Virus record (IMG/VR): IMGVR_UViG_3300046674_000204
Location: 1 to 64,000 of that record
Source: a virus
Length of the DNA stretch: 64,000 nucleotides
Strand: one strand, 5' to 3'
The position numbers and the translations under genes were made by a program. The notes below the pieces were generated by a model. That model saw nothing but the letters and a program-made list of their open reading frames with translations, did no database searches and was not told the origin of the DNA. Positions 1 through 64,000 of this stretch are shown piece after piece. Each line of letters begins with the position of its first letter. Within the stretch, counting starts at the first letter, position 1.

Positions 1-14
1 GTCGTAACAGCCAT
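1..14 (-). CDS. Baseplate J-like protein, first codons only (partial)
   Basis: An ATG at base 14 on the minus strand follows the gp25-type gene by 11 bases and has an AAAGG ribosome binding site about 8 bases upstream. The frame runs off the left edge after four complete codons (M-A-V-T). In this tail gene order the gene after gp25/W is baseplate J, and a J-like C-terminal part enters the window at the right edge, so the two are probably ends of one gene on a circular or permuted genome. Only the order and the start signal support this. Confidence 0.55.
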
Positions 15-25
15 CAACGAAACCT

Positions 26-379
26 TTAGAAGGATGCGGCGGAAACAGTGCCGTCTTCAGCAGTGATTTGAACCTGGCCCGTCACCACGCGATTATCCCA
101 GCTCGTGATGAAGCATTTCGATGTCACTACGCCGGGGACAGTGAGCGCCGCCTCATTGAAATGAGCCTTCATCAGCGAGATCGGCGGTGCATAGCCGAGG
201 ATTTGCGAGAAGTAAGGAATTCCAAGCAAAGTGTCGTAAAAGACTTCCCCTTCAAACGTCCTGATGGCGCTGGCCGCATCTTGTGCAAGCGCATACGGCT
301 CACCGGCCATGGCGATGTTGCCTGCGGTATCCACGGCCAAATCCCATGTGACCGTATCGAGCAATAGCGTCGAAGACAT
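26..379 (-). CDS. Baseplate wedge protein, GPW/gp25 family
   Basis: A 117-residue protein of the gp25/W family, the wedge component with lysozyme-like origin that joins baseplate to sheath in contractile tails. The middle of the protein has the family pattern: an E followed by YDT, then GIPY and ILG (about residues 44-62). Length is normal for the family. It sits between the spike gene and baseplate J, the usual position. The start ATG has a GGGA element 8 bases upstream. Recognised from sequence pattern and context; the family assignment is fairly sure. Confidence 0.85.
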   Translation of the reverse strand: MSSTLLLDTVTWDLAVDTAGNIAMAGEPYALAQDAASAIRTFEGEVFYDTLLGIPYFSQILGYAPPISLMKAHFNEAALTVPGVVTSKCFITSWDNRVVTGQVQITAEDGTVSAASF

Positions 380-380
380 A

Positions 381-1040
381 TTATGTTCCCGGGTCTGGAG
401 GGGCTTTCGGCCCCGGTGGGGTCGTCGGATGAGTATGGCCCTGAAGCGTCACCGCATCGCCCGTACCAAACCCAGCGGTGATCGAGCCTGTGACCGTGAG
501 ATTTCCGGTAATGGCGATCGATCCGGATTTCATCTCAATCACGTTGCCGTTCTTGTCTACAAGCTTCATTCCCGTCGTCGTGAACTGGACATATTGATCT
601 GGGTTGGCCGGATTGAGCATCGCTCCGTGATAGACGCCGTCAGCCAGATCATGCGTGCGGAACGAGCCGGGATTTGATTGCTGGCCCTGATTTGACTTCA
701 GCGACGAAGTGTCTCGATCGCTGATGACAATGTTCCCGACATCGCCGACGAGGGGGTCATTGATGATCGCATTCCCGCCGCCCTGATTGCGAGTGCAGGG
801 AAGACCATAGATGATGCCGTGAGGCGTCTGGTTACCCTGCCCGTCGATCTGGTTGATCAGCGGCTGCACATCGACTGTTGGCGCCGCCCCTATCCCACCG
901 CCGTGGACCGCGATGATCTTGACCGGAACCGACGTTCTGACTTGTCCGATGGCCTGCCGGATGTGAAAGTCGCGGGCATTATAATCGGAGGAATCGTCAA
1001 ACGTGCCCTTCTGGCCAAAGAACTTCTCTGGTGAGGCCAT
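381..1040 (-). CDS. Baseplate central spike (gpV / gp138-like)
   Basis: A 219-residue puncturing spike. The N-terminal half resembles the OB-fold domain of gp138/gpV spikes (about residues 30-130), followed by a beta-rich region with GNVIEMKSG and repeated TGSI/TGNL segments typical of an intertwined beta helix. It ends in a GHTHPT motif, the His-x-His signature that binds an iron ion at the apex of P2- and phi92-type spikes. The gene lies directly downstream of the hub gene, with one base between them. In the virion it would sit under the hub at the tail tip and pierce the outer membrane. Confidence 0.85.
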   Translation of the reverse strand: MASPEKFFGQKGTFDDSSDYNARDFHIRQAIGQVRTSVPVKIIAVHGGGIGAAPTVDVQPLINQIDGQGNQTPHGIIYGLPCTRNQGGGNAIINDPLVGDVGNIVISDRDTSSLKSNQGQQSNPGSFRTHDLADGVYHGAMLNPANPDQYVQFTTTGMKLVDKNGNVIEMKSGSIAITGNLTVTGSITAGFGTGDAVTLQGHTHPTTPPGPKAPPDPGT

Positions 1041-1041
1041 G

Positions 1042-1902
1042 TCACTGCGTCCCTGTCGCGATCAATTCGAGAAGCTGGAACCATTTCCCGCCCGGAGTTT
1101 GTGATTCCAGTTCGTAGAAGATGCTTTTGACCTGCCATTTCCCGTTGGCCGGGGTGAGATCGGACTTCACTTCGACCAAGGAGAGTTGCTTGACTGCTGG
1201 ATTGAACAGGCATCGAACGATGACGATATTCTGGTTGAACATTGGATAACCGACGAGGCCAGTTTCGGGCGAGATCAAGATGGCATCGCCCTGCCGAGGT
1301 TGACCTCGAGGAGAGATCACCATCTTGTTCGGCTCAAAGATCAGGTCGAAATTGCCGTGGCGCGCGATCGCCATGGCTTGCGTCCAGGCCGTCCCGCCGA
1401 AATATGGGTTCGATAGCTTGACGTTGACGCCATTGTTCTCGAAGGCAAAGCCCATCTGCTTTGCAAGGTTCCCCATCATGCCGCCGGCGTCTGCTGACCC
1501 CTTGATACTGAGCGCTGGGACTGGTTTGACTGCTTGGAAGGGTCCAGGGGACGCTTCTACTCGAAATGCGACCTGCGGCATGCTCTGAGCGTCTACGAAG
1601 GCAGAAAAGATCGTGCCGCCAAAGACAAGCGTCATGCCCGTTTCATCGTCGCCGGCCTCGACTGCGATGTTGTTGAAATAGCGGGCGTTGGCCTGCGTTC
1701 CGACCGTCGATAGCTGGTTCATCAGCGATAGAGGCAGGCCGTAAACCGCGAGGCGCATGGTATTGCTGGACACGCCGCCTGTCGCATCTATGTTGGCTGA
1801 CGCTCGCAGCCCAGTCACCGTGGCCGTGTTATTTTTGCCACTTCCGAAACTTCCGTTTGCCAAATTGAACTGGATCGTCAGTTTTTTCTCGGTAAACGAC
1901 AT
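1042..1902 (-). CDS. Baseplate hub protein
   Basis: A 286-residue protein in the position of the baseplate hub (gp27/gpD-like), between the plug and the spike genes. The sequence is beta-rich without signal peptide or membrane segments and resembles hub proteins of small myoviruses of the Pam3/Bcep781 type, with an N-terminal stretch of short strands (GLRASANID, MRLAVYGLP). The hub links tube, tape measure end and spike. Assigned from order and general resemblance rather than from a catalytic motif. Confidence 0.7.
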   Translation of the reverse strand: MSFTEKKLTIQFNLANGSFGSGKNNTATVTGLRASANIDATGGVSSNTMRLAVYGLPLSLMNQLSTVGTQANARYFNNIAVEAGDDETGMTLVFGGTIFSAFVDAQSMPQVAFRVEASPGPFQAVKPVPALSIKGSADAGGMMGNLAKQMGFAFENNGVNVKLSNPYFGGTAWTQAMAIARHGNFDLIFEPNKMVISPRGQPRQGDAILISPETGLVGYPMFNQNIVIVRCLFNPAVKQLSLVEVKSDLTPANGKWQVKSIFYELESQTPGGKWFQLLELIATGTQ

Positions 1903-1957
1903 TGGCGCGCGGTTCCCGCATCTTGTTTACGGCGCGATGTGAGCGCATGTTTCTGTT

Positions 1958-2359
1958 ATGTTCATAGCGCCCTTGGTCATAGCCGCCGTTCTCGTCATCG
2001 CGTTTCCGCGTCTCATGAGATTTCTTTTGGGCTTGCTGGTGTTTGGGGCACTGTTTGTTGTGGCGTCTTGCATCGACCATGCCCGGGCTCAGGGCATGAG
2101 TACCGAGGATCACGAGACATTGATCAGGTATGCGGGCTACTTCTCGAATTGCGCTAAAGGCAACGCATTCAACGAGAGAGACAAGATCCACGAGCTAAAG
2201 ATGCTTGGCGGCAACGCAGAGGCAACGCTTATTCTTGTCTGCAAACCCGCTTCAGACGGTTACCTCTATTGGTGCCAGAAGACAGGCCGAGACGAGAAGA
2301 GCTGCTATGGCGATCTTGGACTTATGGCGACAGACGTTCTGCGGCAAACGGGCAACTAA
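1958..2359 (+). CDS. Lone plus-strand membrane-anchored Cys protein (possible moron)
   Basis: A 133-residue protein encoded against the direction of the tail operon, between hub and plug genes. Residues 3-39 are almost wholly hydrophobic (one long or two short membrane segments), followed by a soluble domain with four cysteines (in SNC, LVC, YWC, KSC), which suggests a disulfide-bonded periplasmic domain. Its stop overlaps the convergent plug gene by 4 bases. No strong ribosome binding site is seen before the ATG. Such inserted, inverted genes in virion operons are often lysogenic-conversion or exclusion genes; here that is inference. No family recognised. Confidence 0.6.
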   Translation: MFIAPLVIAAVLVIAFPRLMRFLLGLLVFGALFVVASCIDHARAQGMSTEDHETLIRYAGYFSNCAKGNAFNERDKIHELKMLGGNAEATLILVCKPASDGYLYWCQKTGRDEKSCYGDLGLMATDVLRQTGN

Positions 2360-2664
2360 GCCGCCGACAGCTCCTCTGCCGTGAGATACGTCAGAAAGAA
2401 CCGAGTACCCAATCCGGTATAGATCGGGTCATCGCTGCCTTGCATATCCACAAAAGCCAGATCACCCGAGAACCCGAGATAGTCCGACCGGACAATTCTG
2501 TTTTGGTTCTCGGCAATTACCCCACCGATGATCAGCACGTTCTCAACCAGAACGTCTATGAACAGGCCGTTATAGGTCTGGTAGACATTCAACTGCGTGA
2601 CTTGGTCACTCAATGTCACCGTCAACGTCTGGTTCGGTATTGCTTGTAGCGGAACGATCAGCAT
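2356..2664 (-). CDS. Baseplate plug protein, Pam3 gp18 type
   Basis: A 102-residue protein matching the cyanophage Pam3 gp18 plug family: it starts with PLQAIPNQT, has an N-x-YQ-x-x-x-GL-x-x-D element, then N-R-I-V-R-S-x-Y-LGF-x-GDLAF and a YTGLG end. The plug closes the hub channel in simple contractile baseplates. Its place between a Dit-like protein and the hub fits. Length is typical. Confidence 0.8.
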   Translation of the reverse strand: MLIVPLQAIPNQTLTVTLSDQVTQLNVYQTYNGLFIDVLVENVLIIGGVIAENQNRIVRSDYLGFSGDLAFVDMQGSDDPIYTGLGTRFFLTYLTAEELSAA

Positions 2665-2669
2665 ATGCC

Positions 2670-3311
2670 CTACCCCGCCAATCGCCCACCAGAGGACCGT
2701 ATAGCGCCGGCCTGCGCCGCTTGAGCCGATGTAGCCGTCGCCGTCTGAACCGTGCCACCGTTCACCTGTGTGGCCGCTGTTGGGCTTGCAGTGTTTGACA
2801 TCGCCTGCCCCCCGGTTTCCCGAACCTCTTCCGTCCAGACATCAACGGAAAGCAGCCCGACGCCATTGGTAGCTGTCTGGCTGTAATCGTAGTGGTTGAT
2901 GTTCACGCTGGCATAGATCGCGATCGGCGTCACGATAGTGTAAAAATTCAGATCCCCAGCGATGGCTGCGATGGAGGACAACAGGGTTTGCTTGTTTGCC
3001 TCCGATCCGCCGGCGGTAAACCGAAATCTACCGTCGAATGGGATCTGCACCTTGTTATAGCTGCCGAACGCGCCCTTCTCGACGGGATAATCCGAAATCG
3101 CCCATTGCTGCCTGTAGTCGAAACTCACTACATTGTCAGCCAACACGACCGGTGATCCGCCGAGATAGATGCCCCATGGCTGCTGTTGAAAGCCACCAGA
3201 GAACAGAGAAGTGGCGTCTTGCGTGAGCAGCGATATGACCTGGCCAATGCTGCTGGCAAACAGGACAGACGGCACCCCCGGAACATTGGGAACGTTGACC
3301 GGGAATGCCAT
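2670..3311 (-). CDS. Baseplate/distal tail protein, Dit-like
   Basis: A 213-residue protein directly after the tape measure gene, overlapping it by one base. The N-terminal 140 residues look like the Dit-like N-terminal domain found in phage baseplate proteins (aromatic core with FDYRQQWAISDYPVEKG); the last 50 residues are low-complexity Ala/Thr/Gly. It would join the tube end to the hub and baseplate wedge. Assigned by pattern and gene order; no catalytic role expected. Confidence 0.65.
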   Translation of the reverse strand: MAFPVNVPNVPGVPSVLFASSIGQVISLLTQDATSLFSGGFQQQPWGIYLGGSPVVLADNVVSFDYRQQWAISDYPVEKGAFGSYNKVQIPFDGRFRFTAGGSEANKQTLLSSIAAIAGDLNFYTIVTPIAIYASVNINHYDYSQTATNGVGLLSVDVWTEEVRETGGQAMSNTASPTAATQVNGGTVQTATATSAQAAQAGAIRSSGGRLAG

Positions 3312-5494
3312 TAGCGAGGTCCATAGTTTGCTGTTGCAGCCACTGTCGAGCGATAGAGGGCATCAGTCGCCCGGTCAGCGATGCCTTGGGCATCCTTTGC
3401 TTGGGGGGCGTTGATGTTCATGTTGCCGATGCTGACGTTGTGCGACGATGTGCTGCTGGTCGATCGGTTGTCGTTTGAGATGCTGGACAAGGATGCGGAC
3501 ACACCGGACCCGGTTGGTACATTCAAACCAGTGGGTTGATAACCTCGAAGATAATTGGCGGCTTGTGCCGATCTTCCTCGCTGGATAGGTCCCCTATATC
3601 CCTCGAACCGTTTGCCGATAGCATCGGCCTGCGAAAGATCAGTCTGCTTCTTCCAATTGGGGATCATTTCTTCTGCCTCAGTGGCGAAGTAATCAACCTG
3701 TGTGTCGAAATCCTTCCAGTCGTTGCCTCGCAATTTTGCAAATTGCTTCAGGCGCGCTAGACGACTCCTATTCCATTGGAAAAGTCCCCAAGAACCACCC
3801 GGAACTTGGGGGTCGCCCATGGTACCAGAACGAAAGCCTGATTCAGCATGGGCATTGCCGGCCGCTATTGCAGCCGCTGCCTTTGACCACCCGTGTTGAT
3901 TAACCAGCCTGTCCATTAGACGCTTGGCAGACCCGGTTACCTTCCCAGACGGCGTTCCATTTGGGAGACCGGAATCGTCTATATCAAGGGCACTAGACCG
4001 TCCCCCTGTGGACCCCGTGGCATTCGCCGCTCCACCGAACAGAGCCCGCGCGGCGCCGCCAATAGCGTTTCCAACGCTTTCTAGGAAACCGCCACCGGAT
4101 GGCTGCTGCTGTAGAGCGACCGGCAACGGATTACTCTTGGAAACAGGCCTGCCATCAATCTTGGTGTCGCCATTCAAGAAGGCATCGAGCGCGCCATCTC
4201 GGCCGGAGCCGAGGGTGGAAGCACCAAGGGACGGGTTGTTCTGCAGCGCATCGGCGTGACCGCTTGCATCCGTTGGTTTACGGCCAAAGATCATGTCCCA
4301 GAGCGAACGATCAGATTTCTTGATCGTCTTCATGTCCGGTGCTGGCGCAGTGTCAGTCAACATATAGGCCGCTCCGGCGATGCCGAGCATCCGCGCTAGA
4401 GATGCGGACCCTGCACCCGCTGCGGCCCCACCAGCCGAACCACCACCCACGGTGGCGGCTAGGAGCCTGGCATTGGCAAGAACCTGAAGGAACTTAGCCC
4501 CGACCCAGAGGCCGAACAGAACCTCGACGGCTGTTGTGACCCCACCGATTGCATCAGCGACGTGCTTTGCCTCGGAGCCGAACTCCTTGAGGCCTTGACC
4601 CACCGCATTCCAATCGACGGCTTTCAGATAATCGGCGAACTTCTTGATCGCATCGACAATTCCGCTCTTGATCCAGTCCTGGTTCTTATCGACCCATGCC
4701 GTCATCTGCGTCAGCAGCTTGGCGATCTCTGGGCCGAGGGTATTCAGGATGGTGTTCGCCAGCGACACAGCGGTCTGCTGAAGCGTGTTCCACTTGTCCT
4801 GAAGGTCTTGCGCCGCCTTGATGGCATCGTTCGATGGCGACAGCTTCTTGATCTGATCGATGTAGGAGCCGATCGCAGCCCCATACTTGATCATGACGTT
4901 CGCGGTGCCGTCATCAATGCCCATACCTTGGGCGATGAAGTGAACCTGAGACGGATCTATCTGGTTCAACCGCTGGATAGCTGCCGACGTGTCCTGAAGG
5001 AACTTGTCTACGCCGTGTTCACGGTCGATGTTCAGACCGGTCAGAGCCTGGAGCTGCGAGTATTCCTTCGGAAGGGCCTGACCATTGCGATGCAGATCAT
5101 AGAGCGCCTTGCCGATGCGCTCGAAAGTGGCGGCTGTTTGCTCTGAAGAGCCGCCCACACGTTCTGCGGCGGCGCCCCATGCATACAGGGTCTGCGGCGA
5201 CGTGTTCAGGTTGCGCGAGAACCGGCCGAGAGCTGCATCGGCACCAATCAGATCACCGATGAATTCCTTTATGCCACGAGCGCCGACAAAGACGGCATAG
5301 AGACCGAGGACTTCGCGCGTGACTTTGCTGATGCTATCAGCGGCCTTCTTTGAGGCCTCTTCGATGCCCTTGCCGGACTTCTCCGCCTCCTGCTTGGTCT
5401 TGAGGAACGCGTTGGCGGCTTGCTTCTGCCCCTTGTCGAACTGGGTGGGATCGAGGCCGAGCGTGATAATGAGGCTGTCGATTACGGTCGCCAA
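3311..5494 (-). CDS. Tail tape measure protein with C-terminal phage tail lysozyme domain
   Basis: A 727-residue tape measure protein. The N-terminal third is helical (many Ala/Lys/Glu), there is a Gly/Ala hydrophobic patch near residues 340-380, and about residues 525-650 form a phage tail lysozyme domain (GNAHAESGFR followed by GSWGLFQWN), which would cut peptidoglycan during entry. The start is a TTG with a strong AGGAGG seven bases upstream; the track of in-frame codons offers no better start. By the usual ratio of residues to tail length it predicts a short to medium tail. It lies between the chaperone genes and the baseplate genes, as expected. Confidence 0.9.
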   Translation of the reverse strand: MATVIDSLIITLGLDPTQFDKGQKQAANAFLKTKQEAEKSGKGIEEASKKAADSISKVTREVLGLYAVFVGARGIKEFIGDLIGADAALGRFSRNLNTSPQTLYAWGAAAERVGGSSEQTAATFERIGKALYDLHRNGQALPKEYSQLQALTGLNIDREHGVDKFLQDTSAAIQRLNQIDPSQVHFIAQGMGIDDGTANVMIKYGAAIGSYIDQIKKLSPSNDAIKAAQDLQDKWNTLQQTAVSLANTILNTLGPEIAKLLTQMTAWVDKNQDWIKSGIVDAIKKFADYLKAVDWNAVGQGLKEFGSEAKHVADAIGGVTTAVEVLFGLWVGAKFLQVLANARLLAATVGGGSAGGAAAGAGSASLARMLGIAGAAYMLTDTAPAPDMKTIKKSDRSLWDMIFGRKPTDASGHADALQNNPSLGASTLGSGRDGALDAFLNGDTKIDGRPVSKSNPLPVALQQQPSGGGFLESVGNAIGGAARALFGGAANATGSTGGRSSALDIDDSGLPNGTPSGKVTGSAKRLMDRLVNQHGWSKAAAAIAAGNAHAESGFRSGTMGDPQVPGGSWGLFQWNRSRLARLKQFAKLRGNDWKDFDTQVDYFATEAEEMIPNWKKQTDLSQADAIGKRFEGYRGPIQRGRSAQAANYLRGYQPTGLNVPTGSGVSASLSSISNDNRSTSSTSSHNVSIGNMNINAPQAKDAQGIADRATDALYRSTVAATANYGPR

Positions 5495-5497
5495 GGA

Positions 5498-6117
5498 TCA
5501 GCCTCCTTTATTCTTCTGGTACTCATGGATCAGGCGGGTGTTGTGGCCGTCAACCGTGGCCACTTCGATGATGTCGTAGACGTCTTCGACCGAGAGATAT
5601 TCGTCCATATCCCTCAGCGCGGTTGTTTTGCTCGGGGAGAGCGAGAGAACTGTACCGATGGATCTTGGGAGGTTGGGGTATTCGAGGAGTTCAATGCCGA
5701 GGCGCCCGAGGTTGACGTCGATGGGCTGGCGGCCTGAGAAAAACCCAGATGGAGATTCAGCACCTCCTTGCGGAGCTGAAACAGGGTTTTGACTTCTTCG
5801 ATGTCGTCTTCGAACAAATTTCGAACGATGGCTGGATTTTCCGGGTTCGGCTTGATGCTGATGCATTCCAGCATCTCATCCAGAAGAGGTTCGGCGTCTT
5901 CGAAGTGAAGCTTCGTCAATGCTTCCAGACCCAGGATGGCGAGTGCCTGCATACCGCCGGCGCCAACCTGTCCGATGTCGACGCCAGATTTAGCCACGGC
6001 GAGAAATGCGCGTGTAGCCCACTTCTCTGCCCGAAGAGCCGGCATCTCCCGGATATGGAAGACCTTCCCCAGATCTCGGCCTGTCTCCGTGATCTTGATA
6101 TCGATTTCCTTACGCAA
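5498..6117 (-). CDS. Tail assembly chaperone, -1 frameshift product (GT-like)
   Basis: The upstream chaperone frame (from 6117) can pass by a -1 shift at 5740-5746 into a second open frame that continues to 5498, giving a fusion of about 206 residues. The added part contains GRQPIDVNLG and ends KNKGG just before the tape measure gene. Pairs of overlapping chaperones joined by -1 slippage, with the longer form binding the tape measure, are known from lambda G/GT, P2 E/E' and Mu. The second frame has no start signal of its own, which supports expression only by frameshift. Confidence 0.8.
5614..6117 (-). CDS. Tail assembly chaperone, short form (G-like)
   Basis: A 167-residue protein encoded between the tube and tape measure genes, the usual place of the chaperone that coats the tape measure before tube polymerisation. 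It starts at a TTG with a near-perfect AGGAGGTGATCT upstream. The last 40 residues after the slippery site are Ser/Thr-rich and look like filler, as is common for the short form. Residues 1-125 are shared with the frameshifted form. Confidence 0.8.
   Translation of the reverse strand: MRKEIDIKITETGRDLGKVFHIREMPALRAEKWATRAFLAVAKSGVDIGQVGAGGMQALAILGLEALTKLHFEDAEPLLDEMLECISIKPNPENPAIVRNLFEDDIEEVKTLFQLRKEVLNLHLGFSQAASPSTSTSGASALNSSNTPTSQDPSVQFSRSPRAKQPR
5740..5746 (-). promoter_or_regulatory. -1 frameshift slippery heptamer GGGTTTT
   Basis: Read on the minus strand the bases are CTG GGT TTT TCT in the zero frame, giving a GGGTTTT heptamer of the X-XXY-YYZ form. Slipping back one base gives GGG TTT TTC TCA, which is the frame of the downstream chaperone extension. 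Position just before the end of the conserved part of the short chaperone matches known tail chaperone frameshift sites. Confidence 0.8.
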
Positions 6118-6128
6118 AGATCACCTCC

Positions 6129-6560
6129 TTAAACCGGTACAGCAAAGCAGCTTTCCCAGCGGACCATGTACCGGCGAGGCTGAAGAATGCGACCAGCGGC
6201 CGGAGCCGGCGGAAGACTGATCAGGAACCCCTTGGTCAACACGTAGGATCGACCAACAGAGGTGAGCGTCGTTTCGCCGTTGGCGATCAGCACATCCTTG
6301 ATCTGCTTCTGTGTGGCCGCCCAAGTCTCGAAGATCGTATTCGAGTTGGAGTCGGCCTGCAGATCAAACGTCTGTTCCACCGGGTTATAGACAAAGCCAC
6401 CGGACAGGATGCCATCGACACCCATGGCGGTCTGGACGACCTCCTGAACCGCCATGTCATAGATGTTGTCAGCCGAGAAGCCTTGAAGCTGCTGGGGCGT
6501 GTTGAACAACCCCGGAATGGTAAGCGTAATGATCGCGTTTGCCGAGGTGATGCTCGCCAT
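6129..6560 (-). CDS. Tail tube protein
   Basis: A 143-residue beta-rich protein downstream of the sheath gene, from which it is separated only by a broken HNH gene. The sequence (TIPGLFNTPQQLQGFSADNI near the start, SYVLTKGFLIS near the end) fits the tube proteins of small myoviruses with DUF3383 sheaths. The tube forms the inner channel of the tail. Called from context and general resemblance. Confidence 0.75.
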   Translation of the reverse strand: MASITSANAIITLTIPGLFNTPQQLQGFSADNIYDMAVQEVVQTAMGVDGILSGGFVYNPVEQTFDLQADSNSNTIFETWAATQKQIKDVLIANGETTLTSVGRSYVLTKGFLISLPPAPAAGRILQPRRYMVRWESCFAVPV

Positions 6561-6569
6561 GACGGTCTC

Positions 6570-7264
6570 CTATAGAGTGAACATGTCTGGCCAATAGCGA
6601 TTGGACTTCGCTTGATTTTCCGAGCCAGGGATGACTTGAAGATTGGTGTGGACGCGCAGACCGCAAACCCATTTGGATTGGAGCGGGACGATGTGATCCA
6701 CGTGATACTTGATGCCGGTTTCTTCAGAAAGACGGATGGCCTCTGCATAGAATGCAGTGATTTTCTCTTGATCCGCCCATGGAGGAGTAGCGCGGATCTT
6801 CGCAGCAATTCGTTTTGCCACCAATGCCTGGCATCGGGCTTTGTTCTGACGCTTCCATTCGCGAGCCTGCGCTAGTTCCTGCTCGCGTTTAAGTTCATAT
6901 TGATCACGGCGGTATTGACGGCGATATTCTTTGTTCTCTTCAGCCCAAGCATGCCGCATTTCGGCGAACTGCTCTTTATTCGCTTCGCGCCACGCCTTTG
7001 TCGTTTCTTTGCATTGTTCAGGATTTTCATCACGCCACGACTGAGCGCGAGCTTTTCGCGTTCACGATTTGCGGCATAGAAATCCTTATTGCGCGCCGTT
7101 ACGCGATCAGGATGCGCCTCAACATACCGCTGCTGCGCTCGCTTTAGACTTTGCTTTTTTCGTATGCCGGCACATGGCCGGCAATACTTCGATGTTTTGC
7201 CGAATTCGGTTTTAGGTTTTTCTTCCTGGCATTCGGCACATTTTTTAATGGGCCCGAGTAGCAT
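6570..7264 (-). pseudogene. HNH homing endonuclease, frameshifted
   Basis: Two overlapping frames together make one HNH protein. The first (7264 leftward) has a zinc-finger-like CAECQ...CRPC N-terminus and lysine/arginine-rich helices; the second, ending at 6570, has the nuclease core VDHIVPL then GLxVxxNLQVIP and N-x-x-K-x-N. The frames join near an A4 tract (7053-7056): adding one A restores a continuous reading (REREKARAQSWRDENPEQ). So a single-base deletion in a homopolymer has split the gene, or the assembly has an error there. The gene sits between sheath and tube, and its start overlaps the sheath stop (TAATG). Free-standing HNH genes at such sites behave as homing elements. Confidence 0.75.
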
Positions 7265-9201
7265 TACTGGACCAAGATGCTCGCCAGCTCAATTTTTTGC
7301 ACTGCCTGACCATCGAGATACCAGAACGAAATCGGCGGGCTCTGTCTGGCCTGACGGACCTGTGGGGTGGCATCCTTGACTTGCAGATACCAACCCTGGA
7401 GCTGAAGGACGTCGCTGATCTTGGTGCCGGCCGAGGAATTGACTTCCGCGACCTGCGCGTTGGAAAGCGTGACGCCGACGCGGATTGCTCCGAAATTCAG
7501 AGCCGCATTGATCGGATCGGCACAAGCCGCCTTGATCAGGGCATAACCAGCCGTGTTGTATGGAATGGAGTTCACGTTCACCAGAAGCTCCATCAATGCC
7601 AATTGCAGAGCATTGTTGAGCCAGATCTGGTTGACGTAGCTGTCCAGCCACTGGAACGAGCCAGACACGCTGCCGGTCTGGAATTCGAGGAACTGCTGGT
7701 TCGCCGTCGCATAGGCACCGTAGAAGTTATAGCCGTTGGCGATGAGGTTGTTGGCAACTGTCGCCGTGGTGACATCGGCCACCAAGCCATCCTGGCCACG
7801 GAAAGCGAAGGTGATCCGGCCATTCGTAGCGTCGAAGTCGATCGAGGCGGCTGTTCCGCAGACGAAAGCAGCCTTGTCGTTCGGACCCCATACCGCCGCA
7901 GTGCCGTTGAGATTGGCCGCATCGATGATGTTGCTGAAGCTCGAGGTGGCATCATTGCTTTCGGTCGGGGTGACGTCCTGATCCCAAGCCACGTAGCACC
8001 AGCGCTTGTTCTGATCATTGGTCCATTCGGCAAAGGCCTGTTTCTGGACGCTTCCTGATCCGTCATCCGGGTCAAAGATAGTCATGAACGTCGCCCAGTT
8101 CTGGGTGATCTGAGTGATGTCGGTCATGAAGGCGGCTGGAACGGATGCTGCCGCACCTTGAGACAGAATTGCGCCGGTTGCCTGGGTGAGGAAGATCAGG
8201 GCGGCGAGCGTACCGGTGGCGAAGGCAATGGTCGAAGACGATCCACGGACACCAGACGTGACGACGAACCCGCCGGAGACGGTGTCATAGCTGACGTCCA
8301 GACCCGAGCCGGTGGCGTTCAGAGTTCCGCTCGTGACGGTCTGGGTTGTCTGAACGAAATAGGTCCCGAGCAGGCCTGTGCCTGTTCCGAGGCCGGTAAT
8401 TATCGTGCCTGCCGCCGTGGTGCCACCAGAAAGGGTTTGCCCGACCGAGAGAGTACCAGAGGCAACAGCGGTGACGGTCAGTGTGCCATAGGAGGCAGTG
8501 ATGGTCTCACTGACGACGACCTGCGTCTTCGACACGGCATAGCTGCCAATGCCGCCCGTGGTCCCATCGATCTGGGAATCGATCTGTGTCCCGGCCGTGA
8601 CGCCAGTGCCAGCGATAATCGCACCCGGCACCAGCGTTCCAGACGATACGGCGGTGACATACATCACGTTGCCGGCGATGGAAGCCGTAACCGAGGCCGT
8701 TCCTGCGGCGATGGACCCGGTGAAGGTCGCCGCGGCCGGAAGGCTGGTATTCAGGCCGGTCTTGATCAGTGCGGCGGCAGCGGAATAGCTGGTGGCACTG
8801 GACAGATTGATACTTGCCGCGCTGAAGGTATAGCCATCGACCACGACCGAGAGCGACCCGCTCAAACCCTGTAGCTGAGGAATGGTCAGCCCGTTGACCG
8901 CGCCACCACGAAGGTAAGCCGCGACCGCCGCCGAGTTGTATTGCGCGAATAGGATCGTGCTCGGCTTCTGCGTCGAATTGTTGAAGCCGTCGAAATAGAC
9001 GTTCGCGATCTCAACTTCTGCGGCCGATGGGCCGAAGTAGTCAGAGACCGAGACGCCATCATTGGGGAACGAAAGCACCTGGCCGACAGGAACACGGGTG
9101 TTCTGGGTCAGGATCAATCCGTTCAGGACAAGCGCGCTTCCACCGGCACTGAGCACGTTCGGAATTACAGAAACAAGTTGTGAGGCTGGGATCGTGGTCA
9201 A
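7264..9201 (-). CDS. Tail sheath protein (DUF3383 type)
   Basis: Contractile sheath protein, 645 residues from a TTG at 9201. The start is set by a GAAAGGA ribosome binding site, a TTGA overlap with the upstream gene stop, and the family N-terminus [19 protein letters not shown] right after it; a longer reading to 9267 would only add sequence from the endonuclease gene. The C-terminal third, with WCYVAWDQD and [13 protein letters not shown], is typical of DUF3383 sheaths. An insert of about 125 residues (roughly residues 170-295) holds two copies of an Ig-like module that recurs in three other virion proteins here. Confidence 0.88.
8317..8694 (-). repeat. Ig-like module, two tandem copies inside the sheath gene
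   Basis: Encodes two units of the pattern V-TAV-SGTL-VGQ-x-x-x-G-x-x-GT-x-I-...-GTGTG-x-GTY-V. Same module as at 10377-10571, 10695-10889, 16535-16930 and 63403-63600. Confidence 0.8.
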
Positions 9202-10037
9202 GTTGATGATCCTTTCAGAAGAGAATCGTTCACGACGACGTAGGCCAAGTGGGCAGCCACGGGGCAATCGAAGACGCCGATGTTGATGTGTTTGCCAGAA
9301 AATTTGGTTCTGGCTCGAAACTTCCCTTGGTGTCTTACGACGCCTTTCAACCCCAACCTGTTGTTGGATTGGGGGTTGAGATTTACTCTGTGAGCTACGC
9401 TCTTCTTCTCAAGCGTTTCTGGACTATCAGTCATGCCGGTCTTGGATTTGTTCCCAAGAGACGCCACGCTCAGTTTCACGCGTGTTTGGTCGCTCGGGGA
9501 TATCCCGCGCTTTGAATTCCCAATGCTGATGCAATGAGCCTCGCTCAGCTTGACGCCGATCTTCTTGATGGAGATCTTTCCACGCGTTTCGTCTGAAACA
9601 GCATGCCCCATCCCACTAAGACTGATGTTTTGTTTATGCTCTTCTGAAAGGACTTTCCCAGAATGAGCCTTGCTCATCAAAATGAGAGATTCAGGCTTAT
9701 GCTTCTTCCCCTTAAGTGGCGGGGTGGATCCTTTTTGGCCTTCACGCCCGGCCATCCGAGCTACTTCGTATTGCCATGACGAAATCATCGCCTTGCGGTT
9801 CCCTATCATACAACCGAGAGCCTTGAGCATCTTCTTGCGATCGATGCCTTCAGTGCACTGCGTCAGTAGCCAATGAGCGAGGAAATGCTTGCGCAGCGTC
9901 AGCCGAACCAAGTTCGACTTCTCATTTGTTCCGCCCACAGAGCGGGGAATTCTGTGGTGCTTTTCTGTGACGCCAGACACGTCGTCTTTCGCCGTTACCC
10001 CCAGGTACCAGCGGTAATACTTGTTCTCGATAAACAT
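9198..10037 (-). CDS. HNH endonuclease with NUMOD3 and AP2-like domains
   Basis: A 279-residue homing-type endonuclease. Residues 25-60 form the HNH core ([12 protein letters not shown] then N-x-V-x-L and HFLAHW). The middle carries several NUMOD3-like DNA-binding repeats ([46 protein letters not shown]). The end (about 225-275) resembles an AP2 domain ([20 protein letters not shown]). It lies between the tail terminator and sheath genes, and its TGA overlaps the sheath TTG start. Likely a free-standing mobile gene rather than a virion part. Confidence 0.85.
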
Positions 10038-10043
10038 GAGGCC

Positions 10044-10976
10044 CTAGGCTGGATATTCAGCATCGACATCGATCACATCGACATCGAGTTCATCGGCGAA
10101 CTGCTGCGGAGCACGGATGACCTGGTTCGATTGCATCACTGCATCAACCACCCATCGGTTTTCGGTTTGGTTATTCTCGTTTTCGAACGGCAACTGCCGA
10201 GGATCACTCACATAAAGCGGCGTCACATCGAACCCGGATGCCTTGAAGGCTTGCACCGCGAAATCATCACGGAACAAGGTAGAGATAGTCTGCGCGTTCT
10301 CGGAGCTATTCGGGCCATGCACATCCAACTGGACCGTGACCCGAGTAGGCTGAAGGAATATCTGGCCACCAGACGCCATCTTGCGGGACGGCACGGTCTG
10401 AGACGGCGTAACAATGTATGTCCCTACCCCGCCGGTTCCGGAGCCAAGAGCAACCACTTTCGTAAGAGATGCGACCCCAATCCCGAAGACGATCTGCCCG
10501 ACGGCAAGCGTCCCCGATGCTACGGCGGAAACCGTCATGGCAGTTGCAGAGATGTCCGCGGTAAACGAGACGTCCTCGTAGGTATCCACGTTCGTTTCGA
10601 GACGTGTCTGCATGAACGGCGTCATAGTCACGAAATCGGGCACAGAAGGCTCAGGAACGCGATTGTCTTGGGCCTGAACACATTCCACGCCGGTATACAT
10701 CTTCGCGCCGGCGAGCGTCTGTGAGGCGCTGAGCGTATACGTTCCGACACCACCCGTCCCGGTCCCGAAGGCCGTAATCATCACGCCTGGAACAACACCT
10801 TCCCCTAGGACTGCGTCTCCGATTGACAGAGCCCCTTGAGTGATTGCTGAGACAGTCAGTGTCGTGCCGGCGATGGTCCCGGTGAACACGGCGTTGCCGC
10901 TCGGCAGAACAGCCAAGATGAACGATCTCAACGCAGTCAGGATATTCGACTGCGTCGGCGATGGGGAGAAATTCAC
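10044..10976 (-). CDS. Tail terminator / neck protein (LIC_12616-like) with two Ig-like inserts
   Basis: A 310-residue protein whose core matches the phage LIC_12616/neck terminator family: VQAQDNRVPEP, VTMTPFMQTRLETN, TRVTVQLDVHGPNS, FRDDFAVQAF, GFDVTPLYVSDPRQLPF. That core is interrupted twice, near residues 30-94 and 136-200, by the Ig-like module found in other virion proteins here, so the protein is longer than its relatives. It would cap the tube and join tail to head. It overlaps the upstream gene by an ATGA. Confidence 0.8.
   Translation of the reverse strand: MNFSPSPTQSNILTALRSFILAVLPSGNAVFTGTIAGTTLTVSAITQGALSIGDAVLGEGVVPGVMITAFGTGTGGVGTYTLSASQTLAGAKMYTGVECVQAQDNRVPEPSVPDFVTMTPFMQTRLETNVDTYEDVSFTADISATAMTVSAVASGTLAVGQIVFGIGVASLTKVVALGSGTGGVGTYIVTPSQTVPSRKMASGGQIFLQPTRVTVQLDVHGPNSSENAQTISTLFRDDFAVQAFKASGFDVTPLYVSDPRQLPFENENNQTENRWVVDAVMQSNQVIRAPQQFADELDVDVIDVDAEYPA
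10377..10571 (-). repeat. Ig-like module, second copy in tail terminator gene
   Basis: Encodes about 65 residues: [20 protein letters not shown], then VGQ, GSGTGGVGTYIV and QTVPS. One of seven copies in the window. Confidence 0.8.
10695..10889 (-). repeat. Ig-like module, first copy in tail terminator gene
   Basis: Encodes about 65 residues: VFTGTIAGTTLTVSAITQG, then SIGDAV, GTGTGGVGTYTLS and QTLAG. It interrupts the family core just after residue 29. Confidence 0.8.
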
Positions 10977-11254
10977 CCTGCGATCCTGTAGTAGGAGATA
11001 TTCAGAACGGGCGATCCAGTCTCGGCAATGAACTGTATTTTAGAGAGAGGGCCGGAGTATTGCAGCGGCTCCCCTGTATTGGAGAGATGCATGCCAATCG
11101 AAGCCGTCGGAGCCGTGCCGTCATCCCTCCAACGCACCGCTGCCGTATCGACTGCGATAACCGCGAAATTGGCGCCAACTGGAACCGTCAAAGCCGTTGC
11201 CCCCGATAGGATAATCTGCTGATAGCCGAGCGCTGCAAACTGTTGGGCGAACAT
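10973..11254 (-). CDS. Small beta-rich virion protein, unknown
   Basis: A 93-residue protein without recognised motif, predicted mostly beta from its alternating hydrophobic pattern (LTVPVGANFAVIAVD). It lies between the neck gene and a connector-region gene, overlapping the neck gene start by ATGA, so it probably is a minor head-neck or decoration component. Function not recognised. Confidence 0.75.
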   Translation of the reverse strand: MFAQQFAALGYQQIILSGATALTVPVGANFAVIAVDTAAVRWRDDGTAPTASIGMHLSNTGEPLQYSGPLSKIQFIAETGSPVLNISYYRIAG

Positions 11255-11266
11255 TGGTTTTCCTCG

Positions 11267-11644
11267 TTATGGATTTTGCAAGACGCAGGCACACTTCGAC
11301 CAATCGGGCCAAGTTTCGAGCACTTGGACCACGAGCCAATCACCGACATTCGGGCCATCGGCCAGAGTGACGATGTCGCCGCCCTTGGTTCTGGTTCTCA
11401 GCACGCCCTGGATATCGCCGTAGAAATAGATGCCTCGAGCCGCGCCGTTCAGGTTGAGGCCATCGACCTGATGCAGATCTTTGAAGGTCATCGCCTGGAC
11501 TTGAGCCATCCCAGTCACGGTGGCGTATGTCGGTGTGCGCGAGCCGTCTGGATTGGTGACGGAACCGGTGCTCACCTGCATCGTGCAAGGAACATGGGGG
11601 TTAACCGTTCCGATGGCTCCAGATACCACGGCATGAAGATTCAT
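11267..11644 (-). CDS. Head-tail connector region protein, unknown
   Basis: A 125-residue protein in the connector cluster. It has a TVNPHVPCTMQVSTG opening and a DGPNVGDWLVVQVLETWPDW stretch that resembles small minor capsid or head-closure proteins of Bcep781-like myoviruses. No catalytic motif or membrane segment. Its position between a head fibre-like gene and the neck genes suggests a stopper or adaptor role, which is inference. Confidence 0.7.
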   Translation of the reverse strand: MNLHAVVSGAIGTVNPHVPCTMQVSTGSVTNPDGSRTPTYATVTGMAQVQAMTFKDLHQVDGLNLNGAARGIYFYGDIQGVLRTRTKGGDIVTLADGPNVGDWLVVQVLETWPDWSKCACVLQNP

Positions 11645-11658
11645 CGGGTTTCCATCCT

Positions 11659-12216
11659 TTAGGGAGAGAGCACGCCCGCCGCCTGTAGCAGCGTAATAAG
11701 ATCAGCAACGGTCGCGGTCAAAGGATCGGCGGGTGCCCCCTGCTGAAGGACGCCGCCACGAAGGGATGCGGTTGGCGTCGCAAGGGTTACCGAGATCGAG
11801 GCGTTTGCAGCACCTGTGAACGCGGCACTGGTTCCGGTAGCCCCATCCGTCAGCGAGAAAGTCCGTCCCGTAGCAAGAGCCGTTGCCGTTGCTGCATTGC
11901 CGGTAATTGTCGTCTGCGCCGGGTGAACGTGGTCACCTCTTGCATATGTCGTGGCCACACCGGGTGCTGCAGTGCCAGCCACAACCGGGTTTGTAGAGGA
12001 TGCCGCAGGGATGGTAGTCGTGTCTGGAAGAGCGCTGACATCGGCTGCGTCAAGCACGACAACGCCGGTCTGCCCATTCACCGAGGCCACCGAACCAGCA
12101 CTGACACCGATGACCGCCTGCGCAGCGGCTTGCGACGATGCCTTGAGAAGACCGACGCCAATTTCAGAAATCGGAAGATCACCGGTCTGGGGCGAGAAAA
12201 TGACTGTGCCAGGCAT
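11659..12216 (-). CDS. Head fibre-like protein
   Basis: A 185-residue fibrous protein. It has an early VNGQTGVVVLDAADV collagen/fibre-type segment, the DHVHP motif common in phage fibres near residue 95, Ala/Thr-rich middle, and a C-terminal ASLRGGVLQQGAP...ADLITLLQ element that resembles the trimeric head fibre family (phi29 gp8.5-like). Encoded among head-neck genes, so it may decorate the capsid or neck rather than the tail. Confidence 0.65.
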   Translation of the reverse strand: MPGTVIFSPQTGDLPISEIGVGLLKASSQAAAQAVIGVSAGSVASVNGQTGVVVLDAADVSALPDTTTIPAASSTNPVVAGTAAPGVATTYARGDHVHPAQTTITGNAATATALATGRTFSLTDGATGTSAAFTGAANASISVTLATPTASLRGGVLQQGAPADPLTATVADLITLLQAAGVLSP

Positions 12217-12232
12217 GGGTTATCCCTTCATT

Positions 12233-12769
12233 CTAAGATTTGACTTCGTAGTCGATGCTGTTGAGCAGTGTCCCGGAGTCCACCAAGGGCTTTGTTGAAA
12301 CACCTTCAGTGCTCTCGCCAGACGCGACACGACGAGCTGCCTCGCCAACGGTCTTCCCTGACACCACAAGATCAGGGTCCTCAGCCCGCATCTTGCGGAG
12401 CATGAGCGTGACTTGGCTAAGCGGCGGGGCATAAGTATCGATTATGGACTGTTGAAGCTGTCCTTGAATGGCCGCTCCGGTCTGCCCAAGCGTCTTTGCT
12501 GCGTCATAGCCATTGGCAACCAAGAGATTGCCGACAGCTTCCGGCCATTCGGGGCTTTTCGCCTCGATCATCGTCCGAAAGAACGGCCTTGGTGGAATTC
12601 CGGCCTTCGGGGCTCCGAATTCCTGGATGGCGGCAATATTGGCGACGTTTTCGCCCGAAGGATAAGTGGCGTTCTCGAGGAACCCGACGTCCACCTCAGA
12701 GGCTTTCGAAACCTTCTGAGCAATCTCAGCCAGCGCCTTTGCGAGTTTGTCTCCACCAGTGATTTTCAA
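12233..12769 (-). CDS. Neck / tail completion protein, HK97 gp10-like
   Basis: A 178-residue protein with the pattern of the gp10/virion morphogenesis group: helical start, VGFLENATYPSG, AIQEFG, GIPPRPFFRTMI, and a C-terminal LVDSGTLLNSIDYEV. These proteins complete the neck at the head-tail junction. It overlaps the upstream GIY-YIG gene stop by ATGA. Confidence 0.78.
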   Translation of the reverse strand: MKITGGDKLAKALAEIAQKVSKASEVDVGFLENATYPSGENVANIAAIQEFGAPKAGIPPRPFFRTMIEAKSPEWPEAVGNLLVANGYDAAKTLGQTGAAIQGQLQQSIIDTYAPPLSQVTLMLRKMRAEDPDLVVSGKTVGEAARRVASGESTEGVSTKPLVDSGTLLNSIDYEVKS

Positions 12770-13545
12770 TATCTATCCAATCCATGATCAGCCCGATTTT
12801 TGGCTCTAGTTGCCTGCCGTCTGGCGATCTCTTCGGGAGATTTTGGCCCTTTTGCTTTGAAGATGTAATTCTTTTTAAAGGTGGCTATCTGCCGCTGCTT
12901 TTGCTCTTCAGGGATGGGCTGTCCTTTGCGTACTTCGCGTGCCTTTTCAAGGTTAGCCAGTATCTCTGGTGTCACCTCTTTGCTTTTAAGTGTGCGGGAT
13001 ATGCGGGCGCGATTTTCTGGGTCTTCCATGACCTTTTTGGTGGCCATTGCGACAGCTATACGGTTGGCCGGATCGGCCATGTATTTTTTCATTCTCTCAG
13101 ATTGAGCCAAACGTTGCTCTTCGGACTGTTTTCTACCTGTTAGGGCGTCAGATATCTTCCGGCATCGTTCTGGAGTAAACACACTTCCTGATGCACCTTC
13201 TCCGCCGTCAGTGAGATTGCAGAGCGTTCCCATCCCAAGGTCACGGCGGCCAAAAGCTGCTATCAAATTCTTTTCGTACTCGAATGCATCAGTTTCGATG
13301 TCGTACCATGCGACGATCTCAACAATTGGTTCTAGCTTCAATCCTCGTATCTTTGCGAGGATTCTGCCGAACAATGGATTGTGCGGGTGTTGCGTCCCAT
13401 GCTTGTGCTGGTCCGCTCTACGATGCTTTGCGGTTCCCTTCCCGACGTAGATCGGGCACCCCTTCTTTTTGGGTCTGGGATCACGGTAGACATAAACGTA
13501 AAACTTGCCTGCATCCGCAAAAAGCGGCAGGGTGTTATCAGCCAT
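12766..13545 (-). CDS. GIY-YIG homing endonuclease with NUMOD3-like tail
   Basis: A 259-residue protein from the ATG at 13545, chosen because GAGG lies 8 bases upstream; a longer reading from a TTG at 13641 has no such site. Residues 12-100 form a GIY-YIG nuclease (FYVYVYRDP, PIYVGKGTAKHR, E-K-N-L-I-A-A-FG, LCNLTDGGEG). The rest is Lys/Arg-rich with NUMOD3-like repeats (TGRKQSEEQRLAQSERMKKY). It is placed between head genes and looks like a free-standing homing gene. Confidence 0.85.
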   Translation of the reverse strand: MADNTLPLFADAGKFYVYVYRDPRPKKKGCPIYVGKGTAKHRRADQHKHGTQHPHNPLFGRILAKIRGLKLEPIVEIVAWYDIETDAFEYEKNLIAAFGRRDLGMGTLCNLTDGGEGASGSVFTPERCRKISDALTGRKQSEEQRLAQSERMKKYMADPANRIAVAMATKKVMEDPENRARISRTLKSKEVTPEILANLEKAREVRKGQPIPEEQKQRQIATFKKNYIFKAKGPKSPEEIARRQATRAKNRADHGLDRY

Positions 13546-13659
13546 TTCGAACCTCGTACGTTCGTTATCGGTTAGAGGCCACCTAGCGCTGAGAACGCTT
13601 AGTGGTCTCGTTTTTATAACATTTTCAACGAGGTAGCTCAATAACTTTCAGCGTGACCA

Positions 13660-14037
13660 TTAGGCGGCAGTGGTCGCCGTTTCTTCTACGGTCGGTTCGC
13701 CAGAGGCTTGATCTGTCGCCTCAGTTGTCTGAGCTTCGGCATCGGCAGATGAGGCTTCCGTCTGTGGCAGATCGTCTGCTGTTTCCTGCTCTGCATCTTC
13801 GACCGGTGCTGGGTCTCTGCCTTCGGTCTCTTCCGTCTTCACCTGATCGGCGGCGTCGGGGGCAGCCTCATCGTGCGCTTCCGGCTCGATATCCGTTGTG
13901 GCCGGCGGCTCATCAGATGCGGGCTCATCGCCAACAAGACCAGATAGAATCTTCTCGGCCCAAGCCTTGAAAACCATCAGTTCCGCATTATCGGCCAGAA
14001 GCCGGCGGATATGCTTCTCATGAGCGTCGATATCCAT
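13660..14037 (-). CDS. Acidic protein of the head-neck cluster, unknown
   Basis: A 125-residue protein: a short helical start (about 35 residues, ADNAELMVFKAWAEKILSG) followed by about 90 residues dominated by Glu, Asp, Ala, Thr and Pro, expected to be disordered. It overlaps the preceding gene by TGATG. Similar acidic tails occur in scaffold-like or accessory head proteins, but no function is recognised. Confidence 0.7.
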   Translation of the reverse strand: MDIDAHEKHIRRLLADNAELMVFKAWAEKILSGLVGDEPASDEPPATTDIEPEAHDEAAPDAADQVKTEETEGRDPAPVEDAEQETADDLPQTEASSADAEAQTTEATDQASGEPTVEETATTAA

Positions 14038-14234
14038 CAGTTGGCTTCCTTTTCGGACGAGGCTGCCTCAGCAGCGCTTTTCTTGGGTGAGGTAGCGGAT
14101 ACAGCGGCAGAGGCGGCCTGCTCATCCACGGCGCTCTGTGCCTCAATGAGGTAAAGGCGATCTTCGATGCGCTTCAGACGATCTTCAGTTTCCGCCTTAT
14201 GATCGCGGAATTCTTTGGCATAAGCTTTGTCCAT
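14037..14234 (-). CDS. Small coiled-coil protein, unknown
   Basis: A 65-residue protein from the ATG at 14234, which has AGGAGG seven bases upstream. The first half is a charged coiled coil (RDHKAETEDRLKRIEDRLYL), the second half Ala/Ser-rich and likely flexible. It is translationally coupled to the acidic protein downstream. No family recognised. Confidence 0.75.
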   Translation of the reverse strand: MDKAYAKEFRDHKAETEDRLKRIEDRLYLIEAQSAVDEQAASAAVSATSPKKSAAEAASSEKEAN

Positions 14235-14244
14235 GATAATCCTC

Positions 14245-14688
14245 CTACTGGTTGACCCATGGATTGAAGTTGCGGCGCGGCCCCGGGATGTAGCGCATCG
14301 TGCGATATGGCGCAGTCGCAGCCCAAAACATCGCCCCGAATTCGGTTTGCAAAAACCATGCGTTGTTCGGTGTGCTCGGGAAATCCGCAGAGACAGACAC
14401 GCTGCCTTCGGTGGCATCACTGATGCGGCCGACCAGTTGCGCACCGCCAGAGCCATCAATGCCTGTACCCTTTGGCCCGAACATCAACTGGGCGACATGC
14501 GCCACCATCAGGTTCAGAAGAACTGTTTGGGTGGCGGCAGTACTCACCGGGCCGCCACCGTCGTTGCGGCAATAGATTTCAGCGATCGGCAGAATAAGGC
14601 CGGTCACCTGTGTCTGATTAAGACCGGGAGTAAACTGTGGGAATGTCGCGGCCCAGTTCGCATAGTCGAAAGTAACCTGCACACCCAC
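14245..14688 (-). CDS. Head-tail adaptor, DUF4054 family
   Basis: A 147-residue protein from a GTG at 14688 preceded by GAGGAGA. It shows the DUF4054 pattern: FDYANWAATFPQF at the start, a helical middle with LPIAEIYCRND and LLNLMVAHVAQL, and a C-terminal WFLQTEFGAMFW...YRTMRYIPGP. These proteins form the ring below the portal. Longer readings to 14799 lack the family signature and overlap the upstream gene. Confidence 0.82.
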   Translation of the reverse strand: MGVQVTFDYANWAATFPQFTPGLNQTQVTGLILPIAEIYCRNDGGGPVSTAATQTVLLNLMVAHVAQLMFGPKGTGIDGSGGAQLVGRISDATEGSVSVSADFPSTPNNAWFLQTEFGAMFWAATAPYRTMRYIPGPRRNFNPWVNQ

Positions 14689-14704
14689 AGTCGTCTCTCC
14701 TCGA

Positions 14705-15133
14705 TTAGGCCGCTTCCTGCTTGTTCGCGGTCTGAATGCCGCGCGGCAGGTTATTCGGATCGACCGGCTCCAGGCCGCTGCGTGTCGATTTGAACTCATT
14801 CGTCATGCTACGGACGGTGTCCTGCTTTTCGCTGGCGAAGATGAGTTTGTTTCTGACGGCGTCATGATCCTTGTTCTGCGAGAGCCATGCGTCGAAGAAT
14901 TCCTTGTCGACACTATGGGTGATGGCATAGCTCGATCCACGAGCCGCCATCGGCTGATCAGGGCGCTGCTTTTCCAGATAGCCTCGAATAGTCACGGCCT
15001 GGCCACGAGGTTGGGCCTTCTTCACGGCCCGGATTTCGCCCATAGCGTTGCTTTCGACGCTGTCGATCGTATCGAACACGCGCAGTTCAAGGCCATGCGG
15101 GAGTTTGCAGGCCACGGAAACTGTAGCAGTCAT
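14705..15133 (-). CDS. Conserved structural-region protein, unknown
   Basis: A 142-residue protein from the ATG at 15133 (GGAG eight bases upstream) rather than a weaker upstream start. It lies directly after the major capsid gene. The sequence (KLPHGLELRVFDTIDSV, FFDAWLSQNKDHDAVRNKLI) resembles small proteins that follow DUF2184 capsid genes in related myoviruses, of unknown role. Confidence 0.72.
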   Translation of the reverse strand: MTATVSVACKLPHGLELRVFDTIDSVESNAMGEIRAVKKAQPRGQAVTIRGYLEKQRPDQPMAARGSSYAITHSVDKEFFDAWLSQNKDHDAVRNKLIFASEKQDTVRSMTNEFKSTRSGLEPVDPNNLPRGIQTANKQEAA

Positions 15134-15220
15134 GGTAGGCTCCATTGTTGAGATTGAGAACGTCGGCGTCACGAGATGAGCAGGTATCGCGGGAGGAGGT
15201 ACGAGCCGCGCATCCGTCTA

Positions 15221-15236
15221 GGCACTCGTCAGTGCC
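15221..15236. other. Hairpin after the capsid gene
   Basis: Perfect inverted repeat ggcact-cgtc-agtgcc in the gap downstream of the capsid gene. There is no T run on the minus strand, so it is not a clear terminator; it could protect capsid mRNA ends or weaken read-through. Confidence 0.4.
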
Positions 15237-15257
15237 CGCCGACTTATCGGTTGACGT

Positions 15258-16370
15258 TTAGACGCCGAGCATCTGGCTGAGGCCAGCCGGCTGGCGGATG
15301 ATGGCGCCCCACGAACCAGCAGTCATTTTCTTCTTCCACGAAGACATGGCGCGGATAATCGGGTGGCTGCGCAGCTTTTCATTGAACGCACAGTAGCCGA
15401 CGTCCTGGCCATCGACGTCATCGAGGATGAGCTGGACCAGATTGCCACCGGCGATACCTGCGGGGTTGGTTGCGCTCTGCGCACCGTACTGCACGGCGGA
15501 GATGACACGAAGGTTCGGGAAGTTCTCCTTGAGGAGCGCCTTCACGTTGACGCCGAACGAATTGGTCGCGGTCATAGCCACCAGAGATTCCGGGGACATG
15601 GCGAGCGTCATCTTGGCATCGGCGTCGATCTGGTTCGGGGTCTGGCTGACACCAGAGGTCTGAGCAACGACCTTGATCCAGAGGGCCTGGATGTCGGCGA
15701 AGATCTCATTGGCAGTGGCGACGATCTGGCCATTGTTGGTCCATTTCACGCCGCCATATGCCTTGGTCGACGGGCTGAGAGGAGCCGACAGGTTGGGGTC
15801 GTTCAGGAGGCCGTAGTTCTGCAGGCCTTGAATGCCGAGGAAGTAGGTCTGGTTCAGGAAGCGAGCCAGGACCGTAGTGCCGGCGGTATCGACTTCGCCG
15901 ACCCAATTGACGCGGCCAAGACCAGCACGTTCGATTTCCAGCTCACCGTATTCGGAGATGGTCTGGAAAAGGTAGGACTGACGCTGCGGCCAGTTCATGT
16001 TGGCGCCGGAGCGACCGTTTTCGTTGTAGTCGCCATAGGACGAAACTTCGCCCGTGGCTTCAACAACCGGGAACATCGCGGTCTGATCGATCCATGTGCC
16101 CTTGCGAGTTTCGCCGAAGATCTTGGCGGCGCGGGTCGGGGCGAACACGACGCGATAGACGTCGGGATCGATAAGGGTCGTCAGAAAAGCCGGGATACCC
16201 GAGTTTGGCGCGGTGGAGAGCGCTGGCTGAGCATCCATTGCCATGAAGTTCACCTTCACGTCAGACCATGTGTAGGCCTGAGTATCGGGAAGATAAACGC
16301 CGGCCGCTTCGAACATCGGACGATGTGCATTCCAGGCAGCGGCAGCCTGATGGTAGTCATGAAATTCCAT
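15258..16370 (-). CDS. Major capsid protein (DUF2184 family)
   Basis: A 370-residue HK97-fold capsid protein of the DUF2184 group. Marks include the N-terminal FLTTLIDPDVYRVVFAPTRA, RQSYLFQTISEYGELEIERAG, a domain-A segment with GVNVKALLKENFPNLRV, and the end SWKKKMTAGSWGAIIRQP. The start ATG has GGAG eight bases upstream. It follows the cement protein gene and precedes adaptor genes, the usual order in Bcep781-like and Pam3-like phages. Confidence 0.9.
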   Translation of the reverse strand: MEFHDYHQAAAAWNAHRPMFEAAGVYLPDTQAYTWSDVKVNFMAMDAQPALSTAPNSGIPAFLTTLIDPDVYRVVFAPTRAAKIFGETRKGTWIDQTAMFPVVEATGEVSSYGDYNENGRSGANMNWPQRQSYLFQTISEYGELEIERAGLGRVNWVGEVDTAGTTVLARFLNQTYFLGIQGLQNYGLLNDPNLSAPLSPSTKAYGGVKWTNNGQIVATANEIFADIQALWIKVVAQTSGVSQTPNQIDADAKMTLAMSPESLVAMTATNSFGVNVKALLKENFPNLRVISAVQYGAQSATNPAGIAGGNLVQLILDDVDGQDVGYCAFNEKLRSHPIIRAMSSWKKKMTAGSWGAIIRQPAGLSQMLGV

Positions 16371-16391
16371 TGTTGCATCTCCTCAGGGAGC

Positions 16392-16415
16392 CGCCGGCGC
16401 GGAATGCGGCCGGCG
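16392..16415. other. GC-rich hairpin between cement and capsid genes
   Basis: Inverted repeat cgccggc - 10-base loop - gccggcg in the 74-base gap upstream of the capsid start. No T run follows on the minus strand. May act in mRNA stability or processing to raise capsid expression. Confidence 0.35.
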
Positions 16416-16444
16416 ATTGGGTTTGGGAATGACGAGGGCTGGGA

Positions 16445-17383
16445 TTAGCCCTGTAGCCATGAGCTGATCTTCATGAGTTCGCCCGGGAGAGCGGACGAGC
16501 GGACGACGAACTTGGTTTCGACATTGGTCGCCCCAGTGATCGCCGTAGACGCCACAACGGTGTTGTTGTTGACGATGTATGTCCCAGCACCACCAGTGCC
16601 GGTCCCAAGCGCAGTGATGGCCGTGCCAGCAACGACGTTGGTACCAGAAAGGGTCTGACCGACGCCGAACACGCCGACAACAGTGCCGCCGACCGTGAGC
16701 GTGCCGTAAGTGCCGCTGATCGTGGTAGACGCCACGGTCTGCTCGGGAATGCTGACGGCGTACGTTCCAATCCCACCGGTCGTACCGGAGAGCTGGGAAA
16801 CGACCTGAGTGCCGCTTGCCACGCTGGTACCGGAGATCGTGCCGCCGGGGACAACCGTGCCAGAACCAACGGCGGAAACCGTCAGGACATTGTCAGCGAT
16901 CGAACCGGTTACCGAGAACGTCGATGCGGCAATCGAGCTTGCTGAACCAGAGGCACCGCTCGGGGCACCCGTAGCAGCCGCGGTGAACTTGCCGTCGGCG
17001 AAGTTGGCATATGCCTTCATACCGGGGGTGGCTTGGGTCGCGCCGTTGTTCTTCACCCAGAAGTCGCCATTGTCGAACACGGTGACCGGGAAGCCGGCCG
17101 GAACGATCATGGTCGATTCCTGGAGATACTGCTGGATAAGGCCCTGTTGTTCGCGATGGGCGATACCAGCGATAGGGCCAGAGCCAAAGGCATTGGCGAC
17201 AGCCGGCGCACCGTCATCGTCAATGAAAGAGCTGGTCAGCCAAATGGCACGGGCGATAATGAATGAAGCACCGGCGATAAGGCCACCGGGACCGGCGAGA
17301 ACCACGGCACGCGGATTGGTGCTGGCAAAGTCGCCTTCAACCGCCGGAGCCTGGTTATAGTAAATCTGCTGCTGGAATCCCAT
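16445..17383 (-). CDS. Capsid cement / stabilising protein with Ig-like module
   Basis: A 312-residue protein directly before the major capsid gene. The first 135 residues resemble phage structural cement proteins (YYNQAPAVEGDFASTNPR, GAGL-type glycine segments, VTVFDNGDFWVKN). Residues about 152-283 are a tandem pair of the Ig-like module seen also in sheath, terminator and baseplate J, and the last 30 residues (KFVVRSSALPGELMKISSW) return to the cement fold. It would bind the capsid surface. The insert makes it roughly twice the usual length. Confidence 0.78.
   Translation of the reverse strand: MGFQQQIYYNQAPAVEGDFASTNPRAVVLAGPGGLIAGASFIIARAIWLTSSFIDDDGAPAVANAFGSGPIAGIAHREQQGLIQQYLQESTMIVPAGFPVTVFDNGDFWVKNNGATQATPGMKAYANFADGKFTAAATGAPSGASGSASSIAASTFSVTGSIADNVLTVSAVGSGTVVPGGTISGTSVASGTQVVSQLSGTTGGIGTYAVSIPEQTVASTTISGTYGTLTVGGTVVGVFGVGQTLSGTNVVAGTAITALGTGTGGAGTYIVNNNTVVASTAITGATNVETKFVVRSSALPGELMKISSWLQG
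16535..16930 (-). repeat. Ig-like module, two tandem copies in the cement gene
   Basis: Encodes STFSVTGSIADNVLTVSAVG... and a second unit with GVGQTLSGTNVVAGTAITA and GTGTGGAGTYIV. Very close in wording to the sheath pair. Confidence 0.8.
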
Positions 17384-17396
17384 AAGGAAGCTCCTT

Positions 17397-18071
17397 CTAA
17401 AGTAAGTTTGTGGATTCGGCGGCTAGTCGCTTTCGTTCCCGATCCCGTATAGTTTGTCGGGCTCGCGCCTCGCGTATTTTGCGAAGTGCTTCTTCGGTGT
17501 GCTTGTGACCAGTGTTGCCAGGGTTGTTGAGCCGTTGCTTTTCCGCAGTTTCTGCTGATCGCTTGCGACCAACATTCTTTGCTCCGGCGCGGGCTCTTTC
17601 CGCCGGGTCTTCAAAGCGCTTCTTTTGGGTTGCGCTTATTGATAGTTTCGTTTCTTCTGAACTTAATCCGGCGCTGATGGCTGCTTTCCACTCATCAGAA
17701 TGAGATCGCCCTCTATGGCGATCCCCAATCTTTTGTTTCGTTTCGTCCGAACAAACTCGACCTGATTGGCCTTCTCCACCATCCGTGAGATTGACGAGAG
17801 GGCCACCATGCAGTTCCCTGCCTATTGCAGCGATAAAAATTCGCTCCAACAAAAAGGCCTCCGTTTCAGAGAGGCCTTCTCTAATCTTGATTTTAGGAAG
17901 CTCTTCACCATTTGTGAGGGCCATTTCCACAATGGCATTTAGGTGACGATTGTGGATCCTATTGGCTCGTTTCTCGTGCTTGAACCAGCGGTTATCCTTA
18001 CCTTTGCCCACATAGCAGGGCACCCCGTTCGGGCGGAACAGGATGTAGACGTAGTATGGACCAGTCGGCAT
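17397..18071 (-). CDS. GIY-YIG homing endonuclease with NUMOD3 repeats
   Basis: A 224-residue protein: GIY-YIG nuclease at residues 5-95 (YYVYILFRPN, PCYVGKGKDNRW, E-R-I-F-I-A-A-IG, LVNLTDGGEG) and NUMOD3-type repeats after that (SDETKQKIGDRHRGRSHSDE, GHKHTEEALRKI). It is inserted between the protease/scaffold gene and the cement gene and has no virion role expected. Confidence 0.85.
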   Translation of the reverse strand: MPTGPYYVYILFRPNGVPCYVGKGKDNRWFKHEKRANRIHNRHLNAIVEMALTNGEELPKIKIREGLSETEAFLLERIFIAAIGRELHGGPLVNLTDGGEGQSGRVCSDETKQKIGDRHRGRSHSDEWKAAISAGLSSEETKLSISATQKKRFEDPAERARAGAKNVGRKRSAETAEKQRLNNPGNTGHKHTEEALRKIREARARQTIRDRERKRLAAESTNLL

Positions 18072-18074
18072 GCA

Positions 18075-19871
18075 TTAGAGCGTCTTGACCGTGTGCGACT
18101 TTGCTTCGGGGTAGAGTTCGAAGAAGGACGATGCCCCCTTGGCATCCATGGCAACCTTCGTGGTGCGCTGGATGTTGGCGCCGGGAAGAGGCTGGGCCTT
18201 GAGGATCGCCTTGAGAGCAGGCAATTCCTTGACGTCGGAAACATCGACGTTCATGGACGTCAGGGTCGAGCGGTAGATCGCGTCGGCGCTATCCATAGCC
18301 ACCACCTTGCCGACGTATGGCCGAACGGCTTCTTCGGCATCGCGGATGGAATTCAGGCGGGCGATGGTAGACTTTTCCGCTTGGCTGGCAGCCGTGCGAG
18401 CTACCGATACAAGGGCGGCGTCCATAGCCTTCTTGGAAACCATTTCTTCCTTGTCCTCATCTTCGGCCTTTTTGTCGTCATCCTCTTCGGATTCGTCCTC
18501 GGCCTTCTTGTCCTTGTCTTCTTCCTCGTCCATGGCTTCCTGGTCGTCTTCCATGTCCTCGTCTTCCGCCGCATTCTTCGGAAGGTCTTCATCGATCGCC
18601 AGAAGCTTCTTGACGACGTCTTCGATCTTGGCATCTTGCGCCAAGACGCCAGTGAGCGCTGCGGTTAGAGCCGCCGACCTGGCTGCATGTGCTGCGATTT
18701 TCTTAGCCATATCAGGCTCCTTTTCGCGTTTGATTGCTTCATCACCAACAACGACATCGGGACCGGCTCGGCCCTCAACGACAAGGGCGAGGTGATTGCC
18801 GCCTATGTTTCTCATGACGCCATCGAACCTCTGTCCGTTGGCGATGCCTGGGGTCATGTCGGCCTCATAGCGATAACCGCATGACAATTCTTTCTGCTTG
18901 TCGGCCTCGATCAGATCGATCGCTTCCCCGTCCCAGATGTTGAGCGATGCCATCAGGTACGGAGCCTTGAACCCGACATTGCTCCCGATCGATCCCACCA
19001 CGATCTCCCGCGGATGTTCTTCCGCACTGACCGGCTTGTGGATGATGAGGATAGGCTTGCCGGCGAAAGACTGGGCCGCCATGGCAAGCTCTTCTGGGTC
19101 ACGGTACATCTGATAGATGCGATCAGGATCAAGACCCATTGCCGATGCGTTCGGGATCTCCCTACCGTAATAGGGGCAGATATTCGCCTTCGATATCGGC
19201 GTCTCTTCCACGAACATGTGGCCGTCAGCGTCGATGCGGCGAACACTGCGGTCCATCGCAATCTTATCCATCGCGCCCATGATCTGGCTTTCCTGCTCTT
19301 CGGCATTCACCCAATTGACAAATCCGATGCGCAACATCGCCCAATCCTCAGGCGTCAGTTCGGCATCGATCCCGAGCCTATTGGTCAGAGTTTCCATCAC
19401 GGCTGGGTGCATCGGTCCTGGCAGCATGTTCAGAGGGCACCAGGCATAGCCGGTATGCTCGTCGTTGAGCTGCGGCACGAACTTCGAAGGAACCGACTGT
19501 GCGAAGGTATGAAACGCCTTTCCTGTCGGCGTCACGCGGCTGTCAAGCAGATTCATCGCAGTCGCACTCTCCGGGATGAGCATTCCCATCTCTTCGTGCG
19601 CTTCGCGGTCGGCGGTCTGTTCAGGTGTCTCGCCTTCTTCGCCGCCACCGCCAGGCAAAGCCCAATGGCCGGCATAATTTGTCTCGGTCGATGCTCTGCG
19701 CAGAAGCAGCACGTCACCATCGGGCGCAACGTAGAGGATGCCGGCGGCATGCCCGTTGATCGCATCGGCAGTGATGAACTCTTCGCCTACGGCCTTAGGG
19801 ATGCCCAACTGGGACTTTCCTTCAGCGGCAGCATACATAGCGCGCCTTTGAGCCTCACTGGTTGCCGGCAA
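18075..19871 (-). CDS. Nudix hydrolase - prohead protease (DUF2213) - acidic scaffold fusion
   Basis: About 598 residues. The N-terminal part holds a complete Nudix box near residue 70-95 (G-x5-E-x7-REAHEEMGM), so it may hydrolyse nucleoside-diphosphate-linked compounds. From about residue 195 it resembles DUF2213 capsid maturation proteases (FVEETPISKANICPYYGREI, PILIIHKPVSAEEHP, ELSCGYRY, GVMRNIGGNHLALVVEGRAG). The last 200 residues include a long Glu/Asp/Lys stretch typical of scaffold. I place the start at a TTG with AAGGA upstream, before PATSEAQRRAMYAAAEGKS; a GTG at 19925 is the alternative. It precedes the cement and capsid genes as a protease/scaffold should. Confidence 0.82.
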   Translation of the reverse strand: MPATSEAQRRAMYAAAEGKSQLGIPKAVGEEFITADAINGHAAGILYVAPDGDVLLLRRASTETNYAGHWALPGGGGEEGETPEQTADREAHEEMGMLIPESATAMNLLDSRVTPTGKAFHTFAQSVPSKFVPQLNDEHTGYAWCPLNMLPGPMHPAVMETLTNRLGIDAELTPEDWAMLRIGFVNWVNAEEQESQIMGAMDKIAMDRSVRRIDADGHMFVEETPISKANICPYYGREIPNASAMGLDPDRIYQMYRDPEELAMAAQSFAGKPILIIHKPVSAEEHPREIVVGSIGSNVGFKAPYLMASLNIWDGEAIDLIEADKQKELSCGYRYEADMTPGIANGQRFDGVMRNIGGNHLALVVEGRAGPDVVVGDEAIKREKEPDMAKKIAAHAARSAALTAALTGVLAQDAKIEDVVKKLLAIDEDLPKNAAEDEDMEDDQEAMDEEEDKDKKAEDESEEDDDKKAEDEDKEEMVSKKAMDAALVSVARTAASQAEKSTIARLNSIRDAEEAVRPYVGKVVAMDSADAIYRSTLTSMNVDVSDVKELPALKAILKAQPLPGANIQRTTKVAMDAKGASSFFELYPEAKSHTVKTL

Positions 19872-20109
19872 CTTCGTCTTCCTTCTTGAGGCCGATCCAA
19901 TCACCACCGCGACCCGGATTGTCACAAACCACTACCAGCCGAGGATCAGCGTCGATCGCTTTGGCAAGCACCTCATACTGTTCATCGACGGTTGCCCCTG
20001 GGATCTGATACCCCATGTTCGTGAAGCCATGCAGGATCATGCCGAGCGTGCGAGATCCATGACGCGCAACGAGTTCGTGCGCGAAGTCTTGAAGATGCGA
20101 CGGCATCAC
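19855..20109 (-). CDS. Small protein, unknown
   Basis: An 84-residue protein between the Mu F-like gene and the Nudix/protease fusion, which it overlaps slightly. It reads HLQDFAHELVARHGSRTLGM and ends with VVVCDNPGRGGDWIGLKK; no membrane segment or known motif. Probably expressed with the head genes. Function not recognised. Confidence 0.65.
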   Translation of the reverse strand: MMPSHLQDFAHELVARHGSRTLGMILHGFTNMGYQIPGATVDEQYEVLAKAIDADPRLVVVCDNPGRGGDWIGLKKEDEVAGNQ

Positions 20110-20122
20110 TCACTCCTGATTT

Positions 20123-20947
20123 TCAGCTAAAGCCTTTGATGACGGGCCGGCCAACACATTTGCAGTTGATCAGCTCACCAGGTTGGATCTTGTGACCAAC
20201 CGCAGGGTCATACCAACCCTCTGAAATCTTGTATCGTGTCTGCTCGCGTCCGGCCTTCAGATGCGTGGGCCTAGGCTCTCGCCCCCCACCGCTATGCACC
20301 CATACAGCCTCATCCAGCCCCAACTCGATCTGGCGCGCCCGTGAGAGCGATGCTGTGGCCTTATTGTTCTGGTCTCTGCTGATCAAGGCAGCGCGTCTCC
20401 GCGTCACCCCCAGCCGCTCCTGTAGTTCCTTCGAGACAACCCCGAGGTCGCGCCCGTTCTGGACGCCACGCATCACGATCCCCTCTACCTGAGAGAGATA
20501 TTGCTGCGGAATGCTTTTGATCAGGGCGACATTCTCATGGACCGTCGCATCGATCACGTCTCGCATGGCCGGCGTAATCTGAAAGGACACGGTCCAGCCG
20601 CCATCCTTCATGATCTTTTTCATTGCGGCAGTTGATCGCTTCTCCACCGACTGGGTGAAGTGCTCGGCCAACTTGGTCGACATCTCATCGAACCGCTTCA
20701 GCCAGCGCTTAGACAGGTCTTTCATCGATCGGCGCAGCGCGTCGGCCGGCGTCTCATCTTCCGCGATGATTCTCGGCGTGTTCTGGCGATAGGTTGCGGT
20801 CAGCCAGTATTCGACCGAAGCAGCCATCTCTCGGATCAGCGCATCAAGGCGGCGGCGATATTCAGCCTCAATCCCGGCATTTGGATGGATCGGCCTCAGG
20901 ACGGTCTCTGCGGCCTTTGGCGTCTTCCGCCTCATCCTGCTTGCCAA
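20123..20947 (-). CDS. Head morphogenesis protein (Mu F / SPP1 gp7-like)
   Basis: A 274-residue minor head protein. The C-terminal half has the family core: LGVTRRRAALISRDQNNKAT, a long helix, then DEAVWVHSGGGREPRPTHLK and GELINCKCVGRPVI. Such proteins are packaged with the portal and aid head assembly or DNA exit. The start is taken as a TTG at 20947 with GGAG upstream. It follows the portal gene after two very small genes. Confidence 0.82.
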   Translation of the reverse strand: MASRMRRKTPKAAETVLRPIHPNAGIEAEYRRRLDALIREMAASVEYWLTATYRQNTPRIIAEDETPADALRRSMKDLSKRWLKRFDEMSTKLAEHFTQSVEKRSTAAMKKIMKDGGWTVSFQITPAMRDVIDATVHENVALIKSIPQQYLSQVEGIVMRGVQNGRDLGVVSKELQERLGVTRRRAALISRDQNNKATASLSRARQIELGLDEAVWVHSGGGREPRPTHLKAGREQTRYKISEGWYDPAVGHKIQPGELINCKCVGRPVIKGFS

Positions 20948-21041
20948 CGGGCTTCTCCGGCTTCTCTAGGCTCTCTGGTATGGGTTCGCGTGCCTGTGGC
21001 TCGCGTGCATTTATCACATCCCATAAGTCGAGTTTGATCAC
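20868..21041 (-). CDS. Possible tiny ORF coupled by GTGA overlap
   Basis: A 57-codon frame from a GTG that overlaps the preceding stop as GTGA. The product (IKLDLWDVINAREPQ then EPIPESLEKPEKPVGK) is charged and likely unstructured, and its last third overlaps the Mu F-like gene. The coupling overlap is the main support; it may be non-coding. Confidence 0.35.
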   Translation of the reverse strand: MIKLDLWDVINAREPQAREPIPESLEKPEKPVGKQDEAEDAKGRRDRPEADPSKCRD

Positions 21042-21220
21042 GTCGTCGGCGCCTCGTTGTCGGAAGAGTCGTTATCTTCGGTTTGGGGCGGCGTGACAAC
21101 CCCAGCCGCGTTTACAAACTGCTCGAGGCTGAGAACGGCTCGGATGATGGTATCCGGATCGTCATGGGTTCGGGAGCAGAGCTCAAGAAGGCGAAGGCGG
21201 ACTTCTACGACATCCATCAC
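21038..21220 (-). CDS. Small helical protein after portal, unknown
   Basis: A 60-residue protein whose ATG overlaps the portal stop (ATGA). First 40 residues are helical (VVEVRLRLLELCSR, TIIRAVLSLEQFVNA), the tail is acidic. No family recognised; the tight coupling to the portal gene supports expression. Confidence 0.6.
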   Translation of the reverse strand: MMDVVEVRLRLLELCSRTHDDPDTIIRAVLSLEQFVNAAGVVTPPQTEDNDSSDNEAPTT

Positions 21221-22794
21221 GCGGCTTCCTTGTCAGTTATCTCTTCGGCCTTGAACATCGATCCGACAGCACTCCCGGCTCCCTTGGGCACCAGACCCTC
21301 CTCTTCCTCTTCGAGAAGGTCAGGAACGTCTTCGACATCGATTGAGGAGTAATCGGAGCCTGGATCATTCGCGACACGCTTGCGGGATTCGTCGGGGGCA
21401 AGCACGCCGGAGTCGATCAGGATCTGGTCAGTCTCCGCCTTCAGCTTCTCGACTTCGGCCTCGCTCTTCTCATCAAGCGAGAACAACGGCTTGAACTGGA
21501 AATCGATAGTGTCGTCTATCTCACCCCACAGGGAAAGCATGACGAGACCCATCAACCGGCGGATCGGGTTGCGGAACAGATGCTCCTGGTAAGCATGGAT
21601 GTAATCGTAGAACACCCGCATCTGATCTTCCGATGATGCGTTCAGACCAGCAGGCTGGATGCCGAGAAGCTTGACGGTCGGAATATGGCTTACCGAGGCC
21701 ATGTGCTCTTGTGCCTGCGCCTGCAACCCTTCCAGGCCGGCGAGAGAAGCCGACACATTCTGGAACTCCTCGCTGTCCTTATCGATCATCATAAGCCCGC
21801 GGTTATCCCGCAGGTTATTGAACAGTTCAGCCCGTTTGAACAACTGCTGACCATCGGCCTGCAACGATTCTCCAAGGTTCGTGGAAAGCACGAAGACCGA
21901 GAAGGCCGAGATAATATCGTTGACCGACTGACGCGTTTGCAGCCAGTTGTCCACGTATGGCTTGGCCATCTGGGACAGTGACAGGCCGCCGAACGAATAG
22001 GTCGGCTTCAAAAGGTCGGGGACCTCGCGACCAATCAACGTGATGAGCCGCGACGAGTGAACGATCTTCGACTGGACATACCAGCTATCCGGCCGATACC
22101 AGTTATCTTTCAACGGGTCGTTCGAATTGTAGCTCGTCGGATAGCACCAGACTGCCTCAACGGTACGTAGAGATTCGATGGGTTTCTTGCTGATCTTCGT
22201 CTTGCTGAGCTCGTCCCAGCCGTCACCAATCGACTTCTGAAGCTCAGCGGTGTCATCTGTATCGCCGGTATCAATGTAGATGTGCCCGCGGCCGAAGAAC
22301 CCGTCTTGCTGGGTGGCCCGAGCGAACATATCTGAAACCTTCAGACGCTTGAATTCCGCCTCGATCTCCTTGAGACGATCTGTCTTCATGTCATCGTCAT
22401 CGGCCGAAGATGTGAATTCGATCCACTCCCTCGTCATTTCCGTTGCGATGGTCTCGGAAATAACCCGGTATTCCGGACGTTGGGCAAGTTCGCTCAGGTA
22501 GGCATAGCCTAGGAACGTGATGCCTTCGGTCCAAAACCCACTGATTGCAAAGCTATTGGCCCACTCGTTATTGCCGGCCAGATCCGAATCCATCGCCATC
22601 CCCGCATCGCCAGAAGGCAGAACGCCGGGAGGGGCGGCGGGGATGCTGAACACAGGCACGGTACGAACTTCACCGGGCCGAAACCTCGAGCTAGCCACGG
22701 CGCCATCGGGGACACGGAAGGGCTTGCGCTCTTCAGCCTTGGTCTCTTCAACCTTGGCCTCCTTGCGCCTAAACCAGTCACGAATGCCCATCAA
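21217..22794 (-). CDS. Portal protein (DUF1073-type)
   Basis: A 525-residue portal protein. Marks are YRVISETIATEMTREWIE in the N-terminal clip region, DGFFGRGHIYIDTGD, DPLKDNWYRPDSWYVQ, SRLITLIGREVPDLLKP, and a late SEDQMRVFYDYIHAYQEHLFRN helix that builds the channel. The C-terminus is Glu-rich. It follows the large terminase with no gap and precedes the head protein genes. The dodecameric portal forms the DNA entry vertex. Confidence 0.9.
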   Translation of the reverse strand: MMGIRDWFRRKEAKVEETKAEERKPFRVPDGAVASSRFRPGEVRTVPVFSIPAAPPGVLPSGDAGMAMDSDLAGNNEWANSFAISGFWTEGITFLGYAYLSELAQRPEYRVISETIATEMTREWIEFTSSADDDDMKTDRLKEIEAEFKRLKVSDMFARATQQDGFFGRGHIYIDTGDTDDTAELQKSIGDGWDELSKTKISKKPIESLRTVEAVWCYPTSYNSNDPLKDNWYRPDSWYVQSKIVHSSRLITLIGREVPDLLKPTYSFGGLSLSQMAKPYVDNWLQTRQSVNDIISAFSVFVLSTNLGESLQADGQQLFKRAELFNNLRDNRGLMMIDKDSEEFQNVSASLAGLEGLQAQAQEHMASVSHIPTVKLLGIQPAGLNASSEDQMRVFYDYIHAYQEHLFRNPIRRLMGLVMLSLWGEIDDTIDFQFKPLFSLDEKSEAEVEKLKAETDQILIDSGVLAPDESRKRVANDPGSDYSSIDVEDVPDLLEEEEEGLVPKGAGSAVGSMFKAEEITDKEAA

Positions 22795-24375
22795 TTACCT
22801 CATCGCCGATCGGCGCAAAACCTCGTCGCTGATGACCAGCGGCTGTTTGATCTTCAACAGTTGCCCGAAAGCTCCCGACGATGCGTCTACCTGGTCCTTC
22901 AAGACCGCGCCGGGGAAGGCGCAGAGCTCATCGATGTAGTCCTGGTTCCAACCGTCATGTCTGATCAGGTAGACGTTGCCGGCGGCGCACTGAGCAGCAA
23001 ATGGTTCGGCACGCGTGAACTTGTCGCCACTTTCTGGCTCAACCACGATCTTGTATCCGGCGAACGCAGCCACAAAGTCCTGAGCCTGCACCTTGCCGGC
23101 CTGTCCAGGATCTTGGGGCAGCGAGATCGTGACCTGCTTGCCGTCCACCTCGGCCGTCGTCTTGATGACCTTGCGGACACCGTTGCCGTCCCACCGGTCC
23201 TTGATGACGTGTCCGACGACATACCGTCCATCAGGGGTTCGCCCGAGTTTGACGCCGGCAGTGCGGGCTCCTTGGCCCTTCTTCGTCGCCGCCAAGTCCC
23301 AGTGACGCACCCAGACCGTGCCCGGCGGCGCTGCTTCAATGATCTGGTCTACGAACCATTCCCGCTTGAACAGGCCGCCTTCACGCGCCGTGGGGCGTTG
23401 TTGGTACTGACCGGCCCAAGAAAAACTGATGCTTTTCAGAATGTCCACCGACGATTGCGGCATACGAACCGGGTCCATCAGCTCGCCGTCAAAGCTACGC
23501 GGATCTGTCCACGGCAACGAAGTGGAGCAAGCCCGTTCAGGCTCAAACTCCATCGGGATCATGATGTGGACGAATCCTAGCTGCCTGGCAAGCAATGCGC
23601 CGGTCAGATCGTTTTCATGCAAACGCTGCATCACGACGACAATGGCCGATGTCTGCTGGTCATTAAGTCGGTTCAAACCGCCCTCAAGGAACAGCCTGAC
23701 CGCTTCACCACGCTGCTGGTCGCTCTCGGCGCCCTTCAGCGAATGAGGGTCATCGATAACAACCCGGTCACCGCGTTTACCGGTGATAGACGAGAATGGG
23801 ACGCCTTCACGCGTTCCTCGATCACTGTTGGCGAACGAGAGTTCCGCCGCCCTCTTCATCTTCACTTCGGGCCAAAGCGACTGAAACCACTCGCTCATGA
23901 CCAGATCGCGGGTATTACGGGTATCGCGCTTGACGTTCTCCAACTCGAATGAGGTCGTCAGGAACCGATTGGATCGCTTTCCGCAAGGCCCCCATTCCCA
24001 TGCCTGCCACAGCACGGAGACAATTCTCGACTTCGAAGAGCCTGGCGGCACGTTGATGATGAGCCATGGCGTCAGTGTTCCGAGGGTGATTGCCTCGAGA
24101 TGGTCACACATGCACGCCATGTGCCAGGACCATTTCAGCGGTGTATTCGGTTCGAGGACATGCCAAGCCTCTTTGACAAAGCCCGAGAACGTTCGGCATG
24201 CCGCCCGGATGCGATCCGCATCAAAGGCAATACGCTGTCTTTCTTTGTCAGCCTGCTCTAGCCGTTCGCGCTCAGCCCGCTTTCGATTTCGAGCATCGAG
24301 GAGCGCAAGATATTCACGCTTCTCCTGAAGGCTCATCCTCGCCAACGCCTGAGACAATGGCGGCGATGCGAGCAT
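22795..24375 (-). CDS. Terminase large subunit
   Basis: About 526 residues, with an ATPase domain followed by an RNase H-like nuclease domain. The ATPase has a Walker A-like PPGSSKSR near residue 115 and Walker B VVIDDPHS near residue 210; the nuclease domain starts at VRHWDLAATKKGQG with a further acidic VVEPESG segment. The ATG at 24375 is preceded by GAGGAAGAG and overlaps the small subunit gene by about 60 bases. It pumps DNA into the prohead and cuts it. Confidence 0.92.
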   Translation of the reverse strand: MLASPPLSQALARMSLQEKREYLALLDARNRKRAERERLEQADKERQRIAFDADRIRAACRTFSGFVKEAWHVLEPNTPLKWSWHMACMCDHLEAITLGTLTPWLIINVPPGSSKSRIVSVLWQAWEWGPCGKRSNRFLTTSFELENVKRDTRNTRDLVMSEWFQSLWPEVKMKRAAELSFANSDRGTREGVPFSSITGKRGDRVVIDDPHSLKGAESDQQRGEAVRLFLEGGLNRLNDQQTSAIVVVMQRLHENDLTGALLARQLGFVHIMIPMEFEPERACSTSLPWTDPRSFDGELMDPVRMPQSSVDILKSISFSWAGQYQQRPTAREGGLFKREWFVDQIIEAAPPGTVWVRHWDLAATKKGQGARTAGVKLGRTPDGRYVVGHVIKDRWDGNGVRKVIKTTAEVDGKQVTISLPQDPGQAGKVQAQDFVAAFAGYKIVVEPESGDKFTRAEPFAAQCAAGNVYLIRHDGWNQDYIDELCAFPGAVLKDQVDASSGAFGQLLKIKQPLVISDEVLRRSAMR

Positions 24376-24757
24376 CAATCTCTTCCTCAGTCATATTGGC
24401 ATATTCGATAGGGCCACCGTTTCGGCCGGTGTGTTCCTGCTTGGTCGGCGCATAACTACCCTGCATCTTATTGGCCTCAGCGATGGCAGCGATGGCCGTA
24501 CGACGGTCGTCGGCTGCGGAGGCGTCGAAGATAGTCTTGAGAGCCATAAGCCTGTCAGCGGCGCTCCACTCGGCTTTCTCGGCCACTCTATTCTTGATCT
24601 CATCTACCCGAGAGGTGATGTGGCCTTTTGTGGCCAACCTGGCAGCGTGGTGGCGATCCGGCTTGTACCCGGCTTCCTCGTAGGCATCAGTGGCGGTCTT
24701 GCCTTTGGCGAGCGCGTGAGCAAACCGTTCATGCCGTGCGTTTTTTAGGACTGGCAT
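24314..24757 (-). CDS. Terminase small subunit
   Basis: A 147-residue protein directly before the large subunit. The N-terminus is a helix-turn-helix-like DNA-binding region (ERFAHALAKGKTATDAYEEAG, HAARLATKGHITSRV), the middle a helical oligomerisation part, as in terminase_2 small subunits. It recognises the packaging site. Confidence 0.88.
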   Translation of the reverse strand: MPVLKNARHERFAHALAKGKTATDAYEEAGYKPDRHHAARLATKGHITSRVDEIKNRVAEKAEWSAADRLMALKTIFDASAADDRRTAIAAIAEANKMQGSYAPTKQEHTGRNGGPIEYANMTEEEIDARIAAIVSGVGEDEPSGEA

Positions 24758-24760
24758 GAT

Positions 24761-24928
24761 TTACCTACTGGTCTTCCTCGCCACAGTCACCAATCGACGG
24801 CAATCCCCGAGAACCGAGTTTAGCGCGTGGCCGCTGGCTATGCCGCCAGTCATCGGGTATGGCATGCCCTCTTGCTTGAGGACTGCGATGAGGTTGTCGA
24901 CCTCGGCTTGCTTCTCATGTTCGGTCAT
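24761..24928 (-). CDS. Small protein upstream of terminase, unknown
   Basis: A 55-residue frame between a small membrane protein gene and the small terminase gene, read from the ATG at 24928 (MTEHEKQAEVDNLIAVLKQE) to a TAA three bases before the terminase start. It has a helical first half and a basic end (DCRRLVTVARKTSR). The ribosome binding site is weak; the compact fit between neighbours supports it. Confidence 0.5.
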   Translation of the reverse strand: MTEHEKQAEVDNLIAVLKQEGMPYPMTGGIASGHALNSVLGDCRRLVTVARKTSR

Positions 24929-25085
24929 TCGAAACCGTCTTGATATATGTCTTCACGAACCAGTTGGACGGCAGGATCAGGAGGAACGGATAGACCAGCA
25001 GCGCGGTCGGCTTTGCGCACATCATGAACCTGAGCCATGAGCGCAATTCTGCGCAGACCACAAACGAGATATTCTCTTGCGCCAT
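24915..25085 (-). CDS. Small membrane protein, unknown
   Basis: A 56-residue protein from an ATG with an excellent GGAGG eight bases upstream. One membrane segment is visible (TALLVYPFLLILPSNWF). It overlaps the following small gene by 14 bases. Possibly a host-envelope or accessory factor; no family recognised. Confidence 0.6.
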   Translation of the reverse strand: MAQENISFVVCAELRSWLRFMMCAKPTALLVYPFLLILPSNWFVKTYIKTVSNDRT

Positions 25086-25248
25086 CACCACCTCCTGAAC
25101 CTAACCCGCCACCGGGGCCCGCTCATGCTGGTATCCCGTGGCATCCCTATCGGTCTCTCCGTCAGCCAGTTGGGGCGATGGAAGAGGGATTGGAGCCAGT
25201 TCATAGAATATTATTTCTATTTAGGGCGCGACATTGCGGTAGAATTTT

Positions 25249-25785
25249 CTAAAAATCATAAGAAATTCCATTCGCGCACATGATGCGGTCAATATGGCGA
25301 GCGGCCTCATCCAGAGTTTCATGGAACCATTCGGCTCCAAAGGCGCGAGGAGCCTCAAATGTTTGAAGAATATGCGCCTCAAGTCTTTCCAGATCCACAA
25401 ACTCTTCATTGATGCAAAATACGCGCTCTTCAATGATTGCATCGCCGGGTGACAAATCCCAGTTAGCATAAGCCCGTCGTCTGGATGACCATTTTCGGGT
25501 CATTCCAATCTTTACCTTGTTCGGGTGTTGTTTCACGACAACTGCATATATGTACAACCCGCTTCTGCCCGCAGGAGTGAAGTCATGGATGATACTCTGT
25601 TTCCTAGCTGGCCTTAGCGCCTCCAGCCGCTTCACATTCTTCTTAATTATTTTTGGCGAGGCATTCGCGCTACTACGCGGGACTATACACTTGATACAGA
25701 CGAAAGACTCGACAGAATCGTGGCTATAACCGCTCTGTTTGCCGCATACCGTACAGACGGCGGCGTGAATAACTCCGCTACTCAT
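25249..25785 (-). CDS. T5orf172 / GIY-YIG-superfamily nuclease-like protein with zinc finger
   Basis: 178 residues from the ATG at 25785 (AGGA upstream); a longer reading overlaps the next gene. The N-terminus has a zinc-finger-like pair CTVCGK...CIKC. The C-terminal 100 residues match the T5orf172/MUG113 branch of the GIY-YIG superfamily: GLYIYAVVV, VKIGMTRKWSSRR, LERLEAHILQTF, GAEWFHETLDEA. This is followed by a 160-base gap before the small membrane protein gene. It may be a mobile nuclease or a regulatory DNA-binding protein. The GC content of this stretch seems lower than that of its neighbours. Confidence 0.72.
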   Translation of the reverse strand: MSSGVIHAAVCTVCGKQSGYSHDSVESFVCIKCIVPRSSANASPKIIKKNVKRLEALRPARKQSIIHDFTPAGRSGLYIYAVVVKQHPNKVKIGMTRKWSSRRRAYANWDLSPGDAIIEERVFCINEEFVDLERLEAHILQTFEAPRAFGAEWFHETLDEAARHIDRIMCANGISYDF

Positions 25786-25807
25786 ATGTGTTCCTAGTGG
25801 ATATCGC

Positions 25808-26074
25808 TTAACACCGCTGCCGAACAATTTCAGACCCAACAACCAGCACCGTTCCATCCTTGGCCGTGATCATCCACGTCACGCGCTTTGGTGCTCTGGG
25901 GTGGGCGAAGCATGGCGGAACGTCAGAAACCGCGTCTATGGCCCGCTGTGGGGCCGGGAGAGCCATGTCAGGCTTTGTCTGAGCCTGTTTGGCGTACCCC
26001 ATGGCAACGAGGACGAGGTAGATGCTAAAGGCGATGCCGATCGGAGCCGATGCAATGAACAGACGGCGCAGCAT
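25808..26074 (-). CDS. Small membrane-anchored protein, unknown
   Basis: 88 residues from the ATG at 26074, which overlaps the preceding stop as ATGA. Residues 4-25 form a signal anchor (LFIASAPIGIAFSIYLVLVA); the remainder is a small soluble domain with a VTWMITAKDGTVLVVGSE beta pattern, probably periplasmic. No family recognised. Confidence 0.65.
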   Translation of the reverse strand: MLRRLFIASAPIGIAFSIYLVLVAMGYAKQAQTKPDMALPAPQRAIDAVSDVPPCFAHPRAPKRVTWMITAKDGTVLVVGSEIVRQRC

Positions 26075-26289
26075 CAGTTCAGCCAAACCAGTTTCAGCTC
26101 ACGCTTATGAGCATAGAAGAACACATCGCTGCGGGTATCCGTCACAACTTCCGCATCGCCATCGCTGTTGAACAAGACCCAGCATAGCCGGCCGTCTTCC
26201 GCAGTGGCTCGGCGCATGTAACAGCAGTGATCGAGGCTGGCGAAATCGGCGTTGTCTCTCAGAACGGAGGCGGTTTGATTTTCAACCAT
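26074..26289 (-). CDS. Small protein, unknown
   Basis: 71 residues with a good AGAGG ribosome binding site. The sequence (DHCCYMRRATAEDGRLCWVL, TRSDVFFYAHKRELKLVW) suggests a compact beta protein with three cysteines. It is the first gene of a short operon of membrane proteins leading toward the terminase genes. No family recognised. Confidence 0.65.
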   Translation of the reverse strand: MVENQTASVLRDNADFASLDHCCYMRRATAEDGRLCWVLFNSDGDAEVVTDTRSDVFFYAHKRELKLVWLN

Positions 26290-26766
26290 GCTTGCCTCTC
26301 GATTGTGAAACGCAAAAGACCGACCAGCAGTTATGCCGATCGTGCTTCAAAATGACCTACCTGATGCGCTTCTGTGAGAGGCGTGGCGAGTTCTGTTTCA
26401 TGCAATTGGTACCGGGAAGCCATGCCGTGGCATGGGCGGATATATGTCACCTCTTCCCGATCTGCTTCGCGCCCCTGGCTCAGGATTGCCGTTTCCGGCC
26501 TACAGGCTATACCTGATCTGAGGTGTTCCAGCGCTTGCGCGAATTGCTCTGCGTGCCCGACGACCAGCCCGGGGGTTAAGACGATCTAGGGCGTCCCCTC
26601 ACGCATACTCGTTGCCTTGCGGCGAATTGCTGGCCGGCGTCCAATGGCCGGCCTTGGTGGCTATGACTGGCTTCGACCCGCCCGCTAAGTCCCACCGTAC
26701 GATATTGAGGCGACAAGGACTGGCGAGACATCAAAGCCTGTAGTCTCGCCGGCATTCGCCTCGAAT
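26290..26766. other. Gap without a convincing gene
   Basis: No open frame here has both a start signal and protein-like composition. One minus-strand frame reads like protein (LATPLTEAHQVGHFEARSA) but lacks a normal start codon over most of its length, so it may be a decayed gene. The stretch contains an inverted repeat at 26722-26750 and GGCCGG-rich repeats near 26630-26655. It would hold the promoter for the leftward terminase-side operon. Confidence 0.5.
26722..26750. other. Inverted repeat next to tRNA gene
   Basis: ggcgagac - 13-base loop - gtctcgcc, eight perfect pairs, 17 bases downstream of the tRNA 3' end on its strand. It has no T run, so it may be a processing or weak termination signal for the tRNA transcript. 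Confidence 0.4.
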
Positions 26767-26838
26767 TGGAGCGGCGACCCGGAATCGAACCGGGCTTTTC
26801 ACCTTGGAAGGGTGGTTCCTCACCTTGAGGATCGCTGC
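26767..26838 (-). tRNA. tRNA-Gly (anticodon UCC), short D arm
   Basis: On the minus strand a 72-base tRNA can be folded by eye: acceptor GCAGCGA with TCGCCGC (one A-C mismatch), anticodon loop CTTCCAA with anticodon TCC, T arm CCCGG-TTCGATT-CCGGG, discriminator T and an encoded CCA. The D arm is reduced (CTC-AAGGT-GAG), about two bases shorter than normal, and the anticodon stem has one mismatch at its base. It would read GGA glycine codons, which are rare in GC-rich hosts. It could be a functional phage tRNA or a decaying one. Confidence 0.7.
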
Positions 26839-26845
26839 GTATTCT

Positions 26846-27517
26846 CTATGCCGCCCGCTGCTTGCGCTTTTCAGCGTCTCGTTGGCGTCGACGTTCGTTC
26901 TGTAGGTCAGCCCATTCGAACGATTGAAGCCCCTGATCGAAATCGCAGGCCATCGGCCTTGCGTCAGGCGCTCTCCAAAAATTGGGCGCGTCATTCGTGA
27001 TGTTAACGTCTTTATCGCCGATTTCTGGGGTAAGCTGCAAGCTGGCAGATATACCAATTTCGTTATGTTGCGGCGCGCTACAATTCAAAGCCGTATATAT
27101 TTCAATGATTGCCCGATTTTTCCGCTCAAGAGCGTAGTTGCGGCTGAACCGGACCATGTTGCCCGAGACATCCTTGAACCCCTCTCGACACCACTTGCTG
27201 AAGGATTTACCGCCTGCCTTGGCGATGGCCCAGTGCCATAGGCAATGACGATCCCGCGATTTACTGACGAGGACAATCAGAGCATTCGCCAGTTCCCATT
27301 TGGAAACATCGGAGGTGCGCAGCCGGGTTGTCTTGTGCGAGAGGAAGTCGGCGCGCTCCTCGGCATATCTCTCAGCGCCCCATCCAGCCACGTCGGCTTG
27401 CGAATGGTAGTATTGGATAGCTTGAGCCTTCAGCCGCGCTGGACGGGCTGTATCAGGCAGTCTGTGGTCCGTCTCGGCCGCCTGAATGAACAACTCTTCA
27501 ATCTGATCACGGGTCAT
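26846..27517 (-). CDS. DUF6362-like protein, possible DNA-binding
   Basis: A 223-residue protein. Residues 1-150 resemble DUF6362: EELFIQAAETDHRLPDTARP, a Trp-rich ANALIVLVSKSRDRHCLWHW helix and a GGKSFSKWCREGF segment like the helix-turn-helix of that family. The C-terminus is very basic (ERRRQRDAEKRKQRAA). It overlaps the upstream gene by ATGA. Probably regulates transcription of phage genes; that is inference. Confidence 0.65.
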   Translation of the reverse strand: MTRDQIEELFIQAAETDHRLPDTARPARLKAQAIQYYHSQADVAGWGAERYAEERADFLSHKTTRLRTSDVSKWELANALIVLVSKSRDRHCLWHWAIAKAGGKSFSKWCREGFKDVSGNMVRFSRNYALERKNRAIIEIYTALNCSAPQHNEIGISASLQLTPEIGDKDVNITNDAPNFWRAPDARPMACDFDQGLQSFEWADLQNERRRQRDAEKRKQRAA

Positions 27518-27993
27518 GCTCTTCTCCTGTCGCTCAATAGGTCGCCTTGGCCGGCCATTGGGCCGAAAAGGTAATACGCTCTCTCGTAAAGCATTCCGAT
27601 GATGGCTCGTCGCTTGCTGGTAACGCCTTCGAGGTCAAGGGCGATGTGCTGAATATATCCAACTGGCGTTTGATCCCAGAAGCCATACCAACGGTCTAGA
27701 TCGTGCTCCATAATGGTCGGATAGTTCTTTTTGAAAGCTCTGACCATATCTGAGCAAACCCAGAATATTGTCTCGTCCAATAGCACACGGTTATTGGCGG
27801 TCTCTGCTAATGTCCCAACAACAAAACGCATATGATCGAGACCGTGCTTACGCTTGATCTTCTCAAGGGTGATCGGAGCCCTCGTCTGTCCAATCTGCGG
27901 CACGACATTCGCCGGGATGATCTGGACGCCGAACTCGGCACATACCGCCTGGACATCAGGATCTATCACCGAATCCTCTCCCGTATCGGCCAT
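27514..27993 (-). CDS. Conserved phage protein, unknown
   Basis: 159 residues from the ATG at 27993 (MADTGEDSVIDPDVQAV); a longer TTG reading adds sequence of weaker character. It contains LEKIKRKHGLDHMRFVVGTL and DRWYGFWDQTPVGYIQHIAL, a pattern I associate with short proteins of rhizobial prophages but cannot name. No membrane segment. Coupled to the DUF6362-like gene. Confidence 0.65.
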   Translation of the reverse strand: MADTGEDSVIDPDVQAVCAEFGVQIIPANVVPQIGQTRAPITLEKIKRKHGLDHMRFVVGTLAETANNRVLLDETIFWVCSDMVRAFKKNYPTIMEHDLDRWYGFWDQTPVGYIQHIALDLEGVTSKRRAIIGMLYERAYYLFGPMAGQGDLLSDRRRA

Positions 27994-28304
27994 CCCTGTT
28001 TCTGGCGTAGACGCCGGAAGGTCCGAGATGAAATATGAAACCGCTCGCAAATCGACTCGATGGGAGTTCCGCGCTCATAGGCGGCCTGGATCTCCGCTAT
28101 GGTCAGAGGGTCCATTGCTATCTTGAACCCTTTGCGGATCGGCTTGTCGGTGGGAATGATTGTCCTCTTTGTGGGGCGGCCTCCCTTGCGCTCGGATATC
28201 CCGTTCTTTGGGTTCATGAGCCTTTGGCGGACTGCACGGGCTAATGCCTTGCAACGGGATTCGTAGGATTGTGGATCGATGGTTTTGGCTTCGAGCTGGA
28301 TCAT
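27966..28304 (-). CDS. Helix-turn-helix DNA-binding protein
   Basis: 112 residues from an ATG that overlaps the preceding stop (ATGA). The C-terminal half is a clear helix-turn-helix: LTIAEIQAAYERGTPIESIC followed by ERFHISSRTFRRLRQKQGW, like the DNA-binding part of resolvases. The middle is basic (RKGGRPTKRT). A transcription regulator of the leftward operon is likely. Confidence 0.72.
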   Translation of the reverse strand: MIQLEAKTIDPQSYESRCKALARAVRQRLMNPKNGISERKGGRPTKRTIIPTDKPIRKGFKIAMDPLTIAEIQAAYERGTPIESICERFHISSRTFRRLRQKQGWPIRERIR

Positions 28305-29071
28305 CACGCCCCCGGATATATGATAGAGGACGGCAGGCGGCACACACTACCGCGCGTAGGGCCGGCCAGAAGGCTTGTGATGGCGTCCGTCTGGCGATAG
28401 TCGCACTTGGGACAATTGAGGCCAGTGGACGTGGCTAGACCCGGAACATAGCGATCCTTGAACGCTTCACGGTGCCCTTCGTGGCTACATTCATCGCAGC
28501 GCCACCGCATGCGCTCCCTCGCAGGCGGAGTTGGCGGCTTGAGGGTGCGTACTTCTCCGAACATCACATCTTCATCGGCTTCGTCTGCCAACGAATGAAG
28601 GTGAGCGGCCACGGAAGCAGGTGTGTTCTTCAGCCAGACAGCATCGCACCATGTCTTGTCTCGGCATCTGCTTCCGATGAATCGGTTCCGCTTTTCACGC
28701 GGAAGGCAGTAGCGGTCCTTGAAAAGGACCCAATCCTTTTCGCCAAGGTGTCGGTTCAGTTCATCAACAACGGATGTCCCGAAGAGAGCCTTCATGACCT
28801 CGTCAGATGCGACGTCATCGAGATTGTATCCAGACCAAGAATGCTTGGGGTCCATGGTCCACTTCGAACCAGAGTGGCCATGAGAGCCAGCGCCGTGGCC
28901 GGCAATCAAGGCTTGAACTTGGCGAAAACGGTCGCCGTTTGCATCAAGCCATGCGAGGTGAAAGCCGCCGACGTAGAGCGACAAGCTGTTGTGACGCCCT
29001 CCATAGCGTGTCTTTGACGAGGACATGGTAGCCGTCAGAGGCAGGAGGATTCGGGTGTCCACGATGCTCAT
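28304..29071 (-). CDS. Protein with C-terminal zinc ribbon, unknown
   Basis: 255 residues. The end carries four cysteines in a zinc-ribbon arrangement (RWRCDECSHEGH ... LNCPKCDYRQ). The N-terminal half (SKTRYGGRHNSLSLYVGGFH, AGHGAGSHGHSGSKWTMD) has no recognised fold. Coupled to neighbours on both sides by ATGA overlaps, in the replication/modification segment, so a nucleic-acid role is plausible. Confidence 0.65.
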   Translation of the reverse strand: MSIVDTRILLPLTATMSSSKTRYGGRHNSLSLYVGGFHLAWLDANGDRFRQVQALIAGHGAGSHGHSGSKWTMDPKHSWSGYNLDDVASDEVMKALFGTSVVDELNRHLGEKDWVLFKDRYCLPREKRNRFIGSRCRDKTWCDAVWLKNTPASVAAHLHSLADEADEDVMFGEVRTLKPPTPPARERMRWRCDECSHEGHREAFKDRYVPGLATSTGLNCPKCDYRQTDAITSLLAGPTRGSVCRLPSSIIYPGA

Positions 29072-29367
29072 GCCGGCACCCTCCGGCGCTCGACTGCGAT
29101 GACCTTCCCGCCACCCATGAAAATCTTCTCAGCAGCGGTTTTCGCGACGCTGTATTTTGTGCCGCCCATCGAAGATACCCCAGTGATAGGGCTGTTGAGG
29201 TATTTGAAAAACTCCTCATTGGCAGCTTTGAGAGCTTCGATCTCCGTCGGGAAGATGATGTCGTGACGGCCATTTCTCAGAACCGTGTTTTGGCTCTGGT
29301 GGACCTTGCGGTAATAAGCGATCCATCCAGTTTTGACGCGCTGTGCGCCCGCGGCGAACTCATTCAT
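29068..29367 (-). CDS. Small protein next to C5 methyltransferase, unknown
   Basis: 99 residues, basic, with WIAYYRKVHQSQNTVL and IEALKAANEEFFKYLNSP. Its ATG overlaps the methyltransferase stop (ATGA). No family recognised; could assist or follow the methyltransferase. Confidence 0.65.
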   Translation of the reverse strand: MNEFAAGAQRVKTGWIAYYRKVHQSQNTVLRNGRHDIIFPTEIEALKAANEEFFKYLNSPITGVSSMGGTKYSVAKTAAEKIFMGGGKVIAVERRRVPA

Positions 29368-30413
29368 GCTGCGGTCCTTCCGTAGATTGCTGACAGAGCA
29401 ACTTCCGTTCGCAAGATTGCCTTGCCTATCGCTTCTGGGATTTGCGGGACGACGGCGTCACCGAACGCTTCGACGATGAGACTTGCTGCAGATGTCCCTT
29501 TTGGAGTGCCAAGCGCAACGCGAGTGCCAGCCAACCAGGAGGAAAGCCCATCATCCAGCCGTAAGTGACCGGTAATGCCGTGGTTCCAGTCAGGCCATGG
29601 CTCTGAAGGATATTCGCAAGCGCCCTCGCTCCCGACCACCGTGGATCGTTGTTCTGCATCCTCGCTTTGATGTTCGGGCTGTGCGAGGTCATATCCGGCC
29701 CGTGATAAGCTTCCGAAGCGCGCGGCGTCGGCAGGTAGGATTCGTGCAACATGTGCCGAACCGTTCCTGTTCGCCCCGTCGCCCGGTGTCCACCAGCCTT
29801 CATGTCCGACGCCCGCGGCGTAGACAGTATCATCCGAAATGGATAGGTCGAACCCGCACCGCCCCCTGCCCCATCCTTCATTCCGTCCGAGGCCATCGGG
29901 GTCGGCAACTTGCTCGACATCGCATCCGATGATCCAGCATCGCGGCCGCTCGTGATTGGCTCCGATGTCGCCAGCACGGACCACGAACGACCAGCAGGCG
30001 TAGCCGAGGGCTTCCAATGCAGCGAGGACGGCGTCAGCTCCCCGAGTTCTGAGATTAGAGCTGTTTTCAAGAGCGAACCAACGAGGACGGACTTCTCCGA
30101 TAATGCGGACAGCCTCGAAGTAGAGGCCGCTGCGTTCGCCTTCGACGCCTTTGCCCTTGGTATTGGCGCTGCTGATGTCTTGGCAGGGAGGGCTTCCGAC
30201 GACGACGGACGGAAGTCGTCCGAAATCTCGAAGAAGTTGATCTGCTGTGAGCGTACAGACATCGTCATAAATACGAACCTCTGGATTATTTTGCCGGTAA
30301 AGCGCCCGGCGCCAGTCGACGAACTCGCAAGCCGCTATCGTGCGGAACCCGGCACGGTGCATTCCGAGAGACCAGCCACCAGCCGCAGCGCTGAAAAGGT
30401 CAAGAACCTCCAT
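29364..30413 (-). CDS. DNA (cytosine-5) methyltransferase
   Basis: 349 residues with the C5 methyltransferase motifs in order: I DLFSAAAGGWSLG (SAM binding), IV GSPPCQDIS with the catalytic Cys, VI WFALENSSN, VIII GANHERPRCWIIG, and X EAFGDAVVPQIPEAIGKAI. The stretch between VIII and X would hold the target recognition region. No restriction partner is nearby, so it is an orphan enzyme, likely protecting phage DNA or altering gene control. A second long frame on the same strand overlaps most of it. Confidence 0.9.
   Translation of the reverse strand: MEVLDLFSAAAGGWSLGMHRAGFRTIAACEFVDWRRALYRQNNPEVRIYDDVCTLTADQLLRDFGRLPSVVVGSPPCQDISSANTKGKGVEGERSGLYFEAVRIIGEVRPRWFALENSSNLRTRGADAVLAALEALGYACWSFVVRAGDIGANHERPRCWIIGCDVEQVADPDGLGRNEGWGRGRCGFDLSISDDTVYAAGVGHEGWWTPGDGANRNGSAHVARILPADAARFGSLSRAGYDLAQPEHQSEDAEQRSTVVGSEGACEYPSEPWPDWNHGITGHLRLDDGLSSWLAGTRVALGTPKGTSAASLIVEAFGDAVVPQIPEAIGKAILRTEVALSAIYGRTAA
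29426..30268 (-). CDS. Second long reading frame inside the C5 methyltransferase gene
   Basis: A 280-codon frame, one base out of phase with the methyltransferase on the same strand. Its translation has motifs seen in separately annotated phage proteins that accompany C5 methyltransferases: PAKTSAA near residue 28, three [LS]TP-x-AS-[DE] repeats (LPTPMASDG, STPRASD, LPTPRASE), WMMGFPPGW, and a SVTPSSRKSQKR end. Some of these motifs are what conserved methyltransferase motifs become in this frame (PCQDISS gives PAKTSAA; VVPQIPE gives TPSSRKS), so they could be a by-product. No clear ribosome binding site seen. Expression is unproven. Confidence 0.3.
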   Translation of the reverse strand: MTMSVRSQQINFFEISDDFRPSSSEALPAKTSAAPIPRAKASKANAAASTSRLSALSEKSVLVGSLLKTALISELGELTPSSLHWKPSATPAGRSWSVLATSEPITSGRDAGSSDAMSSKLPTPMASDGMKDGAGGGAGSTYPFRMILSTPRASDMKAGGHRATGRTGTVRHMLHESYLPTPRASEAYHGPDMTSHSPNIKARMQNNDPRWSGARALANILQSHGLTGTTALPVTYGWMMGFPPGWLALALRLALQKGHLQQVSSSKRSVTPSSRKSQKR

Positions 30414-31852
30414 CAGAACAACTCCGCCGGCCGCTCATGCGCCATAGAGACATAGCGGGTGTATCGGCCCTCGAATTTCAGCTTCTCGCGGATTGTAGGA
30501 TCTCCAAATCTTGATTTTATCACGCCTATCTCGGCGATCCCTTCGATGTCGCTGCCGAACACCTTGTGGATTTTCTTCCAATCCTGATCAGTAGCGGCGA
30601 TAGCCTCGCGCTCAGCTTTGTACTTCTCGGCGCGATAGAGGAAGAGGATGGCGTCATAGTCAGCCCTGGCGCCCTCCCCTCCGTAAAGATCCGCAGCGAT
30701 CGGCCTTGGGTTGTCACGACGCGTTCCAAAGCCGTTGCGCTGGTTCAGCACGAGGAAAGCCGATTCCGTCTCATCCGCGAGGGCCTTCAGTTCAACGGTG
30801 ATGTCACTTGAGATACGGTCGGCGGAAAGCTTGGCATCAACCGGCTTCACCTTGCCGATATGATCGATAACGATGAATGGCGTCATGCCATTGGGATGCT
30901 TCTTGATGAATCGGCGCGCATAGGCCTTGAGTTGTCCGACGCCTTCACGCTGGCACCGGATGATCTCAAGCGGCTGCTGGTTGACCCATGTAGCGAAGAG
31001 GACGCATTTCTCGCGCTCTTGGTCCGTCATCAGACGCATCGGCTCATCTTGTTGCTTTACGCTGATGCCATGAACCTGGGCGATCATCTGGCGAATGCAC
31101 TGATAAGCAGACTGGTCATAGGACAGGAAGAGAACGGCGTGGCCAGCGACGAGGGCGTCATAGATAAGCTGGACCGTGAGGCTCGTCTTGCCCTCTCCCG
31201 AGGATGAAAGAAGCCCATAGAGGTTGCCGCCGGCGAAGACGCTTTCGGAGAGAACGCGGCGGATCTCTTCAAGATCAATCGTCACGCCCTTGACGCCGCC
31301 ACGCTTGCCAGAGGCGTTGAATGCTGAGAGATAGGAGTCGCCAGCCGCCTTGGTCGCGACAGTCTCCGAGAAGCGCGCTCTTAGGTCCTTCAGGCGACGT
31401 TCCATCTGTTCGATCTCATCACCCAAGGTGAGAAGGCTATGCCCTTCCTTGGCCATGCTGGCGGCAAACTCGGCCTCTCTGCCAAGCTCCCGAGCCAATG
31501 TCATGCCCTTGATGATCTGGAGGCAAGGCTCGTAGCGCGTAGCCATAGTGGGCGTCAGGCCAGCGGTCATCAGCCGTGCCAGATAAGCCGATGGCGAGAT
31601 ATCCAGACCTTGGAGTTGCTTGGGAACGAACGGCTTGAGAGAAACCGCATTGATATGCTGATGCCCGGCATGAAGCGTCAGAGCAGCGGCAAAGATCGTC
31701 TTATGTAGATCCTCAAGAAAATCATCTGCGACCAAGCCGCATTCGCTGATCAGATCATTGTTGGCGATGATGCATGACAAGACTGTTTGCTCGGCTTCAA
31801 GCACGTCCTGATCGGTGATCTTGTCCATGAAGTCGCGGGGCATATTCGTCAC
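30413..31852 (-). CDS. Replicative DNA helicase, DnaB-like
   Basis: 479 residues from a GTG that overlaps the next stop as GTGA. The N-terminal domain (EAEQTVLSCIIANNDLI) matches DnaB; the RecA-like domain has Walker A SSSGEGKTS near residue 215, Walker B FIVIDHIGK, and a DnaB-type LNQRNGFGTRRD then GARADYDAILFL. It would unwind the phage DNA at the fork. No phage primase or polymerase is recognised in the window, so host enzymes probably complete the replisome. Confidence 0.88.
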   Translation of the reverse strand: MTNMPRDFMDKITDQDVLEAEQTVLSCIIANNDLISECGLVADDFLEDLHKTIFAAALTLHAGHQHINAVSLKPFVPKQLQGLDISPSAYLARLMTAGLTPTMATRYEPCLQIIKGMTLARELGREAEFAASMAKEGHSLLTLGDEIEQMERRLKDLRARFSETVATKAAGDSYLSAFNASGKRGGVKGVTIDLEEIRRVLSESVFAGGNLYGLLSSSGEGKTSLTVQLIYDALVAGHAVLFLSYDQSAYQCIRQMIAQVHGISVKQQDEPMRLMTDQEREKCVLFATWVNQQPLEIIRCQREGVGQLKAYARRFIKKHPNGMTPFIVIDHIGKVKPVDAKLSADRISSDITVELKALADETESAFLVLNQRNGFGTRRDNPRPIAADLYGGEGARADYDAILFLYRAEKYKAEREAIAATDQDWKKIHKVFGSDIEGIAEIGVIKSRFGDPTIREKLKFEGRYTRYVSMAHERPAELF

Positions 31853-32493
31853 GCATCCCTCCCGGCATAGAGAATTATGGGAGCGCGAGGCAGGCGCGGC
31901 GCTTCAGTCTGTGATCTAGCCCTCAGCCCCGCCGAGATTTTAGCTTTGATCTCGGGCGTCATAACGTGGCCAACCTGTTTGATAGATTTCCCTTTTTTCG
32001 CCTCGCTCAGCCTCTTGCATGCCTCTTCAGACCGGCGTTCTCCTGTTTTCGCAGCGCTGATCTTCCGACGCGTTTCGTCACTGAACTGGCGACCCTTCAG
32101 GGATGCGCTGATCAACTTTCGTTGCGTATCGCCTACTGTGCGATCTCTCTTCGACCACCCGCGCTTAGCCGCTAGGCGCATGGCTTCGATGGTTTCAGTG
32201 GAGTGCTTGTGCCCTACATTTCGGCCAGCAGTGGGAGAAAGATTGAGCCGCGGCTTGAGGCGGTCAATGGCGTCCTGCTCATGAATCAGTAATTCGGATT
32301 CATCGCACTCGCGCTCGACCCTGCAGGACGGCTCTCCATGCTTGTCAAACACACGCTGAAGGAAGCTGTTTGAGTGGGTTCCCCGCTTCATGTCCGCAAT
32401 GTGTCGAAGGACGCGGCGTCTCATGTGCTTAGACGAGCCGACATAAATCCCACTGGGGAATTCAAGGATGTAAACACCTGGGGCGTTCTTCAT
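31849..32493 (-). CDS. GIY-YIG homing endonuclease with NUMOD3 repeats
   Basis: 214 residues from the ATG at 32493, which overlaps the preceding stop and has GGAGGGAAAGGA upstream. GIY-YIG core: GVYILEFPSGIYVGSSKHMR, R-x-x-x-H, ELLIHEQDAIDRLKPRLNLS. NUMOD3-like repeats follow (GHKHSTETIEAMRLAAKRGW, GRQFSDETRRKISAAKTGE). Inserted between the helicase and adenine methyltransferase genes. Confidence 0.85.
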   Translation of the reverse strand: MKNAPGVYILEFPSGIYVGSSKHMRRRVLRHIADMKRGTHSNSFLQRVFDKHGEPSCRVERECDESELLIHEQDAIDRLKPRLNLSPTAGRNVGHKHSTETIEAMRLAAKRGWSKRDRTVGDTQRKLISASLKGRQFSDETRRKISAAKTGERRSEEACKRLSEAKKGKSIKQVGHVMTPEIKAKISAGLRARSQTEAPRLPRAPIILYAGRDA

Positions 32494-33053
32494 TCCTTTC
32501 CCTCCCAATAGAGCCTAGGGGTGTAATGAGCGTCGGCAATCGGTCCCCATACCAGCCAGCAATGATCCTCAGTTCCCGTAGTGCCGTCCAATGTCCAGCT
32601 TATCCGGTCGACGAGATTGATTTTCGCCATGAAGCGAGGATTGTCCCGGAACAGGTGATGGCGCGTTTTACCGAAGTCGAATTTCGCTGTGAGCAGTAGC
32701 GCCACAAGACCCTTGCAGCGAGTTAGAGCGTATTCGGCGAACAGGCGCGCGTCCCGGTTCTGCTTGCCATATGGAGGGTTGGTGATGATCGCATCGCTAT
32801 ATGGCCAGCCCTCCTTTGGCTTGAGGAAATTGTAGATATGATCATGATCGCGGTCGTATCTGACGATGTCCGAAGTGATCACAGACTTTGCCTGCTCCCG
32901 GAGAACGTCGGCCATGAGATGATTGCCGGCCGCCGGCTCCCAGACATCAAGGCCGTCGACAGGGAAGTTGCGCAGAAGCGCTTCCGTCACCCACGGCTCT
33001 GTCTGGTAGAGATCATTTTCGATGCGGGCGTATTTTGAGGCGACCACCGTCAT
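32490..33053 (-). CDS. DNA N6-adenine methyltransferase-like protein
   Basis: 187 residues with SAM-binding motif I VWEPAAGNHLM near residue 38 and catalytic motif IV NPPYG near residue 92, preceded by YSDAIIT. The overall length and LVALLLTAKFDFGKTRHHLF segment fit small phage adenine methyltransferases. The first 30 residues (SKYARIENDLYQTEPWVTEA) match those that start with a D-x-Y-x-TP/EP element. Orphan, no restriction gene near. Confidence 0.82.
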   Translation of the reverse strand: MTVVASKYARIENDLYQTEPWVTEALLRNFPVDGLDVWEPAAGNHLMADVLREQAKSVITSDIVRYDRDHDHIYNFLKPKEGWPYSDAIITNPPYGKQNRDARLFAEYALTRCKGLVALLLTAKFDFGKTRHHLFRDNPRFMAKINLVDRISWTLDGTTGTEDHCWLVWGPIADAHYTPRLYWEGKE

Positions 33054-33691
33054 GCTACAGCCCTATCGTTGCGCGCCATACGGAGATCCATCCACGGCTG
33101 CTGGTAGCGCTTGGCGTGAAATTTGATTTCGTTGTCTTCCCAACACATGGCGATCGCGACAGCCTCAGCCGCGTCATCTGCCAGTGCTTTTGCTTTGGGG
33201 AGTTGGACACCCATCCGCTCGCATTCGCTGATGGCGGGGCTTTTCCAGTCGTTTTTCATCTGGATTTTTCCAGCCTTTCTCACCTGCTTCTGTGGCGGCT
33301 TGAACCCAGCGCCGAAGAAGGTGGACCGCCACGTGTTGGGATGAAGAGTGGCGTAAGGAACCCCCCAATTCGCGAGGATACTAACGATGGCTGTGGCCGA
33401 AACCCAGGCGAAGATCATCGCCGAGGCTGACACCTTGCCGATGTTTGCTTGGGCGGCTTCCTCTAGGACGGCAAAGTCCGGAGCCTTGCCGTATTCCTTC
33501 TTGTGATCGGAAATGAGCCGCTGGACCTGCATAGAGATCTGATCGCCGGTAAAGTACGGATCAGCTTTATCGGGCACCTCAATCACACCACACCTGATGT
33601 GCGAACAGTTGCCGTCCTTGCGCCGCGCTTCTGGGCTGTAGACAGCGTATCCAGTAAATTTTGAAGGGTCAAAGCCCATGATCCAGGTCAT
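33050..33691 (-). CDS. RuvC-like Holliday junction resolvase
   Basis: 213 residues with an RNase H-like RuvC fold: IMGFDPSKFTGYAVY with the first catalytic Asp, FAVLEEAAQANIG with the Glu, and LADDAAEAVAIAMCW with the last acidic pair. It would resolve branched DNA before packaging. The late part is basic. It is coupled by overlap to the methyltransferase and GcrA genes. Confidence 0.82.
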   Translation of the reverse strand: MTWIMGFDPSKFTGYAVYSPEARRKDGNCSHIRCGVIEVPDKADPYFTGDQISMQVQRLISDHKKEYGKAPDFAVLEEAAQANIGKVSASAMIFAWVSATAIVSILANWGVPYATLHPNTWRSTFFGAGFKPPQKQVRKAGKIQMKNDWKSPAISECERMGVQLPKAKALADDAAEAVAIAMCWEDNEIKFHAKRYQQPWMDLRMARNDRAVA

Positions 33692-34392
33692 GCGCGCCGC
33701 CCTCCACCGATCGCCATCTCCCGAGGCCGATAAGCCAACCTGTGATGGACATTGCAGTAGGGTGAATCCTCGCGGGATTCAGCGCCGCAACAGGCCATAT
33801 CCGCCCCAGATGGGCCGTCAGCGCTCGATATTGGGAAATGGCACTGGCTGGTTGTCAGATCAATGAAACGCACTGCTGTAACGCCAGGAATGGCATGTAT
33901 CGAACTGTCGAAGCCGCGCTGTGCTCGTTCGGTCGCTTTTGCCTCTCGATCCGAGCGGCGTGACAGGACATCAACTCTTGCTACTCTCCAGTTTTTAGCT
34001 TGAACGCGCTCAGGAAAGTGCTGCGGGTAGCGCTTGACGACATCAGTCATAGTAGACGTGGAAACGTCCATGCTCTGCGCCATAGCGGGAACCGAGACAT
34101 TACGCGCCCATAGAGCCGCCGCCTTCAGCAAGCGTTCCTGCGTCCATGGAAGGCGCTTCTTCACGGCATTGGCGGCCGCTTCAGCCTTTTTCGCGAGGTT
34201 TCGCTTTACAAGAACCGCCGGAAGCCGAATTTCGGAATGAAATGGAGTGCCAAGGCGGCTTGCCTTGCCTACTGCCGCATTCCGTGAACATCCAAGGCGA
34301 TCGGCAGCCTGTGTGGCGCTTGAACCGTCCCTGACCATCCGTTGAAGAACGGCCACATTCTGATCCGTCCACTTAAAGGGTATGTTTAGCAT
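33688..34392 (-). CDS. gcrA: GcrA-family cell-cycle regulator
   Basis: 234 residues with two GcrA-like DNA-binding parts: residues 7-50 (FKWTDQNVAVLQRMVRDG, SATQAADRLGCSRNAAVGKA) and 85-130 (PWTQERLLKAAALWARN). The C-terminus has the GcrA end CHFPISSA, CCGAESREDSPYCNVHHRL. In alphaproteobacteria GcrA works with CcrM methylation of GANTC sites to control sigma-70 promoters. A phage copy may redirect host or phage promoters. Longer than chromosomal GcrA because of the duplicated DNA-binding region. Confidence 0.82.
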   Translation of the reverse strand: MLNIPFKWTDQNVAVLQRMVRDGSSATQAADRLGCSRNAAVGKASRLGTPFHSEIRLPAVLVKRNLAKKAEAAANAVKKRLPWTQERLLKAAALWARNVSVPAMAQSMDVSTSTMTDVVKRYPQHFPERVQAKNWRVARVDVLSRRSDREAKATERAQRGFDSSIHAIPGVTAVRFIDLTTSQCHFPISSADGPSGADMACCGAESREDSPYCNVHHRLAYRPREMAIGGGRRA

Positions 34393-34778
34393 TCCTCGCG
34401 TTCCCCTCTGTTCGCTTTGAAGTTCTGATTTTTCATGATGATGGCTTGTTCAACCGGGACGCCACGCGAGATACGGTTGCGAATAGTGGTTTGAGGAACG
34501 CCCGCTATAGCGCTCAACTCTTCCAATTTGGCCGGTCGGCCATTGAATGTATATTTTGGTTCACGAATGCCGTGCGGTGCGGCCCGCTTTGTCCTTGGGC
34601 GCCCACGGCCCCTTACGAACTCTTCAACCTGAACCCCTGCCAAGATATCCTGAACGATGCCTTCTCGAACTACGGTATCGAGGATGGCCCGAGCCATTGC
34701 CGTCGCTGGAGCACCAAAACTGGTACCTTCCTTTTCGAGGGCGGCTTCAATCTTTCCGCCAAGAGAAATCGTGGCCAT
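34386..34778 (-). CDS. DNA-binding-like protein, unknown
   Basis: 130 residues. The end holds a helix-turn-helix-like KLEELSAIAGVPQTTIRNRI segment, preceded by a basic linker RGRGRPRTKRAAPHG. The start is helical (IEAALEKEGTSFGAPATAMA). Overlaps the GcrA start by seven bases. A regulator acting with GcrA is plausible. Confidence 0.65.
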   Translation of the reverse strand: MATISLGGKIEAALEKEGTSFGAPATAMARAILDTVVREGIVQDILAGVQVEEFVRGRGRPRTKRAAPHGIREPKYTFNGRPAKLEELSAIAGVPQTTIRNRISRGVPVEQAIIMKNQNFKANRGEREEC

Positions 34779-34875
34779 GCGAACCTACTTGATGAGAGAA
34801 AGCTCCAGACATTTGCGTCTGGATAGGTGGCCCGCGCCGGGAGGAGGAAAGCGCGGGCTCGGGAGGAGAGACTAG

Positions 34876-35193
34876 TCAGTGGATAACTGAGCCGATCGGA
34901 ACCTTTGGCATGATCACCAATGCTCCCTTGCGCCTGATCGGCTTTTCGATGGGGATGGCCGCATCAAGGGCGGCCTCGCTCCCATTACCGTCGCGCAACG
35001 GGCAGAAGATGGTGTCGCTTGGCTCCGAACAATCGACTGGCCTCGCAAACGATAGGTAGTACATGCGACCAAGGGAGGGATTTTCATAAACCCCGGAGAA
35101 GCGCCCAACATATCTCCGGCCATCAGCGAACGTGATGCAAAGCCATTCTTTAGACTCGACTACTGTTCCATTTGATTGAACTACACCATGCAT
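34876..35193 (-). CDS. Small beta-rich protein, unknown
   Basis: 105 residues with an SH3-like or PilZ-like appearance (WLCITFADGRRYVGRFSGVY, GALVIMPKVPIGS). No membrane segment, no catalytic pattern. It is the head of the GcrA-side gene group, after a 97-base gap with no gene. Not recognised. Confidence 0.62.
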   Translation of the reverse strand: MHGVVQSNGTVVESKEWLCITFADGRRYVGRFSGVYENPSLGRMYYLSFARPVDCSEPSDTIFCPLRDGNGSEAALDAAIPIEKPIRRKGALVIMPKVPIGSVIH

Positions 35194-35227
35194 TTGTTAA
35201 TGCTCCTTTTTCTGTAGCCAAGCCGCT

Positions 35228-35812
35228 TCAGTGGGAAGTGTTGGGAGCCGCCGAGGCCCACTCTTCGCTGTCTTCGGAACTGGCGAATGGATCATCACCA
35301 CTTGCCGGCGGTTCCTCTTTCGAGGATGCAGCCTTGATTCGAGCTTCGAAGTCGGGGAGAACGGTTTCATATTCCTTGGCGCCGGCATCATACGATTCCA
35401 GCCAGAGGCGATCATCTGAGCTGCCGCCGTCGTATCCAGAGACGCGATCAAGGCCGTTCAGTCCGGCATGGAAGCCCTTGGCCTGGACAAGCTGTTCGCC
35501 GCTGACACGGTTGGAGAGGAGATCGCCTTGAGGATCTTCATGGATGTAGCCCAACCAAGACAAATTTTCGCGTTCCGACCGGAGCTTGTCGACTGGCTTC
35601 TGCTGATCCTCTGCGAGGAATGACTTCAGATAATGGTCAAGCTTTTGAGCTGGGAAGCCGGCGGCCTTCGCGTTCTGCCGGTTCGATTTCTTCTGCTCAT
35701 TGAGCTCGCGGATCTTCGCCGCGATGTCACGGTCTTTTCGATGGTAGTAGCTGAACGAGACTCTGCGTTCGCGGTCAGCCTTGCTACTGTTATCACCCAT
35801 TGCTGCGCTCAT
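35228..35812 (-). CDS. Conserved phage protein, unknown
   Basis: 194 residues, with a strongly basic helical first half (RRVSFSYYHRKDRDIAAKIR, ELNEQKKSNRQNAKAAGFPA) and an acidic C-terminus (SSKEEPPASGDDPFASSEDS). The first part has the feel of DUF2312/GapR-type nucleoid proteins but I cannot confirm it. AAGGA lies nine bases before the ATG. Confidence 0.65.
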   Translation of the reverse strand: MSAAMGDNSSKADRERRVSFSYYHRKDRDIAAKIRELNEQKKSNRQNAKAAGFPAQKLDHYLKSFLAEDQQKPVDKLRSERENLSWLGYIHEDPQGDLLSNRVSGEQLVQAKGFHAGLNGLDRVSGYDGGSSDDRLWLESYDAGAKEYETVLPDFEARIKAASSKEEPPASGDDPFASSEDSEEWASAAPNTSH

Positions 35813-35816
35813 TTAT

Positions 35817-36191
35817 CTATCTTCCTTTTTCGGGGATCCTTGCTTTCGCAGCGCGCGCTTTAGCTTCCAGAGCTTCCACGCCTGCGAGAATATCTGACAC
35901 AGCATCATGGCCGTGCACCTCCTCAACCGCCTTAACCTCGTGCTCAAGCTGCTTGATGAGCGATAGGCAGAAGTTCACATAGACAGATCGGACTCTGTTG
36001 CAGAGCACGGTGTCGTAGATCTTCCGCTCACCTTTCATCAGGCGTTTGAAGCTGACCGCCGATATGCCGCACTGGCGGGCAAGCTTCGTTATGGCGCGAG
36101 TTTCATCGCCCCATCCTGAGCATTCACGCTCAAACATCTTCCGGGCGAGTAACCTCGCTTCTTCTGGGCTATATGCGTCAACTAAAGACAT
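35817..36191 (-). CDS. HTH-like regulatory protein, unknown
   Basis: 124 residues from the ATG at 36191 (MSLVDAYSPEEARLLARKMF), preferred to one at 36254 because of a GAGG eight bases upstream. It has a helix-turn-helix-like RAITKLARQCGISAVSFKRL and a C-terminal coiled coil (LEHEVKAVEEVHG). Resembles regulators seen in rhizobial prophages. No enzyme motif. Confidence 0.65.
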   Translation of the reverse strand: MSLVDAYSPEEARLLARKMFERECSGWGDETRAITKLARQCGISAVSFKRLMKGERKIYDTVLCNRVRSVYVNFCLSLIKQLEHEVKAVEEVHGHDAVSDILAGVEALEAKARAAKARIPEKGR

Positions 36192-36311
36192 CGCTTTCGC
36201 CTCATTCCCTGTTTTGATTTTGATTGCCAAATGTTGAGTTTCTGAACACGTCATGTCTGCCGATCCCGATAGATTGATATTCGTCGGGAAGGCGGCGGCA
36301 TTCGAAAGGAG

Positions 36312-36521
36312 CTACTCCCGCCCCGCATAGGAAACACGGCCGGAAGGCCACGGAACCTTGTAAGAAGGATATGGATTTGGACGGCCGAGAAGGGTGCTTC
36401 GCTCGCTGGAAACTTGATGAAGCGCCTCAGCCTCGGAAATATTGAGAACCGTAGCGATGGCCCGGGTATCGTGGCCATTGCGGAACAATTGAAGGGCCGT
36501 AGGGGATTGGGAGGAAGGCAT
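36312..36521 (-). CDS. Small HTH-like protein
   Basis: 69 residues from an ATG that overlaps the preceding stop as ATGA. A helix-turn-helix-like element is seen at LFRNGHDTRAIATVLNISEA. The C-terminal half (YPSYKVPWPSGRVSYAGRE) is unstructured. Likely an accessory DNA-binding protein. Confidence 0.6.
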   Translation of the reverse strand: MPSSQSPTALQLFRNGHDTRAIATVLNISEAEALHQVSSERSTLLGRPNPYPSYKVPWPSGRVSYAGRE

Positions 36522-36706
36522 CAACGCCCCTCCCCGTGAAACTCATCCTCGATGGCGCGGACGCAGAAATTCTGAAGGTCGCCTTCAGATGCTCCGTGTT
36601 CATCGCCGCTATCCTTGGGAGCGATCCTCCCAATCATGAAAATTCCAAAGCCGAAGAAAGCACCAGTCAGAGCAGCAATGATAAGACAACCGATGGCGTC
36701 AGACAT
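36521..36706 (-). CDS. Small membrane protein, unknown
   Basis: 61 residues: one membrane segment (IGCLIIAALTGAFFGFGIFM) at the N-terminus then a charged tail. It is translationally coupled on both sides, one of a set of four small membrane or unknown proteins between 36.5 and 37.5 kb. Confidence 0.6.
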   Translation of the reverse strand: MSDAIGCLIIAALTGAFFGFGIFMIGRIAPKDSGDEHGASEGDLQNFCVRAIEDEFHGEGR

Positions 36707-36881
36707 GCTTTCCCCTCCTTGTGCTGGAACGGTCAGGGAAAGGGATGATCACGGCCTCACGGCGCTGTATGGGCTTGCGAAAGGCCTTCGCCGTCCATTG
36801 TTCGATCATGGCCAGACCACAGCAGAAGATGAAGCTCACTGCGATGAAGAGAAATGCGCCGGCTTGGAGGAGAATGGTCAT
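36699..36881 (-). CDS. Small membrane protein, unknown
   Basis: 60 residues: one membrane segment (LLQAGAFLFIAVSFIFCCGL) and a basic cytoplasmic tail (AKAFRKPIQRREAVIIPFPD). Overlaps both neighbours. No family recognised. Confidence 0.6.
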   Translation of the reverse strand: MTILLQAGAFLFIAVSFIFCCGLAMIEQWTAKAFRKPIQRREAVIIPFPDRSSTRRGKHV

Positions 36882-37129
36882 GCCGACACCTGCTCGTTCT
36901 GAGGGTTGAGCATGGTCTTGAAGATGGAGATATCGGTCTGGCGCTCACCGCAAACACGGTAGGCAAGAATGTCGTCAAACCCATTTTGAGGGCCGCCCCA
37001 CGTCCACCGGGTTGCATACCCTTCGCCAGACGGCGAGCACTTCACCTTCCCGAAGCGGAGGTCAACTTCAACCAGCGTTCCAGGCGCTACCGGCATAGAG
37101 CCGCCAAACCAAGGGATCATCTCACTCAT
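36878..37129 (-). CDS. Small protein, unknown
   Basis: 83 residues, beta-like, with VAPGTLVEVDLRFGKVKC and TRWTWGGPQNGFDDILAYRV. Its second half resembles phage proteins with a W-x-W-x-x-x-x-x-GDI-x-x-YR ending. ATGA overlaps on both sides support it as part of the same operon. Confidence 0.6.
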   Translation of the reverse strand: MSEMIPWFGGSMPVAPGTLVEVDLRFGKVKCSPSGEGYATRWTWGGPQNGFDDILAYRVCGERQTDISIFKTMLNPQNEQVSA

Positions 37130-37299
37130 GCCCCCCTCATAGGTCTGGAGACTTGAACCCGATCAGCCGCGACATTGCGCTCTACGGCACGACGGGCGAG
37201 TTGATCCTCTGGGAATTCATCGGAGAACTTCTCTCGGAAAGTCTCGAGCCAATCGAATCCGACCGGTTCGCGTGGGGAGTGTTTGGGGGACTGGTTCAT
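37126..37299 (-). CDS. Small charged protein, unknown
   Basis: 57 residues (MNQSPKHSPREPVGFDWLET then FREKFSDEFPEDQLARRAVE). It starts at an ATG overlapping the preceding stop (ATGA) with GGAG nine bases upstream, and its own stop overlaps the next start. No family recognised. Confidence 0.6.
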   Translation of the reverse strand: MNQSPKHSPREPVGFDWLETFREKFSDEFPEDQLARRAVERNVAADRVQVSRPMRGA

Positions 37300-37454
37300 T
37301 GGCCGATCTCCGTCACACGGTAGGCATGGCCTTGGTATTCGAAGTATCCAGCCTTGATGCGGTCATCAGTGATCAATCCGCCGCCCACGACTCCAGCCAT
37401 GAACCCGGCGATAAATCCGACGAGCAGGCCAATAGAAAATGATGAAATGCTCAT
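37296..37454 (-). CDS. Small membrane protein, unknown
   Basis: 52 residues with one Gly-rich membrane segment (IGLLVGFIAGFMAGVVGGGL) and a short soluble tail (YFEYQGHAYRVTEIGQ). GGGGGAG lies nine bases before the ATG; the stop overlaps the next start as ATGA. Confidence 0.62.
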   Translation of the reverse strand: MSISSFSIGLLVGFIAGFMAGVVGGGLITDDRIKAGYFEYQGHAYRVTEIGQ

Positions 37455-37457
37455 GGA

Positions 37458-37844
37458 TCAAACTCCCCCGCCGACATCATCGAGAACTGGAAGGCTGATC
37501 GCAGAATGCTTGGTGACGATGTTCAGCCCGAGGTCGGATCGCTCCGCAATCACCCGGTCGGCGATCCTCTCCACATACTCTCGGTCGGACAGCGGCGTGT
37601 CTGCACAAGCAGGTGTCCGTGGACTGGCGCCTGTAAAGGCTGCCGCGCCGCTGTCCGATTCAAAATTGGGGTGGGTTGGAACGATATAGGCTTGCCAAGC
37701 GATCGGCGTCTCACCAGTCGCGAGGCCATCCCATGCGCTGCGCTTTTCATTCCATCGAGTGACGGAGACCTTCTCACATTTCGTGGCGAGCCAGATCCGG
37801 CGATCAAGGGGAGCCGTGGAGATATCTTGGTTCCATTGGGTCAT
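37458..37844 (-). CDS. Phage protein resembling DUF551-type, unknown
   Basis: 128 residues. The first 55 residues have the spacing of small phage proteins with ISTAPLDRRIWLAT, a VTRW element and PIAWQAY, which resembles DUF551-like domains. The remainder is Ser/Ala-rich and acidic. Function unknown. Confidence 0.6.
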   Translation of the reverse strand: MTQWNQDISTAPLDRRIWLATKCEKVSVTRWNEKRSAWDGLATGETPIAWQAYIVPTHPNFESDSGAAAFTGASPRTPACADTPLSDREYVERIADRVIAERSDLGLNIVTKHSAISLPVLDDVGGGV

Positions 37845-38209
37845 GCCGCCACCGCCTTGCGCCCGTTCAGCGTCGAAGAACCGTCAACAACGGCTTCCAA
37901 CAGTCTCGCCCATTGCGAGTATTCATGATAAATCGAATTTAACTTATGGGAGAGATGAAGACCGTGGACGAGAAAAGCCGCCGCATCGAAGATGAAACCG
38001 TGGAATTTATTGATCTCGTCACGGAAAAATCCGTCATCCTTGGATGGATCGTGGTCGGCCTCGGTCGATCCCCTGACGAGGACGGAGAGGCTGTTACAAG
38101 CCACAGGTTCGTCATGGGCCTGATGACGGCCATTGAGCTTCGGAACGCTCTTAACGAGATGATCGATGATCAAAGCGCTGGGATGGTGGATTAGGGAGGT
38201 GGCGGTCAT
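37841..38209 (-). CDS. Possible minus-strand gene, coupled on both sides
   Basis: A 122-codon frame that overlaps its neighbours by ATGA at both ends, which fits the style of this operon. The translation is unusual (rich in His and Ser; HHPSALIIDHLVKSVPKLNG), and a plus-strand frame (37946-38194) that looks more protein-like lies opposite most of it. Only one of the two may be real. Confidence 0.5.
   Translation of the reverse strand: MTATSLIHHPSALIIDHLVKSVPKLNGRHQAHDEPVACNSLSVLVRGSTEADHDPSKDDGFFRDEINKFHGFIFDAAAFLVHGLHLSHKLNSIYHEYSQWARLLEAVVDGSSTLNGRKAVAA
37946..38194 (+). CDS. Possible plus-strand gene opposite the leftward operon
   Basis: 82 codons (start at 37946, or at a GTG nine bases after GGGAGAG). 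The product is acidic and ordinary in composition (EFIDLVTEKSVILGWIVVGL, HRFVMGLMTAIELRNALNEM) and would be a small phage protein convergent with the gene at 38206. Competes with the coupled minus-strand frame for the same DNA. Confidence 0.4.
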   Translation: MGEMKTVDEKSRRIEDETVEFIDLVTEKSVILGWIVVGLGRSPDEDGEAVTSHRFVMGLMTAIELRNALNEMIDDQSAGMVD

Positions 38210-38475
38210 CCTGCATCCTCCGAGAGGCTTTTATGAGCTGTTTTCGCCAAATCACTCAGGGTGATGAGAGATTCACGTTGGCCGGGGTGACGCCATTTGG
38301 CTTCATCACCGGCTACAAAATTGCTGTGGAGTGCATTGCCGACCTCGTAGAGGACCTTCATCAACTGATGGCGAAGGCGAGCGATATCGAGATCTTTTTC
38401 CGCTTCGCTCTCGCGAGCTTCTAATGCCGAAAGCTCAAAGCAGAGATAATCGCTGGTGAAAACTTTCTCGATCAT
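38206..38475 (-). CDS. Small helical protein, unknown
   Basis: 89 residues, mostly helical (CFELSALEARESEAEKDLDI, LRHQLMKVLYEVGNALHSNF). Second gene of the leftward operon, coupled to the Cro-like gene by ATGA. May act in early lytic control or replication. Not recognised. Confidence 0.65.
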   Translation of the reverse strand: MIEKVFTSDYLCFELSALEARESEAEKDLDIARLRHQLMKVLYEVGNALHSNFVAGDEAKWRHPGQRESLITLSDLAKTAHKSLSEDAG

Positions 38476-38675
38476 GCTGTTGTCTCCGCAGCCTTAAACA
38501 GATCGGGGCGGAGTGTCTCGAAGGATATTCCTGTCACACGGCTGACATCGCCAAGGCGCTCAGCAGGAACCTTGTCCCACTGCGCTACCGCGCCCCGCGT
38601 GATGCCGATCTCTCGAGCCAGGCGAGCCAATGGCATCCTGTCTCGAACGGCGTCCATTCCTTCCAACTTCTGCAC
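38472..38675 (-). CDS. Cro-like repressor, YdaS/DicC type
   Basis: 67 residues from a GTG with GGGAG upstream. It has the short Cro/YdaS fold: LARLAREIGITRGAVAQWDK, then VPAERLGDVSRVTGISFETL and RPDLF. First gene of the leftward operon, divergent from the S24 repressor, as in lambdoid immunity regions. Expected to bind the shared operators and favour lytic growth. Confidence 0.82.
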   Translation of the reverse strand: MQKLEGMDAVRDRMPLARLAREIGITRGAVAQWDKVPAERLGDVSRVTGISFETLRPDLFKAAETTA

Positions 38676-38707
38676 TTCCGCACTCCCTGTGTAGCGAGAA
38701 TGATCAA

Positions 38708-38736
38708 GATGTACAGTTTAACTAACGCGCCGTCAA
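38708..38736 (-). promoter_or_regulatory. Leftward promoter of the Cro-like operon
   Basis: On the minus strand TTGACG, 17 bases, TACATC, about 30 bases before the Cro-like start. The -35 is close to consensus, the -10 weak. The -10 side overlaps the operator-like bases at 38710-38726. Confidence 0.5.
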
Positions 38737-38761
38737 GTGAGACTATCGAAGATTTTGTACA
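38710..38761. promoter_or_regulatory. Putative repressor operators with TGTACA
   Basis: Two TGTACA palindromes lie at 38710-38715 and 38756-38761 between the divergent Cro-like and repressor genes. The first is flanked by a GTTAGT half (minus strand GTTAGTTAAACTGTACA). The early promoter at 40.73 kb has a related GTTAGTCTGTACA, which suggests a shared binding site for repressor or Cro. Confidence 0.5.
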
Positions 38762-38783
38762 GGCAGATGGCTATGCTCCAGCC

Positions 38784-39449
38784 ATGGAACTAAACCAACG
38801 GATATTTAAGGCTCGGTCAGACGCAAAGATGACCCAAGAGCAGCTCGCCAACGCTGTCGGGAAAACCCGTGGCGCTGTGGCTCAATGGGAATCTGGTGAA
38901 GTGCGGCCGCGTCATTCAACGCTGCAGTCGATTGCCGAGGCGACGGGAAAGCCGCTTAATTGGCTCGTCAACGGCGTCGATGATGGTGACCCATCCTACC
39001 CAAGAATAGGGTTAGAGGTCGTCGGCGAAGTTGCCGCCGGCATGTGGAAGGAAGGAACGGTTCGCTTTGAAAGGATGTATGAGCCAGTAGCGACCCATCC
39101 TGATTACCCTGGTTATGGGCAAAGGCTTTATCGGGTCTCGGGAAATAGCATCAACAAGATAGCCGCAAACGGAGAGTATCTGCATGCAGTCGAGCTGCAC
39201 GCTGGTGGCATGAAACCGGAACACGGGGATCTAGTGATTGTTCGACGCCTTCAGCACGGATTAGCGGAATACACAGCCAAAACTCTGATATGGGAAGAAG
39301 GGCATTGGTTATTACGCCCAGAAAGCACAGATCCAGACTGGCAAGTAGATATCGAAATGTCAGGCGACAGCGATACCGAGATCGAGATTACCGATATTGT
39401 CATCGCTAAATGGTCGCCGATCGATCGGCGGCGCAAAACTTCGAAATAG
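38784..39449 (+). CDS. S24-family phage repressor (CI-like)
   Basis: 221 residues from the ATG at 38784. The N-terminal helix-turn-helix is LNQRIFKARSDAKMTQEQLA, NAVGKTRGAVAQWESGEVRP. The C-terminal half is an S24/LexA-like domain (EVVGEVAAGMW, LYRVSGNSINKIAANGEYLH, EHGDLVIVRR). The Ser of SGNS is visible; the usual catalytic Lys position is not obvious, so self-cleavage after SOS induction is uncertain. It maintains lysogeny by blocking the Cro and early promoters. Confidence 0.87.
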   Translation: MELNQRIFKARSDAKMTQEQLANAVGKTRGAVAQWESGEVRPRHSTLQSIAEATGKPLNWLVNGVDDGDPSYPRIGLEVVGEVAAGMWKEGTVRFERMYEPVATHPDYPGYGQRLYRVSGNSINKIAANGEYLHAVELHAGGMKPEHGDLVIVRRLQHGLAEYTAKTLIWEEGHWLLRPESTDPDWQVDIEMSGDSDTEIEITDIVIAKWSPIDRRRKTSK

Positions 39450-39455
39450 AGAATT

Positions 39456-39794
39456 TCAAGATACTGTTTCGAAATATCCCAATGCGGCTAGGACCATGAC
39501 ACTTACGATTTCGCTGTCATCGTTCTGGTCCGCGTCCCTCGCCATTCTCAAGGCTGCTATTGCTCCCGAAAAGGTGCGCGCTGGACCGACCCACGCCTCC
39601 AGCGCATTTCGTGGGGCGCGATATGACGCTTCTGCATAGTGATACGAAGCAGATGGATCTTCCGGTGCATGGGCTGCGAAATCCGCTAAACCATTACGAT
39701 AAGCAATGATCAACTCAAGAAGCGGCTCCTGGGCAATTATTGCTACTCCCTCTGGGGAATCCTGCCCCCAAATACTTTGTTCTAACGCCGACAT
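39456..39794 (-). CDS. Protein convergent with the repressor, unknown
   Basis: 112 residues from the ATG at 39794 with GGGGAAGG upstream. It reads PLLELIIAYRNGLADFAAHA and IVSVMVLAALGYFETV, fully helical without clear membrane segment. It ends just after the repressor stop. Small genes beside repressors are often lysogeny-expressed (exclusion, conversion). Not recognised. Confidence 0.6.
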   Translation of the reverse strand: MSALEQSIWGQDSPEGVAIIAQEPLLELIIAYRNGLADFAAHAPEDPSASYHYAEASYRAPRNALEAWVGPARTFSGAIAALRMARDADQNDDSEIVSVMVLAALGYFETVS

Positions 39795-40027
39795 ACCTTC
39801 CCCTCGCTTTGGGCTTTTTCGCCTCAACTTTGCTATTTCCCACTTAAGAACCCAACGTTTTATAGGTCGATCCGCTTATTCTTTTCTCGCGTTTTTTTTG
39901 AGGAAACGGACCAAGACTAAATTAGCGCCCTGTGTGATTACTACCTACTAACCACGCCTTCGCAAGTTGAAAAGTGGTAGATCGGTGGTGCATATCAGAC
40001 GATATATTTTTGTGCCATTTGTGCACC

Positions 40028-40243
40028 ATGGCGAAGGATGACCCTCAATTCAATTTGCGGATCGCGGCCGACCTTAAACAAAAGGTTGCTGCTGCTGCTA
40101 AGGCAAATGATCGATCTGTAACCGCAGAGATAATCGCCAGGCTCGAATCAACGTTCAGCACAGAGCAGCCATATTCAGAAATCACCGCCGTGCATGAAAT
40201 TATCGACAGAGCCAATTTTCTATTGAAGCATTTCAAGAGCTAA
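40028..40243 (+). CDS. Arc-family DNA-binding protein
   Basis: 71 residues from the ATG at 40028, with the ribbon-helix-helix pattern PQFNLRIAADLKQKVAAAAK then ANDRSVTAEIIARLESTFST. No ribosome binding site precedes the ATG, and GATATATTT and GTGCCATTTGTGCACC lie close upstream, so the message may be nearly leaderless and autoregulated. A transcription regulator in the immunity region. Confidence 0.8.
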   Translation: MAKDDPQFNLRIAADLKQKVAAAAKANDRSVTAEIIARLESTFSTEQPYSEITAVHEIIDRANFLLKHFKS

Positions 40244-40416
40244 ATTCTCTTGCAATCTTCAGGTTGATACGGCGCACCGCTTTTCATAAAAGCATCTTTC
40301 CAGCCCTTCGGCGGCGGCCACGGCACACCAAATTGTGCGAGCGTATCACGCGTCCATCCACCATTCTCTGTCTTTTGAGATTCAATCTCTTCTTCAGTTA
40401 TCTTTCTTCTATCCAT
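40240..40416 (-). CDS. Small conserved alphaproteobacterial protein
   Basis: 58 residues from the ATG at 40416 (AAAGGA upstream), tail to tail with the Arc-like gene. The sequence MDRRKITEEEIESQKTENGG, WTRDTLAQFGVPWPPPKGW is of a type widespread in rhizobia and their phages, of unknown role; the GW-T-x-x-x-LA-x-x-GV-x-WPPPKGW pattern is its mark. Confidence 0.7.
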   Translation of the reverse strand: MDRRKITEEEIESQKTENGGWTRDTLAQFGVPWPPPKGWKDAFMKSGAPYQPEDCKRI

Positions 40417-40834
40417 CTTGTTTTCCTTTGGTTTTGAAGGATGGAGAGGGAGGGTTCCGGCCATAGCTTCCCCCTACCCCATGGAACCAAATCCATGAGG
40501 CGGGGAAACCATGGCCAAGTCCTGAAGGCCGGAGCCGGGATGGGACGCGTGCCAGAGGGGCTATTAGCCTACCTCGTCCTGATTTTCTGACAGCGCACTT
40601 AAGGACTTTCGCTTCCCGCGCCTTGGGCTTCATCAGCTCGGGAATTGCACCCGGTCGCCCATCGATTTGCTATGTGTAGTCCTCGCCATCGGCTATTGTC
40701 TAGTCTTTCTAAACTTTTTTCTCAGCGCCTCTTGCATAATGTATAGTTAGTCTGTACAACATCCTCACACCAAACGGAATGAGCCAGCCACCAGGCGCCG
40801 AGCGAAACCGGGATGGAAACGAGAGGATGAGGGC
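40417..40834. other. Regulatory gap before the early operon
   Basis: 418 bases without a convincing gene. It holds the rightward early promoter at 40732-40760. The stretch 40460-40680 contains GC-rich partial repeats (ggccgg, ccatgg) and could be a leader or small RNA, but no clear structure or T-run terminator is evident. Confidence 0.5.
40732..40760 (+). promoter_or_regulatory. Rightward early promoter with operator-like overlap
   Basis: TTGCAT, 17 bases, TACAAC, about 70 bases before the first early gene. The downstream half is GTTAGTCTGTACA, related to the operator at the Cro promoter. An alternative -10 (TATAGT at 40742-40747) with a weak -35 is also possible. Confidence 0.5.
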
Positions 40835-41140
40835 ATGTCTGAGATTTTGTTCCAGTTTGATGAACTCGCAATCGTCCTGAACGGCAAGACCGAGACCGGG
40901 ATGCTGATCGGCGGCACGGCTGAGCTGGTGGATGCCGGCGCTGACTATCCCGGCGAGTTTTACGTCCGCTCCGTCATGCTCGACGGCGGCACGATGCTTC
41001 ATCGGGATCGCACTGTGGATGCTTTCGAGGCTGAGCTTTTCAAGCGCATCGAGGCCGTCATCTGCAACGACAAGTCGGTAATTGGTCGGCACGCCGCGCT
41101 TGAATGGAGCGATGCCTATTCCGAAGCCGTCGCCGCTTAA
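40835..41140 (+). CDS. First early gene, unknown
   Basis: 101 residues with a GAGGATGAGGG ribosome binding site. Beta-alpha composition (FDELAIVLNGKTETGMLIGG, EFYVRSVMLDGG, LFKRIEAVICND). No family recognised. First gene of the rightward operon, so probably made early after infection or induction. Confidence 0.7.
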   Translation: MSEILFQFDELAIVLNGKTETGMLIGGTAELVDAGADYPGEFYVRSVMLDGGTMLHRDRTVDAFEAELFKRIEAVICNDKSVIGRHAALEWSDAYSEAVAA

Positions 41141-41181
41141 CCACCACCACTAGATCCGCTTAGGGGCGGAAGGGGATGAAT

Positions 41182-42426
41182 ATGAAAATCGAAAAACTCA
41201 CACCGGAGCAGGAAGCCTACCTTCCGAAATTTCGAGCCGATTGGCTGGCCGTAGGGCTGTCTACGGCGCGTGTTGATCGCGATCAGTCGACTGCCGCAGT
41301 CAAGGCTCTCTATGCCGCTGCTGGCGAAGCTGAGCCTATGGTGATGCATTTCGACAGCCCGGCACAGTGCATTATGGCTATCAACTTCTTCCGGCACTTC
41401 AAGGCTGGCGCGGAAGAGAAGGCTAATCTCGGGGCTAATCTCAGGGCTAATCTCGGGGCTAATCTCGGGGCTAATCTCGGGGCTAATCTCGGGGCTAATC
41501 TCTGGGCTAATCTCTGGGCTAATCTCTGGGCTAATCTCTGGGCTAATCTCGGGGCTAATCTCGGGGATAATCTCGGGGATAATCTCGGGGCTAATCTCAG
41601 GGCTAATCTCAGGGCTAATCTCAGGGCTAATCTCAGGGCTAATCTCGGGGCTAATCTCGGGGATAATCTCGGGGCTAATCTCAGGGCTAATCTCAGGGCT
41701 AATCTCGGGGCTAATCTCGGGGCTAATCTCGGGGCTAATCTCTGGGCTAATCTCAGGGCTAATCTCAGCTCTTTTGTCGATACGTGGTTCTGGGGCGGCA
41801 TGGATGCGCCGTGGCTCGCGTTTTATGAGTTCGGCCGGCACATCGGCGTGAAATATGAAAAGTCGGCGCATTTTGACGCCTATCTTGAGTACGCCAGATC
41901 TAGCGGGTGGATGTACGCCTACAAGGGCATAGCGTTCATCAGCGATCGTCCTACCATCATCCGTAAGGACGATGAGAACAGACTTCATAGCGAGATCGGC
42001 CCGTCAGTCGCGTTCTCGGACGGCTACGAAATGTACTCATGGCACGGGACTACTGTGCCTGCGCATTGGATCAACGATCGCGAGAACGTCGATCCAGTCG
42101 AAATCCTGAAGACGGAAAATGTTGAGCAAAGAGCCGCTGGCGCGGCCATCGTCGGTTGGCCGAAAATGTTCGATGTTTTGGAAGCTAAGACTGTTGACAA
42201 ACATGCAAACCCTGACATCGGCGAGCTTATCGAGCTGACATTGCCGGGATTGCCTGAGCCTGGACGCTTCCTCAAGGCCGTATGTCCGAGAAACGGAATC
42301 ATCTGTGAAGGCGTACCCCGCATCTCCGACATCGATGGGCTTCCGATCAATACCGCCTTGGCCGCACAGGCATGGCGGATCGGCGACCCACAATCTGAAT
42401 ACATCCACCCCGAGCGTAGAACCTGA
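41182..42426 (+). CDS. DUF6745 protein with 29 tetrapeptide repeats
   Basis: 414 residues; the ATG at 41182 has AGGGG six bases upstream (an in-frame ATG at 41176 is possible). Residues 1-80 form a leader (KIEKLTPEQEAYLPKFRADW). Residues about 81-196 are 29 copies of [A/D]-N-L-[G/R/W], a regular four-residue repeat, which could stack as a beta-solenoid-like rod. The rest is a DUF6745 domain (FVDTWFWGGMDAPWLAFYEF, RLHSEIGPSVAFSDGY, HGTTVPAHWI). Such proteins are often followed by a small partner, as here. Function unknown. Confidence 0.8.
   Translation: MKIEKLTPEQEAYLPKFRADWLAVGLSTARVDRDQSTAAVKALYAAAGEAEPMVMHFDSPAQCIMAINFFRHFKAGAEEKANLGANLRANLGANLGANLGANLGANLWANLWANLWANLWANLGANLGDNLGDNLGANLRANLRANLRANLRANLGANLGDNLGANLRANLRANLGANLGANLGANLWANLRANLSSFVDTWFWGGMDAPWLAFYEFGRHIGVKYEKSAHFDAYLEYARSSGWMYAYKGIAFISDRPTIIRKDDENRLHSEIGPSVAFSDGYEMYSWHGTTVPAHWINDRENVDPVEILKTENVEQRAAGAAIVGWPKMFDVLEAKTVDKHANPDIGELIELTLPGLPEPGRFLKAVCPRNGIICEGVPRISDIDGLPINTALAAQAWRIGDPQSEYIHPERRT
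41422..41769 (+). repeat. 29 tandem 12-base repeats
   Basis: Repeat unit gctaatctcggg with variants (ggg, agg, tgg at the last codon; ggg-gat for Asp). Perfectly in frame for 348 bases. Long runs of identical units make this a slippage hotspot and an assembly risk. Confidence 0.95.
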
Positions 42427-42439
42427 AAGGAAAGTGCAT

Positions 42440-42787
42440 ATGAAACAGGTAATTGGACAGCAGGGCGAATGCAGGATCGTCAAGATCGATGCTCTTCCCG
42501 CCGGCATGGAGACGAAGAAAGTCGATCGTATCGCGAAAGGCTTCGTCATCTCCCACTCTGAAAGTGGTCACCATCATGTCTTGACCGGTGGCGACGTGAT
42601 GGAGCGCATCAACAACGTCCCGGCTGGCATGCAGATATTCTTCGCAATTTTGGATGAACCGCAGTCGTTCTTTCAGGACGCGGCGAACCCGCACGGCGGA
42701 TATGACCTTGATCCCGGCATCTACGAATTTCGTGTCTCGCGTGAATTCGATCCGTTCGCCGAACAGGCCCGGAGAGTTGCCGACTAA
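42440..42787 (+). CDS. Small partner of the DUF6745 protein
   Basis: 115 residues with GAAAGGAAAG upstream and 13 bases after the DUF6745 gene. It has a His cluster SGHHHVLTGGDVMER and ends in an acidic region (YDLDPGIYEFRVSREFDPFA). Proteins of this kind commonly sit right after DUF6745 genes, so the two probably act together. A metal-binding role is possible from the histidines; not shown. Confidence 0.7.
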   Translation: MKQVIGQQGECRIVKIDALPAGMETKKVDRIAKGFVISHSESGHHHVLTGGDVMERINNVPAGMQIFFAILDEPQSFFQDAANPHGGYDLDPGIYEFRVSREFDPFAEQARRVAD

Positions 42788-42859
42788 GCCGATCAAGTTC
42801 GGCATCCCGCCTTTGGCAAGCGGGATTTCGAAAGTGATTTTCAACAGGAGGGTTTGCTT

Positions 42860-43090
42860 ATGACCACCCGCGATCTCCAAATCCAATACCTCACCCCCAT
42901 CGAAGGAACATGGTTCCTCATGGATGCCCAGATAGCCGTCCTCGGCTTCAAGCTGGTCAAGGACGACCGTCGTCACCACAGGCATGACGACAGGGAGCGC
43001 GCCAGGGCTAAGGCCCGTCGTGAGGCTCTGTATGTCCGAGTGCCTGAGATCAGCCCTCGTGGTTCCGTTCACTCTGTTGCGGCGGAATGA
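42860..43090 (+). CDS. Small protein, unknown
   Basis: 76 residues from the ATG at 42860 with AGGAGGG seven bases upstream. Beta-like first half (LQIQYLTPIEGTWFLMDAQI) and a very basic middle (DDRRHHRHDDRERARAKARR). Coupled to the next gene by ATGA. Possibly nucleic-acid binding. Confidence 0.65.
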   Translation: MTTRDLQIQYLTPIEGTWFLMDAQIAVLGFKLVKDDRRHHRHDDRERARAKARREALYVRVPEISPRGSVHSVAAE

Positions 43091-43452
43091 CCATGACCGG
43101 CGAAGATTACTGGCAGGAAGCCTTCGAGATCGCTTTAGACGAGATGGGTTTGTTCCATATTGTCGAGACGATGACGGCAGAGCAACGCAAGGAAATGGGC
43201 CACGCTTTGGCGGGCTCTCACGAGTGCTACGGCATGGCGTTCTATAGCCCGCCGGCATCCGACCGGCTCAACGAGATTGAGCGCGAGCATAAAGCAAAAT
43301 TGGACGCCTTGCAGCGCGAGTTTGATGCCTATCGCGAGGACGCGGAGACGGCAGTCAAGAAGGCGTTGGGCCAATATTCCGACACTCAAGTCTCAATTGG
43401 CAAGTACGGCGAAGTTCTTCGCCACGGCGGCCGCACGGAGGTCATTCAATGA
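43087..43452 (+). CDS. Coiled-coil early protein, unknown
   Basis: 121 residues. Second half is a long coiled coil (LNEIEREHKAKLDALQREFD, AYREDAETAVKKALGQ). The first part (YWQEAFEIALDEMGLFHIVE) is helical. ATGA overlaps on both sides. Not recognised. Confidence 0.65.
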   Translation: MTMTGEDYWQEAFEIALDEMGLFHIVETMTAEQRKEMGHALAGSHECYGMAFYSPPASDRLNEIEREHKAKLDALQREFDAYREDAETAVKKALGQYSDTQVSIGKYGEVLRHGGRTEVIQ

Positions 43453-43766
43453 AAGAGATGATCGACAACGGAGGCCCAGCCTTCGGCATGAGAAAGCATA
43501 CTCCGGGACCTTGGATCTACTACGCTGACCTGCCAAGCGACGATCCGAATTGGCACATTGTCACAACCGCCAACAAAATGCGCGTTCTGGCAAATGTCCA
43601 CATCGAGCCCGGCAACCTGATGGACGAAGCCAACGCTCGCCTGATCGCCGCTGCTCCTGATCTATTGGCTGCGCTCAAGAATGCCGTCGCGCAGCTTGAG
43701 CGTCTTGGATCGGATGGTCTGTCTTCCGGGGCCATCGACGCGCTAGCCAAGGCGGAGGGACGTTAA
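43449..43766 (+). CDS. Small phage protein, unknown
   Basis: 105 residues of a type common in phages: KHTPGPWIYY near the start and ANARLIAAAPDLLAALKNAV near the end. The latter motif recurs in many phage proteins, with unknown role. Coupled to the preceding gene. Confidence 0.7.
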   Translation: MKEMIDNGGPAFGMRKHTPGPWIYYADLPSDDPNWHIVTTANKMRVLANVHIEPGNLMDEANARLIAAAPDLLAALKNAVAQLERLGSDGLSSGAIDALAKAEGR

Positions 43767-44201
43767 ATGCCGCGTCTCAAATTATCATTGCAGGATAGAA
43801 TTCGGGAAAGATCTGTAATCTCCGATTTTGGGTGTTGGGAATGGTCTCTTCGAAGGGACAGGGATGGATATGGCCAAACCAAGGTCCATGGCCTTTCCAA
43901 ACAAGCTCATCGTGCTTCTTATGAGGCGTTTATCGGCATAATACCCAACGGGTTAACCATTGATCATCTGTGCAGGAATCCATCATGCGTAAATCCTGCT
44001 CATCTTGAGGCCGTTACAAATAAAGAGAACATTCTCAGAAGTAATGGGATTACGGCAATTGAAGCCCGTCTAACCCATTGCCGTTCCGGCCATGAATTCA
44101 ATGACAAAAATACCTACATCGCGCCGAACGGGGCTCGGCATTGTCGTGCCTGCAATAGCGTTCGGACCTCGAAATATAAACAAAAGCGAGGCCGGTCATG
44201 A
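43767..44201 (+). CDS. HNH endonuclease
   Basis: 144 residues with the HNH core GLTIDHLCRNPSCVNPAHLE and a C-terminal zinc-type CRSGHEF ... HCRACNS. An opening CWEWSLRRDRDGYGQTKVHG is typical of HNH_3 homing nucleases. It starts one base after the preceding stop and its codon use looks more AT-rich than its neighbours. Probably a mobile insertion in the early operon. Confidence 0.85.
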   Translation: MPRLKLSLQDRIRERSVISDFGCWEWSLRRDRDGYGQTKVHGLSKQAHRASYEAFIGIIPNGLTIDHLCRNPSCVNPAHLEAVTNKENILRSNGITAIEARLTHCRSGHEFNDKNTYIAPNGARHCRACNSVRTSKYKQKRGRS

Positions 44202-44281
44202 CCTACATCTTCACCGAAATAACGATCGGCATTCTCTCCGGTCTGGTCAGCCTATCCTATCTGTATTGGAGCCGGTCATGA
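44198..44281 (+). CDS. 27-residue membrane peptide
   Basis: MTYIFTEITIGILSGLVSLS then YLYWSRS: one membrane span. Its ATG overlaps the HNH stop and its TGA overlaps the next start; the bases gccggtcatgac repeat at both junctions. The double coupling supports translation; function unknown. Confidence 0.5.
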   Translation: MTYIFTEITIGILSGLVSLSYLYWSRS

Positions 44282-44550
44282 CCCATCGTTGCGATTTTCG
44301 CACCTACGGCGAATGCGGTTGCCCCGCCGGCCACTGCCAGCAGAAGACCTATATGGCCCGCGCCAAGCAGCTCACCGCCGATCAGAACGCAGAATGGCGC
44401 GCATACAATCGGGCGACATTCTCGGCACTCACTTTCACCGTTCTTTGCGCCGTAACGGCCGGCCTTCTCGCGTTCGGCGCCATCAAGGGTGAGCAGCAGG
44501 AGCGGACTTCAAATCTAATCAATCAGGAGAATGTCGCGTGGGCAAAGTAG
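44278..44550 (+). CDS. Small membrane protein with Cys-rich N-terminus
   Basis: 90 residues from the ATG at 44278. The start has four cysteines (CDFRTYGECGCPAGHC), followed by a membrane segment (TFSALTFTVLCAVTAGLLAF) and a hydrophilic tail. Coupled to the tiny membrane peptide. Not recognised. Confidence 0.65.
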   Translation: MTHRCDFRTYGECGCPAGHCQQKTYMARAKQLTADQNAEWRAYNRATFSALTFTVLCAVTAGLLAFGAIKGEQQERTSNLINQENVAWAK

Positions 44551-44720
44551 CCGAATTTGACGCTGACCGGCTGCGTATCGGTTCGATTGTCGAACGAATA
44601 GTGAAGCCTTTGAATCCAGAGGGATTCATTGAATTCCAGCTTCGCCAGACAGTGACGGACGCCATCAAGGAAATCGGACGCGAACGCGCCATGGAAATCA
44701 TAAGGGAGGCAGCCGAATGA
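44538..44720 (+). CDS. Small helical protein, unknown
   Basis: 60 residues from a GTG with AGGAGA upstream. Mostly helical (LRIGSIVERIVKPLNPEGFI, DAIKEIGRERAMEIIREAAE). Overlaps both neighbours. No family recognised. Confidence 0.6.
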   Translation: MGKVAEFDADRLRIGSIVERIVKPLNPEGFIEFQLRQTVTDAIKEIGRERAMEIIREAAE

Positions 44721-45316
44721 CCTATTTCAGAACAGACTTTCATGAGTTCTGCGAACGCTCCGGATGCAATCCCGAAGACGTTGATCGTGTCGTCAAAGCC
44801 ATCGGTCAAGGATCTTGGTTAGCCGGCGGCGCTCTCCGTCGCACATTTATTGGCCACGCCATGGATAGCGACTTCGATTTCTTCTTTTCGTCTGCGGACG
44901 CCATGACAGCTTGGGAAGCTCGGCTTCCGTCGAATCTCAAGCTCGTGCGTGAGACCGAACATCACAAGCATTGGCGCGGCGCGGTCGAGGGTTCTGACTT
45001 GCCGATCGACGTCCAGGCCATCCGCTTTCGCTTCTACGAGAATGCTGAACAGGTGATCGACAGCTTCGATTACACGATCACAATGTTCGCGCTCGACGGA
45101 GATCAGTTAGTCACCACACCATATGCCCTATGGGATCTGGGACGCCGCAAGCTGGCTGTTCACAAGATCACCTATCCTGTCGCCACGATGCGTCGGCTGC
45201 TGAAATATACGAGGCAGGGCTTCACCGCTTGCGGCGGTTGCCTGTCATCCCTTCTCCGAGAAACGGCCCAATCCCCTGAAGCGATGGGCCAGCTCGATAT
45301 CCAGTACATCGATTGA
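44717..45316 (+). CDS. Nucleotidyltransferase-like protein
   Basis: 199 residues. Near residues 33-55 is SWLAGGALRRTFIGHAMDSD then FDFFF, a GG-x-R and D-x-D pattern of the polymerase-beta/poly(A) nucleotidyltransferase fold. The rest (FDYTITMFALDGDQLVTTPY) fits phage nucleotidyltransferases of unknown substrate. It may modify nucleic acid or a small molecule, or act against host tRNA; this is open. Confidence 0.7.
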   Translation: MTYFRTDFHEFCERSGCNPEDVDRVVKAIGQGSWLAGGALRRTFIGHAMDSDFDFFFSSADAMTAWEARLPSNLKLVRETEHHKHWRGAVEGSDLPIDVQAIRFRFYENAEQVIDSFDYTITMFALDGDQLVTTPYALWDLGRRKLAVHKITYPVATMRRLLKYTRQGFTACGGCLSSLLRETAQSPEAMGQLDIQYID

Positions 45317-45326
45317 GGGCGCTGAC

Positions 45327-46004
45327 ATGAGTTATTTGTATCTCGATATCGAAACTGTGCCAGTCCAGAGCGAAGAGGCGAAAGCTTTTATCTCGGCCAA
45401 GGTAAAGCCGCCAGCGCAGATGAAGAAGGCTGAAACCATCCAGGCTTGGGAAACTGAGCAGAAACCCGCAGCTCTCGAAGAGGCGATTGCCAAAACCTCT
45501 TTTGACGCGGCCTTTGGTCAGATTTGCTGCATCGGCTTGGCATTCAATGATAGCCCCGCAACATCCATATCGTGGCCAATTAACGCCGCTTCTGAAATGC
45601 TGGCAATTAAAGGCTTTTTTGAAATAACCAGTGATCTGATCGGAAATGGATTCCCGACCATCGTCGGGCATTACATCGCCGGTTTTGATATCAAGTTTAT
45701 CTGGCAGCGATGCATGGTTCTGGGCATCCGGGTTCCTGCATGGTTCCCCAAAGACCCCAAGCCGTGGGATGGCGGCATCTTCGACACTATGACGGCATGG
45801 GCGGGGCCGAGAGATACCATCAGCATGGATGATCTTTGCCGCGCCCTCGGCATTGAAGGCAAAGGCGATATTGACGGTTCGATGATCGGCAGGCTGTTCG
45901 CCGAAGGCAAACATGAGGTCATCGCCTCTTACTGCCGAGGTGATATTGATCGTACGCGGACGATCCACCGCAAGATGATGGCTGCTCTTGGGGAGGCTGC
46001 GTAA
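45327..46004 (+). CDS. DEDD-family 3'-5' exonuclease (PolB-exo-like)
   Basis: 225 residues with the DEDD exonuclease motifs: YLYLDIETVP (Asp, Glu), HYIAGFDIKFIWQR (Asp) and ASYCRGDIDRTRTIH (Asp) with the spacing of the DnaQ/PolB exonuclease type. It lies just before the Rad52-like gene, so it probably makes 3' or 5' resected ends for annealing recombination. Confidence 0.82.
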   Translation: MSYLYLDIETVPVQSEEAKAFISAKVKPPAQMKKAETIQAWETEQKPAALEEAIAKTSFDAAFGQICCIGLAFNDSPATSISWPINAASEMLAIKGFFEITSDLIGNGFPTIVGHYIAGFDIKFIWQRCMVLGIRVPAWFPKDPKPWDGGIFDTMTAWAGPRDTISMDDLCRALGIEGKGDIDGSMIGRLFAEGKHEVIASYCRGDIDRTRTIHRKMMAALGEAA

Positions 46005-46669
46005 TGGCGACCACCGAAGACATCAAACTCTTGTTCTCCGAGTTCCCCCGAGACGCGATTAGCTGGCGTGCGCAGTCCGTAACCAAGAATGGCGATAAGG
46101 CACTTGCACTCGCCTATATCGACGCCCGCGACGTTATGGACCGCCTGGATAGCATCATCGGTTCGGATGGTTGGCAGGACCGCTATGAGTTCAGCGGGCC
46201 AAGGACGATCTGCTACCTGTCGATTAAGGTTGACGGTGAATGGATCACCAAAGCGGACGGTGCGGGCGATACAGACGTCGAGGCCGAAAAGGGTGCCATC
46301 TCAGACGCTTTCAAGCGCGCAGCGGTAAAGTGGGGCATAGGTCGATACCTTTATGCCATGCCGACCCCATGGGTTCCTTGTGAAAGCTATGAATCTGGCG
46401 GAAAAAATCGCTGGAAGAGCTGGACCGATGATCCGTGGAACCATGTGCGCATGCCGAACGCGCCCAAGCCTTCCGCCGCTGCCCAAAAGAGAGACCTTGA
46501 GGAGATCGAAAAAGATCTGATCGATTGCGGATCTCTGGCGGCTGTAGATCGCTGTGCTTCCCAATGGAAAGACAAAGCCATCAAGGACGGTTGGTCGTCT
46601 GAATATAAGCAAGCCGCCGCTTCTAAGTTTGCGGCTCGGCGCACCTACCTTGAAAAGGAAGCAGCATGA
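46004..46669 (+). CDS. Rad52-family single-strand annealing protein
   Basis: 221 residues. The core is that of Rad52/22-like phage proteins: WRAQSVTKNGDKALALAYID, ARDVMDRLDSIIGSDGWQDR, GEWITKADGAGDTDVEAEKG, AISDAFKRAAVKWGIGRYLY. The C-terminal 70 residues are a charged tail. It anneals single strands in phage recombination and partners with the exonuclease before it. Confidence 0.85.
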   Translation: MATTEDIKLLFSEFPRDAISWRAQSVTKNGDKALALAYIDARDVMDRLDSIIGSDGWQDRYEFSGPRTICYLSIKVDGEWITKADGAGDTDVEAEKGAISDAFKRAAVKWGIGRYLYAMPTPWVPCESYESGGKNRWKSWTDDPWNHVRMPNAPKPSAAAQKRDLEEIEKDLIDCGSLAAVDRCASQWKDKAIKDGWSSEYKQAAASKFAARRTYLEKEAA

Positions 46670-46950
46670 CCACGAGATACGATGCAGTAGCCGTGCGCCG
46701 CTATAAGGACCGCGACGGAAACGAAAAGAGCCAATTCACTACGATTGGCACGGCATGGCCCATGAAGGATAAGGATGGCTTTACAGTTCGACTGAACGCC
46801 GTTCCGGCCCCTGCAGACGGCGAGTTCGTTATCCTTCTGATGCCACCTCGCCCAAAGGACGACAATCGTTCCAGCAGTCAATCTCGTGGCGAAGCATCAG
46901 GCAGGAATGCCAACTTCTCTCGCGATCTTGACGACGATATCCCATTTTAG
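46666..46950 (+). CDS. Small ssDNA-binding-like protein with SSB tail
   Basis: 94 residues. The first 60 residues could be an OB-like beta domain (DAVAVRRYKDRDGNEKSQFT, TVRLNAVPAPADGEFVILLM). It ends in FSRDLDDDIPF, the acidic tip by which bacterial SSB proteins recruit partners. Position after the annealing protein supports a single-strand role. It is shorter than SSB, so I do not call it SSB itself. Confidence 0.65.
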   Translation: MTTRYDAVAVRRYKDRDGNEKSQFTTIGTAWPMKDKDGFTVRLNAVPAPADGEFVILLMPPRPKDDNRSSSQSRGEASGRNANFSRDLDDDIPF

Positions 46951-46964
46951 CAGAGGGCATCCTG

Positions 46965-47465
46965 ATGAAGGAAGTATGGAAAACTGTGCCAAGTGCACCG
47001 CATTTTTTAGTCTCTGACGAGGGTCGGATAATGGTTTCGCCACACTACAAGGAAATGCCCTACGGTGGGATGAGACGATATGGCGGGCACCCTTATTTGG
47101 GAGTCTGGAACAAAGCTGATGGCCGATTCATAATTGTCCATAAAGGGCGGACATATAAGGTTGCTCCTCTGGTGTGCGAAGCTTTCAACGGGGGTAAAGT
47201 AGACCCAACCCACGTGTGCATGCACATTGACGAAGATGCCCGCAACAATAGGCCTGCGAACCTCGCTTGGGGTACTCAAAAAGAGAACTTGAACGCACCG
47301 AAATACATAGCGCGGCTTAAGAATCGACCTGATTCAGCAATTTGCAAATGCTGTAAAGAGACATTTTCTCCACGGTACTCTAAGCAGATGTTTTGCTCGT
47401 GCCATTGTTCGGGTCATTTCAACAATAAAACAAGAGCTGGGCTTTCAGCCGAGTGGAGGCGCTGA
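46965..47465 (+). CDS. HNH endonuclease with NUMOD4
   Basis: 166 residues. NUMOD4 at the start (WKTVPSAPHFLVSDEGRIMV), then an HNH-type V-C-x-x-H-I-D-E-D and NNRPANLAWGTQKEN. A zinc-type C-terminus (ICKCCKETFSPRYSKQMFCS) follows. Its stop overlaps the next start as TGATG. Placed inside the recombination group as a likely mobile insertion. Confidence 0.83.
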   Translation: MKEVWKTVPSAPHFLVSDEGRIMVSPHYKEMPYGGMRRYGGHPYLGVWNKADGRFIIVHKGRTYKVAPLVCEAFNGGKVDPTHVCMHIDEDARNNRPANLAWGTQKENLNAPKYIARLKNRPDSAICKCCKETFSPRYSKQMFCSCHCSGHFNNKTRAGLSAEWRR

Positions 47466-48298
47466 TGGGCACGGTCAACCGGACAATCGAGAATGACCAA
47501 CAAAAGGCGATGGTTATTCGCCTTATCGAAAACAGGGAATTCCCATTCACGTTGTCGTTGACAGATGGGAAGCACCGTAGCACGGCACAGAACCGCCTCC
47601 AGATGCTTTGGATGAAGGAGATTGCCGAGCAGCGCGGGGATATGACCCCGGCTGAGGTGCGAGCCTATTGCAAGCTCACCATTGGCGTTCCGATCCTTCG
47701 CGATGACAATGAAGCGTTCCGCATCCGGTATGACGAAATCCTCAAGCCGATGCCCTATGAGCACAAGATGAAGATCATGGGAGAGCCTATTGATCTGCCC
47801 GTCACGCGTCTTATGACAACGGCGCAGAAGACAAAATATCTTGACGGTATCATCCGTCATTTCTCTGAGCAGGGTATCATCCTCACCCTGCCAGACGATC
47901 ACATTCAAGAATCCGGCTCCTCCGCCCCCCTGGAGCCGGTACCAGCGGATGACCGCCCCCCTTCGGTCTCCGCAGCACCAGACGACGCCGCCCCCTCTCC
48001 GTCGTCTGGTGCTCCCTCTTCTGTCGATCTGGAATGGCTCAGGAACGTGGTCCGCATGCTGTGGGCCGCTACCAACTACCGAGGCGATATCGGCGTCCTG
48101 AAGGCCCAGAAAGTCGCGGCGCTGGCATCCTATCCAAAGCCGGATGGATGTTCCGAGATCGTCACCCGCAAGGCCGAGGCAGCCTATGGCTATTGCCGTC
48201 AGATCGTCTTGGGAGAACTCGAAAAGTCCGATGGGCTCGCCATGGTGGCCGGTGTTGTGGGCTGTGATCAACATGAGATCGGATGCGGCAATGGCTGA
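47465..48298 (+). CDS. NinB-like recombination protein
   Basis: 277 residues from the ATG at 47465. Residues 12-135 resemble the NinB/Orf recombination mediator family: LIENREFPFTLSLTDGKHRS, TAQNRLQMLWMKEIAEQRGD, PMPYEHKMKIMGEPIDLPVT. A Pro/Ser/Ala-rich linker (about 150-190) joins a C-terminal helical domain absent from lambda NinB. It would help load annealing proteins on SSB-coated DNA. Confidence 0.72.
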   Translation: MGTVNRTIENDQQKAMVIRLIENREFPFTLSLTDGKHRSTAQNRLQMLWMKEIAEQRGDMTPAEVRAYCKLTIGVPILRDDNEAFRIRYDEILKPMPYEHKMKIMGEPIDLPVTRLMTTAQKTKYLDGIIRHFSEQGIILTLPDDHIQESGSSAPLEPVPADDRPPSVSAAPDDAAPSPSSGAPSSVDLEWLRNVVRMLWAATNYRGDIGVLKAQKVAALASYPKPDGCSEIVTRKAEAAYGYCRQIVLGELEKSDGLAMVAGVVGCDQHEIGCGNG

Positions 48299-48488
48299 AT
48301 ATCGGACCGCCATCCAGATCGCCGCCGACAAGCTGGACTTGGACGTTTTCAATCTCGTCTCCGCTTTGGATCGCTTCGCCAATCAGCATCGGCTCGAAGA
48401 TGTTCGTGAGATGTCATCCATCATCGACGGCATGCGCCACAGGGTTCGCCGGCATATGCATCGCAAGGATGCGGAGGTGTCATCATGA
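48291..48488 (+). CDS. Small helical protein, unknown
   Basis: 65 residues from the ATG at 48291. Helical (IQIAADKLDLDVFNLVSALD, RFANQHRLEDVREMSSIIDG), basic near the end. Overlaps the NinB-like stop and the next start. Not recognised. Confidence 0.6.
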   Translation: MAEYRTAIQIAADKLDLDVFNLVSALDRFANQHRLEDVREMSSIIDGMRHRVRRHMHRKDAEVSS

Positions 48489-49087
48489 CGCAAGCCTATC
48501 CTCTCCAATGGCCGATGAGCCGGCCGCGCACGAAGTCACCGACCAGAGCGGCATTCGGAAAGACTGTGAGAACAAGCAGGGAATCTCTGACGGTTGCCGA
48601 CGCACTCGGACGGCTGCAAGGCGAGATCGATCGGCTTGGTGCCAGGAACTATGTCATATCCTCGAACGTCCAGCTTCGGCTTGATGGCCTCCCGCGCTCT
48701 GGCCAGCCCGAACCGACCGACCGAGGCGTTGCCCTGTACTTCACGCTCTCCGGCAAGCCTCATTGCCTGCCTTGCGATCGATACGACCGGGTTGCTGACA
48801 ACATTGCGGCTATTGCCAAGCATATCGAGGCTACGCGCGCGATAGAGCGCTACGGCGTTGCATCCATCGCCGAGATGTTCACCGGCTTTACAGCTCTGCC
48901 ATCAAACGAAGCTCAGCACTGGTCTGAAGTACTCGGCGTATCCAGAACCGCGACCGCCGATGAAATCAACACAGCATGGCGGCACAGGGCCAAGCAGGCG
49001 CATTCCGATACCGGCGGCAGTGATGCAGCCATGTCGAGGCTGAACGTCGCTCGTGACGCTGCCTTGAAGGAAAGGAGCGAGTCATGA
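48485..49087 (+). CDS. Protein with C-terminal J-like domain
   Basis: 200 residues. The last 60 residues look like a DnaJ J domain: WSEVLGVSRTATADEINTAW, RHRAKQAHSDTGGSDAAMSR; the canonical HPD is HSD here, which may weaken DnaK stimulation. The middle (YFTLSGKPHCLPCDRYDRVA) matches phage proteins that carry such domains. Could redirect host Hsp70 during replication. Confidence 0.75.
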   Translation: MTQAYPLQWPMSRPRTKSPTRAAFGKTVRTSRESLTVADALGRLQGEIDRLGARNYVISSNVQLRLDGLPRSGQPEPTDRGVALYFTLSGKPHCLPCDRYDRVADNIAAIAKHIEATRAIERYGVASIAEMFTGFTALPSNEAQHWSEVLGVSRTATADEINTAWRHRAKQAHSDTGGSDAAMSRLNVARDAALKERSES

Positions 49088-49311
49088 AGCGACCAACCCC
49101 CGCAACGCTGCAAGCGCAGTGCGACGCCTTCAACTCCCGCTATCCGGTCGGCCAAAAGGTATCGTTCCGCAAAGATGACGGCGCCGGATCGATCACCGTC
49201 ACACGGTCGAAAGCTGAAGTCCTATCCGGTCACTCTGCCGTCATTTGGTTGGAAGGGATTTCCGGCTGCTATCTGCTCGACCGGGTAACGCCCATCAAGG
49301 AGGCAGCATGA
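49084..49311 (+). CDS. Small beta protein, unknown
   Basis: 75 residues, beta-like (VGQKVSFRKDDGAGSITVTR, AVIWLEGISGCYLLDRVTPI). The pattern F-N-x-x-x-P-V-G-x-x-V is seen in many small phage proteins. Coupled by ATGA to the previous gene. Confidence 0.65.
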   Translation: MKRPTPATLQAQCDAFNSRYPVGQKVSFRKDDGAGSITVTRSKAEVLSGHSAVIWLEGISGCYLLDRVTPIKEAA

Positions 49312-49790
49312 CTTATCGAACCTGCACAGGCTGCATTTTCGGAGCCGGCTATTGCCACGCTCGCGAAGCTGTAAAGGCTCAAGTAGCCGGCCTCGGCGTC
49401 ACTTCGCTGAAATGGAAGTGCAAGTGGAAGCGCTTGGCCTTCAATCCCGGCGATGCGGTTTTCGTCGAGACGATCGGCTATCAGCCTGAAGGCGATGAAG
49501 ATGCCTATATCAGCAAATGGCCAGCAACGGTCATCCAAGCCAAGGGCTCGAAGCTGATTTGCTTCATCGAGCCGGGGGCTCTTGATGATGGCGAAGTTCC
49601 ATTCGAGCCTAAAGCTCACGGCAATGGCCATGTCAAAGTTCCGTTGTCCCGCGTATCGCCTCGGGATGCCGTCCGTGAACACGTCTGCGATTTTTGCAAG
49701 CGCATCGCTCGGCTTGCCGGGCATGAGGACTATTGCCGGCATGCGCCACAGGAACCGCGCCGGGCTCATCAACAGGAGTATTACTTCTGA
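49308..49790 (+). CDS. Cys-rich protein, unknown
   Basis: 160 residues from the ATG at 49308. Cysteines at both ends (CTGCIFGAGYCH, VCDFCKRIARLAGHEDYCRH) suggest two metal sites; between them is a beta domain (FNPGDAVFVETIGYQP). Overlaps the previous gene. No family recognised. Confidence 0.65.
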   Translation: MTYRTCTGCIFGAGYCHAREAVKAQVAGLGVTSLKWKCKWKRLAFNPGDAVFVETIGYQPEGDEDAYISKWPATVIQAKGSKLICFIEPGALDDGEVPFEPKAHGNGHVKVPLSRVSPRDAVREHVCDFCKRIARLAGHEDYCRHAPQEPRRAHQQEYYF

Positions 49791-50164
49791 TGGCGAACCG
49801 TCTCGAGTTCAATCGCAAGACCAGAGCCGCGATCATCGCCCGCGCCGCCGGCCGCTGTGAAAAGTGCAGCGCCACTCTCAAGCCCGGCGAAGGCGAGGTT
49901 GACCATATCCTGCCATGCGCTCTCGGCGGCGAACCGACGGTTGCCAATGGTCGGCTCATCTGCCGCGTCTGCCATTCTGAAAAGACGGCTAACGATATCC
50001 GCCAGATCCGCAAGTCTGATCGGCAGCGCGATAAAGCGTCCGGCGCGGTGCGCGCAACTGGCAAGATCAAGAGCCAGGGCTTTCCGAAGACCGAGAAGGA
50101 CGCACCCGCCGCTTCCAAGCAATCCCTCCCATATCGCCCGCTCTACCGCGAGGAACAGCCATGA
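49790..50164 (+). CDS. HNH endonuclease
   Basis: 124 residues from the ATG at 49790 (TGATG overlap). A complete HNH motif: RCEKCSATLKPGEGEVDHIL, PCALGGEPTVANGRLICRVC, HSEKTANDIRQI. It is short, with no extra DNA-binding repeats. It could be a packaging or recombination helper or a small homing nuclease. Confidence 0.83.
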   Translation: MANRLEFNRKTRAAIIARAAGRCEKCSATLKPGEGEVDHILPCALGGEPTVANGRLICRVCHSEKTANDIRQIRKSDRQRDKASGAVRATGKIKSQGFPKTEKDAPAASKQSLPYRPLYREEQP

Positions 50165-50568
50165 ACGCCTCCAACGACATCCAACTGTCCGCCGACTCCC
50201 GCATAGCCGAGCTTGAGCAGCAAATAGCGAATATAAAGGCACGCCGTGATCTGCAGCTTACTGCAACAGCGCAGAAACCTGCCTTCATGATGTGCGATAC
50301 GTGCGGAACTTTGGTCGACGACCAAAAAGAGTGTGATTGCACAAATCTGGGAACAGATACCCAAGACATCGTAGGCCTTTATCGCGGTCCGGTAGACAGA
50401 GATGGGCTGCTGGAAGAAATGCGGAGAGTGATCGAACCGTTTGCCAGAGGATCGATCGATATCAGCGGCACTGCGGTCATCGTCGGCTATCCCGAGACGC
50501 GGGCCGCGCTCGATACCGCACGCGCCTTTCTCTCCAAACTGGAGGGCTCTTCCAATGCAAAAGCTTGA
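50161..50568 (+). CDS. Coiled-coil protein with Cys motif, unknown
   Basis: 135 residues. N-terminal coiled coil (DSRIAELEQQIANIKARRDL) and a zinc-type MCDTCGTLVDDQKECDC. The second half is ordinary helical sequence. Coupled to the HNH gene. Not recognised. Confidence 0.62.
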   Translation: MNASNDIQLSADSRIAELEQQIANIKARRDLQLTATAQKPAFMMCDTCGTLVDDQKECDCTNLGTDTQDIVGLYRGPVDRDGLLEEMRRVIEPFARGSIDISGTAVIVGYPETRAALDTARAFLSKLEGSSNAKA

Positions 50569-50947
50569 AGAGCTGATTGCCGCGCTGGAGAGCGCGAAGG
50601 GGCCGAGCCGGGAGTTGGATTTCTGGTTGTCCGTCCGCGTTTGGGAGATTTCGGAAGAGACCGACGCGGCTTTGGAAGCTGAGGCTGACGAGATCGCCAT
50701 CGGCGGCAGGTGCACCGCGAAGCCATTCACCTCATCCATCGACGCCGCCGTTGCTCTGGTAGGGCGCGTGCTTCCGGATGCCAACTGCTGGGGCATCGAC
50801 AAGGACGAACGCGGCATTGAAGCCCACGTCCAGCGCAACGGCGTTGCAACGGGTCATTGGGCGAAATTTGCTGAGCATGCGACCTCGCCGGCCATAGCCC
50901 TCGTCCTCGTCACCGTCCTCGCCCTCTCTACCAAGGAGCAACCATGA
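50555..50947 (+). CDS. Phage ABA sandwich domain protein
   Basis: 130 residues from the ATG at 50555. It fits the phage ABA sandwich family: LEELIAALESAKGPSRELDF, FTSSIDAAVALV, and a late HATSPAIALVLVTVLALS. Common in phages of Proteobacteria, function unknown. Overlaps both neighbours. Confidence 0.72.
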   Translation: MQKLEELIAALESAKGPSRELDFWLSVRVWEISEETDAALEAEADEIAIGGRCTAKPFTSSIDAAVALVGRVLPDANCWGIDKDERGIEAHVQRNGVATGHWAKFAEHATSPAIALVLVTVLALSTKEQP

Positions 50948-51960
50948 CCACGATACCGAAGGAAGCCGCAGAGGCTGCACGCTTGGTTGTAATGCTGCAA
51001 TACGGCGAAGTTCATTGCGGCCCGATCGCAACAAAGACGCTGCATGAATTTGCTGATGCGGCTCTCTCCGCCGCCCTGCCTCATCTCGTCAAGCCCGTAG
51101 ATGCTGAACGGCATGAGAGGGCAATCGAGGTGGTAGCCGCTAAGCTGCGCAGCCCTTCCACGTTCCCCGGCGAGACCGCCACCAAAGTCGCCGTCGAACT
51201 GATCGACGCCTACCACTACGCCCTTGGAGCCGGGACGGTAGTGCAGGCGGCGGTGGCATATCGTTGGCGGTGGAAAGACCACTTCAACGATTATTGGGTC
51301 ACGTCGAACAAGCTTCCAGCATTTGATCCGTCAAAGATCATCGAACCCCTATACGCCGCCCCACCCCCACCCGCAGCGGTGCAAGAGCCGGTGGCCGTGA
51401 AGGCGTTGGACACGATTGCCGCGAGCCTTCAGCGCCACATCGAACGAGCCGAGGATGAGTTTGGCGAGTGCTCGTACCTGAATTGGATCAAGCGGGATTT
51501 GTCGGATATCCGCGCCCTATCCACCTTCCAAAGCGACCCCGCACCCGAGATAGCTGCGCTACCGCAGGACGTGATTAATCTCGTCATCGCAGCGCGCGAG
51601 GCTTTCGACACTGGCTGGTTGGAAGATCCGGAAAGCAGCGCCCTGGACAAGGCCCTTGAGGTGTTTTCATCACGCGTTCCATATGAGAATGAGCCTGACG
51701 ATGTCGCTTCAACGGCGCCCGAGATAGAACCCGAAGAAATACAGCATGAGAACAATCTCATGAATGAAAATGACGCGCTTAGGGCTGAGAACGAGCGGTT
51801 GCGGAAGATTAAGGATGCGGCAAACGTTTACGTCGCATCGGTCAATGGTGGCCCAGGCCCGTTAGCATCCGATGCGGTGTGGAAGGCCTACGACAACGCA
51901 AAGCAAGCGGCCTTCGATGTTCTGGCCGTCGTCGTCGCCCCTGAGCAAGGGGAGGTGTGA
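50944..51960 (+). CDS. Large early protein, unknown
   Basis: 338 residues, multidomain in appearance: helical N-terminus (ATKTLHEFADAALSAALPHL), a Pro-rich linker near residue 138-146 (AAPPPPAAVQEP), and a C-terminal coiled coil (NENDALRAENERLRKIKDAA). Possibly built from several small phage modules. No catalytic motif seen. Confidence 0.68.
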   Translation: MTTIPKEAAEAARLVVMLQYGEVHCGPIATKTLHEFADAALSAALPHLVKPVDAERHERAIEVVAAKLRSPSTFPGETATKVAVELIDAYHYALGAGTVVQAAVAYRWRWKDHFNDYWVTSNKLPAFDPSKIIEPLYAAPPPPAAVQEPVAVKALDTIAASLQRHIERAEDEFGECSYLNWIKRDLSDIRALSTFQSDPAPEIAALPQDVINLVIAAREAFDTGWLEDPESSALDKALEVFSSRVPYENEPDDVASTAPEIEPEEIQHENNLMNENDALRAENERLRKIKDAANVYVASVNGGPGPLASDAVWKAYDNAKQAAFDVLAVVVAPEQGEV

Positions 51961-51962
51961 GA

Positions 51963-52109
51963 ATGAGCGGAATCCTCTACGGTTTGATAGCCGCCGGCTA
52001 CTGCAACGAAACCGGAAGGTTTTGGGATGCGCTCATCTGGCCCGTTTTTCTCGGGAAGGCCAGCGCGCGCGCCACCCTCTCAGAGGCACAGGAGGGGCGG
52101 AAGCCATGA
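51963..52109 (+). CDS. Small hydrophobic protein, unknown
   Basis: 48 residues (MSGILYGLIAAGYCNETGRF then WDALIWPVFLGKAS). Two bases after the preceding stop, with GAGG upstream, and its stop overlaps the next start as ATGA. May associate with membrane. Not recognised. Confidence 0.55.
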   Translation: MSGILYGLIAAGYCNETGRFWDALIWPVFLGKASARATLSEAQEGRKP

Positions 52110-52459
52110 CTGACATCGTGAACCGACTGCGGGAAGTCGCCGAGATTGAGACCGGATTGCTCTATTCGCGCCGGCAGATGCTGAAAGATGCGGCCAACGA
52201 GATAACTGCTCTCCGCTCCGAACGAGACTCCCTCAAGGCCCTATGCGACGAGATGGCGAAGGCGTTGGAAGACGAGAAGGAGCGCTGCGCCGTTTTCCTT
52301 GCCCATCGCGAAGAACTGATCGGGCTGCTGAGATCATTCCGTGGCGACGTGTTCGAGGAAGTGGCGAGCTTCGCCGAGAATTACGGAGACACCTATTCCG
52401 TTGGCCGGGGCATCGCCCAATCTATCCGAGCCCTTGCTAAGGCAAAGGAGGCGGAATGA
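52106..52459 (+). CDS. Coiled-coil protein, unknown
   Basis: 117 residues, with a long coiled coil (DAANEITALRSERDSLKALC, DEMAKALEDEKERCAVFLAH) like small phage DUF-type proteins that start MTDIVNRLREVAEI. Coupled on both sides. Function unknown. Confidence 0.68.
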   Translation: MTDIVNRLREVAEIETGLLYSRRQMLKDAANEITALRSERDSLKALCDEMAKALEDEKERCAVFLAHREELIGLLRSFRGDVFEEVASFAENYGDTYSVGRGIAQSIRALAKAKEAE

Positions 52460-52632
52460 CAGCCTCAGCCCTCGTCAAGCAATCCGATCTGAAACGCATG
52501 GCCCACATCGCCAAAAGCGAAGGCGTGCGCGTCGAGATCGAAGTCAATGGGAAAATCATCAGAGTTTCCCCCGATATCCCCAATATCCACAATCCAACCA
52601 AGGTTGAACTGCCGGATGACTTTGCTCTCTGA
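52456..52632 (+). CDS. Small protein before the integrase, unknown
   Basis: 58 residues: a helix with VKQSDLKRMAHIAKSEGVRV and a beta pair (EIEVNGKIIRVSPD). Immediately before the integrase gene, where excisionases often lie, but no winged-helix pattern is evident. Similar small proteins precede integrases in rhizobial prophages. Excision partner is inference. Confidence 0.62.
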   Translation: MTASALVKQSDLKRMAHIAKSEGVRVEIEVNGKIIRVSPDIPNIHNPTKVELPDDFAL

Positions 52633-52639
52633 TGAGGGG

Positions 52640-53716
52640 ATGTCCAAGCCCCTGCCGAAACACGTTACGAAGACCGTCACCCGGTATGGCAAGGTGCTGT
52701 TATATTTCCGCGTCGACAAGGGGCCGCGCGTCAGGCTACCGGAAGATCCGAACAGCCATGAATTTGATATGGCCTACGCCGCATGCTTGGCGTCGAAGCC
52801 ACGGCCACGTAGCAAGGCGCCAGCGGCCTCCAGAACAATGCGATGGCTCATCGATCGCTACATGGAAAGCGGCGCGTGGGTGACGCTCTCTGCCGGCACG
52901 AGACGCCAACGGTCGAACATCTTCAAGCATGTTGTAGCAAAGAACGGGGAAATAGAGTTTTCCAAGATCGTTGCCAAGCACATCCGCAACCGTATGGACC
53001 ATATGGCAAAGACGCCGGTTCAGGCCAACAACTACCTCAAGGCCATGAACGGGCTTTTCCAATGGGCGGTGAAGAACGATCACGTCACAAGAAACCCATG
53101 CGAAGGCGTCGATAGACTGCCGGTGAAATCGAATGGATTCCCGGCGTGGACGATCGATGAGGCGATGGCCTTCCGGGAGATTTGGAAGGAAGGCACGATG
53201 CAGCGGCTCGCTTTCGAGCTATTGCTACATGTGGGAAGCAGGCGGGGAGATTTGACCGATCTGGGCCGGCAGCATTTGCGCGGCGATGTTCTGTCCTTCA
53301 GGACAAGCAAGACGGGATCTGTCGTTACCGTCGAATTGCCTCAATCCGTCATGGACATGATCGAGACAATGAAGACCGGCGATTTGCACTTGATCGTGAC
53401 ATCGCACGGTAAGCCTTTCAGTAAGGCAGGCTTTGGAAACTGGTTTGGGTCTGCGGCCCGTGAGGCCGGCGTTCAGAAGAATGCTCACGGCCTTCGGAAG
53501 CTGGCTGCTACCATAGCCGCCGATGAGGGAGCGACAGCTCACGAACTGATGGCTCAATTCGGCTGGGCGAACCCAAAACAGGCGGAAGTTTACACTAGAG
53601 GCGCGGATCGGGCGAAGCTTGGAATTAGATCATCCAAGAGGGTTGCCGAACGGGTGGCGAACGAAACTCCCCCAAACAATAACCCAGAGCCCCCAAACAT
53701 GAAGCGGAAAGCCTGA
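52640..53716 (+). CDS. int: Tyrosine recombinase integrase
   Basis: 358 residues (start at 52640; an in-frame ATG at 52616 is possible). It has an N-terminal arm-binding region, a core-binding SAM-like domain (ANNYLKAMNGLFQWAVKNDH), and a catalytic domain: Arg in LHVGSRRGDLTDL, HGLRKL (His and Arg near 283/286), and Tyr in EVYTRG near 318. It integrates the phage at an attB site, probably a tRNA gene (see 53741-53758). Last gene of the rightward operon; the C-terminal 30 residues are low complexity. Confidence 0.9.
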   Translation: MSKPLPKHVTKTVTRYGKVLLYFRVDKGPRVRLPEDPNSHEFDMAYAACLASKPRPRSKAPAASRTMRWLIDRYMESGAWVTLSAGTRRQRSNIFKHVVAKNGEIEFSKIVAKHIRNRMDHMAKTPVQANNYLKAMNGLFQWAVKNDHVTRNPCEGVDRLPVKSNGFPAWTIDEAMAFREIWKEGTMQRLAFELLLHVGSRRGDLTDLGRQHLRGDVLSFRTSKTGSVVTVELPQSVMDMIETMKTGDLHLIVTSHGKPFSKAGFGNWFGSAAREAGVQKNAHGLRKLAATIAADEGATAHELMAQFGWANPKQAEVYTRGADRAKLGIRSSKRVAERVANETPPNNNPEPPNMKRKA

Positions 53717-53850
53717 GATACAAGGGCTTTCGAAAATGAATGGTGCCCCCGCCAGGAGTATCATTATCAGACAATTTCAGTAGGATACGCCCCCAAACAG
53801 GAAAAATTGACCCATTGAAAAGATTGGCGTCTTAAGCGCTTCCCCCAAAC
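53669..53850 (+). other. attP region with four CCCCCAAAC direct repeats
   Basis: The 9-mer CCCCCAAAC occurs at 53669-53677, 53690-53698, 53790-53798 and 53842-53850, all in one orientation, two copies on each side of a tRNA-like core. Such an array around a core fits arm-type sites of a tyrosine integrase. A 7-pair hairpin (53707-53731) overlaps the integrase stop. The 151 bases between integrase and the next gene contain no gene. Confidence 0.6.
53741..53758 (-). other. Candidate attP core resembling a tRNA 3' end
   Basis: The minus strand reads CTCCTGGCGGGGGCACCA, which looks like the end of a T stem, a seven-base acceptor strand, discriminator A and CCA, as in tRNA-Leu. Tyrosine integrases often carry such a fragment in attP to restore the tRNA after integration. 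No full tRNA is present here. Confidence 0.5.
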
Positions 53851-53867
53851 TTCGAGAGACGGTTTTC

Positions 53868-54164
53868 CTAAGCCTTGATCTTCTTGTGCTTCAAATGCGG
53901 TGTGAAATTCCCGCCAGCATTCGTATAGACCGCCAAGACTTCGGCCGGCAGAAGCTGATGAGATTCCATCTCGCGAAGGCTATTCAGATAATTCTCGATG
54001 ATGGCGTTCTTGATGGCAGCTTCCGCAGCCTTGGCGCGACGATCCTTCTCAGCCTGCCTACGATCAACTTCCATCTGGAACTCGGCCATACGGCGTTGAA
54101 GTTCGTTGTCGGATAGCTCCTGAAGATCTGGGCGCAGTTTGGTAACGTCGGAAATTTCGGCCAT
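53868..54164 (-). CDS. Coiled-coil protein at the end of the leftward operon, unknown
   Basis: 98 residues from the ATG at 54164 (GGGAG upstream). A long charged coiled coil (LQELSDNELQRRMAEFQMEV, DRRQAEKDRRAKAAEAAIKN) and a Gly/His/Lys-rich end. Convergent with integrase across attP. Not recognised. Confidence 0.65.
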   Translation of the reverse strand: MAEISDVTKLRPDLQELSDNELQRRMAEFQMEVDRRQAEKDRRAKAAEAAIKNAIIENYLNSLREMESHQLLPAEVLAVYTNAGGNFTPHLKHKKIKA

Positions 54165-54267
54165 GGCAGTCTCCCGTTGTTTTTCGGGTTCAAGCATGGC
54201 GATGAAGGCGAGTCAATCTTTCGGGGGATTTCGCGCCTATGAGCGGCGCATGGCATCTATCCCTTTA

Positions 54268-54414
54268 TCAGCGGGGATCGGACCCGTTGGGGGATAATGC
54301 GGGCGGTTCAACGGGCTTGCCGTTGTCGCAGACGATGAACCTATATCGGTCCACGTCGGGAAGGCGGATAAGACCGCTTCCGTGACACCGCGAACAATCG
54401 CGATAATCTTTCAT
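54268..54414 (-). CDS. Small zinc-finger-like protein, unknown
   Basis: 48 residues from an ATG overlapping the preceding stop. Opens with DCSRCHGSGLIRLPDVDRYR, a C-x-x-C-x-G-x-G pattern like a DnaJ zinc repeat half, and ends Pro/Ser-rich. About 100 bases without a gene follow it. Coupling is the main support. Confidence 0.5.
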   Translation of the reverse strand: MKDYRDCSRCHGSGLIRLPDVDRYRFIVCDNGKPVEPPALSPNGSDPR

Positions 54415-54569
54415 TTCACCCACCGGAGCGCACCGGCGAGCTGGTGGATCATTTCAACGACCCACTGAACAGAGACCTCGCCGAGATAGCGATCGTCCTC
54501 CCATAGCTCATAGATGGGAGTTGAGCCGTTCATCTTCACTTTGACTTTGAGGGATGGGCCGATGATCAT
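54411..54569 (-). CDS. Small protein, unknown
   Basis: 52 residues (MIIGPSLKVKVKMNGSTPIY then DRYLGEVSVQWVVEMIHQLA), beta then helix. Its ATG overlaps the metallophosphoesterase stop (ATGA), and its stop overlaps the next small gene. Confidence 0.55.
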   Translation of the reverse strand: MIIGPSLKVKVKMNGSTPIYELWEDDRYLGEVSVQWVVEMIHQLAGALRWVK

Positions 54570-55786
54570 ATTTCCACCTCGGAATATCCCCTGGCTCCCT
54601 TTTCCAGATGATAGGTGAAGCTCTTCACGGATCGGCCGGCGAGATAGCCATGGGCCGCATGATAGGTGTCTTGAGCGACTGGAGCCCGATGAGAAAAGAC
54701 GGTGACACCGCCGATCTCTCTGGCGGTGTCATGATGGATGTGCCCGGAATGGATGTGGCGGGTCGAAGATGCCGCCCAATCATCCTTGCGGCGGTTAGCC
54801 ATGATGAGGGGCAGATCGGGGATCTTGGCCTTGTCGCCATGCGTCCCGCCGATCAGGCTGACGCCGAACCGGCGCCAATAGAATGGATCTGGGGAGGTGT
54901 CGACCTTCATCCGGTCTTGGTTGCGCCAGTACATTCGAAGAGCCTGTCGGATACCGCTCGTACTGTTTTCATCATGGTTGCCCGGCTTGAACGTTGCCTC
55001 GATGTGGCGATGCTTTGAGGCAATAAGTTCCGATGTCTCCACCAGGAGATCGCAAACGGTCTCGAGACACTTCGAATAGCGAGTGTCCACGTCAAGGACA
55101 TTCCCCGACCGTTCAGTCTGATTTCGGCTATTGTCGGCATGGAGAAGGTCGCCTAGCCCGAGAATGATGGCGTTCGCGCTTGGCGGCGATGTTTCTACGA
55201 TTTCCCGCATGGCTTCCGAGAGCACCTTGCGAGCGATCGACAGATCCCAATCGGCTCCACCGGTTTCTTTGCCGTAAGCGAATAGCCCGACATGCCAGTC
55301 ACACAGGATGTATGCCGTCAGGCGGTCATCGTCATTATCTTTCGGAGGTGCGATATATGGCGCGCAGGGCGTGAAGTTCTCGAACGCCGCTCTAATGATC
55401 GTAGAAACGTCTTCGGCGGATCGTTCACCCTCCTTCGTCTTGATCCACTCGCCGATCTTGCGGCCTTCGGGATCAACAAAAGCGGATACGCCGGCAATCC
55501 GATGTCCCAATGGGATTTTGAAGACTTCGCCACGGCGAGGACGCTGCTCGACAGTTGTTCCGCGCGGCCCAACGGCCACCTTAGCAACTTCGAAGCCGTC
55601 CATGATCTTGACGCCAGAACTGCGCACCGGTTCAGCCAGTCCACGCCGAACAGCTTCTTTCACGCGTCTGTCAAGCCAGCTCCATTGTTTATCGGCGGCC
55701 CTGGCGGCATCTGATATCGAGCCGAATTGCGCACGAAGTTGCGCCGCTTCGATGCATTCATCATCGCTGTATGTGGGTGTGGGCAT
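54566..55786 (-). CDS. Metallophosphoesterase with HTH-like N-terminus
   Basis: 406 residues. The N-terminal 60 residues look helix-turn-helix-like (CIEAAQLRAQFGSISDAARA). The calcineurin-like phosphoesterase motifs follow in order: CDWHVGLF, GLGDLLHADNSRN, FKPGNHDENST, GTHGDK, HSGHIHHD. Phages often carry such enzymes; they may act on DNA ends, tRNA 2',3'-cyclic phosphates or host signals. Located between lysis genes and attP. Confidence 0.8.
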   Translation of the reverse strand: MPTPTYSDDECIEAAQLRAQFGSISDAARAADKQWSWLDRRVKEAVRRGLAEPVRSSGVKIMDGFEVAKVAVGPRGTTVEQRPRRGEVFKIPLGHRIAGVSAFVDPEGRKIGEWIKTKEGERSAEDVSTIIRAAFENFTPCAPYIAPPKDNDDDRLTAYILCDWHVGLFAYGKETGGADWDLSIARKVLSEAMREIVETSPPSANAIILGLGDLLHADNSRNQTERSGNVLDVDTRYSKCLETVCDLLVETSELIASKHRHIEATFKPGNHDENSTSGIRQALRMYWRNQDRMKVDTSPDPFYWRRFGVSLIGGTHGDKAKIPDLPLIMANRRKDDWAASSTRHIHSGHIHHDTAREIGGVTVFSHRAPVAQDTYHAAHGYLAGRSVKSFTYHLEKGARGYSEVEI

Positions 55787-55792
55787 TGGCCG

Positions 55793-56113
55793 TCACCCCT
55801 GATTGCTGCGTGAGCGGCGCGTTGGCGCAGATGGTACCGTGCGCTCGAAAGCGCGGTCCAATCGCTCACTCATCCCATCTATTCGGTTTCCCACGCCTTC
55901 GATGGCGCGTAGAAGTTGACCAGTCTGCTCCTGCATCCCCTGTTTCGTCGCAAATGTCTCGGCAACGTGAATTTTGTATTCGTCAAGTTGCTTTTCTACG
56001 TCCCTCACCTTTCCATGGAAAAACCGCGAGATGGCGAAACAGGCCCCAATGATGGAGGATAGCCACACGAGAGCAGACCCCACCATTCCGGCCGTCAAGG
56101 GAACGTTTTCCAT
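55793..56113 (-). CDS. Membrane-anchored coiled-coil protein, lysis cassette
   Basis: 106 residues: one membrane segment (MVGSALVWLSSIIGACFAIS) then a coiled coil (KVRDVEKQLDEYKIHVAETF, LLRAIEGVGNRIDGMSERLD) and a basic end. Found at the end of the lysis cassette, it could be a holin partner or lysis regulator. No family recognised. Confidence 0.65.
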   Translation of the reverse strand: MENVPLTAGMVGSALVWLSSIIGACFAISRFFHGKVRDVEKQLDEYKIHVAETFATKQGMQEQTGQLLRAIEGVGNRIDGMSERLDRAFERTVPSAPTRRSRSNQG

Positions 56114-56125
56114 GCATTATGCCTT

Positions 56126-56218
56126 TCAATGCGGGATGGACATGAGCCCGGCGGCAAGTGCGCAAGCGAGAGTGCCGGCCAAGAGCAGGAAGAGAATGAA
56201 GTTGATGCGGGGGCTCAT
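56126..56218 (-). CDS. 30-residue membrane peptide in lysis cassette
   Basis: MSPRINFILFLLLAGTLACA then LAAGLMSIPH: a single membrane span. Its ATG overlaps the outer spanin stop. Size and position would suit a pinholin-like or antiholin-like peptide, but this is speculative. Confidence 0.5.
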   Translation of the reverse strand: MSPRINFILFLLLAGTLACALAAGLMSIPH

Positions 56219-56517
56219 TGAGACTTGCTCTGATAGCTGGTCTTCATATCGACGCCCCATGCTGCGCAATCGGCCGAAAGGCGGTCGCGATTTTCGGCAA
56301 GAAACTCCCATCGCTTCATTGTTACGACCCAAGGCTCGCCACCAGCCTTGACGCGGCCCATCTTGGCGATGCAAGCCGCCGGCAGATCTGGGAACGGCAC
56401 AGAGGCCTTTGCAACGCCCTGAGTGATGGCGGCCTGACTGAGCCGAGCGCTGGTCGTCTGGCATCCCGATAGCGCGGCTGCGCCAAGGGCAACGGAAATC
56501 AATGCTCTGAAAGCCAT
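56215..56517 (-). CDS. Outer-membrane spanin lipoprotein (Rz1-like)
   Basis: 100 residues with a signal peptide and lipobox ALSGC at about residues 15-19, so it would be attached to the outer membrane. The gene overlaps the end of the inner spanin gene by 19 bases in another frame, as Rz/Rz1 pairs do. Larger than lambda Rz1. With the inner spanin it fuses the two membranes in the last lysis step. Confidence 0.75.
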   Translation of the reverse strand: MAFRALISVALGAAALSGCQTTSARLSQAAITQGVAKASVPFPDLPAACIAKMGRVKAGGEPWVVTMKRWEFLAENRDRLSADCAAWGVDMKTSYQSKSQ

Positions 56518-56981
56518 TGAATATCCTCCGGAGTTGGGCTCGAAAGCTTCTTGTTCTGGCTGGCCTCGATCCGGAGGCGCGCAAGTTCGCCGTCTGCCGT
56601 CTCCTTAGCCTGCTGAGAGGCCGCAGCGCGCTTCGAAGCTTCGGTGTTGGCTTGTTCCGCCGCAGTGCGCAGGCGCGTCTCTTGGGCCATCTGAGCGTCG
56701 AGAGCATCGTATTCGAAGGTGGAGACGGTTTTCTCAAGCTTGGCGTCATAGATGGCTGCCTGCTTGGCCGTGGCTAGCTTCACTTGTTCAGTGGCGTAGC
56801 TCTCGACATGGCCGACCGCGAACTGCCCGATGATTGGGACATTGGCGAGCCATAGATATCGGTTCAGCAGCGGCAGCCCGTTGTAATAGACGAGAACGAT
56901 GGCCAGCGCGCAGCCGGCGAGACCGAACGTCTTCAGAGCCCATGATGCGATGGACGAGAGGATGGTGATGATCGCGCTCAT
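56499..56981 (-). CDS. Inner-membrane spanin-like protein (Rz-like)
   Basis: 160 residues from an ATG that overlaps the endolysin stop. One or two membrane segments near the start (TFGLAGCALAIVLVYYNGLP), then a long periplasmic coiled coil with many Ala/Gln/Glu (TRLRTAAEQANTEASKRAAA). Its position between endolysin and lipoprotein genes supports the inner spanin role. Confidence 0.75.
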   Translation of the reverse strand: MSAIITILSSIASWALKTFGLAGCALAIVLVYYNGLPLLNRYLWLANVPIIGQFAVGHVESYATEQVKLATAKQAAIYDAKLEKTVSTFEYDALDAQMAQETRLRTAAEQANTEASKRAAASQQAKETADGELARLRIEASQNKKLSSPTPEDIQWLSEH

Positions 56982-57574
56982 AGGCCAGACACGCACAATT
57001 CGGCTTCGCCGGTTCGTTGGGCGTCTCCATTTTCGCGGCGCTTCACGAGGCCACTGACGACTTGGCCGCCGGCTTGGTTGAACCGGGTTTGCATTTCGCA
57101 GGCCAGCCGATAGTTGCCTTTCCCTGCTTCACGCATCCCGCTCGATCGGATCAGGGCACCGACGCCGAAATTATAGCCACCGGATAGCTGCGACGCCTGC
57201 AAGCTCACCGGGAAGCTCGTATATTTCGGAACCTGCTTCGTGATCGGAAGATAATAATCGGCATAGACCTCCTCCTCGAGGAAGGCATCGCATTGAGCCT
57301 TGGTAAAGATCATTTTGGCTGTGACCGGCTTGCCGTTGATCCGGGTCTTGCCGTAGCAGATGTCGTAGATCTTCGCGAAGGGATCCCAATGCGCCTTGAG
57401 GACAAGACCCTCCCAGGGTTTGATCAGCGTGTTGGTGGCGAGAACGACAGCCGGCGGGTGAACGGTCGGCGAATTATCCTTGAGGCTATGCCAGCCGCCG
57501 ACAGCCGCCGCGATGAGAGCAGCCGCAATCGCAGCCTTCCCACGCTTGGAAGGAACAATCTTATTTATCGGCAT
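56978..57574 (-). CDS. SAR endolysin (glycoside hydrolase 24 type)
   Basis: 198 residues. A weakly hydrophobic Ala/Gly N-terminal segment (AAIAAALIAAAVGGW) looks like a signal-arrest-release anchor. The catalytic region starts at KPWEGLVLKAHWDP with the catalytic Glu and an Asp nine residues later, then YDICYGKTR; the usual catalytic Thr position seems to be Asp here, which is unusual. SGGYNFGVGAL and a FNQAGGQVVSGLVKRREN end follow. Released from the membrane, it would degrade peptidoglycan. Confidence 0.85.
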   Translation of the reverse strand: MPINKIVPSKRGKAAIAAALIAAAVGGWHSLKDNSPTVHPPAVVLATNTLIKPWEGLVLKAHWDPFAKIYDICYGKTRINGKPVTAKMIFTKAQCDAFLEEEVYADYYLPITKQVPKYTSFPVSLQASQLSGGYNFGVGALIRSSGMREAGKGNYRLACEMQTRFNQAGGQVVSGLVKRRENGDAQRTGEAELCVSGL

Positions 57575-57770
57575 GGAGGTTTCCTTGGTAGATGATGGCG
57601 CCGATTGGGGAGGCCAGCAGGGCGACGAGGGACGCCCAGCGCGGAATATATCCGTCGAGATACGGGAGGGCGTACGGAACGATCTGGAGCAGCCCGGAGA
57701 GGTAAACGCACCACATGGATAACGACCACGCGAGAACGCGTCCGGGCTTGCGCACGAGTTTCGGTTTCAT
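57561..57770 (-). CDS. Putative holin, two membrane segments
   Basis: 69 residues from the ATG at 57770 with AAGGA upstream. Basic start (KPKLVRKPGRVL), two membrane segments (LSMWCVYLSGLLQIVPY; ASLVALLASPIGAIIY) and a short end. It overlaps the endolysin start by 14 bases. The order holin, SAR endolysin, spanin pair is classical. With a SAR endolysin a small-pore holin is enough. Confidence 0.7.
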   Translation of the reverse strand: MKPKLVRKPGRVLAWSLSMWCVYLSGLLQIVPYALPYLDGYIPRWASLVALLASPIGAIIYQGNLHADK

Positions 57771-57783
57771 GGGATGTCCTTGG

Positions 57784-57810
57784 AAAGAAAGGCCCGTATA
57801 AACGAGCCTT
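57784..57810 (-). terminator. Rho-independent terminator after the tail spike gene
   Basis: On the minus strand AAGGCTCGT-TTAT-ACGGGCCTT followed by TCTTT: nine pairs with one mismatch. Between tail spike stop and holin start, so lysis genes probably have their own promoter or partial read-through. Confidence 0.75.
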
Positions 57811-57847
57811 AGTGATGTCATTCCAATGTTAATCTTCGTCTAGATTG

Positions 57848-60199
57848 TTACCAAGTCGCGGTTGATAGCGGCACATAATAGACAGTTCCGGTGCTATCCT
57901 TGATTTGCAGGCTGCGGCTTGCAGAAAAGTTCGCAGGGGTAGTTGCGGCCGCAGAAGCGTATCCGGCTCTCAAAACGCCAGTGCCTTTGGCAAATAGAAG
58001 CAGGTCGATGTTTGTGGCTGACCCGACTGCCCGAATTGCTGAGGTCGTCGGATCAAGTTGAACCTGGGAAACGGAATTATCAACTCGCTGATTATTGAGA
58101 TTGACATTGGTCCCGAGATCATAAGCCAATGTTGCAAAAGTACCGGATGCACTGTTGTTCACAACGGCACTACCGGTAAGTGCCAAAGTCCGAATCCCGT
58201 AAGAGGCTGATCCAGACATCGGCATGACGAGGTTCCCGGAAATAACGGCTCCGGTAGTTGTGACGGAACCAGTTGTTACAATTCCATAGGAATTGCTGGT
58301 GACGGTGCCATAACCTTCAAACCTGTTGGAAATGAGCGTCAGGCCGGTGCTATCGACCGTGCCACTGTCGAAAAGATGGATGCCATCGGCGCCGATACTG
58401 ACAAATCGATTATTGGATGCGTCGAGGTTTAGGCAAGAGACTGAGCCAAACAAACCGTGCTGTCCGGCATTGGCGACCTGATTGTCGACGTAGCTCAAGC
58501 CCTCGACGCCAGTTTCCGCGAACTGAAGACCGTGGGCCGCCACATATCGGATATCATTGCTTTGAACCCTAGTTCGGCGTGAACGAACATTGATGCCAGA
58601 ACCACCGGAACGACAAATATCATTTGTGGAGATCAGAATATCATCGCCGGCGTTATGCGTATCTATGCCAGCCTGAGTCGTATCTCGTGTTTGATTTCCA
58701 TTGACGAGGACATCATGAGAATAGCCCGTAACACCACCGATCGTGGTAAACCCATGCCGGCAACGCGACATGGTGTTGTTCTGAACACGCAAGCCGAGAG
58801 TTGGGCCGCCTGAGCATATCGCATATCCCGCATGGCCGTTGGCGATATCGTCCACGAGATCATCGACAAAGCACCCAATGACCTGGCTGCTTATCGCGCC
58901 ACGCATAAGAACGGCGGTATTGCCGTAATTTTGAACCCGAACCGATACCGTTGAATTCAAGGCATAGGCGAATTGCATAGCAGTGGATGTGCTTGTCTTA
59001 TCCCCATAAAACTGAACGTCATGAATGCTTGGAGCCACGACAGGAGAAATACGCTGGATCACGGCAGAATTGGCAACGGTATAGGCGTTCCCAGGCGCCA
59101 TTGACCCGTAGATCTGCCCAACCAGTGTCAATACAGTGGAGCTGGTGACCGCCGAAATCTGAACGGTTTCCCCTGATTTGTAATTGGCATCAGTAGCAGC
59201 ATAGGAATAATTGTCGGACAGAAGGACATAATCACCAACCGAAAACCCGGTTGTGCTGGCCATAGTCAGTGTCATCGCAGCAGCTGCGGCATCGACGGTC
59301 AGACTTACAGGGCTTCCCAATGATCCCTGTGCGCTAAGAAAATAGGTCGCTGTTCCGATATTAAGAAGGGTCGACCCACCACCGGACGGGACAAGATTTA
59401 CATTGCCCAGTAGGGTAATTGCTGTGGCCTGAGTGGTGCCTGGGGGGAGGATGACATCCCCACCACCAGCGGCATTGGCAGCCACGATCGCGGCATTGAT
59501 GACAGCAGAGTTGTCGCCGACAATGATGGTTCCGTAGTTCTTTACTGGATACGAACCGATGCCAAGATTGAGCAATGCCGCTTGTGGGCTCGCTATATCG
59601 CCGAGATTCGCCGCTTTCTGTGCAGCAGTATCAGCTTTCACCCCCTGTGCCGCCGTCGCAATAGTCGTTCCTATATCACTAGGCTGCAATGAATTGTCAG
59701 CCAATGCCAAAGACGCTACAGACGCCGAGCTAAGCCCAACCGTCACGTCCGAAGCGAGAGAGCCGCCGCCGGTCAGGCCGGTTCCGGCCGTCAACTGACG
59801 GGAAGTAGGAACCAAGGCGCTTACCGAAGTGCCGCTGTCCTTGATCACGCCACCGGTAACATCAGCGAATGTCGCGATGTTGTTAGCTACGGCTACATTT
59901 GGACCGGAGACATTGCCATTCCGGATCGGGCCGATCGTATTGCCAGCAATCTGCGCAAACAGTCCGGTGTTTGTGGTCCACAGATCACCGTCGATGGGAG
60001 AATTCGGAGGAGTGCCAGAAGCAAGATTGATCCCTGCATTTGCCGTTGATGAGGCAAGAATATTCAGCTTGCCAAACATCGTGTCGCCAGCCCGGTTAAC
60101 TGGGACATAGCCGAGCGCATCTTGCTTGGTCGAGAAATAGCTATTCCATTGGCCAGCAGTGGGCACTTGCGAATAAGTCAGGTTAGGAGGACCGGCCAT
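57848..60199 (-). CDS. Tail spike with right-handed beta helix
   Basis: 783 residues from the ATG at 60199 (AAGGA upstream). The N-terminus (NLTYSQVPTAGQWNSYFSTK) is a virion-attachment part, followed by fibre-like sequence with GTGLTGGGSL. From about residue 230 a pectate-lyase-like start (NYGTIIVGDNSAVINAAIVA) leads into beta-helix repeats (NNTMSRCRHGFTTIGG, ISTNDICRSGGSGINVRSRR). Likely binds and perhaps cleaves a host surface polysaccharide. It has a terminator on both sides. Confidence 0.82.
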   Translation of the reverse strand: MAGPPNLTYSQVPTAGQWNSYFSTKQDALGYVPVNRAGDTMFGKLNILASSTANAGINLASGTPPNSPIDGDLWTTNTGLFAQIAGNTIGPIRNGNVSGPNVAVANNIATFADVTGGVIKDSGTSVSALVPTSRQLTAGTGLTGGGSLASDVTVGLSSASVASLALADNSLQPSDIGTTIATAAQGVKADTAAQKAANLGDIASPQAALLNLGIGSYPVKNYGTIIVGDNSAVINAAIVAANAAGGGDVILPPGTTQATAITLLGNVNLVPSGGGSTLLNIGTATYFLSAQGSLGSPVSLTVDAAAAAMTLTMASTTGFSVGDYVLLSDNYSYAATDANYKSGETVQISAVTSSTVLTLVGQIYGSMAPGNAYTVANSAVIQRISPVVAPSIHDVQFYGDKTSTSTAMQFAYALNSTVSVRVQNYGNTAVLMRGAISSQVIGCFVDDLVDDIANGHAGYAICSGGPTLGLRVQNNTMSRCRHGFTTIGGVTGYSHDVLVNGNQTRDTTQAGIDTHNAGDDILISTNDICRSGGSGINVRSRRTRVQSNDIRYVAAHGLQFAETGVEGLSYVDNQVANAGQHGLFGSVSCLNLDASNNRFVSIGADGIHLFDSGTVDSTGLTLISNRFEGYGTVTSNSYGIVTTGSVTTTGAVISGNLVMPMSGSASYGIRTLALTGSAVVNNSASGTFATLAYDLGTNVNLNNQRVDNSVSQVQLDPTTSAIRAVGSATNIDLLLFAKGTGVLRAGYASAAATTPANFSASRSLQIKDSTGTVYYVPLSTATW

Positions 60200-60213
60200 C
60201 GGGTTTCCTTGAA

Positions 60214-60239
60214 TCAAAAAGGCCCGTGGTGAACGAGCC
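60214..60239 (-). terminator. Rho-independent terminator before the tail spike gene
   Basis: On the minus strand GGCTCGT-TCACC-ACGGGCC followed by TTTTT: seven pairs with one mismatch. Nearly the same stem as the terminator at 57784-57810, suggesting duplication. Confidence 0.75.
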
Positions 60240-60270
60240 AGAGAACATGGTGAATGATCGGATGGAAATA

Positions 60271-60804
60271 CTAGTTGTTCGAAGACCACGCGAAGACGTC
60301 GATCTCCTCCGTCTTGGTGATCGTGCCAGAGATGATCTGCTGATCGATCGCACATTCAGCGGCAAAGCTCGCCTGGACGTGGGCCGCGACTGCATTGGCC
60401 AAGGTCTTAACCTGAGCGGCAGTCAACTCGATAAATCCGCTGGCTGTCTTGAATTGCACCATCACACCGGAGTTGGCGTCTACGTAGTTATAGGCTCCTG
60501 TGATGAGCGCTTGGCTGACCCGATCGGTCATGACAGACATGCCGTTGATGACAATGCCACCCGTTTCGATGGCGTAGCGTTTCGCCGCCGCATAGGCGCT
60601 TAGATCATCAGTAGTGATCGCGGGAACAACAGGGGCTGAGAATTTCTTCCCGTCATAGGTATATCCCTGCTTTACGGACGTCCCACAAGCTTGAAACATC
60701 GCGGCAATGTTAGCCTGAAAGCAATCGGTGATTTTGGTATCGTCAGGGAATGACGCTATCTCAACAACAATGCCATCAACAATACGTGCGAAAGTTTGAG
60801 TCAT
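60271..60804 (-). CDS. Tail fibre assembly-like protein (DUF4376)
   Basis: 177 residues. The C-terminal 110 residues match the DUF4376 pattern: LSAYAAAKRYAIETGGIVIN, GMSVMTDRVSQALITGAYNY, VQFKTASGFIELTAAQVKTL. The N-terminus (FARIVDGIVVEIASFPDDTK) is typical of proteins encoded next to tail fibres. Probably a fibre chaperone or a fibre-tip part. Confidence 0.78.
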   Translation of the reverse strand: MTQTFARIVDGIVVEIASFPDDTKITDCFQANIAAMFQACGTSVKQGYTYDGKKFSAPVVPAITTDDLSAYAAAKRYAIETGGIVINGMSVMTDRVSQALITGAYNYVDANSGVMVQFKTASGFIELTAAQVKTLANAVAAHVQASFAAECAIDQQIISGTITKTEEIDVFAWSSNN

Positions 60805-60813
60805 GGAGGTTCC

Positions 60814-61878
60814 TCAATATTGCAGAATAACGATGCCGGCGGCACCATTGCCGCCGCTTCTGTTGGAAGCCCAACCATTGTAATAACAGGATGCACCGCC
60901 GCTGCCCGCTGCTCCACCATTCTGTATAGTACTCACAATAATTGAAGAGCGACCGCCGCCACCCATAGAGCTACTTCCACCATTGCCGCCATAAAGATTT
61001 GATCCAACCGTTCCGCTGCCATCGGTGCCGTTGCCGCCTATTTGATTAATCTGGCCACCAGAACCAATACCACCAGCGCCGCCGTTACTTCCGGTAGTGT
61101 TCTGATTTGCACCACCTCCGGCACCACCGGTTGCGGACATAAATGCACCGATACTTGAAGTGCCTCCATTGGAGCCGGGGATGCCATAGGCACCAGATGC
61201 CCCGGATACGGCCGCCGCCCCACCGGGACCGCCGGCACCTACCGTTATAGTAATCGCCTGCCCTGGGATTACGCTTAGCCAACCAGAGGAAGTTCCACCC
61301 GCTCCCCCCCCTCCTGCAGGATAAGGGCCGCCTGTAGTATTCGTGCCAGAACCACCAGCGCCACCTCCCCCACCTACGCACGTTCCATACAATTGGTACT
61401 TGTTGGCTGGAACAGTGAATGTATATGTTCCAGCCGCCGAATATGCGGTAGCTATGGTTGCGGCTGGGCCGATCAGAACCCAATTCGCTGGGCTAACCCC
61501 GTCAGGATTAGTCGTGTTATTGTCTGCGGTGCTCATCCAAATGACGCCAACTGCCGTCGAGCTGGCTACGATCGCACCTTTCGGATATCCACCAACAGCG
61601 GTTGAAAAAGTGGCATCATAAGTGACGAGAGCACCGGCATTCTGCCATCGGCTCCACTGCGTAATCTGGTTCAGGAGACCATTGAAATCCTGCCCCCACG
61701 GTGGTGTCCCCCCCGCCCCTACAGGCAAGAAGGTGACAGGAGGGAAACCATCTGTCAGAGAGGCGGCACCATTCGTGATGCCGATCTGGGAAGCCTCGGG
61801 AACGGTTCTGATATAACCAGTCCCCGCAGAGTCCGCGAACGGAATCGGGAATTTGCTCGGGATATCCGAAGATTGCAT
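60814..61878 (-). CDS. Glycine-rich tail fibre protein
   Basis: 354 residues. The first 150 residues resemble phage fibre proteins that begin SDIPSKFPIPFADSAGTGYI and include GTPPWGQDFNGLLNQITQWS. From about 165 the sequence is a Gly-rich array (GGGGGAGGSGTN, GAGGPGGAAAVSG, GGNGGSSSMGGGGRSS), as in adhesins with polyglycine sandwich tips, ending GGNGAAGIVILQY. Likely a receptor-binding tip. Confidence 0.8.
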   Translation of the reverse strand: MQSSDIPSKFPIPFADSAGTGYIRTVPEASQIGITNGAASLTDGFPPVTFLPVGAGGTPPWGQDFNGLLNQITQWSRWQNAGALVTYDATFSTAVGGYPKGAIVASSTAVGVIWMSTADNNTTNPDGVSPANWVLIGPAATIATAYSAAGTYTFTVPANKYQLYGTCVGGGGGAGGSGTNTTGGPYPAGGGGAGGTSSGWLSVIPGQAITITVGAGGPGGAAAVSGASGAYGIPGSNGGTSSIGAFMSATGGAGGGANQNTTGSNGGAGGIGSGGQINQIGGNGTDGSGTVGSNLYGGNGGSSSMGGGGRSSIIVSTIQNGGAAGSGGASCYYNGWASNRSGGNGAAGIVILQY

Positions 61879-61889
61879 CTGATTTTTTC

Positions 61890-62639
61890 CTAAAGGAGGA
61901 CGACCGAAGCGGCTACGCCGGTCGATTTTGGCAAGACACCAGATTGCTGGACAATCGCCAGTTCAACCGGCGAAAGTGGGAAGGTGAAGACGTATTCCAT
62001 GACCATCGATTGGACAGTCTGCCCGTTATAGAAAGTGCCTTGGTTAAACCCCAAAGCGTTCTGGGATTCCTGAAATCCGAACCAGCTACCACCTTGAAAC
62101 CCATCCGTGACGTAGCAATTCCCCCTGTTGGGAAAGAGCGTCATCAAGATGCGATTGATGGCCGGGATAGATCCGTCTGTGATATTGGCTGCTGCCTTGG
62201 CAAGGATGAGTTGGCGATAGGATTGATCCGACAAGGCATAGTTGCTGGTGAGCGCAGAACCGCTGTAGAAAGCTCCCTGCCCGAACGTGAAGGCTCCGGG
62301 GAGAGATTCTTCGAAGCCGAACCAGTTGCCTATCTCGACTTGGAGGACGCGGTTGACGCCCACAATCCTGCCCCAAATGTTCAAACCTTCGCCTACGGCG
62401 GTATCGATATTCCAGATCGCATCGAAAAAAGCGTCAAAGTTTTTGGTTTGATCGAGATATTCGAAGATATTCTCAATTAATCGGATCAGGATCGGCGAAT
62501 TTGCATATTGACTCAGCACTGTCGACCAAATTGAAAATGACGGGATAGTCCCGATTTGGCTTACACCAATCTCAAAAATCCCGATGCCATTCGACCCAGG
62601 GGCGGGACCCCCAGGGTACGGCGGACCCGTGTCTGTCAT
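61890..62639 (-). CDS. Tail protein, DUF2612 family (baseplate, gpI-like)
   Basis: 249 residues. Core motifs WSTVLSQYANSPILIRLIEN, DAIWNIDTAVGEGLNIWGRI, YRQLILAKAAANITDGSIPA, RILMTLFPNRGNCYVTDG are those of DUF2612. It connects baseplate J to fibres, comparable with gpI. It includes a repeated NWFGFEES / SWFGFQES element. Separated from baseplate J by an HNH gene. Confidence 0.83.
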   Translation of the reverse strand: MTDTGPPYPGGPAPGSNGIGIFEIGVSQIGTIPSFSIWSTVLSQYANSPILIRLIENIFEYLDQTKNFDAFFDAIWNIDTAVGEGLNIWGRIVGVNRVLQVEIGNWFGFEESLPGAFTFGQGAFYSGSALTSNYALSDQSYRQLILAKAAANITDGSIPAINRILMTLFPNRGNCYVTDGFQGGSWFGFQESQNALGFNQGTFYNGQTVQSMVMEYVFTFPLSPVELAIVQQSGVLPKSTGVAASVVLL

Positions 62640-63200
62640 TTAAGCCCTCGGAACTGGCTGGAATGGATGGAATTCTATTTTGGCCTTCAAATAGGCCGCG
62701 CTGGCTTCGGCGGGATCATCGAACAATCCAAGATGGACATAACGTCCTTGGAAGTTTATTCGTGCTCCCCATTTTGAGGCTGCCTTTGACCAACTGACGC
62801 CAATGAAGCCGCTCTTGTTGTTTCTCTTCATTCGAGCGTTTTGCATATTTTCGGCATGCGTGGCGGGTCTAAGATTTGAAATCACATCGCCTTTGTCGAC
62901 GCCATCTCGATGATCAATTTCATCGCTTGGCCAGTCTCCAGTTTTTATCAACCACGCGATCCGATGTCGGAAATGTAAAATATCATCGATACGAAGAACC
63001 CAATAACCATCTCCACGGTCGCACCCCGCAACCTTTCCGGCACATTTGCTGTTCCAATTCCGGCAACGCCATTCCTTTGGGCGTTTCCCATCCTTGAACA
63101 TATCAGGCGTCCTAGCCTTCCACGTCAGCACTCCGGTTTCCGGATTGTAATCGAGCAGTTGCCGCGCATATTCTGCGCTGATATCGTGGCGCTTAGCCAT
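62640..63200 (-). CDS. HNH endonuclease with AP2 domain
   Basis: 186 residues from the ATG at 63200. HNH core RHRIAWLIKTGDWPSDEIDH, RDGVDKGDVISNLRPATHAE followed by N-x-x-N-x-R; then an AP2-like end (GFIGVSWSKAASKWGARINF, RYVHLGLFDDPAEASAAYLK). It splits baseplate J and DUF2612 genes, as a free-standing homing gene. Confidence 0.87.
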   Translation of the reverse strand: MAKRHDISAEYARQLLDYNPETGVLTWKARTPDMFKDGKRPKEWRCRNWNSKCAGKVAGCDRGDGYWVLRIDDILHFRHRIAWLIKTGDWPSDEIDHRDGVDKGDVISNLRPATHAENMQNARMKRNNKSGFIGVSWSKAASKWGARINFQGRYVHLGLFDDPAEASAAYLKAKIEFHPFQPVPRA

Positions 63201-63309
63201 AGGTCCGGTTCCTTCGGATTTGTGGTTAGAAGCCGTCAAATCCTGCAAGAAATGACGGCTTCGCTAATCTAGCACAAAAGTAGAACAAGACAAAGATTCT
63301 GCAGCGTTT

Positions 63310-64000
63310 TCAGCTCAGCGTTACGATGATGTCTTCAGCGGATACAGTCGGGACCTGATCGATCCGAACATCGATATCGAATAGATTAGCTACTGCGGAC
63401 CGCATGGCTTCTGGGGCTATCGTCTGGCTATTGCTAACCGCATAGGTTCCCGTCCCACCGGTTCCGGTGCCAAGCGCAGTTATTGTAGTCCCAACAACAA
63501 GATTTCCGGTAATATCGGAGATCGTCTGACCCACAGCCAGTGCTCCCGAGGCGACAGCCGAGACGGTCATCGTTGTGCCTGAGATCGACGCGGTGAATGA
63601 TGCAGATGCATTGTTTGTCGAGCCGATTTCAATCGAAACAAGCTGGACCCAAGACCCGAGCGCCGCGATCGGCGCATAGAAACGGCTGGCATACAGCGTT
63701 GTACCTATTTTTGCTCTGGCCCCCCCATCCCCGCCGGCAAAAGCATTGATGATGGCATTCTGGATCTGTACCGCCGCATCTGCCGGAACCAAGGAACTGT
63801 TCGTGATGTTCACAGCAAAGAGGATTGGAAGCGGATTTGGAATTTCAAACTGGACGGTATAGGTCGGATACGGCGGCACATATCCTGTGCTAGTATCTTG
63901 GACCTGCACAGACGTGTTGCCGTTGTATGCACATCCCGGCGCTTTCTTTGACCAGATGGCCTGAGCTACGGCAGATGCATCGCCCCCAACGACGGCGACA
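63310..64000 (-). CDS. Baseplate J-like protein, C-terminal part (partial)
   Basis: The frame is open to the right edge; visible from [20 protein letters not shown], a baseplate J element, through [20 protein letters not shown] and a C-terminal helical end. An Ig-like module copy is inserted at 63403-63600. It is the wedge protein that links gp25 to the tail fibres. The N-terminal half lies outside; the start is probably the ATG at base 14 on the far side of the genome junction. Confidence 0.82.
63403..63600 (-). repeat. Ig-like module in baseplate J
   Basis: Encodes [20 protein letters not shown], then [27 protein letters not shown] and SQTIAPE. Closest in wording to the copies in the tail terminator gene. 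Confidence 0.8.

Follow-up and report, generated by a model that had tools for sequence, protein, structure and literature searches.

Four virion genes carry seven copies of one module

We analyzed a 64,000-nt stretch of the virus record IMGVR_UViG_3300046674_000204 (the window). Four virion genes in this window, all on the minus strand, together carry seven copies of one 62–64-residue unit. The tail sheath gene (7264–9267) matches PF11863 (DUF3383, 1e-123), and its predicted structure matches the sheaths of Pa193, E217 and XM1 at Z 30–34 (Pa193 34.0, E217 33.4); family match and fold both identify a DUF3383 contractile-tail sheath. The neck/tail terminator (gateway) gene (10044–10976) matches PF23961 (Phage_tail_terminator_9, 2.2e-21) and NF047498 (1e-15). 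Its model (pLDDT 92.9) matches the gateway proteins of Pa193 (Z 16.0) and E217 (Z 14.0), so that fold as well as family (PF23961, LIC_12616) establishes its identity. The capsid cement, or minor capsid, gene (16445–17383) belongs to the family of E217 gp24/Pam3 gp6 and XM1 gp53, with matches to XM1_gp53 (PF23982, 2.8e-24), Phage_cement (PF22758, 2e-12) and phrog_2122; a phmmer search of PDB sequences found no relative of it. The baseplate J gene (63310–64000), identified by PF04865 (1.9e-13), also matches phrog_6 (4.3e-57, L002:1396–2844), and its frame runs past the window to the contig end at 64763.

The sheath has two modules in tandem, S1 (8509–8697) and S2 (8329–8514). The terminator has two separate modules, T22 (copy 1, 10707–10892) and T62 (copy 2, 10386–10571). 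A second tandem pair, C1 (16727–16918) and C2 (16547–16732), lies near the C-terminus of the cement protein, and a single module, J378 (63412–63603), lies near the C-terminus of baseplate J. All are on the minus strand, with limits set by profile. The complete record (64,763 bases), when searched, gave exactly these seven matches (E 3.2e-15 to 9.3e-8), all inside open frames, and scanning the open frames of the window with profiles returned the identical set, confirming a sequence-only reading that had placed seven units in four virion proteins at these positions. An alignment of seven 66-residue stretches has nine invariant columns, and the most conserved positions of the module are mostly glycine. 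The DNA pattern for GTGTGG-x-GTY occurs three times; none of 100 dinucleotide-preserving shuffles contains it. Judged by their sequences, all seven segments belong to a single module family.

Modules are inserted at conserved sites

In the same reading, the module looked inserted and cut the terminator core in two places. Both points stand: the carrier families do not in themselves include the module, module-free carriers are common, and there are terminators that lack one or both inserts. Comparison with these relatives shows clean insertion edges in the terminator. Sheaths in relatives have zero, one, two or three modules, counts that are not natural frequencies, since they come from the best 80 sheaths per list and favor module-bearing ones.

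In module-bearing relatives, the sites are largely those of the window. Almost all mapped sheath copies (233 of 236) fall in one short region, and the sheath site is the same in 86 of 88 relatives. Agreement is complete for the cement protein (62/62) and for T62 (75/75), and baseplate J has its module at the window's site in 56 of 65 proteins. Relatives thus largely carry six of the seven copies at the same places, a pattern that the earlier reading had named, for equally diverged copies, as speaking for an ancestral module and against spread. The seventh, T22, is an in-frame insertion shared by a minority, 11 of the 105 genomes that bear modules.

Structural models suggest how a protein can accommodate such an insertion. 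The terminator model has strands at residues 78–94, 130–154 and 185–220, with modules at 29–90 and 136–197; the sheath model has strands at 178–209 and 311–319, with modules at 191–253 and 252–313. At both outer edges in the sheath, and at three of the four edges in the terminator, a carrier strand runs on across the boundary with the module. The exception is the first T22 edge, where a strand starts with the module. At the level of these models, the module therefore resembles a cap placed over a hairpin. By our reading of the alignment, the sheath insert corresponds to about residues 150–160 of the Pa193/E217 sheath. This point lies inside residues 91–210, which passages of the Pa193 preprint describe as a flexible domain.

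The fold is probably not Ig-like

The unit had been described as Ig-like, a claim that our analysis does not bear out. Neither the module alone (69 aa) nor a tandem pair (126 aa) matched any Pfam family at E ≤ 1 or any NCBIfam family. A J fragment with its module gave one sub-threshold Pfam match (0.0063), to a nucleoporin FG repeat region; its 15.5 bits fall short of the 32.3-bit cut-off, and we take it to be low-complexity noise. No Ig structure is among the 50 matches listed for the terminator model. The Ig-like reading thus finds no Pfam match in sequence, and an Ig fold is only disfavored, because absence from a list of structures does not amount to exclusion.

Structural comparison of the whole-terminator model aligned residues 28–96 with EF-Tu, aIF2gamma and similar proteins over 67–68 residues at 2.1–2.5 Å (Z 6.3–7.0, where Z under 8 can reflect a common arrangement). 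The range matched in these factors is presumably domain 2. Homology to EF-Tu domain 2 is unsupported by profile comparison: hhalign of 31 modules against 15 domain-2 (GTP_EFTU_D2) sequences gave a probability of 6.6% over 14 columns. Weak Foldseek matches of the terminator (E 0.007 to 0.25, mostly of low probability) include aerolysin-type toxins, beta-trefoil lectins and ligand-gated-channel beta-sandwich domains. A further structural match is 8eci, from Arthrobacter phage Bridgette, with 33% identity and Z 6.6 over 60 residues; when PDB sequences were searched with the module profile at E ≤ 10, this chain was not among the matches. Giant-virus collagen-repeat proteins also give structural matches. 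Based on the models, the fold is probably not Ig-like, and is most likely a closed all-beta barrel of the translation-factor (RIFT-like) type rather than an Ig sandwich.

Modules group by site rather than by genome

A further claim was that the module is spreading within this genome, in which case copies in one genome should be more alike than copies in relatives. We compared 488 module copies from the phage and its relatives, after short profile matches and duplicate proteins had been dropped. Mean identity is 50.0% for copies at the same site in different genomes. For copies at other sites it is 43.2% within one genome and 42.7% between genomes. The nearest neighbor is from the same site for 382 of the 488 copies, and from another site in the same genome for three. 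On a tree of 448 modules (40 with rare labels were left out), an 11-state site label requires at least 85 changes, compared with 416 for a 103-state genome label. Modules group by site across phages, not by genome, and recent spread is not borne out.

Similarity between genes follows position within the tandem pairs. The mean is 51% between S1 and C1 and 47% between S2 and C2, against 41–42% for the crossed pairs. The longest between-gene DNA match in the window, 182 bp at 66%, is between sheath S1 and cement C1. In two relatives, the sheath and J genes share module DNA: those of L196 share a 437-bp block with 68% DNA identity (62% over 174 residues), and those of L220 share 110 bp at 75%. Identities of 68–75% in module DNA indicate that gene-to-gene copying does happen. 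When matched and mismatched genome pairs were compared for 26 site pairs, the differences were −0.4 to +5.8 points, with 24 of the 26 under 3; differences this small speak against recent concerted evolution. A small same-genome excess was detected at uncorrected p<0.01 in seven of the 26 site pairs; it amounts, for instance, to +2.7 points for S2–C2 and to +5.8 points when terminator copy 2 is compared with modules in other proteins.

An Ig-like adhesion domain that is now spreading between virion genes by recombination between copies would account for the copying in these two relatives and for the same-genome excess. It is disfavored by the clustering by site, by other-site identities that are nearly equal within and between genomes, by the window's longest between-gene match of 182 bp at 66%, and by the lack of an Ig-type Pfam match to the unit alone. 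We regard it as highly unlikely. We conclude instead that the module is an old family trait of the lineage and not a recent outbreak in this genome, because module-bearing relatives carry it at the same places. As judged from the copying between sheath and J in L196 and L220 and from the small within-genome excess, slow, occasional spread is real.

The module occurs in many other carriers

We scanned more widely with a fixed DNA pattern derived from the module's most conserved motif. At least 120 stretches match the pattern, and all 80 of the scanned stretches listed contain the module, a figure that speaks to the specificity of the pattern rather than to the abundance of the module. Outside the four families, 77 of 84 module-bearing open frames were scanned for families (those of L255, L281, L282, L283, L299, L304 and L306 were left out for size). 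Overall, carriers comprise cement, collar-like, terminator, sheath, J, tail-fiber, head-closure, SU10-type adaptor and capsid proteins, and the module also occurs beside a GDSL esterase domain. Prophages of Mesorhizobium sp. WSM3862 (L074), Methylobacterium variabile DSM 16961 (L076) and Paraburkholderia elongata 5N (L151) bear it as well, the last of them in seven copies. Two families, phrog_21413 and phrog_38233, contain the module as a segment of about 60–75 positions in profiles 595 and 896 positions long; they are annotated as unknown function and tail fiber, and neither models the module itself.

With only the module as query, blast found nothing among annotated phages, probably because the low-complexity filter masks it. 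The whole terminator matched 49 records, 46 of them through the terminator core. Its module part matched a tail fiber of phiLM21, one phage present in two records (H6, H7). The remaining record (H47), from an uncultured phage and named "portal protein", matched through a 39-residue piece of module. Among the papers listed in literature searches, none was seen to describe the module's sequence family. Taken at the level of sequence matches, this is a promiscuous virion module.

Composition and selection

Modules are nearly free of charge: K, R, D and E make up 2.8% of residues in the 488 modules, compared with 12.0% in 291 carrier cores. A second set gave 2.4% in 131 modules and 12.3% in carriers. 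Aromatic residues are also few (4.2% in modules and 8.4% in carriers), and tryptophan occurs in 49 of the 488. Against relative L008, dN/dS is 0 to 0.15 for six of the seven modules, with T62 the exception at 0.57; against L009 and L013, many dS values approach or exceed saturation. In 51 of 72 phages for which all four proteins were seen, the module is in all four or in none. The mean in 2000 shuffles was 10.1 and the maximum 21, a comparison that ignores shared ancestry and includes only 3 to 6 independent pairs. The low dN/dS, the low charge across the family and the co-occurrence in four proteins together suggest that the module is under selection.

These three observations also speak against a near-selfish protein insertion that is tolerated at hairpin tips, spreads by chance recombination and brings the phage little benefit. 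Such an insertion would fit the promiscuity of the module among unrelated carriers and its varying copy number, but we consider it very unlikely.

Could the module instead be a genuine lectin that binds carbohydrate at a defined site? Tail-fiber proteins and GDSL esterase domains act at cell surfaces, and the module is found in the former and beside the latter. Ligand sites of lectins are usually built on aromatic platforms, however, and the modules have few aromatic residues, little tryptophan and mostly glycine at their most conserved positions. Hence, a lectin seems unlikely.

We also doubt that the module is a stabilizing clamp, which would touch neighboring subunits on head and sheath and stiffen the particle with no role in adhesion. 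Its presence in cement and sheath, for which a review of tail sheaths (PMC9230969) cites a proposed stabilizing role of added domains, is consistent with a clamp, as is its presence in head-closure and adaptor proteins. However, low-copy proteins carry it too, such as the terminator, whose E217 counterpart is present in six copies. Moreover, related sheaths vary from no modules to three, and E217 and Pa193 assemble without any.

Discussion

Together, our observations are probably best explained as a whole by an old plug-in barrel, inherited site by site, that gives the virion an outward coat of low charge. A small all-beta domain would have been inserted at beta-hairpins or near the C-termini of virion proteins. 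Its entry into the four genes would be ancient in this lineage, with sheath and cement sharing one ordered two-module block. Inheritance would since have been mainly site by site under purifying selection, and later insertions, losses and gene-to-gene copying would be rare. We infer that the copies face outward on head, neck, sheath and baseplate, and present a common surface that is nearly charge-free and rich in Ser, Thr and Gly. This surface may make many weak contacts with hydrated surfaces, such as cell-surface or extracellular polysaccharide, and/or a neutral coat may prevent electrostatic sticking elsewhere. Weak contact with surfaces, or neutral coating, would then be the function of the module.

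Discussions of surface domains in phages usually treat them as Ig-like add-ons. Fraser et al. (2006), as quoted in the sections of PMC9230969 that we cite, proposed that Ig-like domains on phage virions aid infection through weak contacts with cell-surface carbohydrate. Like those Ig-like domains, as presented in the same sections, the module is a small beta domain added to many unrelated virion proteins; unlike them, it has no Pfam match at E ≤ 1 and its model resembles a translation-factor barrel. It differs from the extra tail-sheath domains known from those sections in being common to the head, neck and baseplate of one phage. The model suggests for it the broad fold class of the RIFT-related domains that Smug et al. 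(2023, PMC10684548) describe in structural proteins of phages. In the portions of that study cited here, RIFT is a broad class, and the sequence family, insertion sites and make-up reported here are not described. We found no profile link between the module and the RIFT barrel of translation-factor domain 2. The phage shares sheath, terminator or cement families with the solved contractile phages E217, Pa193, XM1 and Pam3, and the sheath and terminator chains of the first three align to the carrier cores. The module profile has no match better than chance among PDB chains.

What is the significance of a non-Ig, nearly uncharged domain that is found on the head, neck, sheath and baseplate of one phage, and in many other carrier families? 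Capping of beta-hairpins suggests a simple structural rule for the movement of domains between unrelated virion proteins. Tentatively, and with the odds somewhat against it, we propose that non-Ig barrels of this unnamed, nearly uncharged family serve tailed phages generally as a coat module, which moves among capsid, neck, sheath, baseplate and fiber genes as hairpin-cap cassettes under selection that acts on the particle as a whole. If so, a phage would tend to wear the module on several structures or on none, and the structural matches in giant-virus collagen-repeat proteins would extend the same solution beyond phages. Related phages with the module in four proteins or in none offer a natural comparison for relating virion surface chemistry to adsorption and persistence.

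Copies of the module in the phage

A search of the whole 64,763-base contig found seven copies of the 62–64-residue module, with E from 3.2e-15 to 9.3e-8; nothing else matched at E ≤ 10. This bears out the sequence-only reading of seven copies in four virion proteins, at the positions it named. The DUF3383 tail sheath has a tandem pair (S1 and S2), the capsid cement protein has another close to its C-terminus (C1 and C2), the neck/tail terminator has two copies at separate positions, and baseplate J has one. The other copies share 38–58% protein identity with terminator copy 2. DNA likeness is low, the longest match between genes being 182 bp at 66%, between sheath and cement.

The contig looks circularly permuted: J (63310-64763) reaches its end, a baseplate hub gp41-like gene lies near its start (1-1902), and sheath and J are ~7.2 kb apart when measured across the ends, a spacing close to that of the relative L012. 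Phage tail lysozyme (PF18013, 4.1e-19) is a domain of a large tail protein (3311-5494, minus strand) that also weakly matches tape-measure proteins.

Inheritance by site and exchange between genes

Relatives were fetched with the terminator, sheath and cement, and extra ones through a diverse sheath alignment (the best 80 from bacterial genomes and the best 80 from viral contigs); these best-80 lists are biased to close, module-bearing relatives. An iterated module profile was run over the window and 222 loci, after which carriers and insertion sites were assigned. Among module-bearing proteins of relatives, 86 of 88 sheaths have a module at the window's site, as do all 62 cements, all 75 terminators (at the copy 2 site) and 56 of 65 J proteins. 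Four distinct insertion places were mapped in J and two in the terminator.

For 488 modules from 105 genomes, with duplicates removed, mean identity is 50.0% for same-site pairs from different genomes; for other-site pairs it is 43.2% within one genome versus 42.7% between genomes. The nearest neighbour is at the same site for 382 modules (353 in another genome), at another site of another genome for 103, and at another site of the same genome for only three. On a tree of 448 modules, unshuffled counts give at least 85 changes for the site label (11 states) and at least 416 for the genome label (103 states). Across 26 site pairs, a matched-genome test put the differences between -0.4 and +5.8 points; 24 are under 3, and seven pairs reach uncorrected p < 0.01. 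Together, the site-wise clustering and the small matched-genome differences strongly support an old module set that has mostly passed down site by site and exchanged a little. The spread within this genome that was first proposed, if taken as recent, does not agree with copies that group by site across genomes, and copies at other sites of one genome are hardly more alike than those of different genomes.

Terminator copy 1 is an exception to ancestral placement. Alignment with relatives shows it inserted in frame, ~65 residues flanked by '...LPSGNA' and 'GVEV...'; it is present in the four nearest terminators (L008, L009, L154 and L156; 78–94% identity) and absent from the next-nearest (L010, L013, L014 and L047; 68–74%). 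These clean edges, and the two insertion places, uphold the earlier view of the terminator modules as inserted. Six more distant genomes also have a module at the copy 1 place; in two of them, L185 and L205, it resembles modules of other proteins at least as much. Since the copy 1 label also requires at least four changes on the module tree, there may have been more than one insertion into this hairpin.

Sheath and cement share a two-module block, with S1 like C1 (51%) and S2 like C2 (47%), compared to 41–42% for crossed pairs. The proposed spread between virion genes can be seen in relatives. In L196, the sheath (10655-12832) and an enlarged J (18752-21787) have in common a 437-bp stretch at 68% DNA identity (62% over 174 residues) that spans much of a three-module string in both; we read this, from sequence, as a visible case of copying between genes. 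Sheath and J of L220 have 110 bp in common at 75% DNA identity. Directly downstream of the window's J is an HNH_3 (E 1.8e-10) and AP2 endonuclease-type gene (62640-63248, minus strand), and the J module is close to the end of its gene. Where a homing endonuclease adjoins a virion gene, it could favour gene conversion nearby.

Presence in carriers and predicted fold

Carriers occur with and without the module. Counting distinct sequences, fragments included, there are 83, 22, 74 and 3 sheaths with zero to three modules, 64, 8, 48 and 6 cements with zero to three, 86, 66 and 12 terminators with zero to two, and 53, 54, 5, 6 and 2 J proteins with zero to four. On the sheath tree, the minimum number of changes in module presence is 10 across 166 phages for the sheath, 8 across 158 for the terminator, 12 across 116 for cement and 5 across 106 for J. 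The full set of four proteins was seen in 72 phages: 29 of these carry the module in every one, 22 in none and 21 in some. The 51 all-or-none phages compare with a shuffled mean of 10.1 and maximum of 21; the count includes likeness that related phages share by descent, with 3 to 6 independent pairs. Versus the closest relative (L008), six modules have a dN/dS between 0 and 0.15, and terminator copy 2 has 0.57; dS versus L009 and L013 is often near or beyond saturation. A nearly selfish insertion would fit the patchy presence, and we consider it improbable alongside these ratios.

Carrier cores align with the solved sheaths and terminators of the contractile phages E217, Pa193 and XM1. By alignment, the sheath insertion point is at about residues 150–160 of the Pa193/E217 sheath, within the segment (residues 91–210) described as a flexible domain in the Pa193 preprint (PMC11042391). 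In AlphaFold2 models (mean pLDDT 92.9 for terminator, 88.6 for sheath), predicted strands span three of the four edges of the terminator modules (residues 29–90 and 136–197; strands 78–94, 130–154 and 185–220) and both outer edges of the sheath modules (191–253 and 252–313; strands 178–209 and 311–319). At the first edge of terminator copy 1, strand 30–47 starts with the module and does not cross. The module may thus be a barrel capping a hairpin of its carrier.

Terminator residues 28–96 resemble EF-Tu, aIF2gamma and other translation factors (Z 6.3–7.0, 2.1–2.5 Å, 67–68 residues), and the matches listed for this model include terminators and no Ig domain. With Foldseek, the chains under E 0.001 are all from necks or terminators, and assorted beta proteins, mostly of low probability, follow at weaker values. 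Compared as sequence profiles, the module and 15 sequences of translation-factor domain 2 showed no homology (probability 6.6%). Promiscuous Ig-like beta domains on phage virions are already known. In these models, the module is probably barrel-like rather than Ig-like as first described, and no Pfam or NCBIfam model matched the unit alone. An Ig-like domain now spreading would suit the copying in L196 and L220; given the probable fold and the grouping by site, we regard it as very improbable.

Reach beyond the four carriers

A degenerate DNA pattern for GTGTGG-x-GTY, run on viral contigs, matched at least 120 stretches; the module is in an open frame at all 80 pattern loci listed, in 98 ORFs with one to four modules each. 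With the ORFs of four loci from a phylum genome sample there are 102. At E ≤ 1e-4, 11 of these match the cement family, five J and one each sheath and terminator, 18 in all. Family naming covered 77 of the other 84. Pfam (E ≤ 1e-4) gave nine SU10-type adaptors, two phage capsid proteins, one each of lambda-D decoration, tail collar, Pam3 gp18, glycine-rich and phage stabilisation proteins, and GDSL esterase models, with no family for at least 59. PHROGs gave 13 head closure Hc3, two major head proteins and several tail fibres.

Relatives of the phage also have the module in four phrog_1912 head proteins (one scoring 26.6 bits against the E217 collar gp28 model, just below the cut-off of 27), two tail fibres and one esterase-type protein. 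In L010, which lacks an assigned cement gene of the window's family, a head/structural protein of another family (phrog_3645) upstream of the terminator carries it instead (6229-6969). In a Paraburkholderia elongata prophage (L151:3-1337), a module adjoins a GDSL-type esterase domain, and a 3,675-residue open frame (L073:2-11026) has two modules far apart and no match to the four carrier families. Predicted viral structures resembling the models include an HK97 capsid protein (39–44% identity over 78–92 columns) and two collagen-repeat proteins (BFVD A0A1V0SCQ2 and A0A1V0SDM6_2; 21–30%) of Indivirus ILV1, a giant virus. In six bacterial genomes holding relatives, all module matches found are on one contig per genome; in an even phylum sample, at least four of 398 genomes, including the centre genome itself, have a match at E ≤ 1e-8.

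RIFT-related domains occur in many phage structural proteins, and added domains are known in tail sheaths, according to PMC10684548 and PMC9230969, respectively. We found no description of this module family in the literature searched.

Composition and possible function

Lys, Arg, Asp and Glu make up 2.8% of the 488 modules (107 have none) versus 12.0% of 291 carrier cores; in a second set of 131 modules the values are 2.4% and 12.3% for the remainder of the same ORFs. Ser, Thr and Gly make up 48% versus 25%, and aromatic residues are half as frequent as in cores. A lectin with a defined ligand would fit the tail-fibre and esterase carriers, though the few aromatic residues speak against it. 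A stabilising clamp would fit the cement and sheath, though the variable module number in related sheaths speaks against that. We consider each unlikely, and equally so.

The evidence shows or strongly supports one family, with seven copies that are inserted, mainly inherited by site, and selected. We think it probable that the module is an old plug-in barrel with site-wise inheritance; our confidence is slightly lowered by the one edge that no strand crosses and by a small same-genome excess that extends over several site pairs. E217 has 204 sheath subunits (PMC10329688) and Pa193 180 decoration subunits (PMC11042391); by analogy, if copy numbers follow these phages, each particle would carry several hundred modules. 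We tentatively propose, at somewhat less than even likelihood, that the modules face outward as a neutral, hydroxyl-rich coat, which would make many weak contacts with hydrated surfaces while avoiding electrostatic sticking.

What the first reader, a model, noticed from the sequence alone, without database searches (positions are those of the whole stretch)
41182..42787. Early two-gene unit: DUF6745 protein with tetrapeptide-repeat rod and a His-rich partner
The first large early protein has 29 perfect four-residue repeats ([A/D]NL[G/R/W]) encoded by 12-base tandem repeats, then a DUF6745 domain, and is followed at 13 bases by a small protein with a histidine cluster. This is not the five-residue period of pentapeptide-repeat proteins. 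Such a rod could act as a DNA mimic or a spacer; an early, high-copy repeat protein with an associated small protein is a good candidate for an undescribed anti-host or anti-defence function.
Basis: partly seen in the sequence, partly recalled or inferred. Interest (0 to 1): 0.65.

Follow-up and report, generated by a model that had tools for sequence, protein, structure and literature searches.

The report
Phage four-residue-repeat protein and partner
A temperate phage carries an early two-gene unit whose first protein holds a fast-changing string of four-residue repeats between two conserved domains, and whose second is an almost inseparable small histidine-rich partner; the repeats show signs of selection for variability, as might be expected of a tunable weapon in the arms race between phage and host.

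Summary
In detail: a 416-aa DUF6745 protein (P, 41176-42426) with 29 in-frame 12-bp repeats ([A/D]NL[G/R/W/S]), followed after 13 nt by a 115-aa protein (S, 42440-42787). It is a family feature. Of 108 non-redundant DUF6745 loci, 102 carry an S relative nearby, in either gene order (at least 6 switches). 96 carry a strictly period-4 array (7-106 copies), although the repeat word changes at least 24 times on the tree. Unit variation is mostly amino-acid-changing (314:31, about 25% silent expected, p=7e-15) and concentrated in two codons. Phages with identical flanks differ only in the array. AlphaFold2 gives a confident N-domain, DUF6745 domain and S (all-beta), and a low-confidence helix for the array; nothing matches the PDB. 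Arrays are not acidic, so the DNA-mimic idea fails; no reverse transcriptase was found. Closest precedent: mycobacteriophage Tweety gp54, not homologous but with the same N-array-C layout, where repeat number tunes counter-defence. Best reading: an early effector in which a variable helical array sets geometry or surface for contacting a changing host or defence target, S binding DUF6745. Counter-defence is inferred by analogy, not shown. Repeat-less relatives (Streptomyces, cyanophage) show the core pair works without the array.

The parts
41176..42426 (+). P: 416-aa DUF6745 protein (N-domain, tetrapeptide array, DUF6745 region)
   Evidence: ORF and sequence; Pfam DUF6745 1.4e-20; homologs
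41176..41421 (+). conserved N-terminal domain, residues 1-82, AF2 pLDDT about 95 over residues 11-60
   Evidence: N-domain HMM also scores the Mycobacterium prophage, Nostoc, cyanophage and Streptomyces proteins, E 1.8e-23 to 3e-10
41422..41769 (+). 29 in-frame 12-bp units, [A/D]NL[G/R/W/S]; apart from the last unit, variation only at base 2 (A/D) and base 10 (G/R/W) of the unit
   Evidence: TRF; units; predicted helix at pLDDT about 50-72
41791..42204 (+). DUF6745 domain (PF20530); the conserved region runs on to the C-terminus, residues 200-416, pLDDT mostly 89-98
42440..42787 (+). S: 115-aa His-rich all-beta partner (RQGD/HSESGHHH family); G9, E41, H46, H85, R111, D115 invariant over 43 sequences
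40835..41140 (+). 101-aa ORF of unknown function directly upstream, probably the same early transcript
   Evidence: no match
38700..39449 (+). CI-like repressor (HTH_3 and S24), context
46004..46669 (+). Erf-like ssDNA-annealing protein, early recombination module, context
47453..48298 (+). NinB/Orf recombination mediator, context

Best explanation
P and S form a two-gene early effector unit. P has two conserved folded parts (N-domain and DUF6745) joined by a tetrapeptide array that is probably helical; S is a small beta protein with a conserved histidine/acid cluster, perhaps metal-binding, that most likely binds DUF6745. The array changes length by whole in-frame units and carries two variable residues per unit ({A,D,S,G} and {G,R,W} or {D,R,Y,H}). 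This lets the phage retune quickly the spacing or the contact surface with which P engages a changing cellular partner. The most likely partner is a host or prophage defence protein, so the unit would act as tunable counter-defence, as reported for the unrelated Tweety gp54. Shown here: pairing, period, copy-number change, coding-biased unit variation, early position. Inferred: helix, P-S binding, metal binding, target, counter-defence.
For: 102 of 108 non-redundant DUF6745 loci have S nearby, 90 downstream and 12 upstream; gene order switched at least 6 times while adjacency was kept, which argues for a functional partnership. 96 of 108 have arrays of period 4 only, 7-106 copies, median 26.5 over 68 complete arrays, through at least 24 changes of repeat word (shuffled mean 53). 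Between-unit codon variants are 314 amino-acid-changing against 31 silent (25% silent expected, p=7e-15), concentrated at codon 1 base 2 and codon 4 base 1; Ala and Asp codons share the third base in 48 of 48 arrays, so silent bases are homogenised while coding variation is kept. L126/L128 are 1500/1500 identical on both sides and differ within P by exactly one unit; L026/L028, L005/L011 and L046/L056 differ essentially in the array. Early context. Tweety gp54: 40-48 tetrapeptide repeats between unique N and C regions, and defence-escape mutants change the repeat number (PMC9262239; PMC8549241).
Against: No experiment bears on this family. Tweety gp54 is not homologous (no match to the N, DUF6745 or S HMMs), so the functional transfer is by architecture only. 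Repeat-less relatives on Streptomyces plasmids, in Nostoc and in cyanophage LMM01 show that the core protein works without the array and outside phage early operons. The array helix is predicted at low confidence. Some copy-number differences could be short-read assembly artefacts.
Confidence: 0.4

Rival explanations
1. The pair is a general module of mobile elements and bacteria, for example a metal-dependent modification or regulatory unit, with an ordinary function; the array is a slippage-prone linker whose length and composition matter little.
For: Repeat-less members with the same N-domain, DUF6745 and an S-like partner on Streptomyces plasmids, and cyanophage LMM01 with its partner gp175. 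Copy number ranges from 7 to 106 with no evident optimum. Tandem 12-bp repeats slip readily (general knowledge).
Against: A neutral linker should not show 314:31 amino-acid-changing variation, a restricted alphabet that favours A/D (a transversion; D 694 against V 10 copies) and strict maintenance of period 4 across different words.
Confidence: 0.25
2. The pair is itself a defence or superinfection-exclusion unit carried by prophages and plasmids, the array being a variable sensor of incoming phages.
For: Found on temperate phages and in bacterial genome contigs, on plasmids and in a Mycobacterium abscessus prophage. Variable recognition surfaces are typical of conflict systems (general knowledge).
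Against: It sits in the early lytic/recombination operon rather than in a lysogenically expressed cargo site. No PADLOC defence match outside the array.
Confidence: 0.15
3. The array works as DNA (iteron-like sites or a recombination hotspot) and its translation is incidental.
For: It is a near-perfect tandem DNA repeat in an early operon next to replication and recombination genes.
Against: Repeat DNA words differ among phages (30 different modal core hexamers) while the 4-residue pattern is kept, silent positions are nearly fixed within arrays, and the array indels in the clean close pairs are multiples of 3.
Confidence: 0.04
4. The array is a DNA mimic.
For: Repeat-rod proteins of the pentapeptide class can mimic DNA (general knowledge).
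Against: Arrays are near neutral: mean net charge -0.04 per residue, this one +5 over 116 residues. Period 4, not 5.
Confidence: 0.02

Closest known systems
Mycobacteriophage Tweety gp54 and relatives Che8 gp57, PMC gp51 (PMC2884959, PMC9262239)
   Same: 12-bp/4-residue in-frame repeats between unique N- and C-terminal regions; copy number varies between relatives (48, 26, 15); variation at first and second codon positions, including G/W; presumed non-essential
   Different: No detectable homology of the N or C regions, no DUF6745, no S relative detected next to it
Pfam DUF6745 (PF20530) proteins
   Same: P is a member by curated score; the N-domain and an S-like partner also occur in actinobacterial and cyanophage members
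   Different: Streptomyces, Nostoc, Nonomuraea, a Mycolicibacterium plasmid, Hwanghaeella and LMM01 members lack the array; the domain has no described function and no held paper names it
Type I restriction specificity subunit HsdS
   Same: From general knowledge, some HsdS have tetrapeptide repeats in a helical spacer whose number sets the distance between two domains; PADLOC Specificity_I matches P's array at 66 bits
   Different: The match lies only in the array and vanishes or weakens for other repeat words; no target-recognition domain was matched
Pentapeptide-repeat proteins (Qnr, MfpA)
   Same: Tandem short residue repeats with A, N, L
   Different: Period 4 not 5; predicted helical not beta-helical; no match to Pfam pentapeptide models
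Bordetella phage variable region VR2 (bbp36), as discussed in PMC2884959
   Same: Variable-copy in-frame repeats in a non-essential phage gene
   Different: 24-bp unit; different protein

Membership tests
DUF6745 (PF20530) | Match above Pfam's gathering score | tested here: met
   73.9 bits against 27, E 1.4e-20; 74.8 bits
Tweety gp54 family | Homologous N and C regions | tested here: not met
   No match of Tweety gp54 to the N-domain, DUF6745 or S HMMs
Tweety gp54 family | Central variable-number tetrapeptide array coded by 12-bp units | tested here: met
Tweety gp54 family | Counter-defence activity tuned by repeat number | not testable with these tools
   Needs plating experiments
Pentapeptide-repeat proteins | Five-residue period | tested here: not met
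   Self-match score 85.8 at period 4, 2 at period 5
DNA-mimic proteins | Strongly acidic surface | tested here: not met
   Array +5; family mean -0.04 per residue
HsdS specificity subunits | Two target-recognition domains flanking the repeats | tested here: not met
   PADLOC match confined to array residues 137-198, profile 156-217 of 439
Diversity-generating retroelement targets | Reverse transcriptase in the same phage | tested here: not met
   No RVT_1 match in 11 phage records including this one; records may be fragments and an RT elsewhere in the host is not excluded
Cupins or other known small beta-barrels (for S) | Fold match | tested here: inconclusive
   Model pLDDT 90.8 but best PDB Z 4.0 and no Foldseek E below 0.001

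The most novel reading that the evidence does not exclude
The array is a combinatorial recognition rod: each four-residue unit offers two variable residues, drawn almost independently from {A,D} and {G,R,W} (or D/R/Y/H) beside a constant two-residue core. Unit gain, loss and substitution under diversifying selection create new rods that match changing host or defence proteins, with S and DUF6745 as the constant executing or docking part. It would be a modular, evolvable protein code, comparable in logic to the variable repeat residues of TAL effectors but unrelated to them.
Probability: 0.25. Interest if true: 0.85.

Novelty: new variant of a known kind. Interest (0 to 1): 0.62.

Why it matters
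Tweety gp54 is the only tetrapeptide-repeat phage protein for which I found a function, and how repeat number tunes counter-defence is described as obscure (PMC8549241). This unrelated family shows the same architecture in 96 sampled phage and bacterial loci over several phyla, with a conserved partner gene and a measurable signature of selection on the repeat units. That makes the tuning idea testable in many systems and gives a search rule for similar arrays in other phage proteins.

Tried and rejected
DNA mimicry: rejected on charge. DNA-only role of the array: words differ while protein period and silent-site homogeneity are kept. DGR diversification, attractive because several arrays vary as NNC or NGG codons: no reverse transcriptase in 11 phage records, and the alphabet is far narrower than adenine mutagenesis would give. 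Helical-face pattern: identity and aromatic autocorrelation of the variable residues along arrays is essentially flat at lags of 1-20 units, so no periodic face was found. HsdS membership: PADLOC hit only in the array. Fold searches: P model best Z 3.2, S model best Z 4.0, no Foldseek hit below 0.001 in PDB (P and S) or BFVD (S); profile searches of PDB sequences gave only low-complexity or insignificant hits. tblastn of S against named phages: no match, although HMMs later scored relatives in LMM01 (gp175), prophiGD102-1 (gene 37) and MW202476. Nucleotide search of the first 25 kb against named phages: no match. The original Tweety counter-defence paper is not held; its findings are cited through two reviews.

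Full report
OBSERVATION. The window belongs to a 64,763-bp IMG/VR virus record. P runs from 41176 to 42426 (+), 416 aa; S from 42440 to 42787 (+), 115 aa, 13 nt after P's stop. The array is the strongest tandem repeat of the window: 12-bp unit, 28.8 copies, 95% matches, no indels. It reads as 29 units [A/D]NL-X, 28 of them ending in G, R or W and the last in S. DUF6745 follows at residues 206-343 (1.4e-20). S has no match in Pfam, PHROGs, NCBIfam or PADLOC.

SETTING. A small HTH regulator (38475-38675, -) and a CI/S24-type repressor (38700-39449) lie upstream. The pair stands near the start of a rightward early operon that continues with HNH endonucleases, a nucleotidyltransferase, a 3'-5' exonuclease, an Erf annealing protein and NinB/Orf. 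In related loci, recurrent neighbours within a few kb look like repressors, DNA methyltransferases, exonucleases, HNH, Erf, RecT and helicase proteins; these names are my reading of the cluster sequences, not family searches.

THE PAIR. Scans with P, S and alignments gave 108 non-redundant DUF6745 loci from phages, prophages, plasmids and genomes. In 102 an S relative was found, 90 downstream and 12 upstream; in all but one (L072, 2 kb away) it lies within 600 nt. Because some loci were found through S, the fairer subset is those from L063 on, found through DUF6745: 50 of 57 have S within 600 nt. On a tree of the DUF6745 domain the gene order switches at least 6 times. Lasting adjacency through order changes argues for a shared function.

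The S family reaches further than BLAST shows. An HMM of proteobacterial-phage S proteins scores the protein next to DUF6745 in MW202476 (4.8e-22), cyanophage LMM01 gp175 (9.3e-6) and Mycobacterium prophage prophiGD102-1 gene 37 (7.1e-5); the Streptomyces neighbours score 0.009-0.011 (E-values for a set of 10,000), weak alone but backed by position and by the RQGD...GEVTGHAH and C-terminal RQREY...VAD motifs.

THE ARRAY. 96 of 108 loci have an array of period 4 and of no other short period (mean self-match score 51 at period 4, about 1.8 at periods 3, 5, 6 and 7). Complete arrays (68) hold 7 to 106 copies, median 26.5. The core of the word varies: QV 32, AT 27, QL 12, NL 10, SV 7, SL 4, AV 3, and one misframed. 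On the DUF6745 tree the word changes at least 24 times (shuffled mean 53, minimum 46), so words are inherited but have often been replaced, always in period 4. Twelve loci show no array: five are fragments (L020, L027, L039, L040, L054) and seven look real (LMM01, Hwanghaeella, two Streptomyces plasmids, a Mycolicibacterium plasmid, Nostoc and Nonomuraea).

SELECTION. Between units of one array, distinct single-base codon variants are 314 amino-acid-changing and 31 silent, where equal mutation would give about 25% silent (binomial p = 7e-15). They lie mainly at codon 1 base 2 (A/D) and codon 4 base 1 (G/R/W, or D/Y/H/R). In 48 of 48 arrays with both Ala and Asp the third base is shared (GCT with GAT, or GCC with GAC), so silent sites are homogenised within an array while the coding alternatives are kept. 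Mutation alone does not explain this easily: A to V is a transition, A to D a transversion, yet unit position 1 holds D 694 times and V 10 times. In Q/N/S-core arrays the two variable residues assort almost independently across the unit boundary (G, R and W are each followed by A and D in nearly the same ratio), and there is no clear order along the array. The test treats variants in different arrays as independent, which related phages violate in part; the excess is large enough that I do not think this changes the conclusion.

TURNOVER. L126 and L128 are identical over 1500 bases on both sides and differ within P by exactly one 12-bp unit. L026 and L028 have identical upstream 1500 bases and differ within P only by array indels of 24 and 81 bases. 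L005 and L011 share identical downstream sequence and differ by array indels of 12, 12, 24 and 60. These are metagenome assemblies, so collapse or expansion by the assembler is possible; arrays are also present in isolate genomes such as Rhizobium lusitanum (L070) and Sphingomonas laterariae (L071).

STRUCTURE. AlphaFold2 with 47 sequences gives P a confident N-domain (pLDDT about 95) and C-terminal region (mostly 89-98); the array is modelled as helix with a break, at pLDDT about 50-72. S is confident (90.8): mostly strands and a C-terminal helix. Neither has a convincing PDB match, and S has none among viral models. Invariant or nearly invariant residues of S (E10, H39, E41, H44, H45, H46, H85, E102, D115) suggest a metal or catalytic site; this is inference.

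FUNCTION. The nearest precedent is Tweety gp54. The 2007 genome paper described its 12-bp/4-residue array, with variation at first and second codon positions and 48, 26 and 15 copies in three phages, and proposed selection for variation (PMC2884959). Later work, cited in two reviews (PMC9262239, PMC8549241), showed that defence-escape mutants against the prophage systems of Phrann and MichelleMyBell gain or lose repeats in gp54. P shares no detected domain with gp54. The shared features are the layout, unit turnover and coding-biased unit variation. On that basis I take tunable counter-defence as the most likely function (0.4), an ordinary function with a tolerated variable linker next (0.25), and a prophage-borne defence or exclusion unit third (0.15). 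DNA mimicry and a DNA-only role fail their tests.

NOVELTY. No held paper mentions DUF6745. The kind of thing (a phage protein with a variable tetrapeptide array) is known from Tweety. New here are a second, unrelated and much wider family, its near-inseparable partner S, and the quantitative signature of selection and turnover. I rate it a new variant of a known kind.

Noticed in passing
L087 4966-6588 and L091 4124-5588: On two Streptomyces megaplasmids a repeat-less pair (S-like gene upstream of DUF6745) lies beside the STM4013/STM4014/STM4015 cluster (radical SAM genes STM4011-4012 seen in L087 only); the link is unexplained.
   Followed up: no
L066 2645-3769 (Tweety gp54): Tweety's array varies G/W and S/Y through first- and second-position changes with third bases fixed, as in the DUF6745 arrays, although the proteins share no detected domain.
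   Followed up: partly
window 41422-41769 and arrays of L012, L016, L023, L029: PADLOC models Specificity_I and REase_II (nicking endonuclease) match arrays only, so some members of those defence families seem to hold four-residue repeats themselves.
   Followed up: partly
L097 and L093: Two relatives of P that group together on the tree carry 106 and 16 units of the NL word, the largest copy-number contrast seen.
   Followed up: no
window 41137-41988 (-) and 41310-41801 (-): Long minus-strand ORFs (283 and 163 aa) over the array are open because a 12-bp repeat without stops stays open in those frames; probably not genes.
   Followed up: partly
L122 7646-8554 and similar ORFs in 16 loci: A protein that looks like a DNA cytosine methyltransferase recurs about 2 kb downstream of the pair in 16 loci, near exonuclease and annealing genes; not tested against family libraries.
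   Followed up: no
window 41980-42080 (within P): The DUF6745 stretch RLHSEIGPSVAFSDGYEMYSWHGTTVP resembles the LH..GPA..DG..WHG type of MORN-like repeat as I recall it; not tested.
   Followed up: no
window 39974-40243 (+): Arc-like ribbon-helix-helix regulator between the repressor and the early operon.
   Followed up: no
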